From contig JACQPJ010000008.1 of assembly GCA_016207605.1 (NCBI GenBank), forward strand, positions 1 to 35,509: 35,509 nt of DNA. Direction: 5' to 3'. Positions 1-35,509 of the stretch are shown in pieces. Under the pieces are notes generated by a model, which was not told the DNA's origin, did not search any database, and was given only the letters and a program-made list of their open reading frames with translations. The number at the start of each line of letters is the position of its first letter. Within the stretch, counting starts at the first letter, position 1. Position numbers and translations under genes: made by a program. The stretch comes from Elusimicrobiota bacterium. GTDB lineage: Bacteria; Elusimicrobiota; Elusimicrobia; UBA1565; UBA9628.

Positions 1-502
1 CCTTGACGAAGAGCGGAAACTGGACCTCCAGGCCCGACTCCAAGGTCGCGGGCTTCAGCATGTTGGAGACGGAGTCGCCCTTGACCCCGGGAACGGTCGA
101 GACGACGGCGAGCACGACGTTGGCGGGCAGCTCGATGGAGGTCAGCTTGCCGTCGATGTAGACGCCCAGCACCTCCATGTTCTCATGCAGGAACTTCGCG
201 CCAGGACCGAGAAACTCCTTGGGGAAGGAAACCTGCTCGTAGGTCTCGTTGTCCATGAACACCGCCATGCCCCCTTCATCATAACTGTAAATCTTCTCGC
301 GCTTGGTCACCGGCACCTCGCGGAACTTCGTGCCCGAGGCGTAGGACTTCTCGACCACGTTGCCCGTGGACAGCGAGCGCAGCGTCGAGCGGTAGACCGC
401 CGCGGACTGCGACTTGCGGTGATGCTGATAGGAGATGATCTGGTAGATCTGGCCGTCGTCCTCGAAGACGAGGCCGTTGCGGAACTGCGAGGTGTCGATC
501 AT
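1..502 (-). CDS. efp: Elongation factor P (3' end outside window)
   Basis: EF-P binds between the ribosomal P and E sites and relieves stalling on polyproline stretches. The visible 167 codons cover the KOW-like domain and most of the OB domains, from MIDTSQFRNG to QFPLFVK, and the C-terminus runs off the window edge. From Phe7 the protein aligns without gaps to E. coli EF-P over at least 40 residues. In that alignment the loop tip KPGKG reads RKSQS, so the modified Lys34 position is Gln32 here. The ATG at 502 is preceded by the hexamer TAAGAT, 6 nt upstream (509-514), and there is no Shine-Dalgarno. This fits a leaderless mRNA made from its own promoter, although the gene lies only 35 bp after the glycosyltransferase stop. 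The family assignment is secure. The lack of a modifiable residue is read directly; its consequence is inferred. Confidence 0.95.
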   Translation of the reverse strand, partial: MIDTSQFRNGLVFEDDGQIYQIISYQHHRKSQSAAVYRSTLRSLSTGNVVEKSYASGTKFREVPVTKREKIYSYDEGGMAVFMDNETYEQVSFPKEFLGPGAKFLHENMEVLGVYIDGKLTSIELPANVVLAVVSTVPGVKGDSVSNMLKPATLESGLEVQFPLFVK

Positions 503-508
503 TCGGGC

Positions 509-517
509 ATCTTATCA
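509..517 (-). promoter_or_regulatory. Extended -10 motif of efp
   Basis: Read on the minus strand the sequence is TG-A-TAAGAT followed by GCCCGA and the efp ATG. It is an extended -10 arrangement (TGN before a TANNNT hexamer) exactly 6 nt from the start codon, as expected if transcription begins at the A of ATG. The same arrangement precedes fah, era and mutY. I see no convincing -35. Confidence 0.5.
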
Positions 518-537
518 AAACCGGCGGCGGCGCGGCG

Positions 538-1998
538 TCAGCCGCCGGGGGCCAGGCGCCAGACCTGGACGCGGCCGGCGGGATCCTCAAAGGCAAGGGA
601 GGCGCGCGGAATTGCGCGCAGGAGCGCGCGTAGGTCGGAGGCTGAGGGAACGGCGTAGGCGCCGCCAGACGGACGCAGGCCGAAGGACGTGTCCTCCACC
701 AGGATGTAGGAAACGCCGGATCGGCGGCAAAAACGCTCCAAGGACGCCGGATCGCGCACGTCGTAGGGAATATGCGCGACGGAAAGTCCCGTCAGAAGAT
801 GCCAGCGGCCGTCGTACTCGGCGGCGAGCGCCGCGCCGGAGGCACGGGCGCGAAGCCATTGAGCCGCCGCGGCGGGCGGGACGTTGAGGGGCGTGGCTGG
901 ATGCCGGGACGCTGCGAGGACGCGGGCCGTGGGAGACGCCGAAAATAAGAGCGAAAGAACCGCGGCCCCGCGCAGGGCCCACCGGCCCCTGCGGCCGGCG
1001 CCCGCCGCGGCGAAAGCGCCGCGCAGGACAAGCCACGCCGCCAGGGGCAGGAGCGGCACGAAGTAGCGTTCGGCCTGCTTGCTCCAAATCCAGTGAGGCA
1101 GCAGGAATAAGACCCCGAAAAGGGCCGCGGCGCGGGAAACGGGCCGGCGCAGGCCGCGCGATCCAACGAGCGCGAGGGCCGCGCCCGTCGACGCGAGGAC
1201 CGCCGCCCAGGGCGCGTCGTTCCCAAACGGCCAGCGCCACAAGGAACGCTCGAAGACCGCGCGGAGAGCGAAGAAGGCATTTTCGACGACCGGGAAACCC
1301 GCCGCGGACGCCGAGGAGAAAAGTTCCCGCGAATAATTCCAGGACCCTCCCGCGAGGAGAGAGCCGCGCAGAAGCCACGCGCCGAGAGCCGCGGCCGCGG
1401 GAAAGAGGGCGAGCGCGGCGGGGCGCCGGCGGCGGTCGAAAGCCAAGACCGCCGCGAAGGCGAGCGCGAGACATATCCCCGTCGGACGCGCGAGCGCGGC
1501 CAAGGCCAGGACCGCGCCCAGGCCGAACGAAATCGCGCCTTGGCGGCGAAAGCGGGAAAACAAAAACAGCGCCAGGGACGCGAGAAAAAGCAGCGGCCCA
1601 TCGGACAGCAACGTCCCCGCCGTGCTCGCGATGAGCGGCGAGAGCGCCGCGCAGGCCAAGACCCAGTCGCCGATCTCGGCGCCGTCCTCGTCCTCGACGA
1701 CGGCGGCGAAAAGGGCCAAGGCCGCGAGATGGATCAGGATCGCGAAGCCCTGAAGGATCGCCAAGCGATCCCCGGCGAGCGCGACGGCCGGGGCCAGCAG
1801 CAGAGGCCAGCCGGGCATGTAGTTGACCAGCGGCGGCGCGCCCGGCGCCGAGAGCTCGGCGTAGCGGCCGAGGAGCAGTGACTTGGCGCCGATCAGGTAG
1901 AAAGCGTCGTCATTGAAGAAGCCGACGTAGTAGGCGTGACGGCAGAGCCAAAACAAAATGCCGGCCGCGGCGAGCAGGGCGAAGCGGCGGCAGCTCAT
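538..1998 (-). CDS. Polytopic membrane glycosyltransferase (GT39/ArnT-like)
   Basis: A predicted integral membrane protein of 486 aa with about ten hydrophobic segments. The N-terminal segment (ALLAAAGILFWLC, residues about 8-20) is followed by a loop carrying the acidic pair Asn-Asp-Asp (FFNDDAFYL). In lipid-linked sugar transferases of the PMT/ArnT type, the catalytic acid lies in this first extracytoplasmic loop. A soluble C-terminal part follows (about residue 400 on), ending in a short domain rich in charged residues. Such enzymes move a sugar from a polyprenyl-phosphate donor to lipid or protein outside the membrane; the substrate here is unknown. The ATG at 1998 overlaps the rsmA stop (ATGA), indicating translational coupling. 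A longer open frame extends upstream to 2424, but that part is the rsmA shadow and lacks membrane character. Confidence 0.7.
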   Translation of the reverse strand: MSCRRFALLAAAGILFWLCRHAYYVGFFNDDAFYLIGAKSLLLGRYAELSAPGAPPLVNYMPGWPLLLAPAVALAGDRLAILQGFAILIHLAALALFAAVVEDEDGAEIGDWVLACAALSPLIASTAGTLLSDGPLLFLASLALFLFSRFRRQGAISFGLGAVLALAALARPTGICLALAFAAVLAFDRRRRPAALALFPAAAALGAWLLRGSLLAGGSWNYSRELFSSASAAGFPVVENAFFALRAVFERSLWRWPFGNDAPWAAVLASTGAALALVGSRGLRRPVSRAAALFGVLFLLPHWIWSKQAERYFVPLLPLAAWLVLRGAFAAAGAGRRGRWALRGAAVLSLLFSASPTARVLAASRHPATPLNVPPAAAAQWLRARASGAALAAEYDGRWHLLTGLSVAHIPYDVRDPASLERFCRRSGVSYILVEDTSFGLRPSGGAYAVPSASDLRALLRAIPRASLAFEDPAGRVQVWRLAPGG

Positions 1999-2777
1999 GT
2001 CAGGCCTCGACCCTTTTTCGCCAACGCGGCCCAGCACTCGAAGGGGATGTCCTCCGGTCGGGCCGCGGGGTCGGCGCCGGCGGCGGCCAAGGCGGCCTCG
2101 ATTTCGGCTTTTGGCCTGCGCAGGGCCTTGGCCAGGACCCCCGCCGCCATCTTGCGGCGCTGGGAGAAGGCGGCCTTGGCCAGGCGCCAGAAGGCGGGCT
2201 CCTCCTCGGGCGGGACGCGCGGCGCGGCCAGGCGGCGCAGGACGACCACGGCCGAGTCCACCTTCGGACGCGGGCGAAAGGACTCCGGCCCCAGCTCCAG
2301 GAGAATGCCCGCGTCCGCGCGCAGGCGCGTCGACAGCGCGAGCAGGCCGTAGTCCGCGCCCCCGGGCGCGGCCGCGACGCGCAGAGCGACCTCCTTCTGG
2401 AACATCAGCGCGGCCCGCGTCCAAGCGGGCCAGAGCAAGAGCTTCTGCAGGATGGGAGTCGCCACGGCATAGGGCAGGTTGCCGGCGACGAGCCAGGGCC
2501 CGGGCCCGAGAGAGCCCAAATCGAAGGTCAGGAAATCCTCGCGGACAACGCGCAGGCGGCCGGCGTCCGGGACGCGTCCGGGCAGGGCCGCGGCCGCGGC
2601 CTCGTCGAGCTCCACGGCGACCACGTCCGCCCCCGCGCGCAGAAGCGGCATGGTGAGCGCGCCGCGGCCGGGGCCGACTTCCAATATGGAACGGCCGGGC
2701 CCCGCGCCGACGGCGGCCGCGACCGCTTCGGCCGCGGCGGAGTCGATCAGGAAGTGCTGGCCGAGCCGCGCGCCCAT
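1995..2777 (-). CDS. rsmA: 16S rRNA dimethyladenosine transferase RsmA (KsgA)
   Basis: SAM-dependent enzyme that dimethylates two adjacent adenines near the 3' end of 16S rRNA, a late check on 30S assembly. At 260 aa it is slightly shorter than E. coli KsgA. It starts with the family signature MGARLGQHFLID. Motif I is LEVGPGRGALT, the acidic ribose-binding motif is VAVELDE, and the catalytic motif IV is GNLPY. The C-terminal helical domain contains FSQRRKM. The open frame continues 18 codons upstream to 2831 inside murC, but the conserved N-terminus and the position 4 bp after the murC stop favour the ATG at 2777. The gene ends in Gly-Arg-Gly-Leu-Thr, and the DNA encoding this tail (GGGTCGAGGCCT) equals one end of the 60-bp repeat found elsewhere in the window. 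Confidence 0.95.
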   Translation of the reverse strand: MGARLGQHFLIDSAAAEAVAAAVGAGPGRSILEVGPGRGALTMPLLRAGADVVAVELDEAAAAALPGRVPDAGRLRVVREDFLTFDLGSLGPGPWLVAGNLPYAVATPILQKLLLWPAWTRAALMFQKEVALRVAAAPGGADYGLLALSTRLRADAGILLELGPESFRPRPKVDSAVVVLRRLAAPRVPPEEEPAFWRLAKAAFSQRRKMAAGVLAKALRRPKAEIEAALAAAGADPAARPEDIPFECWAALAKKGRGLT

Positions 2778-2781
2778 CCGG

Positions 2782-4182
2782 TCAAAGCGGGGCCGCGCAA
2801 CGCCCGCGGCGGCGGCGCAGCAGGTCCTCACCGAGCTTCCACACGTCCCCCGCGCCCAAAGTGAGCACGACGTCGCCGGGCTTGAGCTGCCTGGCGGCCT
2901 CCAGCGCGCCGGGGAAGGGCGCGCAGGCGACGCCCGCCTTGCGCGCCGAATCGAGGATCAGGCGAGAGGTCACGCCCGGGATGGGCGCCTCGCCCGCCGC
3001 GTAGACATCCGTGACCCAGACGAGGTCGGCGGCCTTGAGCGCCGGGCCGAAATCCTTGGCCAGGAGCTTCGTGCGCGAGTAGCGGTGCGGCTGGAAGACC
3101 GTGATCACGCGCCGCGCCTTCCATAGCCCGGCCACGGCCGCGAGCGCGGCGCGAATCTCGGTGGGGTGGTGGCCGTAGTCGTCCACGAACTCGACGCCGT
3201 CGGCCGCGCCCAGGCGGTCGAGCCGGCGCCCGACGCCGCGAAAATCGGCCAGACCGCGGGCCAGGCGCTGAAGGTCGAAGCCCAGGAAGGCGCCGGCGGC
3301 CAGGGCCCCGAGCGCGTTGAGCACGTTGTGGCGGCCGGGCACGCGCAGGCGCAGCGAGACGGCCTTACGGCCGCCGCGAAGCACGTCGCAGGAGGAGCCG
3401 TCCCGGTCCAGGCGCAGGCGGACCGCGCGCCAGTCCGCGCCGGGGCCCAGACCGTAAGTGACCACGGGACGCTCCACGCGCGGGCGCAGGCTTCTCAGGA
3501 CCGGGTCGTCGGCGCAGAGCACCGCGGCACCGTAAAAAGGAAGCCGCTGAAGGTGCGCGACGAAGGCGTCCTTGAGCCGCTCCATGGTCTTGTAGTAGTC
3601 CATGTGGTCGTCGTCGACGTTGGTGACCACGGCGACCAGCGGCGTCAGGAACAGGAAGGAGCCGTCCGACTCATCGGCCTCGGCGACCAGGTATTCGCCC
3701 ACGCCGAGCCGGGCGTTGGAGCGGATGTTCTTGACCCTGCCGCCCACGATCATCGTGGGCGCCGCGCCCGCGGCCTGAAGGGCCATGGAGACCATCGCGG
3801 TGGTCGTGGTCTTGCCGTGGGAGCCGGCGACGGTGACCGTCTTTTTTAAACGGCCGAGCTCGGCCAGCATCTGCGCGCGAGGGATGACGGGCACGCCGCG
3901 GCGGCGCGCCTCGGCGACCTCGGGGTTGGAGGCGGAGACGGCCGAGCTGATCACCACGACCTGGGCGTCGCGGACGTGCGCGACGGCGTGCCCCGAAAAG
4001 ACCCTGATTCCGGCGGCGGACAGGCGGCGGGTGAGCTCAGAGGGCTTGGCGTCCGAGCCGGAGACGCGGTAGCCCAGGTTGAAGAGCACCTCGGCGATGC
4101 CGCTCATGCCCACGCCTCCGATGCCCACGAAATGGACGCTCCTCACGAACGAGCGCATGAATCCGGCGTCTTCGCGCCTCAT
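2782..4182 (-). CDS. murC: UDP-N-acetylmuramate--L-alanine ligase MurC
   Basis: Cytoplasmic ATP-dependent ligase adding L-Ala to UDP-MurNAc, the first step of the peptidoglycan stem peptide. It has 466 aa, normal for the family. The N-terminal UDP-binding Rossmann loop is GIGGVGMSG (residues 20-28). The ATP P-loop is GSHGKTTTT (120-128). Further on are the Mur-family blocks DESDGSF, NVDDDHMDYY, PGRHNVLNALGA and the C-terminal DDYGHHPTEI and FQPHRYSRT. The ATG at 4182 overlaps the stop of the upstream gene (ATGA) and has a strong Shine-Dalgarno (AAGGAG) about 12 nt before it. It is separated from the usual dcw neighbours (murG, murB, ftsQ, ftsA, ftsZ), none of which is in the window. A long in-frame extension to 5649 is a shadow of the upstream gene. 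Confidence 0.97.
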   Translation of the reverse strand: MRREDAGFMRSFVRSVHFVGIGGVGMSGIAEVLFNLGYRVSGSDAKPSELTRRLSAAGIRVFSGHAVAHVRDAQVVVISSAVSASNPEVAEARRRGVPVIPRAQMLAELGRLKKTVTVAGSHGKTTTTAMVSMALQAAGAAPTMIVGGRVKNIRSNARLGVGEYLVAEADESDGSFLFLTPLVAVVTNVDDDHMDYYKTMERLKDAFVAHLQRLPFYGAAVLCADDPVLRSLRPRVERPVVTYGLGPGADWRAVRLRLDRDGSSCDVLRGGRKAVSLRLRVPGRHNVLNALGALAAGAFLGFDLQRLARGLADFRGVGRRLDRLGAADGVEFVDDYGHHPTEIRAALAAVAGLWKARRVITVFQPHRYSRTKLLAKDFGPALKAADLVWVTDVYAAGEAPIPGVTSRLILDSARKAGVACAPFPGALEAARQLKPGDVVLTLGAGDVWKLGEDLLRRRRGRCAAPL

Positions 4183-6485
4183 GATCCTTTCTCCTTGACG
4201 GCATCCGCGGGCCGCAGCAGCCACTTGAGCCCGTCCGCGGCGGCCCTGTTGCGGGGCTCGAGCTCCAGCGCCTTCTTGAGCGCGGCGACGGCCCCGTCCT
4301 CGTCGCCCGCCATCGCCGCGGCGACCCCGCGGCCCAGCCACGCCGGCGCCGAGCGCGGGTCCAGCCGCGTCGCGCGCAGGAACGCCTCGGCCGCGAGCTG
4401 GCTCTCGCCCACGGCCGCGTGGGCCAGGCCCAGCGCCGTCCACCAGTCCGCGTCGTCGGCGCGGCCCGCCGCCGCCTCCTCGCCGGGCTCCGGGATCACC
4501 TCCGCGGCCAGCTCCATCCACCCGGTGCCGATGACCCAAAGCCCCATGTCGTTGCCGACCCGCCGCGGCTCGTAGCTGACCTTGGGCGCCCGGGCGGGCA
4601 GGCGCGCGACGTCCACGGGGCGCGCGTAGGTCAGGTTCATGCCCAGGCGCGCGTCCGAGTCCGGCGGCGCCTGGCTCATGACCCCGCGCAGGTCGTCCAG
4701 GATCGCGCGGATCTGCGCCTGGCGGGTCTTGGCGTCGCCGGCGGACAGGGGGTAGTCGCGGCGCGCGGCGCGCGGCGCCGCGGACGCGCCGCCCGACTCG
4801 GCCCGGGCGAAGGCGCGCCGCAAGCTGGAGCCCTCGGCCGGCCCCTCGCGCAGGAGCTTGGGGCGCGGCAGGAACACGGCGTCGACGTGCATGACCGCGT
4901 CCTGGTCCAGGGGCAGGCGGCGCAGGTTGCGCTCGAAGAGGGACAAGGGGTCCGAGGGCTCCGGCTCGGCGCGCGGCCGGGGCTCCTGGACGCCCTTGCC
5001 GCCGCTCGGCGCGGCCGCGGCGGGCGCCCGGGCCCCGGCGTAGGCGACGTTGAGCTGGAGGCCGCCTCCCCCTTCCTCCGGCGTGAGTCGGAACGCCTCG
5101 GCCATGACGCCGCGCGCCTTGCGGCCCTGGCCCGCGGCGATATGGAGGAGGGCCAGGCGCAGGCGCGCGACCGAGTCGCCGGGCTTGAGGTCCACCGCCT
5201 TGCGCAGGGTCGCGGCGGCGTCCTTGCCCCGCCCAAGCCGGTCCTGGGCGCAGCCCAGCTCGAGCAGGGCGTCCTCGTAGCTTGGCTCCAGACGGACGGC
5301 CTCCGAGAACTCCGCGGCGGCGTCCTCGTCGCGGCCGAGGCGACGGTAGATCGAGCCGAGCTGGAAGCGGTAGAGGGGACTGCGCTTGTCGAGCTCCGCG
5401 GCCTTGCGGAAGCGCTCCAGCGCCGACGGGTAGTCGCCGAGACTCTGGCGCAGGGAACCCAGGTTCATCTGCGCGTCGGCGCGGGATGGGTCGAGCTCGA
5501 CGGCGCGGCGGAACTCCCCCTCGGCGGCCGCGGCGTCCTCCTTCCAGGCGTAGGAGATGCCGAGAAGAAGGTGCCCTTGGGCGTTGTCGGGCTCGAGCGC
5601 GACGGCGGTCTTGTAGGAGGCGATGGAGTCGTCCACCAGCCCGCTCCAATACTGGGCGACGCCGAGCAGCAGATGCCCCAGCGGATCCTTCGGGTCGGCG
5701 GCGACGGCGCGCCGGGTCTCCTCCAGGGCCAAGTCGTAGCGCTTCTCCTCGAGGTAGCCCTGGGCCTGACGCAGGCCGCGCCGCGCCTGGGCGGCCATGA
5801 TCTCGTCCCAGACCGTGCGCTGTCCCGGCTCGGTGCGGCCCGCGCGCGCGGGCGCGGCCGCCGCCAGCAGGGCGAACGCCGCGGCGGCCGTCCAGCGCCG
5901 CAGCGCCGGGAGGAACGCCGCCAGGGCGCGGCCGCGATGGCTCACGGCGTTCTTCTCCTCCAGGGTCAGCTCCGCCAGCGCGCGCCCGTCGGGGAGAAGG
6001 AAGAGCGGATCGTAGCCGAAGCCGCCGCGGCCGCGCGGCGAATCGGCGATGAACCCCACCAGGCGGCCTTCGACGCGCTCCACGCGGCGCTCGGGATCGG
6101 CCAGCGCCAGCACCGTGCGAAACCGCGCGCCCCGCCGCGCCGGCGCGACGCCCGCCAGCTCGCGCAGCAGCTTGCCGCAGTTGTCATCATACGAACAACC
6201 CGGCCCGGCCCAGCGCGCGGAACGGACGCCCGGCGCGCCGCCCAGCGCGGCGACTTCCAGCCCCGTGTCGTCGGCCAGCGCCCAGGCTCCGCAGGCCGCC
6301 GCGGTCTCGAGCGCCTTCTTCTCCGCGTTGCCCTCAAGCGTGGCGCGGTCCTCGACCACCTCGGGGACCCCGGGATAGGCGTCCAGCTCGAGGCAGGAGA
6401 CGCCCGCGTCCCGCAGAAAACGCGAAATCTCCGCGATCTTGTGCGCGTTTCGGGTGGCGAGAACGAGGCGGATCGGACCGGACAT
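4179..6485 (-). CDS. rdgB: RdgB (dITP/XTP pyrophosphatase) fused to an exported TPR domain
   Basis: One uninterrupted 768-aa frame. Residues 1 to about 195 form a complete Ham1/RdgB domain that hydrolyses dITP and XTP to monophosphates. It shows the substrate motif TRNAHKIAEI (11-20), ADDTGLEV (71-78), the GFGYDP block (156-161) and SHRGRAL (182-188), close in length to E. coli RdgB. It is followed directly by Leu-Arg-Arg-Trp, a hydrophobic stretch (about 199-213) and Ala-Arg-Ala-Gly, which looks like a signal peptide. From about 236 to 470 there are tandem TPR units (for example HLLLGVAQYWSG and HLLLGISYAW), then a linker and two more TPR units near the end (about 640-755). No ATG, GTG or TTG lies near the junction that could start the TPR part alone. 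The product could be one membrane-anchored protein or could arise from an unusual internal start. It overlaps murC by 4 bp. Confidence 0.85.
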   Translation of the reverse strand: MSGPIRLVLATRNAHKIAEISRFLRDAGVSCLELDAYPGVPEVVEDRATLEGNAEKKALETAAACGAWALADDTGLEVAALGGAPGVRSARWAGPGCSYDDNCGKLLRELAGVAPARRGARFRTVLALADPERRVERVEGRLVGFIADSPRGRGGFGYDPLFLLPDGRALAELTLEEKNAVSHRGRALAAFLPALRRWTAAAAFALLAAAAPARAGRTEPGQRTVWDEIMAAQARRGLRQAQGYLEEKRYDLALEETRRAVAADPKDPLGHLLLGVAQYWSGLVDDSIASYKTAVALEPDNAQGHLLLGISYAWKEDAAAAEGEFRRAVELDPSRADAQMNLGSLRQSLGDYPSALERFRKAAELDKRSPLYRFQLGSIYRRLGRDEDAAAEFSEAVRLEPSYEDALLELGCAQDRLGRGKDAAATLRKAVDLKPGDSVARLRLALLHIAAGQGRKARGVMAEAFRLTPEEGGGGLQLNVAYAGARAPAAAAPSGGKGVQEPRPRAEPEPSDPLSLFERNLRRLPLDQDAVMHVDAVFLPRPKLLREGPAEGSSLRRAFARAESGGASAAPRAARRDYPLSAGDAKTRQAQIRAILDDLRGVMSQAPPDSDARLGMNLTYARPVDVARLPARAPKVSYEPRRVGNDMGLWVIGTGWMELAAEVIPEPGEEAAAGRADDADWWTALGLAHAAVGESQLAAEAFLRATRLDPRSAPAWLGRGVAAAMAGDEDGAVAALKKALELEPRNRAAADGLKWLLRPADAVKEKGS

Positions 6486-6493
6486 AAAGAGCT

Positions 6494-6503
6494 ATGTTAA
6501 CAT
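6494..6503. promoter_or_regulatory. Palindromic divergent promoter core, rdgB/mutY
   Basis: The 24-bp gap between the rdgB and mutY starts contains the perfect 10-bp palindrome ATGTTAACAT. On each strand it reads TG-T-TAACAT, an extended -10 motif. On the plus strand the hexamer ends 6 nt before the mutY GTG; on the minus strand it ends 8 nt before the rdgB ATG. The two hexamers share the central TA. No separate -35 boxes are evident; those sequences would lie inside the opposite genes. Confidence 0.5.
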
Positions 6504-6509
6504 TTCCGC

Positions 6510-7514
6510 GTGAAACCCTCGGCGCGCGCGGCCCTGCTGCGCTGGTATCGTCGTCAGCGCCGCGATCTTCCCTGGCGCCGCGACCCCACTCCTTACCGCG
6601 TCTGGGTCTCGGAGATCATGCTCCAGCAGACGACGGTCGCCGCCGTCGCCCCCCGCTACGAGCGCTTCCTGAGCCGCTTCCCGGACGAGGCCGCCTTGGC
6701 CGACGCGCCCCAGCAGGACGTCCTCAAGGAGTGGTCGGGCCTGGGCTACTACGCCCGCGCCCGCAACCTCCACCGCGCCGCCGCGGAGATCGTCCGGCGC
6801 CACGGCGGCCGTTTTCCCGGCGAGCCCGAGACCGTCCGCGCCCTGCCCGGGGTCGGCCGCTACACCGCCGGCGCGATCCTCTCCATCGCCTTCGGCAAGC
6901 GCGAGCCGCTGGTCGACGGCAACGTGATCCGCATCTTCGCGCGCTATTACGGCCTGGCCGGATCGGCCAAGGATGCCGCGCTCCAGCGCGAGTGCTGGTC
7001 GCGCGCCGAAAAGCTGGTACCCAAAGAGTCCCCCGGGGACTGGAACCAAGCCCTCATGGAGCTGGGAGCCACGCTCTGCGCGCCCGACGCGCCGTCCTGC
7101 GCCATTTGTCCCCTCTCGCGCGATTGCACCGCCTTCCGCGGCGGCGACCCGGAACAATTCCCCGCCCCCGCCCAACGCCGCTCCCCCGTCCCCGTGCGCT
7201 GGACCTGCCTCTGGATCGAGCACAAAGGCCGCGTCCTACTCTGGAAGCGCTCCGAGAAAGAGCGCCTCCTTAAAAATCTATGGGGCCTGCCCGAATCCCA
7301 GCGCGTCCCCGCCGCTCCCGGCCGAAAAACCGCGACGATCTCCCACACCATCACCCATCACGACGTGGAGATCGCCCTGCGCGAAGGCTCCCTCCGCAAG
7401 GACGCATCCTTGCCGCCAGAAGCGTCCTGGGTCCCGAAGTCCAAGCTCCGCGACTACCTGGTCTCCTCGCTCTGGCTTAAATGCCTTCGCGCCTCCGCAG
7501 CGCAAAAGCGCTGA
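6510..7514 (+). CDS. mutY: A/G-specific adenine glycosylase MutY
   Basis: DNA repair glycosylase removing adenine mispaired with 8-oxoguanine. It has 334 aa. Near the N-terminus are LPWRRDPTPYRVWVSEIML and QQT, containing the catalytic Glu. The helix-hairpin-helix is LPGVGRYTAGAI, followed by the catalytic Asp in LVDGNVIR. The [4Fe-4S] cluster ligands are spaced C-x6-C-x2-C-x5-C (CAPDAPSCAICPLSRDC). A C-terminal NUDIX-like 8-oxoG recognition domain includes LWKR and LKNLWGLPE. The start is GTG at 6510, with no Shine-Dalgarno but an extended -10 motif 6 nt upstream. Its DNA-damage context fits the divergent neighbour rdgB, which cleans the nucleotide pool. The gene is followed by an intrinsic terminator. 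Confidence 0.95.
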   Translation: MKPSARAALLRWYRRQRRDLPWRRDPTPYRVWVSEIMLQQTTVAAVAPRYERFLSRFPDEAALADAPQQDVLKEWSGLGYYARARNLHRAAAEIVRRHGGRFPGEPETVRALPGVGRYTAGAILSIAFGKREPLVDGNVIRIFARYYGLAGSAKDAALQRECWSRAEKLVPKESPGDWNQALMELGATLCAPDAPSCAICPLSRDCTAFRGGDPEQFPAPAQRRSPVPVRWTCLWIEHKGRVLLWKRSEKERLLKNLWGLPESQRVPAAPGRKTATISHTITHHDVEIALREGSLRKDASLPPEASWVPKSKLRDYLVSSLWLKCLRASAAQKR

Positions 7515-7519
7515 GAATA

Positions 7520-7578
7520 GGGCCGCGCCGGCTTTCGAGACTCCCGCGAAGCCCTATCGGCAGGCGCGGCCCTTTTTT
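7520..7578 (+). terminator. Intrinsic terminator of mutY
   Basis: A perfect 10-bp stem GGGCCGCGCC (7520-7529) pairs with GGCGCGGCCC (7563-7572), followed directly by six T (7573-7578). The 33-nt loop folds further, GGCTTTCG against CGAAGCC with one bulged base. It begins 6 nt after the mutY stop. It is the only stem with a U-tract that I find in the window. Confidence 0.85.
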
Positions 7579-7752
7579 CTCTTCGTCCGCCCGTCTCAGG
7601 CATAAGACCCCGAAACGAGCGGCGCGGGTCCGGGCGCTTTGGTCATGACCTGGGCGCTGGCTGCGTGTCCGTGGACGCGCGGCATCGGGCCGCCGCCGTG
7701 AGCTCACGGGGCGAACCGCGACGTCAATTAGAATAGCCTGGGAAGGACGCCG
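7579..7752. other. Non-coding spacer between convergent mutY and ygfZ
   Basis: About 170 bp without a supported gene. It holds two perfect palindromes, GGTCATGACC (7641-7650) and CCGTGAGCTCACGG (7696-7709), neither followed by a T-run. The second could form a short hairpin in the ygfZ transcript. Short open frames here have no recognisable protein character. No RNA gene is recognised. Confidence 0.4.
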
Positions 7753-7812
7753 CTAGGCCTCGACCCTTCGGGCTCGGCACAGATGCGTCAAGGAAAGGCT
7801 CATAGCATCTAG
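7753..7812 (-). repeat. 60-bp CTAG-bounded repeat, copy A
   Basis: Read on the minus strand it begins CTAGATGC at the ygfZ stop codon and ends GGCCTAG. It differs from copy B (16750-16809) at 5 of 60 positions. Within it AGATGC pairs with GCATCT (6 bp, 18-nt loop), and CCC-GAA-GGG forms a second small hairpin. Its bases 2-4 are the TAG stop codon of ygfZ. Confidence 0.8.
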
Positions 7813-8621
7813 ACGCCCGTCAGGGGCGCGGGCCAAAGACTCACGGCGCGGATTTCGGCGCGAGCGCCGTCCGCGTCGAGGATCGCGCCGGACGCGGAAT
7901 CTTCGAGACGGACCATCCCCAGGCCGATGGGACCCGCGACGCTGGTGACCTTGCCGGTTTCCCGGCCGCCTTTCCCGAGGACCGCGCCGACGGTCGGCGC
8001 GCGCTCGGAAAAACGCAGGCCGACTAAAATCCGGTTGACGTGGCCGACGCGGACCAGGCGGGAGACTGTTTCCTGGCCCATGTAGCAGCCCTTGTCCATG
8101 CTGATGGCCGCCTCCTGGCGCGCCTCCAGCGGCAAGGTCTGCTCATCCATGTCCGCGCCGAACCATGGGAAGCCCGCCGCGACGCGCAAGGCGTGAAATT
8201 CCTCGAAAGGCATGGACGCGACATGGGGCGGCAGAGCCTCGTCCAGGAGAAGGCGCGCCGGCTCAGCAAGCCGCGGCCAAGGCAGGCCGCCGTCAAAGCC
8301 CTCACCGATGATGAGAAAAGCGCGCGGATGGAGGCGCTCGAAGCTGGACTTGGACAGCATGATCTTTTTCTCGAACGCGCGCTGGAAGCCCGCGGCCGCG
8401 GCGGGACGAGTCACGGCCAGGATTGCGTCGGACGCTTTTTCATATAGCTCGCAGTCGGCGACCATCAAGCCCTTGGGCGTGAGCACACAGGAGGGAAGCA
8501 TCGCGCCGGGTCGCAGAGCCTTCATGTCCGCCGTCATGAGCCCTTGGAGGAAGCTTTTTGCATCCAAACCGTGGAAGCGGAAAAAGCCCCAGTCCGAGAT
8601 GTCGAGCATTCGCGAAACCAC
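7809..8621 (-). CDS. ygfZ: YgfZ/GcvT-like folate-binding protein
   Basis: Tetrahydrofolate-binding protein of the GcvT fold. YgfZ (IBA57 family) supports maturation or repair of certain Fe-S enzymes, such as the methylthiolating radical SAM enzymes. It has 270 aa. The hallmark K-G-C-Y-x-G-Q-E appears as KGCYMGQET at about residues 178-186. The N-terminal domain contains GLMTADMKAL, and the C-terminal beta-barrel contains GKVTSVAGPIGLGMVRLE. Two starts are possible: GTG at 8621 and ATG at 8609 (MLDISDWG). I take the GTG because TAAAAT lies 5 nt upstream, as in other apparently leaderless genes here; the ATG is almost as likely. The stop codon TAG is the start of repeat copy A. Confidence 0.88.
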   Translation of the reverse strand: MVSRMLDISDWGFFRFHGLDAKSFLQGLMTADMKALRPGAMLPSCVLTPKGLMVADCELYEKASDAILAVTRPAAAAGFQRAFEKKIMLSKSSFERLHPRAFLIIGEGFDGGLPWPRLAEPARLLLDEALPPHVASMPFEEFHALRVAAGFPWFGADMDEQTLPLEARQEAAISMDKGCYMGQETVSRLVRVGHVNRILVGLRFSERAPTVGAVLGKGGRETGKVTSVAGPIGLGMVRLEDSASGAILDADGARAEIRAVSLWPAPLTGV

Positions 8622-8626
8622 AGCCT

Positions 8627-8632
8627 ATTTTA
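8627..8632 (-). promoter_or_regulatory. -10 box of ygfZ
   Basis: TAAAAT on the minus strand matches the -10 consensus at 5 of 6 positions and lies 5 nt before the GTG start, again fitting a leaderless transcript. No good -35 is visible. Confidence 0.4.
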
Positions 8633-8641
8633 CGAATTTCA

Positions 8642-8647
8642 TACAAT
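8642..8647 (+). promoter_or_regulatory. Possible -10 box of the zeta-like gene
   Basis: TACAAT (5 of 6 consensus) lies 10 nt before the ATG at 8658, and AAGG (8649-8653 region) could serve as a Shine-Dalgarno. No -35 is recognised. The divergent ygfZ -10 box lies 10 bp away. Confidence 0.35.
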
Positions 8648-8657
8648 CAAGGCGCTG

Positions 8658-9233
8658 ATGAAAACTCCGGAATTATTCGTCATCGCAGGGCCTAACGGCG
8701 CGGGAAAGACGACGTTCGCGCGGGAGTATCTCCCCTATTTCGCCAAGTGTCATGAGTTCGTGAACGCCGACTTGATCGCGGGCGGCCTTTCGCCGTTCTC
8801 GCCCGGCGCGGCCGCCCTGGAAGCGGGACGCATCATGCTGCGGAAGATCGATGAGTTGTCCGCGCAGCGCCACACCTTCGCGTTCGAGACCACGCTTTCG
8901 GGCAGAAGCTATCTGGCGCTTTTCAAAAGACTACGCGCGAACGGCTACAAGATTCATCTTATTTTTCTCTGGCTGCCTCACGTCGATATTGCAATCCAGC
9001 GGGTAAAAGACCGCGTTCGCCGCGGGGGACATTCGGTTCCGGAACAGGATATACGCCGGCGGTTCGACCGCGGGATAAAAAACTTGCTGCAAGAATACTC
9101 TCAAGTTATGGACACATGGGGCATCCTTGACAACTCAGGCAGCGTTCCGCAACTGATAGTTCAGGGGCAAAGCGGGCGTCTGGTCATCTTCGATATTCCC
9201 TTGTTCCGCCAAATTCAGGAGAACGCACAATGA
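8658..9233 (+). CDS. Zeta-toxin-like P-loop kinase (putative toxin)
   Basis: A 191-aa P-loop NTPase related to the zeta/PezT fold, whose known members phosphorylate UDP-GlcNAc or other small metabolites. The Walker A is GPNGAGKTT (residues 11-19). It is followed by FVNADLIAGGLSPF and FETTLSG, the zeta-type NAD-x-IA and ExT blocks, and by an Arg-rich stretch (RVKDRVRRGGHSVP) matching the lid region. An open frame continues upstream to 8544, but ATG 8658 fits the domain start and has AAGG upstream. It overlaps the next small gene by 4 bp (ATGA), as in a toxin-antitoxin pair with the toxin first. Third codon positions are noticeably richer in A/T than in flanking genes, which suggests acquisition. 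Toxicity is inferred; a non-toxin kinase role remains possible. Confidence 0.75.
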   Translation: MKTPELFVIAGPNGAGKTTFAREYLPYFAKCHEFVNADLIAGGLSPFSPGAAALEAGRIMLRKIDELSAQRHTFAFETTLSGRSYLALFKRLRANGYKIHLIFLWLPHVDIAIQRVKDRVRRGGHSVPEQDIRRRFDRGIKNLLQEYSQVMDTWGILDNSGSVPQLIVQGQSGRLVIFDIPLFRQIQENAQ

Positions 9234-9415
9234 GAAATATAAAGCAAAAAGCCACCGGCGTCATGGCAAAGGCAGAGAAAGCCCTGAAAATCGCGGTGGC
9301 GAAAACGATCGAGGAGCACCGGCGCAAGGGCGATCCGATCGTGGTCTGGAAAAACGGCAAGGCCGTGTGGATTCCCGCGAGCAGGATTCCCAGGCCGAAA
9401 TCCGCCAAAGGGTGA
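9230..9415 (+). CDS. Small partner protein, putative antitoxin
   Basis: A 61-aa basic protein. The N-terminal half is a predicted amphipathic helix rich in Lys and Ala (residues about 4-32). The C-terminal half holds a short beta-like segment, GDPIVVWKNGKAVWIPA. From memory, small proteins with a pattern like hydrophobic-VVW-x-x-G-K-x-V-W-I-P often follow zeta-like AAA kinases; I cannot verify this without a search. The 4-bp overlap with the upstream kinase indicates co-translation. Function as an antitoxin is inferred from arrangement and size only. The stop lies 17 bp before fah, and the fah promoter motif sits in that gap. Confidence 0.65.
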   Translation: MRNIKQKATGVMAKAEKALKIAVAKTIEEHRRKGDPIVVWKNGKAVWIPASRIPRPKSAKG

Positions 9416-9417
9416 TT

Positions 9418-9426
9418 TGATAGGAT
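9418..9426 (+). promoter_or_regulatory. Extended -10 motif of the fah-hmgA operon
   Basis: TG-A-TAGGAT followed by GAGCCC and the ATG at 9433, so the hexamer is exactly 6 nt from the start. It is nearly identical to the era motif (TG-T-TAGGAT, also 6 nt) and the efp motif. It lies in the 17-bp gap after the putative antitoxin, so the degradation operon could be expressed independently of the toxin pair. Confidence 0.5.
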
Positions 9427-9432
9427 GAGCCC

Positions 9433-10449
9433 ATGAAGCTCGTCACGTTCGAGGTCGCCACCGCGCTGGGCCCGGTCGAGAGGCTGGGCGCTTTGCACGA
9501 TGGAAAGATCGCGGACCTTAACCTCGCCGCGGCGTTGCTCTACGGTGCCGAAAACCGCTCCAGACCTCGGGAACGAGCGGACTTCTTCGTGCCGGCCGAC
9601 ATGCTGGGGCTCCTGGATGGCGGCGAGGAGTCGCTGGCCGAGGCGCGGCGCGCGCTGGAGAAGCTCAAGGGAGAACCGACGGGGCCGCGCGGGGAGCGCG
9701 TCATCTGGAAGGAGGGCGAGGCCAGGCTCAAGGCTCCCCTCCCCCGCCCCCGCTCGCTGCGCGACTTCTTCGCCTTCGAGGACCACGCCAAGGCCGGGGC
9801 CAAGCGCCGCGGCGAGGCCGTGGCGCCGGAGTGGTACGAGCAGCCGGTCTACTACAAGCAGAACCCCCGCGAGATCGTGGGGCCGGGCGAGACCATCCCC
9901 TGGCCAGACTACACCCGCAAGCTCGACTTCGAGTTCGAGGTCTGCGCGGTCACGGGCAGGCCCGGCCGGGACATCCCCGTCGCCGATGCGGCGCGGCATA
10001 TTGCCGGCTACTGCGTCCTCAACGATTGCTCGGCGCGCGACATACAGAAAAACGAGATGCTCTGCCGCATGGGGCCGGCCAAGGCCAAGGACTTCGCCAC
10101 CGCGCTGGGCCCCTGGCTGGTCACGGCCGACGAATGGGACGGCCGCGCGCCGGAGATGGTCGTGCGCGTCAACGGCGAGGAGTGGAGCCGCTCCAAGGGC
10201 TCCCAGCCCTACTGGTCCTTTCCCGTCATGCTCTCGCACGTCTCCCAGGGCGAGAGCGTGCTCCCCGGCGAGATACTGGGCTCGGGCACCTTCCACACCG
10301 GCTGCGGCCTGGACCTGGACCGCTGGCTCAAGCCCGGCGACGTCCTCGAACTCGACGCCGGACCGCTGGGCGTCCTTAAAAACATCGTGGGAACCCCGAA
10401 GGGACAGGTGCGGCTAAAATATAACCGCGACGGGAGCTACGCCCCATGA
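9433..10449 (+). CDS. Fumarylacetoacetate hydrolase family protein
   Basis: Cytosolic hydrolase of the FAH fold, 338 aa. It probably cleaves fumarylacetoacetate to fumarate and acetoacetate, the last step of homogentisate degradation. Metal-binding residues are visible as the E-x-E pair in LDFEFEV (Glu167 and Glu169) and Asp198 in VLNDCSARD, matching the Glu-Glu-Asp set of characterised FAH enzymes. The block YYKQNPREIVGPGETIPWP and the closing GDVLELDAGPLG are typical of the family. The next gene starts within its stop (ATGA) and encodes homogentisate dioxygenase, which strongly supports the role. No maleylacetoacetate isomerase is present in the window, so the isomer handled in vivo is not settled. 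Confidence 0.88.
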   Translation: MKLVTFEVATALGPVERLGALHDGKIADLNLAAALLYGAENRSRPRERADFFVPADMLGLLDGGEESLAEARRALEKLKGEPTGPRGERVIWKEGEARLKAPLPRPRSLRDFFAFEDHAKAGAKRRGEAVAPEWYEQPVYYKQNPREIVGPGETIPWPDYTRKLDFEFEVCAVTGRPGRDIPVADAARHIAGYCVLNDCSARDIQKNEMLCRMGPAKAKDFATALGPWLVTADEWDGRAPEMVVRVNGEEWSRSKGSQPYWSFPVMLSHVSQGESVLPGEILGSGTFHTGCGLDLDRWLKPGDVLELDAGPLGVLKNIVGTPKGQVRLKYNRDGSYAP

Positions 10450-11669
10450 GCGTCGTGCTGACCCGCGGCCGCGTGCCGCGCACTCCGCACACCGAGTTCT
10501 ACTCCGAGCCCGGCGTTCTGGCCCTGGAGGAGATCCACGGCTCCGCGGGCTTCAGCGGCGCGTGGTCGCGCAAGTACCACTACCGCAAGTACCCGACCCA
10601 GCAGGTCCAGCCGCCGCACAAGCTGACCCTCGACCTGCGCCCCCAGCCCCTGCCTCCCATGCCCCTCCAGCCCTGGCACCTGCGCACGGGACGGCTCAAG
10701 GCCCACGGCGACGCCGTCAGCGGCCGCGTACCCCTGCTCTACGGGACAGAGACCTTCCTCTCGGCGGCGCGCTTCGAGAAGTCCTGTCCCGCGGATCGAT
10801 TCTTCCGGAACGGAGACGGCCACGAACTCTGGTTCGTGCAGGAAGGCCGCGGGCTTCTGGCCTCCGAGTACGGCGTGCTCCCCTTCCGCAAGGGCCACTA
10901 CGTCGCCATCCCCAAGGGCACGACCTACCGCGTCGAACTGGAGAGCGAGGAAGCCTGGCTGTTGATCGTGGAATCTCGCCGCCCCATCTCCTTCGCGCCG
11001 CAATACCTCAACGCCTCGGGCCAGGCCACGCTGATGGCGCCGGTGGTGGAGACCGAGGTCTCGACTCCGGAGTTCCGCCCCCCGCGCGACGAGGAGGGGC
11101 TCTTTCGCGTCTGGACCAAGCACGGCGGGGGCTTCGTGACCGAGCTTTTCCTGGGCCATCATCCCTTCGACCTTACCGGCTGGGAGGGCGCGCTCTACCC
11201 CTATGCCTTCCACAGCGACGACCACCACCCGCTCGCGCGCGAGATCCACACCGCCCCGCCCGTGCGCCAGACCTTCCAGTCCGGAATCGCGCCGCACAAC
11301 GGCTTCGCCCTGTGCACCTTTAAGGGCCAGATCGAGGGCTGGCATCCGCGCGACGTGCCCGCGCCCTACGCGCACCTCAACGCCGACTCCGATGAGGCCA
11401 TGTTCTTCTCCAACACCAGCTACGGCGCGCGCAAGGGCTTGGTCGAGCCCGGCTCGCTGACCTTGCATCCGGGCTCCCTGCCCCACTCGCCGCACGGCTT
11501 GGCCGCCAAGCGCTCCTTCGCCGAGCGCGGCAAGCTCTCCGACTACCTGGCCGTCATGCTCGACACCTTCTACGAGCCCCTCTCCGTGTCCCGCCAGGCC
11601 CTGGCCGTCGCCGACAAGGACTATCCCCTGAGCTGGAACCGCGACGCCCAGGGGATATCCGGAGCCTAG
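10446..11669 (+). CDS. hmgA: Homogentisate 1,2-dioxygenase
   Basis: Non-haem Fe(II) cupin enzyme that opens the aromatic ring of homogentisate with O2 to give maleylacetoacetate. At 407 aa it is of the shorter bacterial type. The N-terminus has the family pattern from RTPHTEFYSEPGVLALEEIHG. The catalytic cupin retains likely iron ligands His310 and Glu317 in YAHLNADSDEAMFF and His341 in LTLHPGSLPHSPHG. It overlaps fah by 4 bp and is followed by a flavin reductase-like gene and an HPPD-like gene, a complete ring-cleavage set. The stop TAG at 11667-11669 belongs to a partial copy of the 60-bp repeat. Confidence 0.9.
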   Translation: MSVVLTRGRVPRTPHTEFYSEPGVLALEEIHGSAGFSGAWSRKYHYRKYPTQQVQPPHKLTLDLRPQPLPPMPLQPWHLRTGRLKAHGDAVSGRVPLLYGTETFLSAARFEKSCPADRFFRNGDGHELWFVQEGRGLLASEYGVLPFRKGHYVAIPKGTTYRVELESEEAWLLIVESRRPISFAPQYLNASGQATLMAPVVETEVSTPEFRPPRDEEGLFRVWTKHGGGFVTELFLGHHPFDLTGWEGALYPYAFHSDDHHPLAREIHTAPPVRQTFQSGIAPHNGFALCTFKGQIEGWHPRDVPAPYAHLNADSDEAMFFSNTSYGARKGLVEPGSLTLHPGSLPHSPHGLAAKRSFAERGKLSDYLAVMLDTFYEPLSVSRQALAVADKDYPLSWNRDAQGISGA

Positions 11670-11688
11670 ATGCTATGAGCCCTTCCTT
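11666..11688 (+). repeat. Partial copy C of the CTAG-bounded repeat
   Basis: The 23 bases CTAGATGCTATGAGCC through TTCCTT match the first part of copies A and B in the sense direction. As in those copies, the TAG at bases 2-4 is the stop codon of the upstream gene (hmgA). The rest of the element is missing; the next start codon, ATG 11689, follows at once. Confidence 0.7.
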
Positions 11689-12297
11689 ATGGACATAGAC
11701 CCCGAGTCCCTGCCCGTCCGCGAGCGCTATAACCTCCTCATCGCCAGCATCCTGCCGCGCCCCATCGCCTGGGTCTCGACGATCTCGCCGGAGGGCGTGA
11801 CGAACCTGGCACCCTTCTCGTTCTTCACCGGCATCACGGCCAGCCCGATGTCCGTGTGCTTCGCGCCGGTCAACGACCGCAACGGCCGCCGCAAGGACAC
11901 CCTCCTCAACATCGAGGCCGTGCGCCAATTCGTGGTCAACATGGCGACCGCGGCCAACGCGGCGAAGATGAACCAGACCTCCGCGCCCTACCCCTACGGC
12001 GTCAGCGAGTTCGAGAAGGCGGGACTCACCCCCGTGCCCTCCTCGGCCGTCAAGCCGCCGCGCGTGGCGGAGAGCCCGCTGTCGCTGGAGTGCGAGCTCC
12101 TCCAGATCGTGCGGCTCTCCGAGGGCGCGCTGGGCGGCAACCTAGTCATCGGCAAGGTCGTGCGCTTTCACTGCGCCGACGCGCTCTGGAACGGCGGCCA
12201 CCTCCGCCACCAGGACCTCAAGCCCGTCGGCCGCATGGAGGGCTCCTGGTACAGCCGCGTCAGCGACGACTTCGAACTGCCCCGCCCGGAGGCCTAA
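11689..12297 (+). CDS. Flavin reductase-like FMN-binding protein
   Basis: A 202-aa protein of the split-barrel flavin reductase family (DIM6/NtaB, FMN-binding). It begins with the family pattern YNLLIASILPRPIAWVST, followed by NLAPFSFFTGITASPM and, further on, FVVNMAT. Family members reduce FMN with NAD(P)H for partner oxygenases or use bound FMN in other redox reactions. It lies between hmgA and the hppD-like gene in the tyrosine degradation operon, but neither known dioxygenase needs reduced flavin, so its task here is open; it may serve an unlinked hydroxylase. It starts 19 bp after hmgA, just beyond a partial repeat copy. Confidence 0.85.
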   Translation: MDIDPESLPVRERYNLLIASILPRPIAWVSTISPEGVTNLAPFSFFTGITASPMSVCFAPVNDRNGRRKDTLLNIEAVRQFVVNMATAANAAKMNQTSAPYPYGVSEFEKAGLTPVPSSAVKPPRVAESPLSLECELLQIVRLSEGALGGNLVIGKVVRFHCADALWNGGHLRHQDLKPVGRMEGSWYSRVSDDFELPRPEA

Positions 12298-12302
12298 ACG
12301 CC

Positions 12303-13076
12303 ATGAAGAAGCAGCCCTTCCACAACTTCGTCGTCGACCACATGACCTTCCTGGTCGAGCCCGGGCTCTACAAGACCACCTACGCCCTGTTCAAGCTCGT
12401 GCTCGGCGTGGGGCCCGCGGACGTCATCTACGAGAAGCGCCGCCCCTTGCCCGGCGGCAAGCAGGTCTCCATGACCTTCGCCGCGCGCGTCGGCCGGGAC
12501 AAGGACGGCCGCGTGCCCAACCAGGCCATCATCGCCGTGGTCCAGCCCTCGGAGCCCAAGGAGCAGAGCTCGCACGTGCGGACGATGCTCGCTAACCGCG
12601 GCGGCGGCTGCCTCTGGCAGCACATCGCCCTGCGCACGCCCGACCTGATCGGCTTCCACCAATACGCCCGCGAGCGCGGCGTCAACTTCATCACGCCCAT
12701 CCTCAAGGACGCCGACGAGGACTTGATCCAGGTCTTCTCCGGAGAGTGGATGCTGCCCGGAGGCAGCCCCACGGCCGTCTTCTTCGAGTTCGTCCAGCGC
12801 GATCCCAGCCCCGCCCTCCTCAAGCAGATCGAGTCCGGCGCCAACCGCCAGGCCTGGTTTCGCGACAAGACCTTCCTCGGTCTCTACGGCGAGAAGGAGA
12901 ACGAGTACCGCGGCGGCAGGATCACGCCCTTCATCGACGATGCCCTGCACCGCCGGATGGCCGAAATCCTGGAGCCTTACCAGCTGTGGGAGATTGATGA
13001 CGCGGTTCTAAACAAAGCGGAAGCCGCGATGCTGGAATACGGCGCCGCGCGCAAACCCCAACTCAGTCCAGGGTAA
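12303..13076 (+). CDS. Single-domain 4-hydroxyphenylpyruvate dioxygenase-like protein
   Basis: A 257-aa protein matching only the C-terminal catalytic half of HPPD, which normally has two VOC-fold domains and about 350-390 residues. The three Fe(II) ligands are present: His13 (VVDHMTFLV), His107 (WQHIALRT) and Glu162 (PTAVFFEFVQR). The C-terminal gating helix region is recognisable (FLGLYGEKENEY). HPPD converts 4-hydroxyphenylpyruvate to homogentisate, the substrate of HmgA encoded two genes upstream. The ATG at 12303 has a strong Shine-Dalgarno GGAGG at 12288-12292, and the preceding stop lies 5 bp upstream, so no N-terminal domain has been missed within the gene. Another VOC dioxygenase substrate is possible, but the context favours HPPD. 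Confidence 0.82.
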   Translation: MKKQPFHNFVVDHMTFLVEPGLYKTTYALFKLVLGVGPADVIYEKRRPLPGGKQVSMTFAARVGRDKDGRVPNQAIIAVVQPSEPKEQSSHVRTMLANRGGGCLWQHIALRTPDLIGFHQYARERGVNFITPILKDADEDLIQVFSGEWMLPGGSPTAVFFEFVQRDPSPALLKQIESGANRQAWFRDKTFLGLYGEKENEYRGGRITPFIDDALHRRMAEILEPYQLWEIDDAVLNKAEAAMLEYGAARKPQLSPG

Positions 13077-13089
13077 GCCCGCCCGCTGC

Positions 13090-14061
13090 TTAGGGGGATC
13101 CCCCGCGATGGATCAGGAAGCTTGGCACCCGTTTTAAAAGAAAATAGTCGCAAGGAGTATGTTGGATGCCCACAAACTCATTATATTGGTTGTCATGGCT
13201 CAGATAATAATCCTGGCGAATCAATCCATCCACCTCTTCGTCAAAGACGATCTCGCTTGAATCGCGCCCTCGAAAATCATGCGCCAGTTTCGTCGCGTCA
13301 TCAGACGAGTAATGATTGGCCCATCCTTTTTGCAAATTAAAGAAGAAGTTTCCTCCAGATGCCTTGAAACCAAGAATGCCGTCCTTGAGCGCCGCTCCTT
13401 CGATTTTCTCCATGAACCCTGATTGCACCTTAAATGCCGACTGAGTGCCTGCATCCGTTCTACGAGGCTGGTCGACGGAACCAAAAAACAGCGCATAATC
13501 GCCCCGGTAGGCCGTTCCCTCACTCGTGAACGTCTTGTCCGTGCGTCCCCAGAGAGCCACAAAGCCGGGATAATCCTTATCCATAAAGTAGGAAGGGCCT
13601 TTCGTCTTTAGATCAACCCCATAATACATGACCTCCCATTTTCCACCTGATTGAGCCTTCACCACGTACTGCGACCATTCATCCTTGTAGGGAATCGGCG
13701 AGAACCGCAGGACTTCATAATGAGGGCATTTAAGTTCCAACGCTAATGGGTTGCGATTGGTCTTGATTTCCCTGATGACCGCCGGCGCGCGCGAATTCCC
13801 GTTCCCGGGCAAAATCAAGCGGTCGGGCAATGCCTGTTTGACCAAGGGCGTGAAATCCAGAAGATACCTGCTCCCGTCAAACCCCCAGGAGTAGACTGGA
13901 GCTTCTGGGCTGCCTCCCACAATGAGCAGCAAATGCTCCCCGCTTCTATCGCCCATTCTCTTTTCTACCGGAATGTCGTACACGTAAGCCCCCGGCATGA
14001 GGGCTTCGGCATAACGCGATATCCCTAAAAAAATCAGCGCCCCAACCGCAATTTTATGCAT
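13090..14061 (-). CDS. Exported protein of unknown function
   Basis: I do not recognise this 323-aa protein. It starts with a Sec signal peptide: MHKIAVGALIFLGIS, then a likely cleavage near AEA (about residue 21). The mature part is rich in aromatic residues, Gly and Asp, has no membrane segment, and looks like a beta-rich secreted or periplasmic protein (for example HLLLIVGGSPEAPVYSWGFD). The ATG at 14061 is chosen over the longer frame start at 14109 because the signal peptide starts there, a purine-rich AAGAAGAAGG precedes it, and a canonical promoter lies just upstream. Base composition is clearly more A/T-rich than the flanking genes, suggesting recent transfer. It converges on the HPPD-like gene with a 13-bp gap and ends with the palindrome GGGGGATCCCCC (13093-13104). 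Confidence 0.8.
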   Translation of the reverse strand: MHKIAVGALIFLGISRYAEALMPGAYVYDIPVEKRMGDRSGEHLLLIVGGSPEAPVYSWGFDGSRYLLDFTPLVKQALPDRLILPGNGNSRAPAVIREIKTNRNPLALELKCPHYEVLRFSPIPYKDEWSQYVVKAQSGGKWEVMYYGVDLKTKGPSYFMDKDYPGFVALWGRTDKTFTSEGTAYRGDYALFFGSVDQPRRTDAGTQSAFKVQSGFMEKIEGAALKDGILGFKASGGNFFFNLQKGWANHYSSDDATKLAHDFRGRDSSEIVFDEEVDGLIRQDYYLSHDNQYNEFVGIQHTPCDYFLLKRVPSFLIHRGGSP

Positions 14062-14080
14062 GGCCTTCTTCTTCCCGGAG

Positions 14081-14109
14081 AGGATATGAGGGAATGCCGG
14101 ACTTGTCAA
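14081..14109 (-). promoter_or_regulatory. Canonical sigma-70-type promoter of the exported orphan gene
   Basis: On the minus strand a perfect TTGACA (14104-14109) is followed by a 17-bp spacer and TATCCT (14081-14086). The predicted transcription start is near 14074, leaving a leader of about 12 nt with a Shine-Dalgarno-like AAGAAGG. This contrasts with the leaderless-type motifs of the core genes. Confidence 0.75.
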
Positions 14110-14130
14110 TGGAAAAACTCGCGCTTTGCT

Positions 14131-16749
14131 TTAAGAGAGAACGGCTAGAGTCTCTTTGAGCTTGTCGCGCCGCGCCGCCGCGGCGGCGTGCTGGGCGCGG
14201 GCTTCCTCGATCTGGGCCTGAGGGGCGCGGGACAGGAAGTCGGGATTCTTGACCTTGGCCTCGATCTTGACGATTTCGGTTTCGGCTTTAGCCAGGTCTT
14301 TTTCCAGGCGCGCGCGTTCCTGGGCGAAGTCGATGACGCCGGCCAGCGGCACGTAGAAGGTGACGCCGTCGGAGACGGCCGTCGCGCTCTGAGGCGGACG
14401 GGCGGAGAACGGCTCCAGGCTCTCCATGCGGGCCAAAGCGGACACGTAGGCGCGGTGCTCGGCCAGAATCTTCGGAGCGAAAGACCCCTGGACCGCCGCC
14501 TTGATTTTTAATCCCGGCGGCACGTTGAGCTGGGCACGCAGCGAGCGCACGGCGGTCACGGCGGCCATGACGCGGCTCATCTCCGCCTCGGCCGCGGCAT
14601 CCGACCAGCCGGACAGCGCCGCGTAGCCGGCTTTGAGCGCAAACTCCGCGCGATCGCCCGAGAAAGGACTCAGCGCCAGGCACAGCTCCTCGGTGATGAA
14701 CGGGGTCAGCGGGTGCAGGGCCTTGAGCATGCTGGAGAGGACCGCGACGAGAATCGCGCGCGCGGCTTCCTGCGCGCCGCCCGCGGGGCCTTGAAGCCGG
14801 GCCTTGGCCAGTTCGACGTACCAGTCGCAGAATTCGTCCCATAAGAAGCCATACAGGATATCGCCCGCGGCCGCGGGATCGTAGGCATCTAATTGCTTCG
14901 CGGCGGTCTCCAACACGCTTTGCGCCCGCGAGAGAATCCACCGATCGGCCAGCTCCAGGCCTTTCCGGTCCAAGCGATCCAGCCGATAGCCCCCCTCCGG
15001 CGGCCGTTCGGGCAGGTTCATCAGCACGAAGCGCGTGGAGTTCCAGAGCTTGTTGACGAAATTGCGGGCCCCGACGACGGACTGCTCGTCGAAGGCGATA
15101 TCCTTGCCCGGATGGGCCTGGGCGAGAAGCGCAAAACGGAGCGCGTCGGTGCCGTGCTTGTCCATCAAGACGAGCGGGTCCACCACGTTGCCCAGGGACT
15201 TGGACATCTTCTTGCCGCTCTTGTCGCGCACGATGCCGTGGATCAAGGCGTCCGCGAAGGGGACCTTCCCCTCGAAGGCCAGCCCCATCATCTGCATGCG
15301 CGCGACCCACAGGTAGAGGATCTCGTAGCCCGTGACCAGGACCGAGGTCGGATAATAGTAGGCGAGGTCCTTGGTGCGCTCCGGCCAGCCGAACACCGCC
15401 AGCGGCCACAGCGCCGAGGAAAACCAGGTGTCGAGCACGTCGGGGTCCTGGGTCCAGCCGGGACCGGGCGCGCGCTCGGCGACGGCGGGTTTTTCCCCCT
15501 CCTTGTACCAAACCGGGATGCGGTGGCCCCACCAGATCTGGCGGGAGATGCACCAGTCTTTAATATTGAGCAGCCAGTCGCGGTAGGGCTTGGCCCAAGT
15601 CTCGGGATAAATTTTGAAACGGCCGTCGTCCAATGCCTTCAAGGCCGGTTTGGCCAACTCCGTTTGTTTTACAAACCACTGCAGCGATAATAAGGGTTCG
15701 ATCACGGAATTGCACCGATAGCAGAGCTGGACCGCGCTCTTGTGGTCCTCCTTCTTGCGCAGGAAGCCGCGCGCCTCCAGGTCCGCGACGACCTGGTCGC
15801 GGGCCTTCTCGCGCGAGAGGCCGGCATAGGGGCCGGCCGCCTCGGTGAGCTTGCCGTCCGGAGCGATCGCCTTGATCGCGGGAAGTTGGTGGCGCTGGCC
15901 GATTTCCCAGTCGTTCTGGTCGTGCGCGGGCGTCACCTTGAGCGCGCCGGTGCCGAACTCGAACTCGACGTGGGCGTCCTCGATCACCGGGATGGCGCGG
16001 TCGATGAGCGGGATCAGAACTTTTTTGCCGACGGCGGACTCCCATCGAACATCTTTCGGGTTGACGGCGACCGCCGTGTCGCCAAACATCGTTTCGGGGC
16101 GAGTGGTGGCGACCACGACACCGTCCCAATCCCCCTCGCCCCGGTAGTGAATATGATAGAGCCCGCCCTTGCGCTCCTCGCGCTCCACCTCGATGTCGGA
16201 GAGCGCCGTGCCGCAGCGCACGCACCAATTGACCAGGCGCTCGCCGCGGTAGATCAGGCCCTGGTCCCAGAGGGTCTTGAAGGCGTGGAAGACGGCCTTG
16301 GCCCGGGGCTCGTCCATCGTGAAGGCCTCGCGCGTCCAGTCCAGCGCGCAGCCCAGGCGCCGGAGCTGGCCCAGGATGGTCTTCTTGCAGTCGCGCGTCC
16401 AGGTCTGCATGCGCTCGAGGAAGGCCTCGCGGCCGAGGGCGCGGCGGTCCGTCTTCTCGGCCTTCAACTGCTTCTCCATCACGTTCTGCGTGGCGATGCC
16501 GCCGTGGTCGGCGCCTGGAACCCAGCAGGCCTCCTCGCCCCTCATCCGGTGGTGGCGGATCAGGGCGTCCTGGAGCGCGTCGTTGAGGGCGGGGCCGATG
16601 TGGAGCGCGCCCGTCACGTTGGGCGGCGGGATGACCACGGCGAAAGGCCGCGCGCCCGGCCGCGGCGAGGAGTCGAAGAGCTTGGCGGCCTCCCAGGCCG
16701 CCAGACGCCGCTCCTCGACGGGCTTGGGGTCGTAGGCCTTGTCGAGCAT
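14131..16749 (-). CDS. valS: Valyl-tRNA synthetase
   Basis: Class I aminoacyl-tRNA synthetase charging tRNA-Val, 872 aa, normal for the bacterial enzyme. The HIGH signature appears as HIGP (residues 50-53) and the KMSKS loop as KMSKS (514-518). The editing CP1 domain contains TTRPETMFGDTAVAVNP, and the Val-specific blocks include NVTGALH and WVPGADHGGIATQ. The C-terminus has the anticodon-binding domain and the expected coiled-coil tRNA arm (about 800-872; ARLEKDLAKAETEIVKIEAK). The ATG at 16749 directly follows repeat copy B, which fills the entire gap to phoH. I see no T-box leader. Confidence 0.97.
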   Translation of the reverse strand: MLDKAYDPKPVEERRLAAWEAAKLFDSSPRPGARPFAVVIPPPNVTGALHIGPALNDALQDALIRHHRMRGEEACWVPGADHGGIATQNVMEKQLKAEKTDRRALGREAFLERMQTWTRDCKKTILGQLRRLGCALDWTREAFTMDEPRAKAVFHAFKTLWDQGLIYRGERLVNWCVRCGTALSDIEVEREERKGGLYHIHYRGEGDWDGVVVATTRPETMFGDTAVAVNPKDVRWESAVGKKVLIPLIDRAIPVIEDAHVEFEFGTGALKVTPAHDQNDWEIGQRHQLPAIKAIAPDGKLTEAAGPYAGLSREKARDQVVADLEARGFLRKKEDHKSAVQLCYRCNSVIEPLLSLQWFVKQTELAKPALKALDDGRFKIYPETWAKPYRDWLLNIKDWCISRQIWWGHRIPVWYKEGEKPAVAERAPGPGWTQDPDVLDTWFSSALWPLAVFGWPERTKDLAYYYPTSVLVTGYEILYLWVARMQMMGLAFEGKVPFADALIHGIVRDKSGKKMSKSLGNVVDPLVLMDKHGTDALRFALLAQAHPGKDIAFDEQSVVGARNFVNKLWNSTRFVLMNLPERPPEGGYRLDRLDRKGLELADRWILSRAQSVLETAAKQLDAYDPAAAGDILYGFLWDEFCDWYVELAKARLQGPAGGAQEAARAILVAVLSSMLKALHPLTPFITEELCLALSPFSGDRAEFALKAGYAALSGWSDAAAEAEMSRVMAAVTAVRSLRAQLNVPPGLKIKAAVQGSFAPKILAEHRAYVSALARMESLEPFSARPPQSATAVSDGVTFYVPLAGVIDFAQERARLEKDLAKAETEIVKIEAKVKNPDFLSRAPQAQIEEARAQHAAAAARRDKLKETLAVLS

Positions 16750-16809
16750 CTAGGCCTCGACCCTGCGGGCTCGGCACAGATGCGCGGAGGAAGGGCTCAT
16801 AGCATCTAG
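16750..16809 (-). repeat. 60-bp CTAG-bounded repeat, copy B
   Basis: On the minus strand it begins CTAGATGC at the phoH stop codon and ends GGCCTAG immediately before the valS ATG, so it makes up the whole intergenic region. Its bases 2-4 are the TAG stop of phoH. The internal stem AGATGC/GCATCT and the small CCC-GCA-GGG hairpin are conserved relative to copy A although the bases between them differ. Confidence 0.8.
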
Positions 16810-18110
16810 AGCAAGTCGGAGGCCAGCGCCGCCAGCGCCGAGCGCTCGCTCTTGGTGAAGGTGACGTGGCCGAAGAGCGGCTGTCCCTTGAAGCGCTCGA
16901 CCAGGTTGGTCAGGCCGTTGGAGGCCGCGTCCAGGTAGTAGTTGTCCACCTGGTGCGGGTCGCCGGTGAGCACGATCTTGGCGCCCTGGCCGGCGCGCGA
17001 GATGATGGTCTTGATCTCATGGGGCGTGAGGTTTTGCGCGTCGTCGATGATGATGAGCAGGCCGGGCAGGCTGCGGCCGCGCAGGTAGGTCACGGCCTCG
17101 ATCTCCAGCGCTCCCTCCTCCATGAGCATCTGGATGTCCATGTCCGCGGTCTCGAGGGAGCCCTTGGGCTTTTCCAGAAGATAGGAGAGGTTGTCGTAGA
17201 TCGCGCCCATCCAGTTGGTGAGCTTCTCCTCCTTGGTCCCGGGGAGGTAGCCGATGTCGTGGCCCACGGCGATGACCGGGCGGCCGACGAGGATGCGGCG
17301 GTAGAGCTTCTGCTCCAAGGTCTGCTGGAGCCCGGCGGCGAGCGCCAGCATCGTCTTGCCCGAGCCCGCCAGCCCCACGAGCGTCACGAGCTGGATGTCG
17401 GGGTTGAGCAGCAGCTCCAGGCCGAAGCGCTGCTCCATGTTGAGGGGCTTGATGCCCCAGGGCGCGGAGTCGGCGCGCGCGAGCGGGACCAGGGCCTGGG
17501 CCTTGGGGTCGTGGCGCGCCAACGCGCTTTTTGAGGAGCCGTCGGCGGCCTTGAGCACCACGAACTCGTTGGGCGAGAGGCCCGCGAGCGGCGGGTCCAA
17601 GCGGCGATCCTTGTAGAAGCGGTCGATCTCCTCGGGCGCGACCGCGGCCTCGCGCCAGCCGCGGTAGAGCTCGTCGACGTCCACCTTCTCCTTCTCGTAG
17701 TCCTCCGCCTCCAGGCCCAGGGCCTCGGCCTTGATGCGCAGGTTGATGTCCTTGGAGATGAAGACGACGTTCTCGCCCTTCTTGCGGAGGTACTGGGCGC
17801 AGGAGAGGATCTCGTTGTCCTTGCTCTGCGCGGAGAAGGCCTTGGGCAGGCCATCGGAGACCATGATCTCGACCTTGAGCTTGCCGCCGTGCTCGAGCGG
17901 CACCCACTCCGAGAGCTTGCCGTGCCGGCGCAGCTCGTCGAGCTGGCGCGCGATCAGGCGCGCCGAGCGGCCGCGCTCGTCGTTGGAGCGCTTGAAGGTG
18001 TCGAGCTCCTCGATCACGGTCAGCGGGATCACGACCCGCGAGCCCTCGAAGGCGAACATCGCATACGGGTCGTGGAGGATCACGTTGGTGTCAAGCACGA
18101 AGGTCTTCAT
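16806..18110 (-). CDS. PIN-PhoH fusion protein (PhoH2-type RNase/helicase)
   Basis: A 434-aa fusion of an N-terminal PIN ribonuclease domain and a C-terminal PhoH ATPase. PIN acidic residues are visible as Asp7 (FVLDTNVIL), Glu34/Glu35 (VIEELD), Asp98 (SKDNEIL) and Asp121 (FISKDINL). The PhoH part has the Walker A GLAGSGKT (246-253), Walker B IIIDDAQN (353-360) and LTGDPHQVDN, typical of the family. Characterised PhoH2 proteins unwind and cleave RNA using ATP. The start overlaps the hemW stop (ATGA). The stop codon lies in repeat copy B. There is no linked antitoxin-like gene, unlike the mycobacterial PhoAT-PhoH2 arrangement. Confidence 0.93.
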   Translation of the reverse strand: MKTFVLDTNVILHDPYAMFAFEGSRVVIPLTVIEELDTFKRSNDERGRSARLIARQLDELRRHGKLSEWVPLEHGGKLKVEIMVSDGLPKAFSAQSKDNEILSCAQYLRKKGENVVFISKDINLRIKAEALGLEAEDYEKEKVDVDELYRGWREAAVAPEEIDRFYKDRRLDPPLAGLSPNEFVVLKAADGSSKSALARHDPKAQALVPLARADSAPWGIKPLNMEQRFGLELLLNPDIQLVTLVGLAGSGKTMLALAAGLQQTLEQKLYRRILVGRPVIAVGHDIGYLPGTKEEKLTNWMGAIYDNLSYLLEKPKGSLETADMDIQMLMEEGALEIEAVTYLRGRSLPGLLIIIDDAQNLTPHEIKTIISRAGQGAKIVLTGDPHQVDNYYLDAASNGLTNLVERFKGQPLFGHVTFTKSERSALAALASDLL

Positions 18111-19216
18111 TCAACAGTCTCCTGGAGCGCAAACGGCGGCACGAACTCCCGGAACGCCTCGTTGGCGAGGAACACGCCCTCGCCCGTCAGCCGCCAGCGC
18201 GGCCCGTCCTCGCGGGCCAGGCCCCGGGCCTTGAGCGTCGCCCAGGGCCCCGCGAAGGCCGCGCGCAGGGCGGACGAGGGCGCGAAGCCCTCGATGCGGC
18301 GCAAGCCCAAGAAGGCCTCCTCGCCCAGCGCCTCCAAGCCCTTCGGCGCCTCGGACTCCGCGTCCGGCAGGCGACCGGCCTCGACGGCCTCCAAATAGGG
18401 GATCAGGCGCTCTTCATTGGCCGAACGTCTCCCGCCCGCGAAAGACGCCGCGGAGCAGCCCAGCCCGACGTAATTGCCCCTCAGCCAGTAATTGTCGTTG
18501 TGCCGCGAACGGTGTCCCGGCCGGGCGAAGTTTGATATTTCGTAGTGCTCCAGACCCGCCTCGGCCAACGCCCGGATCGCGGCTTCGTACATATCCCTGC
18601 CGTTGTCGTTGTTCTCCTCGACCCCGCGGCGCGCGAAGAGCGTGCGGTCCTCGACTTGCAGTCCGTAGAGAGAGACATGCTCCGGCCTCAAATCCAAGAC
18701 AAAGTCCAATGTTCGCCGCAGGCTCTCCAGCGTCTGCCCCGGCAGGCCGTACATCAGGTCCACGTTCAGCGAGGGGATGCCCGCGCGCCGCGCCGCGCCG
18801 AAGACCCTCGTGAAATCCGCGGCCGTGTGCCGCCGGCCGATCGCGGGCAGGAGCGCATCGTCGGCCGTCTGCAGGCCGATGGACAGCCGCGTGACGCCCG
18901 CGCTCCTCAGCGCGGTCAGCTTGTCATCCGTGAGGCTCTCCGGATTGCCTTCGAACGTGATCTCGTTCAATTTCGCGGCCGGATAGGCTCGCCCTAAACG
19001 CTCAAATAGCTCGACGATTTGCGGGGCGGTCAACTCCGACGGCGTCCCCCCGCCGACGTAAAGCGTCTCGGGCGCGCAAAAGGGCCGCAGGCTCGCCTCG
19101 GCCTCCAGCGCCGCCAAATAGCGCCCCGCCTGCCGAGACTGCCCGGAAAACGCGGCGAAGTCGCAGTAAAAGCACTTCACCGAGCAAAAAGGGATATGGA
19201 CGTAGAGGCCGGTCAT
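18107..19216 (-). CDS. hemW: Radical SAM protein HemW
   Basis: Member of the HemW family (formerly coproporphyrinogen III oxidase-like), cytosolic, 369 aa. Characterised HemW binds haem and acts as a haem chaperone rather than a decarboxylase. The [4Fe-4S]/SAM motif C-x3-C-x2-C is Cys11, Cys15 and Cys18 (HIPFCSVKCFYCDF). The family blocks YVGGGTPS, EITFEGNPES and VDLMYGLPGQ are present, as is the C-terminal HemW winged region. It starts within the stop of the upstream exported gene and ends within the phoH start, so it is translationally coupled on both sides. The family is clear; a role in anaerobic haem synthesis cannot be excluded from sequence. Confidence 0.92.
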   Translation of the reverse strand: MTGLYVHIPFCSVKCFYCDFAAFSGQSRQAGRYLAALEAEASLRPFCAPETLYVGGGTPSELTAPQIVELFERLGRAYPAAKLNEITFEGNPESLTDDKLTALRSAGVTRLSIGLQTADDALLPAIGRRHTAADFTRVFGAARRAGIPSLNVDLMYGLPGQTLESLRRTLDFVLDLRPEHVSLYGLQVEDRTLFARRGVEENNDNGRDMYEAAIRALAEAGLEHYEISNFARPGHRSRHNDNYWLRGNYVGLGCSAASFAGGRRSANEERLIPYLEAVEAGRLPDAESEAPKGLEALGEEAFLGLRRIEGFAPSSALRAAFAGPWATLKARGLAREDGPRWRLTGEGVFLANEAFREFVPPFALQETVE

Positions 19217-20742
19217 TTCGTGAGCCGCAGGCCGGCCTGCGCGGCCGCGGTGCGCATCATGCCGTGGACGTGGACCAGGGCCGTCTGGGCGTCGGGGGAC
19301 AGCCTCCGTTCAGACGCCCAGGTCGCATCCAGGAAGTCCATCGCCGCCTCGACGACGACGCGCCGCATCGTCGGCTGGATCGGCAGGCTCAAGGCTTCGG
19401 TGAATATCGCCGCGGCGCCGCGCAACCACAGCTCCTCCTTGAAATCCAGGGGCATGTCGCGGCCGGCGTAGCGGCTTAGGGCCCTCAGGGCCCGATCCAC
19501 GGGGGCGAAGCTGCCGGCACGAGGGCTCCCCGACTCCTTGAGCGCGCGGCTCGCGAGAGCGAGCAAATCCGCGAAGCCATGGACGAACGCTTCCGGCGAA
19601 ATCGCGGGAAACCCGAGCAAAGACCAAATGTGAGCCGCTTCCCGCTCCCCCGCCGCCTCGTCCTGCGATCCCGCTTCCAGTCCCGGAAGCAGGGCGGGCG
19701 GGAGATCCGCGGATTCGGCCGTCGTCAATCCTCCCAGGACGGTCCAACGGAAGAGCTGGTCACTCCATTGAACGTGACTTGAAGTCCTGAGCGCGTCCCG
19801 CATCCTCTCAACCCCCGCCCCCAGCGACAGAAGCCAGCCTGCGAGCAGACGCCGGGACAGCTCCGGCTCGCGCACGGCCACCAACCTGACGGGAAACCCC
19901 GGCCGCGACCAAAGGTGGTTGCGCAGGGGCAGCGAAGCTCCGGGACGCGCGGCCTGCAGGGCGAAATAAGCGCGCGCGGCGAGACCGCGCAGGGCGGCCG
20001 TCTGGGCGTCGTCATGCCGGCGCTCGAAGGAGCGTGGGTCCTGCTCGATGGCGTGGAGGGCGTCCAGGAACGGGTCCAACCCTTGAAAAATCGCGAGCGG
20101 CGCGGCATCAAGCGCCGGTCCGGGATCGCCGGACAACTGCCCCGCGGCGGCAAGCATCTGTCCGAGGTTCAAAGCCGCCCCCTTCAACTCCCAGTTCTCG
20201 ACCGCGCCGTCGAAGAAGGCGACCGCGGCCCGCAGGTCCTGGCCGCTCGCCGAGGCCGCGCCGCTCTGCGCGTAGGACAACAGCTCCGCCAAAGGCTCGA
20301 TCTGGGCCACGGGTATGTTCTCGATGATGCCGCTCTGGAGTCTTTTGCGAACGTCCAGCACGGCATGGGCCCGCCGCCGCCGCGCCAGGATTTCGGGGCC
20401 TGCCGCCGGCTGGGGAAGGAGCAGTCGGGCGCTCGAGTCAATCTCCTTGGCCGCTTTCAAGATGTCGCCGGCCACGCTCCGGTTGTGACTCTCAAGCGAC
20501 CGTTCATTCAACCCGAACACAAGATACGCCCGGTCATCCAGCGCGGGGGGCAGGACCATCTGCGTCCGGCGTTCCGGAGAAGGAGCGTGCGCGAAAGTAA
20601 AATCCACGTCCGGCGCGATTTGAACGTCTTGGAACGCGAGCGTCTCGGCCACGCTTTCCGGCACGGCCCCGCGGGGAAAGGGTCGGAATTGAGCTCGGGA
20701 AACGGCCGCCAGCAGGGAAACGAGGGCGAGGGACAAGCGCAC
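19213..20742 (-). CDS. Exported lineage-specific protein, paralogue C
   Basis: Not recognised. It has 509 aa with an N-terminal signal peptide (MRLSLALVSLLAAVSRA, probable cleavage before Gln18-Phe19). The rest is predicted to be mainly helical, Ala- and Leu-rich and acidic, with no membrane segment. It shares landmarks with the gene at 21046-22455: the VSRAQ signal end, LDPFLDA against LRPFLDA, ARAYFALQA against ARDVYFALEA, and IWSLLGF against AWPLLGF. Its C-terminal block, with AAAIFTEAL and MRRVVVEAA, also resembles the small gene at 20782-21021. The three probably arose by tandem duplication. The start is GTG at 20742, with AATAAT 5 nt upstream. It overlaps hemW by 4 bp, which is more likely operon packing than a haem-related role. 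Confidence 0.75.
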   Translation of the reverse strand: MRLSLALVSLLAAVSRAQFRPFPRGAVPESVAETLAFQDVQIAPDVDFTFAHAPSPERRTQMVLPPALDDRAYLVFGLNERSLESHNRSVAGDILKAAKEIDSSARLLLPQPAAGPEILARRRRAHAVLDVRKRLQSGIIENIPVAQIEPLAELLSYAQSGAASASGQDLRAAVAFFDGAVENWELKGAALNLGQMLAAAGQLSGDPGPALDAAPLAIFQGLDPFLDALHAIEQDPRSFERRHDDAQTAALRGLAARAYFALQAARPGASLPLRNHLWSRPGFPVRLVAVREPELSRRLLAGWLLSLGAGVERMRDALRTSSHVQWSDQLFRWTVLGGLTTAESADLPPALLPGLEAGSQDEAAGEREAAHIWSLLGFPAISPEAFVHGFADLLALASRALKESGSPRAGSFAPVDRALRALSRYAGRDMPLDFKEELWLRGAAAIFTEALSLPIQPTMRRVVVEAAMDFLDATWASERRLSPDAQTALVHVHGMMRTAAAQAGLRLTK

Positions 20743-20781
20743 GGGCGATTATTATCCTAAAAAAACAGCCCCGGGCAAAGC

Positions 20782-21021
20782 CTAAAACTCCGCCAGCCAG
20801 CGGGATCCCGCCTCCACGATCCGCCGCGTGCGCGGCCGCAAGTCCGCGGCGAGGGCGCGGGCAAAAAGCTCCCCGGCGGCGTCGACGAAGCGTTGCGGAT
20901 CGAAGCCGAGCACGTCGCGCCATCGGGGATCGACGCGGAGGAAAAGAAGGGCGTCGTCCAGGGCCGTGAAGCCCTCGATCTCCTCATGCTCCCAGCCCCG
21001 GGAGAGCCGGGCCGTTTCCAT
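20782..21021 (-). CDS. Small paralogue or remnant of the exported family (B)
   Basis: A 79-aa frame without signal peptide. Its C-terminal half, from VDPRWRDVLGFDPQRFVDAA through LFARALA to RRIVEAG, resembles the C-terminal block of the flanking genes: DSRWSRHPGFSSDRFAAAA in the upstream gene, and AAAIFTEAL with MRRVVVEAA in the downstream one. It therefore looks like a duplicated C-terminal fragment. It lies in the same frame as the upstream gene, 27 bp beyond that gene's TGA. A GGGGAGG sits directly against the ATG, too close for an ideal Shine-Dalgarno. It may be a short expressed protein, a decayed third copy, or the end of a gene cut by a stop mutation. Confidence 0.5.
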   Translation of the reverse strand: METARLSRGWEHEEIEGFTALDDALLFLRVDPRWRDVLGFDPQRFVDAAGELFARALAADLRPRTRRIVEAGSRWLAEF

Positions 21022-21045
21022 CCTCCCCAGGGCGCCTTGCGGCGC

Positions 21046-22455
21046 TCAACGCTTGGAAACGGCCGTTCCGGCGGCGGCCGGGGCGGCCGAGGAATGCCCG
21101 GGCGTCGGGACCGACGGGCGGGCATGGGCGGCGGAGTGAGCGGAGATTCTCAGGGCGTCCACGGCGCGACGCACCCGCTCGGAGAGCGCCTGATCGGCGG
21201 AGCTTGCGACGGACTGGGCGAACGCCAGCGCGTTGGCGACGACGGCCTGCTGCTTCGGAGCGGTCGAATCGCTGCGCAGATCGCCCAGAATCCCAACCGC
21301 CGCCGCGGCGAAGCGATCCGATGAAAAGCCGGGATGCCGGCTCCAGCGGGAATCGAAGCGCAGCGACGACAAAACGTGCGCCACCAAGGAGGCATCCACG
21401 TCGTCTCGTCTCAGGAAGCCCGCCAGGCGCAGGGTCCACAATCGGATGTCCGCGTCGGACGCAAAACCCAGAAGCGGCCACGCCGCTCCGGCGCCCCGGT
21501 CCGCGTCCCGCGGAGCGATTGTCGCCCCGGCCCACCCCTCAAAGGACCTCAGCCAAGCGGTGAAAAAGGCTTTGATCTCGCCGGGGGAATCCGCCGCCGG
21601 CATCGCGCGCGTCGCCAGGGCGTTGTCCAGAGCATGGCGGAAGCCGAGCGCCTCCAGGGCGAAATAGACGTCCCGAGCCAGAAGGCGCAGCTCCGGACCC
21701 ATGGAACGAGCCACGCCGGAGCCCGGCGGGATCATCTCCTCGGCGTCGAGGAAAGGCCTCAGCCCACGAAGCAGGGCCTCGGACGCTCGCACGCGCGCGC
21801 GCAGAGAATAGGGCGCGGGCTCAAGCGACGCGGCGAGCAAGCCGCCGAAGGCGTGAGCATGCTCGCCGAGAGGACTGGCCGCCAGATGCTCAACCCGCGC
21901 GCGCAGGGCGTCATCGGCCTGTTCCGCCGCGCCCAGATCGGCGGCTACCTCGTCGTCGTCCTCGCCGGCTCCATCGAAAAGTTCCCTGCGCAAATCCATG
22001 TCCCGGCCGCGGGCCGGCGCCGCGAAGCTCCTCGCGCCCGACACCAGGCTCGCCAACGCCGCGACCTCATGCCCGGTTCGGCGCAAGACTCTGACGATCT
22101 TGTCCGCGGCCCGAGCGTCCGAAGCCAGAACAAGCTGATGCGACACGCGCGCGGCGCCGGCGGACTCGGCCGACTCCGCGGGGGGACGGACCAACACGGC
22201 TCGCGAGTCCCGCCCCTTAACCAGGCTCTCGACGTGCATTGCGGCCAGGCGGTCGCGCCAAACGGCGTCGCCCACCGGCAGGGCGACGAGCAGGGGCACG
22301 ACGCCGGGAGCGTCGAAGGGCTCCGGGACGTCGGCCGCCGTCGGCGACAAGGCCGGCGCCTCGGCCGGGGCGGCCGACGGCCGCTCCGCCTCGAAGCGTT
22401 GGGCTCGGGACACGGAACAAAGGAAGGAAACGACGATCAGCAGAAGCATGCGCAC
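21046..22455 (-). CDS. Exported lineage-specific protein, paralogue A
   Basis: Not recognised. It has 469 aa with a signal peptide (MLLLIVVSFLCSVSRA then Gln-Arg-Phe) and a low-complexity Ala/Pro/Glu linker (about 20-50). A predicted alpha/beta part follows (VPLLVALPVGDAVWRD and HQLVLASDARAADKIVRVLR), then a long Ala/Leu-rich helical region and an Ala/Pro/Ser tail. It is related to the gene at 19213-20742 (see the shared landmarks there). The start may be GTG 22455 or ATG 22449, two codons in. A perfect TATAAT ends 7 nt before the GTG, so a leaderless GTG start or a 6-nt leader with ATG are both possible. It heads the unit running through hemW and phoH toward valS. Confidence 0.75.
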   Translation of the reverse strand: MRMLLLIVVSFLCSVSRAQRFEAERPSAAPAEAPALSPTAADVPEPFDAPGVVPLLVALPVGDAVWRDRLAAMHVESLVKGRDSRAVLVRPPAESAESAGAARVSHQLVLASDARAADKIVRVLRRTGHEVAALASLVSGARSFAAPARGRDMDLRRELFDGAGEDDDEVAADLGAAEQADDALRARVEHLAASPLGEHAHAFGGLLAASLEPAPYSLRARVRASEALLRGLRPFLDAEEMIPPGSGVARSMGPELRLLARDVYFALEALGFRHALDNALATRAMPAADSPGEIKAFFTAWLRSFEGWAGATIAPRDADRGAGAAWPLLGFASDADIRLWTLRLAGFLRRDDVDASLVAHVLSSLRFDSRWSRHPGFSSDRFAAAAVGILGDLRSDSTAPKQQAVVANALAFAQSVASSADQALSERVRRAVDALRISAHSAAHARPSVPTPGHSSAAPAAAGTAVSKR

Positions 22456-22462
22456 GACTCCA

Positions 22463-22492
22463 ATTATACTTTCCCCCCGGGAACGCTCTCAT
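22463..22492 (-). promoter_or_regulatory. Promoter of the 22455 gene
   Basis: On the minus strand a perfect -10 TATAAT (22463-22468) lies 18 bp after ATGAGA (22487-22492), a 4-of-6 match to TTGACA. The predicted start is at about 22456, at or next to the GTG start codon. Confidence 0.6.
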
Positions 22493-22536
22493 TGACGCAG
22501 ATCAAGGAATCGGGGGGCCGCCCGACGAGGGAGATT

Positions 22537-22545
22537 TGTTAGGAT
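22537..22545 (+). promoter_or_regulatory. Extended -10 motif of era
   Basis: TG-T-TAGGAT followed by GGCCGG and the GTG at 22552, so the spacing from hexamer to start codon is 6 nt. It matches the fah and efp motifs closely. There is no Shine-Dalgarno between it and the start codon. Confidence 0.5.
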
Positions 22546-22551
22546 GGCCGG

Positions 22552-23445
22552 GTGAGCATTCCCCACAAGGCCGGCTTCGTCGCCCTGGCCGGGCGGCCCA
22601 ACGCGGGAAAGTCCACGCTCTTCAACGCCCTGCTCAAGACGAAGCTGGCCATCGTCTCGCCCAAGCCGCAGACCACGCGGCACCGCATCCTGGGCATCCT
22701 GGAGGGCGAAGGCTTCCAGGCCTGCCTGCTCGACACGCCGGGGCTTTTGGACGCGCACCAGGACGACCTGCAAAAGGCCCTGCGCGTGGAGTCCGCCCGC
22801 GCCCTGCGCGAGGACGCCGACCTGGCCGTCTATCTCGTGGACGCGGCCGAGGCCGACCCCGCCAAGCCCGACGCCGTCTCGCCGCGCGAGGGCCTGCCGG
22901 TCCTGCTCGTCCTGAACAAATGCGACCGTGTGACTTCCGAGCCGCGCCTGGCCGCTCTGGAGGCGGCGTACTCCGCGGCGCTCAAGCCCGCCCGGGTGTT
23001 CCGCCTCTCGGCGCTCAAGGGAACCGGCGTCGAGGACTTGCGCGGGGAGCTCCTCGCCCGCCTGCCCGAAGGCGAGGCCTTCTACGAGAAGGGCCGCCTC
23101 TCCGACCGCTGGGAGCGCTTTTTCGCCGCCGAGCTGGTGCGCGAGCAGGTCTTCGCCTTCTACGAGCAGGAGATTCCCCACGCCGTGGCCGTCGTCGTGG
23201 AAAGCTTCCGCGAGGTCCCCGGCGGCCCCGACGAGGTCTATGCCGTTCTCTACGTCGAGCGCGACGGCCAGAAGGGCATCCTTCTGGGCAAGGGCGGCGA
23301 CGCCCTGCGGCGCGTGTCCGAGCGCGCCCAGGCCGCGCTGGAGAACTTCCTCGGCCGCCCCGTCCAGCTGGAGCTCTGGGTCAAGGTCCGCAGGAACTGG
23401 CGCAAAGACCCCCGTTCGCTCAGGGAATTCGGCTACCTGTCGTAG
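22552..23445 (+). CDS. era: GTPase Era
   Basis: Essential ribosome-assembly GTPase that binds the 3' end of 16S rRNA through its KH domain and GTP through the G domain. It has 297 aa, the usual length. G1 is GRPNAGKST, G2 lies around KPQTTRHRI, G3 is DTPG, G4 is NKCD and G5 includes SALKGTG. The C-terminal KH domain has the Era signature KGILLGKGGDALRRVSERA. The start is GTG at 22552. It acts in the same process as RsmA, encoded 20 kb away. It is monocistronic and converges on speA at a hairpin. Confidence 0.97.
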   Translation: MSIPHKAGFVALAGRPNAGKSTLFNALLKTKLAIVSPKPQTTRHRILGILEGEGFQACLLDTPGLLDAHQDDLQKALRVESARALREDADLAVYLVDAAEADPAKPDAVSPREGLPVLLVLNKCDRVTSEPRLAALEAAYSAALKPARVFRLSALKGTGVEDLRGELLARLPEGEAFYEKGRLSDRWERFFAAELVREQVFAFYEQEIPHAVAVVVESFREVPGGPDEVYAVLYVERDGQKGILLGKGGDALRRVSERAQAALENFLGRPVQLELWVKVRRNWRKDPRSLREFGYLS

Positions 23446-23448
23446 CCG

Positions 23449-23474
23449 GATGCCGTCGCAATTGCGGCGGCATC
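23449..23474. terminator. Strong hairpin between convergent era and speA
   Basis: GATGCCGTCGC (23449-23459) pairs with GCGGCGGCATC (23464-23474), an 11-bp stem with one G-T wobble and an AATT loop. It fills most of the 35-bp gap between the two stop codons. No T-run follows on either strand, so it is terminator-like rather than a textbook intrinsic terminator. Confidence 0.55.
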
Positions 23475-23480
23475 GGACGA

Positions 23481-25541
<2,061 letters not shown>

Positions 25542-25555
25542 GGAATCAGTTCTTT

Positions 25556-26557
25556 ATGAAGGCGATCCTGGCCCGAGACGGCGCCGCCTCCCTCGCCGAG
25601 ATCCCGGTCCCCTCGATCGGCGACGGCGAGCTCCTGCTCAAGGTCGAGGTCTGCGGGCTCTGCGGGACGGACGTGATGAAGCTCGACAGCCGCGCGCCCG
25701 AGGCCGTCCTGGGCCACGAACTCTGCGGCGTCGTGGCGAAAGCGGGACTTGGCGCGCCCTTCTCCCCCGGCGAGCGGATCGTCGTCAGCCACCACGTCCC
25801 CTGCCTCGCCTGCCACTGGTGCCGCAAGGGGCAGGAGTCCATGTGCCGCCAGTTCAAGGCCACCAACCTGGACCCCGGCGGGTTCGCCGACTTCGCGCGC
25901 GTCTCCGCGCTCCACGCCAGGCACGCGGCCTTCCGCGTCCCCGACGGACTCGATCCTCTGGCCGCCTCTCAGACCGAGCCGCTGGCCTGCGTCCTGCGCA
26001 ATCTCAAGCGCTTGAACGTCGCCGCCGGCGACTGCGTCGGCGTCGTGGGCCTGGGCGCCATGGGCCAGATGACGGGCCAGATGCTCGCGCTGACGGGCGC
26101 CGCCGCCGTCGGCCTCGATCTGGACGAGGCGCGCGCCGCGCGGTTCCGGCGCTGGGGCGCGGCGGGGACGGACGCCGCCGCCTTCGCCGCCGCGGGGCGG
26201 GAGCGCAGCGAAGGGCGCGGCTTCGACGCCGTGGTGTTCTCCGCGGGCACGCCCGCGCTGGCGCGCGAGTCCCTGGCCTGGCTGCGCGACGGCGGGACCC
26301 TCAACGTCTTCGCCTCCTTTCACCCCGATCCCGTCCTGCCGCTGGATTGGAACGAGGTTTATTCCCGCGAGCTCTCGGTCGTGAGCTCCTATTCCCCGAG
26401 CCTCGCCGATTTGAAGGAAGCGTTTGACTTGATCGCCTCGCGGCGCTTCGACCCGCTGGCCTTGGAGCCCGAGACCTTCCCCCTCTCCGCCTTCGACGAG
26501 GCCGTGCGCGCGGTCAAGACCCGGCGCGCGCTCAAGTCGGTGCTGGTGCCAAGATGA
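25556..26557 (+). CDS. Zinc-dependent medium-chain dehydrogenase 1
   Basis: NAD(P)-dependent dehydrogenase of the MDR superfamily (sorbitol/threonine dehydrogenase type), 333 aa. Likely catalytic-zinc residues are Cys36 (CGLCGTD) and His54-Glu55 (LGHELCG). The structural zinc motif is complete, with Cys83, Cys86, Cys89 and Cys97. The cofactor-binding loop is GLGAMG (165-170), with an acidic residue in the following strand (GLDLDE), suggesting NAD preference. It is the first gene of a nine-gene chain and overlaps the second dehydrogenase by 4 bp (ATGA). The substrate cannot be told from sequence. Tandem placement with a related enzyme just upstream of riboflavin genes suggests a hetero-oligomer or linked sugar/alcohol oxidations. 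Confidence 0.85.
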   Translation: MKAILARDGAASLAEIPVPSIGDGELLLKVEVCGLCGTDVMKLDSRAPEAVLGHELCGVVAKAGLGAPFSPGERIVVSHHVPCLACHWCRKGQESMCRQFKATNLDPGGFADFARVSALHARHAAFRVPDGLDPLAASQTEPLACVLRNLKRLNVAAGDCVGVVGLGAMGQMTGQMLALTGAAAVGLDLDEARAARFRRWGAAGTDAAAFAAAGRERSEGRGFDAVVFSAGTPALARESLAWLRDGGTLNVFASFHPDPVLPLDWNEVYSRELSVVSSYSPSLADLKEAFDLIASRRFDPLALEPETFPLSAFDEAVRAVKTRRALKSVLVPR

Positions 26558-27588
26558 GCAAGACCATGCGGACGGTCATCTTCCACGGGCCGCGCGACGT
26601 GCGCCTCGAGGAGCTGCCGATCCCCGCGCCCGGCCCCGGCGAGGTCGTGGTCAAGCTCGGCGCGGCGCTGACCTGCGGCACGGACTTCAAGGCCTACCGC
26701 CGGGGCCACCGCGTGCTCCTTGGCGACTATCCATCGCCCTTCGGCCACGAGTTGGCCGGCGTCGCGACGGCCCTCGGCGCGGGCGTGACGGGCGTCCGAG
26801 AGGGCGACCGCGTGGTCGTCGCCAACTCCGCGCCGATGGACGACTGCTTCTGGTGCCGCAACGGACAGAACCACCTCTGTCCCAGGCTGAAGCTCCATAA
26901 CGGCGCATACGCCGAGTACGACCTCGTCCCGGCCCATATCGTGCGCGGCAACCTGCACGCCCTGGCGCCCTCCGTCCCCTTCGAGACCGGCGCGCTGGCC
27001 GAGCCGCTGGCCTGCGCGATCCACGCCGTCGAGGTCCTGTCGCCGCGCCCGGGCGAGCGGGCGCTCGTGATCGGCGCGGGGCCCATGAGCCTCCTGCTGA
27101 TCCAGGCCCTGCGCGCGACGGACGTCTCCGTCGGCGTGCTGGGCCGCTCCAAGGATCATCTCCGGACGGCGAGCGAGGCCGGAGCCGAGGCGATCTTTTC
27201 CGCCCTCGACGGCGGAATTCCGGAGGCGGTGCGCGCCTGGGCCGAACACAGAGGACCGGACCACGTTTTCGAGGCCGTGGGCCGGCCGGAAACCTGCCTT
27301 CAAGCCGCCGCCTTGGTCCGCGACGGCGGCAAGGTCTGCCTCTTCGGCGGCTGCGGACCTGAGACATTGATACCTTTCGACGTCCATCGTCTGCATTATC
27401 GACAGATTTCTTTGCATGGCGTTTTTCATCATAACCCCAGGCACTTCCGCGCCGCGGTGCGATTGCTCTCCGAAGGCAAAGTCCGAACGGACCTGCTGAT
27501 TCATGGGGAGATAAAAATTGAAAACGTTCCCGCCTTCTTTGCCGAGAACGCGGATCAATCCATTCCGAAGGCGGTCGTGCGGCCGTGA
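26554..27588 (+). CDS. Zinc-dependent medium-chain dehydrogenase 2
   Basis: A second MDR dehydrogenase, 344 aa, clearly different from its neighbour. Catalytic-zinc residues Cys41 (LTCGTD) and His65-Glu66 (FGHELAG) are kept. In the structural zinc motif the first Cys is replaced by Met95, leaving Cys98, Cys101 and Cys109 (APMDDCFWC onward), so this site is altered. The Rossmann loop is GAGPMS. The 3' third (from about 27360) is richer in A/T than the rest. It overlaps both neighbours (ATGA with the first dehydrogenase, GTGA with ribD). The substrate is unknown. Confidence 0.85.
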   Translation: MSKTMRTVIFHGPRDVRLEELPIPAPGPGEVVVKLGAALTCGTDFKAYRRGHRVLLGDYPSPFGHELAGVATALGAGVTGVREGDRVVVANSAPMDDCFWCRNGQNHLCPRLKLHNGAYAEYDLVPAHIVRGNLHALAPSVPFETGALAEPLACAIHAVEVLSPRPGERALVIGAGPMSLLLIQALRATDVSVGVLGRSKDHLRTASEAGAEAIFSALDGGIPEAVRAWAEHRGPDHVFEAVGRPETCLQAAALVRDGGKVCLFGGCGPETLIPFDVHRLHYRQISLHGVFHHNPRHFRAAVRLLSEGKVRTDLLIHGEIKIENVPAFFAENADQSIPKAVVRP

Positions 27589-28577
27589 TCTCGGCCCAAG
27601 ACCTGAGCTTCCTGCGCCGCGCATTGGCGCTGGCGACCCGCGCGGCGCCGCGCGCGGCGTCGCCCAACCCGCGCGTGGGCTGCGTGCTGGTCAAGGGCGG
27701 CCGCGTCGTCGGGCAGGGTGCCCACCGCCGCCTCGGCGGCCCTCATGCCGAGGCCGCGGCGTTGGCCCAAGCCGGACGCCGCGCCGCCGGCGCCACGGCC
27801 TACGTCACCTTGGAGCCCTGCGCCGCGTTTGCCGGCAAAAAAACGGGCTCCTGCGCCCAGGCGCTGGCGGAGGCGGGCATGCGCCGCGTGGTCTGCGTGT
27901 CTTCCGATCCGAACCATAAGGTGCGCGGCCGGGGACTCAAGCTCCTGCGCCGCGCCGGCGCGCGCGTGGAGCTCGCGCCCGGGCTCGCGGCCGAGGCCGA
28001 GGCTCTCAACTGCGGCTTCTTCTCGCGCTGGCGCCGCGGCCGGCCCTGGGTCGTGCTCAAGGCGGCGCTCTCGCTCGACGGCAAGGCTGCGACGGCCGCG
28101 GGACGCTCGCGCTGGATCACCGGCCCGGCGGCCCGCGCGGCCGTCCACCGCCTGCGCGCCGAGCTCGACGCGGTCCTCGTCGGCGCGGGCACCATCCGCG
28201 CCGACGACCCCGCGCTGACCGCCCACGGCGCGGGCCGCGATCCCCTGCGCGTCGTGCTCGCCGGCCGCTCCCCCCTGCCCAAGCGCGCCAAGATTTTTGA
28301 CGGCCGCGCGCCGACGCTGGTCTATTCGGGACGCGGCAAAATATCCCTGCGCGTCGTCCTGCGCGACCTGGCGCGGCGCGGCGTGGGCACGCTCCTCGTC
28401 GAGGGCGGGCCGACGGTGCACGCGGCCTTCCTGCGCGCCGGGCTGGCGGATGAGGTCCGGGTGTTCCTCTCCCCCAAGCTGCTGGGCGGCGCCGACGACC
28501 CCAACGCCGCGCCGCGCCTCAAGGCGCCGCGGCTGTCGCGCGTGGGCGGCGACTGGCTGATCCAAGGAATGCTCTAA
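27585..28577 (+). CDS. ribD: Bifunctional riboflavin deaminase/reductase RibD
   Basis: Converts the pyrimidine product of GTP cyclohydrolase II to 5-amino-6-ribitylamino-uracil phosphate by deamination then NADPH reduction, in the cytosol. It has 330 aa. The deaminase zinc motif has His54-Ala-Glu56 (PHAE), Cys79 (TLEPC) and Cys90; the two cysteines are 10 residues apart instead of the usual 8, and the common SHHGRTPPC stretch reads AAFAGKKTGSC. The reductase domain has KAALSLDGKAATA, SRWITG, ADDPALT and VEGGPTVHAAFL. It starts at GTG 27585 within the stop of the preceding dehydrogenase and ends in TAATG with ribE. Confidence 0.95.
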   Translation: MISAQDLSFLRRALALATRAAPRAASPNPRVGCVLVKGGRVVGQGAHRRLGGPHAEAAALAQAGRRAAGATAYVTLEPCAAFAGKKTGSCAQALAEAGMRRVVCVSSDPNHKVRGRGLKLLRRAGARVELAPGLAAEAEALNCGFFSRWRRGRPWVVLKAALSLDGKAATAAGRSRWITGPAARAAVHRLRAELDAVLVGAGTIRADDPALTAHGAGRDPLRVVLAGRSPLPKRAKIFDGRAPTLVYSGRGKISLRVVLRDLARRGVGTLLVEGGPTVHAAFLRAGLADEVRVFLSPKLLGGADDPNAAPRLKAPRLSRVGGDWLIQGML

Positions 28578-29161
28578 TGTTTTCAGGCATCATCAAGACG
28601 CTGGGAACGGTTAAAGAAAAAACAAGGACGCAGTTAGTCGTGCGGGCCGGAATCAAACGGCCGGAGCCTGGGGCCTCTATTTCAATCAATGGGTGCTGTC
28701 TCACGGTGGTGATGTCAAGAAATAATATCCACCGCTTCGACGTGGGACCGGAAACTCTGTCGAGAACGAATTTGGGAGATCTGAAAATCGGACAAGCCGT
28801 GAACGTGGAGCCCTCGCTGCGCATCGGCGATGAGCTGGGCGGCCATTTTGTTTATGGACATGTGGACGCCGCGGCAAAAATCCTCGCCCTGGAGCCCTGG
28901 GATGACGGCTTCCATCGGCTGCGAATTGAACTGCCTAAAGCCCTGCGCGGACTGGTCGCGGAGAAGGGCTCGGTCGCGGTGGACGGCGTGAGTCTCACGG
29001 TGTCCAAAGTCGGCCCAAAATATTTTGAAATCATGCTGGTGCCGCACACGTTGAAACAAACGACCCTGGGCCGGCGTCGGGCCGGCGAATGCGTCAATTT
29101 GGAAGCCGATTCGTTCGCCCGCTATGCGCATGGCGGCACGTCCGGAAGGAAACGCTCATGA
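28577..29161 (+). CDS. ribE: Riboflavin synthase alpha chain
   Basis: Dismutates two molecules of 6,7-dimethyl-8-ribityllumazine to riboflavin and the pyrimidine. It has 194 aa, built from two similar barrels. It begins MFSGII, has the first-barrel motif GASISINGCCLTVV and the second-barrel motif GSVAVDGVSLTVSKV, and the lumazine-contact block GGHFVYGHVD. Composition is visibly more A/T-rich than ribD and ribBA on either side (for example codons such as AGA, AAT, ATA and TCA), hinting that this one gene was replaced or transferred. It overlaps ribD by 1 bp (TAATG) and ribBA by 4 bp. Confidence 0.95.
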   Translation: MFSGIIKTLGTVKEKTRTQLVVRAGIKRPEPGASISINGCCLTVVMSRNNIHRFDVGPETLSRTNLGDLKIGQAVNVEPSLRIGDELGGHFVYGHVDAAAKILALEPWDDGFHRLRIELPKALRGLVAEKGSVAVDGVSLTVSKVGPKYFEIMLVPHTLKQTTLGRRRAGECVNLEADSFARYAHGGTSGRKRS

Positions 29162-30389
29162 AGCCAGCGCACGGATTCGACCGCATCGAGGACGCCGTCG
29201 CCGACATCCGGCGCGGGCGCATGGTCGTGGTCGTCGACGACCCTAACCGCGAAAACGAAGGCGACGTGGTGATCGCGGCGGAGAAGTGCACCGTCGCGGC
29301 GGTCAACTTCATGGCCGCGCAGGCGCGCGGCCTGATCTGCGCGCCCCTGCCCGCCTCGCGGCTGGACCAGCTCGAGCTGCGCGCGATGAACCCGGACGCG
29401 GCCCGCGCGCCGATGCCGGGACGGGACACCGCCTTCACGGTCTCGGCGGACGCCCGGCGCGGCACGACCACGGGCATCTCGGCCAAGGATCGCACCGTCA
29501 CGATCAAGGCCCTCATCGACCCGCGCACCCGGCCCGGGGACCTGGTCCGTCCCGGTCACGTCTTCCCCCTGCGCGCGCGGGAGGGCGGCGTGCTGGTGCG
29601 CGCCGGCCACACCGAGGCGGCCGTGGACCTGGCGCGCCTGGCCGGGCTCACGCCCGCCGGCGTCATCTGCGAGATCCTCAACGCGGACGGGAGCATGGCG
29701 CGCACGCCCGAGCTCCGGCGCTTCGCGCGGCGGCATCGGCTCAAGATCGTCACGATCGCCGACCTCATCGAGCACCGCCGGCGCAAGGACCGCCTCGTCG
29801 AGCGCCAGGCCAGCGCCCGCCTGCCCACTAAGTTCGGGGAGTTCGCCATCCGCGTCTACACCGAGACCCTCACGGGCAAGGTGCACCTGGCCCTGGTCAA
29901 GGGCGAGGTGCGCGGGGCCAGGAACGTCCTGGTGCGCGTGCATTCCTCCTGCGTGACCGGAGACTCCCTGTTCTCGGTCAAGTGCGACTGCGGGCGCCAG
30001 CTCGAGGCCGCGCTCAAGCGCATCGCCGCCGAGGGCCGCGGCGTGCTGGTCTACCTGAACCAGGAGGGACGCGGCATCGGCCTGGTCAACAAGATCAAGG
30101 CTTACGCCCTGCAAGACAAGGGCCTCGACACCGTGGAGGCCAACCTCAAGCTTGGACTGGCCCCCGACCTGCGCGAGTACGGCATCGGCGCGCAGATCCT
30201 GGCCGACCAGGGTCTCTCCTCCATCCGCATCCTGACCAACAACCCGCGCAAGATCGTCGGCATCGAAGGCTACGGGCTCATCGTGACCGAGCGCGTCCAC
30301 CTCCAGCCGCCGGCCACGGCGCACAACGCCCGCTACCTCCAGGTCAAGAAAGAGAAGCTGGGCCACTGGATCGAGGACCTCGAGGACAA

Positions 30390-30393
<4 letters not shown>
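29158..30393 (+). CDS. ribBA: Bifunctional DHBP synthase / GTP cyclohydrolase II RibBA
   Basis: Supplies both riboflavin precursors. The N-terminal RibB domain (1 to about 205) makes dihydroxybutanone phosphate from ribulose-5-phosphate; it has DDPNRENEGDVVIAAE, the TTTGIS block and PGHVFPL with HTEAAVDLARLAG. The C-terminal RibA domain opens GTP; it has the zinc site HSSCVTGDSLFSVKCDCG, RQLEAAL and YLNQEGRGIGL. It has 411 aa, a standard fusion length. The frame extends 23 codons upstream into ribE, but ATG 29158 (MKPAHGFDRIEDAV) overlaps the ribE stop and fits the family N-terminus. Confidence 0.96.
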
Positions 30394-34803
<4,410 letters not shown>

Positions 34804-34832
34804 TCGGCGCAAGCCGCGCGCCATTCAGGCCC

Positions 34833-34861
34833 TTGATAATATTCTTAAATAAGACTATACT
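34833..34861 (+). promoter_or_regulatory. Canonical promoter of the HigBA-type module
   Basis: TTGATA (34833-34838, 5 of 6) is followed by a 17-bp spacer and TATACT (34856-34861, 5 of 6). The predicted start is near 34868, leaving a leader of about 11 nt before ATG 34879, with GGAA as a weak Shine-Dalgarno. The surrounding 60 bp are strikingly A/T-rich for this window. Confidence 0.75.
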
Positions 34862-34878
34862 CTATTCGGAATATAATA

Positions 34879-35241
34879 ATGCTCATCGGCTATTATCCTG
34901 GCTGGGATGCCGGTGCCGTGCGCGATTATCTTAACGCATTGCGCGACGACGGCCAGAGAAAGAAGGCCGCGGCAAAACTAGATTTTGATTTGCATATGCT
35001 TGAAACAACATGGCCTCGACCTCAATTCGTAACGGTGAAGTCCCTAAAAGGACATGAGCCGTTGTACGAACTCGCCCGTGAATATCAAGGGATCGCCTAT
35101 CGAATTTCCTTCTGCGTGAGGGGCCAGGAGATCTGGCTGCTTCATGCGATCGAAAAGAAGCAACCAAAGACGCCAACGACTGACCTCAATCTCGCTTATA
35201 ACCGGATGCGTAATGTGCTCGCTGGGCATGTTAGGGGGTAA
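34879..35241 (+). CDS. RelE/HigB-type toxin
   Basis: A 120-aa protein of the RelE/HigB mRNA-interferase superfamily (phage Gp49-like subgroup). It shows the characteristic order VKSLKGHEPLYELA, YRISFCVRG, IWLLHAIEKKQPKTP and a following A-x-x-R helix. Members cleave mRNA at the ribosome. Gene order toxin first, antitoxin second, is that of higBA. The 1-bp gap to the HTH gene and its A/T-rich codon use support a mobile toxin-antitoxin module. It has its own canonical promoter. Confidence 0.88.
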   Translation: MLIGYYPGWDAGAVRDYLNALRDDGQRKKAAAKLDFDLHMLETTWPRPQFVTVKSLKGHEPLYELAREYQGIAYRISFCVRGQEIWLLHAIEKKQPKTPTTDLNLAYNRMRNVLAGHVRG

Positions 35242-35242
35242 C

Positions 35243-35509
35243 ATGAACAAAAAAAAGGTGTCGCCGTTCGATCACGACGTCGTCAAACGCCTAAAAGAGG
35301 ATTCGGAGTACGCCGAGGCTTACTTTGAGGAACTAGGGAAAGCTCCGCTGCCTCTTCAACTCGCCATTCTTCGCCGCTTAAACGGCGTGACGCAGGAAAA
35401 ATTGGCGGCCAAGCTCCACGTCAAGCAAACCTATGTCTCTAAACTCGAAAAACCCGGCTCCGACCATCTCTTCAGCAACTATGAGCGGGCCGCGCGTCTG
35501 CTCCACGGA
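35243..35509 (+). CDS. XRE-family HTH antitoxin (3' end outside window)
   Basis: The first 89 codons of a Cro/C1-type helix-turn-helix protein, running off the window. A charged N-terminal stretch (MNKKKVSPFDHD, then KRLKEDSEYAEAYFEEL) precedes the HTH, with GVTQEKLAAKLHVKQTYVSKLE as the DNA-binding core (about residues 49-70). It starts 1 bp after the toxin stop with a strong Shine-Dalgarno (AGGGGG at 35233-35238). It is likely the antitoxin and autorepressor of the pair. The operator is probably the A/T-rich region at 34830-34878. Confidence 0.88.
   Translation, partial: MNKKKVSPFDHDVVKRLKEDSEYAEAYFEELGKAPLPLQLAILRRLNGVTQEKLAAKLHVKQTYVSKLEKPGSDHLFSNYERAARLLHG

Follow-up and report, generated by a model that had tools for sequence, protein, structure and literature searches.

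The window, i.e., the whole 35,509-nucleotide stretch of DNA from an uncultured Elusimicrobia bacterium analysed here (contig JACQPJ010000008.1), carries several genes whose start codons closely follow a block resembling an extended −10 promoter element. These are efp, encoding EF-P (2..502, minus strand; Pfam EFP_N, EFP and Elong-fact-P_C; the gene runs past the window edge), mutY (6510..7511, plus strand; TIGR01084 over cut-off), a gene of the fumarylacetoacetate hydrolase family, here fah (9433..10446, plus strand; matches under curated cut-offs), and era (22552..23442, plus strand; NF000908 and TIGR00436 over cut-off). The blocks lie where the initial annotation had placed them (TGATAAGAT at 509-517, minus strand, for efp; TGTTAACAT at 6495-6503, plus strand, for mutY; TGATAGGAT at 9418-9426, plus strand, for fah; and TGTTAGGAT at 22537-22545, plus strand, for era), and measurement of each gap gave the claimed 6 nt to the start codon (ATG 502, GTG 6510, ATG 9433 and GTG 22552, respectively); for efp, the transcription start is predicted at the start codon. 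TTTG before the block is common to three of the four (efp, fah and era; mutY lacks it), and TG one base 5' of the hexamer is present in all four and in the rdgB-type gene, which is fused to TPR repeats (4182..6485, minus strand, start ATG 6485) and has its −10 at 8 nt. The gene at 21049-22455, for which no Pfam match was found, has TATAAT (22463..22468, minus strand) 7 nt from its GTG 22455 and is of the leaderless type without TG; both of these longer distances had also been given correctly. A weaker case is the ygfZ-like gene (GCV_T/CAF17 domains), whose start codon is uncertain: TAAAAT (8627..8632, minus strand) lies at the claimed 5 nt if the gene starts at GTG 8621, but the gene caller's start is 8609. 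It is true, as had been remarked, that the gaps contain no Shine-Dalgarno (SD) sequence, but TAGGAT of fah and era itself includes AGGA, so that an SD reading needed testing.

The rdgB/mutY pair shares the palindrome ATGTTAACAT (6494..6503), a symmetric extended −10 that reads TGTTAACAT on either strand and lies between two start codons at a distance of 24 bp from each other, and it is proposed to be a bidirectional leaderless-type promoter. Over the window, TGNTANNAT occurs seven times against 1.15 expected, and four of the seven copies are exactly 6 nt from a start codon; the chance of at least four doing so is about 2e-6 if placement is independent, with start codons taken from open frames of at least 60 aa and with two of the seven copies being a single palindrome counted once on each strand. 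A further two are not leaderless-type promoters: the copy at 25532-25540 lies inside the first codons of a decarboxylase gene, and that at 34834-34842 precedes the 34879 gene, but at a distance other than 6 nt.

The genome-wide peak at 6 nt that the initial annotation had predicted was found. In the window's own genome (G000) there were 15 TGNTANNAT-N6-ATG matches, compared with one for the reversed pattern and none at 14 nt; the genus (8 genomes) gave 270 matches at 6 nt vs. 28 at 14 nt and the family 504 vs. 85, whereas the other classes (103 genomes) showed the opposite preference (2133 vs. 3229). The 6-nt preference is therefore a trait of the window's lineage. When gene starts were picked by coding score only, without use of the motif, TANNNT stood at a gap of 6 nt in 36 of 584 starts in G000 and in 40 of 329 in the congener G189 (selected after the scan had ranked its match count highest in the genus), compared with 0-8 starts at each gap from 12 to 31 nt; the maximum was sharp at 6 nt and absent for reversed or scrambled motifs. 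In the 247 kb of G000 not chosen by hits, the full extended motif occurred in 13 copies (none at 6 nt, two at 7 nt), and the peak was carried by TANNNT/TANNAT; the other G000 sample consisted mostly of contigs selected for motif matches. Among the samples from outside the family, G025 had 12 of 176 starts at gap 6 and up to 11 at other gaps, and no gap-6 peak was seen in G102, G006 and G192. As yardsticks, TANNNT at 6-8 nt was counted in small samples of Deinococcus radiodurans MP1 (4/41 CDS, one CDS with an ATT start being dropped), Thermus thermophilus pTT27 (7/47) and Escherichia coli (3/55); the Thermus sample shows the gap-6 peak (6/47), and the D. radiodurans stretch is too short for a verdict on this point.

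With TANNNT at 6-8 nt in 68 of 584 starts (G000) and 61 of 329 (G189), most genes in the G000 sample are not of the leaderless type, and their distribution depends on gene context: the arrangement was found in 35/100 (G000) and 35/92 (G189) divergent genes, compared with 11/310 and 3/142 of the genes at most 25 bp behind a codirectional neighbour. None of the leaderless-type starts had an SD 5-mer (0/68 and 0/61), which at 6-7 nt is no independent support because the hexamer fills the place of the SD and a 5-mer cannot fit; Fisher p values on −10 vs. SD, in the genome samples as in efp, are limited by the same geometry. TG was present in 18 of 36 gap-6 starts in G000 and in 10 of 40 in G189. 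A pyrimidine at −1 is usual for transcription starts, and it was enriched at gap-6 starts relative to other first genes in G189 (35/40 vs. 82/125, p=0.009) and in G025 (12/12 vs. 54/82, p=0.016), with no excess in G000 (22/36 vs. 114/208, p=0.59). At least four of the six bases of a TTGACA −35 element were found at 5/36 gap-6 starts vs. 23/208 controls in G000 and at 8/40 vs. 9/125 in G189, the G189 gap-6 starts thus leaning toward having a −35. The housekeeping sigma factor RpoD contains RTIRIPVHMKE in 10 of 10 congener loci examined, which keeps the region 3.0 residues that read the TG in sigma70 (His455, Glu458); no RpoD match was found in the window's own genome, the assembly of which is incomplete.

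The initial annotation had further suggested that core genes are leaderless and newcomers are not, and the two newcomer promoters it described are present, TTGACA-17-TATCCT at 14109-14081 (minus strand), 19 nt from ATG 14061, and TTGATA-17-TATACT at 34833-34861 (plus strand), 17 nt from ATG 34879 (no SD was seen in these 17 nt). With low GC3, a proxy only for gene acquisition, as the measure, atypical first genes were seldom of the leaderless type in the G000 sample (1/40 vs. 54/223 others) and in G189 (4/28 vs. 54/155; not significant at a 10% GC3 cut, 3/19 vs. 55/164, p=0.19); in G025 the difference was not significant at any cut. The suggestion holds as a tendency but not as a rule, efp and mutY being variable and most genes not being of the leaderless type.

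Element and spacing are retained in the orthologs of era and fah. Of the 30 fah loci in the family, 21 have TANNNT at 6-8 nt, with TG in 12 of 12 of the genus, and of the 21 era loci that could be assessed 17 have it at 6 or 7 nt (4 of 25 were left out as they lack the N-terminus; the era scan of genome contigs turned up 15 remote relatives and a single one from Elusimicrobia, of which only the latter was used). Preference went in these comparisons to a motif-bearing start if one lay no more than 30 nt from the projected start, which biases them toward the motif; the resulting offsets were all 0 in fah and from −1 to +1 in the era rows with the motif. For rdgB, the extended −10 at 8 nt was found in 11 of 26 rows, all 11 within the genus. 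The positions in mutY and efp are not kept across the genus: in mutY (2 of 30 loci without a start left out) a −10 at 6-8 nt is present in G000 and in 0 of 11 congener loci. In efp, TANNNT at 6 nt recurs in 3 of 29 other orthologs (L193, L195 and L203) and stands at 9 nt in L188, so that the same ATG is preceded by a −10 in 5 of 30 orthologs (four at 6 nt, one at 9 nt) and by an SD (a 4-mer or longer) in 24 of 30. Judged from these alignments, the −10 replaces the SD, and efp appears to switch between the leaderless type and SD-led initiation among congeners (in L204, the motif-preferring choice gave a −10 before an upstream GTG, and the projected ATG has an SD).

Since ATGNTANCAT reads the same on both strands, a single copy could serve two divergent leaderless genes. 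A count of symmetric sites in 17 genomes, drawn from the family and from its order, gave 19 vs. 0 in the control, and in 15 of 20 fetched sites, hand-chosen with several repeats left out (L247 and L248 being one gene pair in two genomes), the symmetric −10 lay between divergent genes with frames of at least 80 aa on both sides. We think it somewhat probable that class Elusimicrobia has a compact two-way promoter in which, around a self-complementary ATGNTANCAT, both transcription starts would coincide with the start codons of divergent leaderless genes 22-26 bp apart, as may be the case in rdgB/mutY.

Other readings of the block were weighed. The AGGA in the fah and era blocks of the window lies at a good distance for an SD, CCTCC is retained in 16S tails of other genera in the family, and SD-like 4-mers are most frequent 4-10 nt upstream of starts in the genome, all of which would fit ordinary SD-led genes; however, the conserved bases are T, A and T plus TG, the era orthologs have TATCAT, TACGAT, TAGACT, TATGAT or TAAGAT at the same place with AGGA in only 2 of 17, and in the gap-6 profiles position −10 is mixed, followed by A-rich positions −9/−8. 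As AGGA is not retained in the ortholog alignment, we regard this reading as refuted, and its remaining probability as very small. A loss of the anti-SD was likewise rejected: seven 16S tails were examined in the family's other genera, and six of them have CCTCC, the seventh not matching the search string; no 16S was found in the window's own genome or in the 5 congeners searched. The A+T-rich stretches before starts in a GC-rich genome might also imitate TANNNT, and A/T is indeed enriched just 5' of the motif at gap-6 starts (−18 to −15 in G000), but such an artefact would not explain a sharp 6-nt maximum that reversed or scrambled motifs lack, a 14-nt spacing about ten times rarer in the genus, or the opposite preference in the other classes of the phylum; judged by the spacing and the reversed-motif controls it is refuted, and we give it practically no weight.

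Alternatively, the −10 may be real and the genes leadered, either because the true starts lie further downstream or because these promoters are secondary to upstream leadered ones. The start codons are predictions and additional upstream promoters are conceivable, but the efp ATG is fixed by the SD that precedes it in 24 of 30 orthologs, the 6-nt peak appears with starts chosen independently of the motif, and the 24 bp between the start codons of rdgB and mutY leave no space for two leaders. We consider this reading unlikely. Leaderless transcription from extended −10 promoters, as initially suggested, has good support in the spacing peak, in the bias by gene context and in the conservation among orthologs, and is very likely. 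The best explanation as a whole, which we hold with high confidence on these sequence comparisons, is that extended −10 promoters of the housekeeping sigma factor produce leaderless mRNAs in class Elusimicrobia, a mode that would coexist with SD-led initiation. The promoter core would be TG-N-TANNAT with at most a weak −35, and RNA polymerase would begin transcription at the start codon, give or take one or two bases, so that the mRNAs of efp, fah, era and mutY, and probably of rdgB and the 22455 gene, would be leaderless and ribosomes would initiate at the 5'-terminal AUG or GUG without an SD. First and divergent genes would often be leaderless, operon-internal and some first genes would use an SD, and one ATGNTANCAT copy could serve both directions between start codons 22-26 bp apart.

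Such a mode is apparently of a known kind in a new lineage. The extended −10 promoters of E. coli, reportedly treated by Mitchell and colleagues in 2003, have TG-N-TANNNT with a weak −35; the blocks described here share TG-N-TANNNT and differ in their position, which is near enough to the gene for transcription to be expected to begin at the start codon. The leaderless "TA-led" genes of Deinococcus-Thermus and Actinobacteria carry TANNNT some 12 bp ahead of the start codon (Zheng et al. 2011, PMC3160421), i.e., the same hexamer with its first T at −12, and according to the text of that paper the middle bases are likewise poorly conserved in GC-rich genomes and SD-led genes coexist; the present case differs in phylum and in that between a quarter and a half of the gap-6 starts carry TG one base before the hexamer. 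The string "Elusimicrob" does not occur in the accessible text of PMC3160421, whose list of 953 genomes lies outside it, and in a literature search for "leaderless" with "Elusimicrobia" the accessible part of PMC10783764 mentions the class nowhere but in a table that lists anti-SD types. Bidirectional promoters with a near-symmetric −10 used both ways and start sites on either side, with 18 bp the commonest distance between them and a range of 10-23 bp over five tested cases, have been described (PMC12825309, PMC10268837), the accessible texts of which do not contain the word "leaderless". The sites reported here, known from sequence alone, likewise have a symmetric −10 between divergent genes; unlike in those promoters, the two hexamers have nothing but TA in common, each TG doubles as the CA of the opposite element, and the 22-26 bp are the distance between the start codons themselves.

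If the two-way promoter exists as proposed, about ten conserved bases and two spacers would make up two promoters and two translation starts, and some 30 bp of DNA would suffice for a direct test of divergent leaderless transcription. Close efp relatives with either a −10 or an SD at a fixed ATG offer a natural experiment on a change in the mode of translation initiation. A leaderless mode in Elusimicrobia would affect start-codon annotation and expression design there, and leaderless expression would be regularly used in a large lineage, most of it uncultured, that does not belong to the groups usually named for it.

In the window, the extended -10 motif TGNTANNAT occurs seven times, with 1.15 copies expected, and none of 100 shuffles reached seven. 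Four of the seven copies lie exactly 6 nt ahead of the efp, mutY, fah and era starts, as the initial annotation had described, and the chance of such a placement is about 2e-6 (assuming that copies are placed independently); the mutY copy is palindromic and doubles as the rdgB copy at 8 nt, and the remaining two, one within the opening codons of a decarboxylase gene, the other upstream of the gene at 34879, lack the 6-nt spacing. Transcription usually starts about 7 nt past the -10 hexamer, and because the hexamer ends 6 nt from the start codon, the 5' end is expected to fall on that codon. On such promoters RNA polymerase would begin at the start codon, giving a leaderless mRNA that ribosomes would presumably translate from its 5'-terminal start codon. 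The RpoD region assigned to TG reading is kept in 10 congeners, and we take the residues kept to be those that read the TG. Leaderless genes with a TANNNT box are already described by Zheng et al. (PMC3160421), who put its distance to the transcription start site at about 10 bp; no account of leaderless genes from Elusimicrobia turned up among the literature matches listed.

The A+T-rich gene at 34879-35241 (+) encodes a Gp49-like (DUF891) domain, which occurs in HigB-type toxins, and is preceded by TTGATA-17-TATACT; the gene at 13093-14061 (-), with no Pfam match, lies downstream of a canonical TTGACA-17-TATCCT promoter. A lower-GC gene (0.56) at 8658-9230 (+), with Zeta_toxin and AAA_33 matches, is divergent to a ygfZ-like gene, 36 bp from the GTG of the latter at 8621. 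The tRNA-Phe called by ARAGORN at 3750-3838 (+), within a long opposite-strand coding frame, is probably a false positive.

The genome from which the window (its contig C33) derives is 1.44 Mb long and 75% complete, with a GC content of about 69% in the sample read. Across this genome TGNTANNAT-N6-ATG was found 15 times, the reversed pattern once and the 14-nt spacing never. The two spacings were then compared in 198 genomes, all assigned by database classification to the window's own phylum. Matches at 6 nt and 14 nt numbered 270 vs 28 in the genus (8 genomes including its own), 504 vs 85 in the family (16 genomes), 2478 vs 717 in f3, a further family of this class (52 genomes), 635 vs 350 in family f4 (17 genomes) and 2133 vs 3229 in other classes (103 genomes), and 6-nt matches exceeded the reversed pattern by factors of 25 (own family), 8.7 (f3) and 1.9 (other classes). 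From these counts, the 6-nt preference is a class trait that is most pronounced in the lineage of the window. G177, a 2-Mb genome from family f4, had 116 matches to TGNTANNAT-N14-ATG, far above its neighbours, perhaps because of a repeat or a different promoter habit.

Gene starts called from codon usage, blind to the motif, gave a TANNNT peak at 6 nt in 36 of 584 starts of the own genome and in 40 of 329 of the congener G189 (its stretches unselected for the motif, the genome itself chosen as having most matches in its genus), compared with 0-8 starts per gap from 12 to 31. Outside the family, G025 had 12 of 176 starts at 6 nt, with other gaps reaching up to 11, and samples of G102, G006 and G192 showed no TANNNT peak at called starts. 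The full nine-base motif was scarce in an unselected 247-kb sample of the own genome (13 copies, none at 6 nt, two at 7 nt), where TANNAT before open frames still peaked (11 at 6 nt, 9 at 7 nt), as did TANNNT before called genes (9/220 at 6 nt).

A TANNNT at 6-8 nt preceded 68 of 584 starts in the own genome and 61 of 329 in G189, including 35/100 and 35/92 divergent genes vs 11/310 and 3/142 genes whose codirectional neighbour is 25 bp away or closer. None of these 68 and 61 starts carried a Shine-Dalgarno (SD) 5-mer, which adds no support because the hexamer occupies the SD position. Profiles of starts with the 6-nt gap showed G at -14 (0.64 in the own genome, 0.55 in G189), A/T at -18 to -15 in the own genome and C at -1 (0.72) in G189. 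Compared with other first genes, these starts showed an excess of pyrimidines at -1 in G189 (35/40 vs 82/125) and G025 (12/12, every one T, vs 54/82) but not in the own genome (22/36 vs 114/208).

Between rdgB (ATG 6485, -) and mutY (GTG 6510, +) there are 24 bp, with ATGTTAACAT at 6494-6503. The core ATGNTANCAT is self-complementary, and both strands carry an extended -10; one element's TG is the CA of the opposite element's TANCAT. Searches for start-N6-8-ATGNTANCAT-N6-8-start (ATG or GTG) gave 19 sites vs 0 controls in the family and its order (17 genomes); for the 78 remaining genomes of the class the figures were 16 vs 2, and for the 103 from other classes 11 vs 16. Not all of the 19 sites are independent: the rdgB site accounts for five of them, and other pairs recur between congeners. 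Open frames of at least 80 aa flanked 15 of 20 fetched sites on both sides, although three short ones of 81-84 aa may be artefacts of the high GC content; Pfam matched 9 of 10 proteins from six loci, with pairs including His_Phos_1/CYTH, PhoU_div/response regulator and HD-domain protein/era. In the own-genome sample, 18-30 bp separated the start codons of three divergent pairs, and both genes of every pair had a -10 at 6-8 nt; in the sole such pair of G189, one of the two genes had it. Symmetric bidirectional promoters are known (PMC12825309, PMC10268837); no report of leaderless head-to-head pairs sharing one symmetric extended -10 was found among the literature matches listed. The rdgB frame (4182-6485, -) is a single 768-aa frame joining an RdgB/HAM1 domain (residues 6-199) to a long TPR-repeat region, and that of congener locus L245 likewise extends beyond RdgB and measures 508 aa before it runs off the edge.

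Among orthologs, era, whose product in the window is 70% identical to Era of an 'Elusimicrobia bacterium' MAG, had TANNNT in 17 of 21 assessable family loci (13 at 6 nt, 4 at 7 nt; TG in 15), the hexamer varying as TAGGAT, TACGAT, TATCAT, TAGACT, TATGAT and TAAGAT. For fah it stood at 6-8 nt in 21 of 30 loci; the 12 loci from the genus are all among these and all carry the TG. The efp loci (L185-L214) had TANNNT at 6 nt in 4 of 30 and at 9 nt in one; 24 of the other 25 had an SD (4-mer or longer) ahead of the same ATG, so that within one genus some species place an extended -10, and others an SD, before this codon. Both could hardly co-occur there; what matters is that the two replace one another between close relatives. 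Across 28 mutY loci with a start, the -10 lay at 6 nt in the own genome and at 8 nt in one locus of another genus; in congeners the DNA ahead of mutY reads as another gene's end, and in G112 (L245) a BON-domain gene, not mutY, starts at the symmetric site.

The proposal that core genes are leaderless and newcomers are not holds as a tendency in this genus. Low-GC3 first genes, in which start prediction is likely weaker, were leaderless-type in 1/40 vs 54/223 others in the own genome (p=6e-4) and 4/28 vs 54/155 in G189 (p=0.045; 3/19 vs 55/164 at a stricter GC3 cut, p=0.19); in G025 the counts were 1/15 vs 15/83 (p=0.45). It fails as a rule for efp and mutY. The anti-SD is retained in other genera of the family and SD-like 4-mers peak ahead of starts in the own genome, so leaderless-type and SD modes coexist, and efp and mutY show conserved genes gaining and losing the leaderless-type arrangement within one genus.
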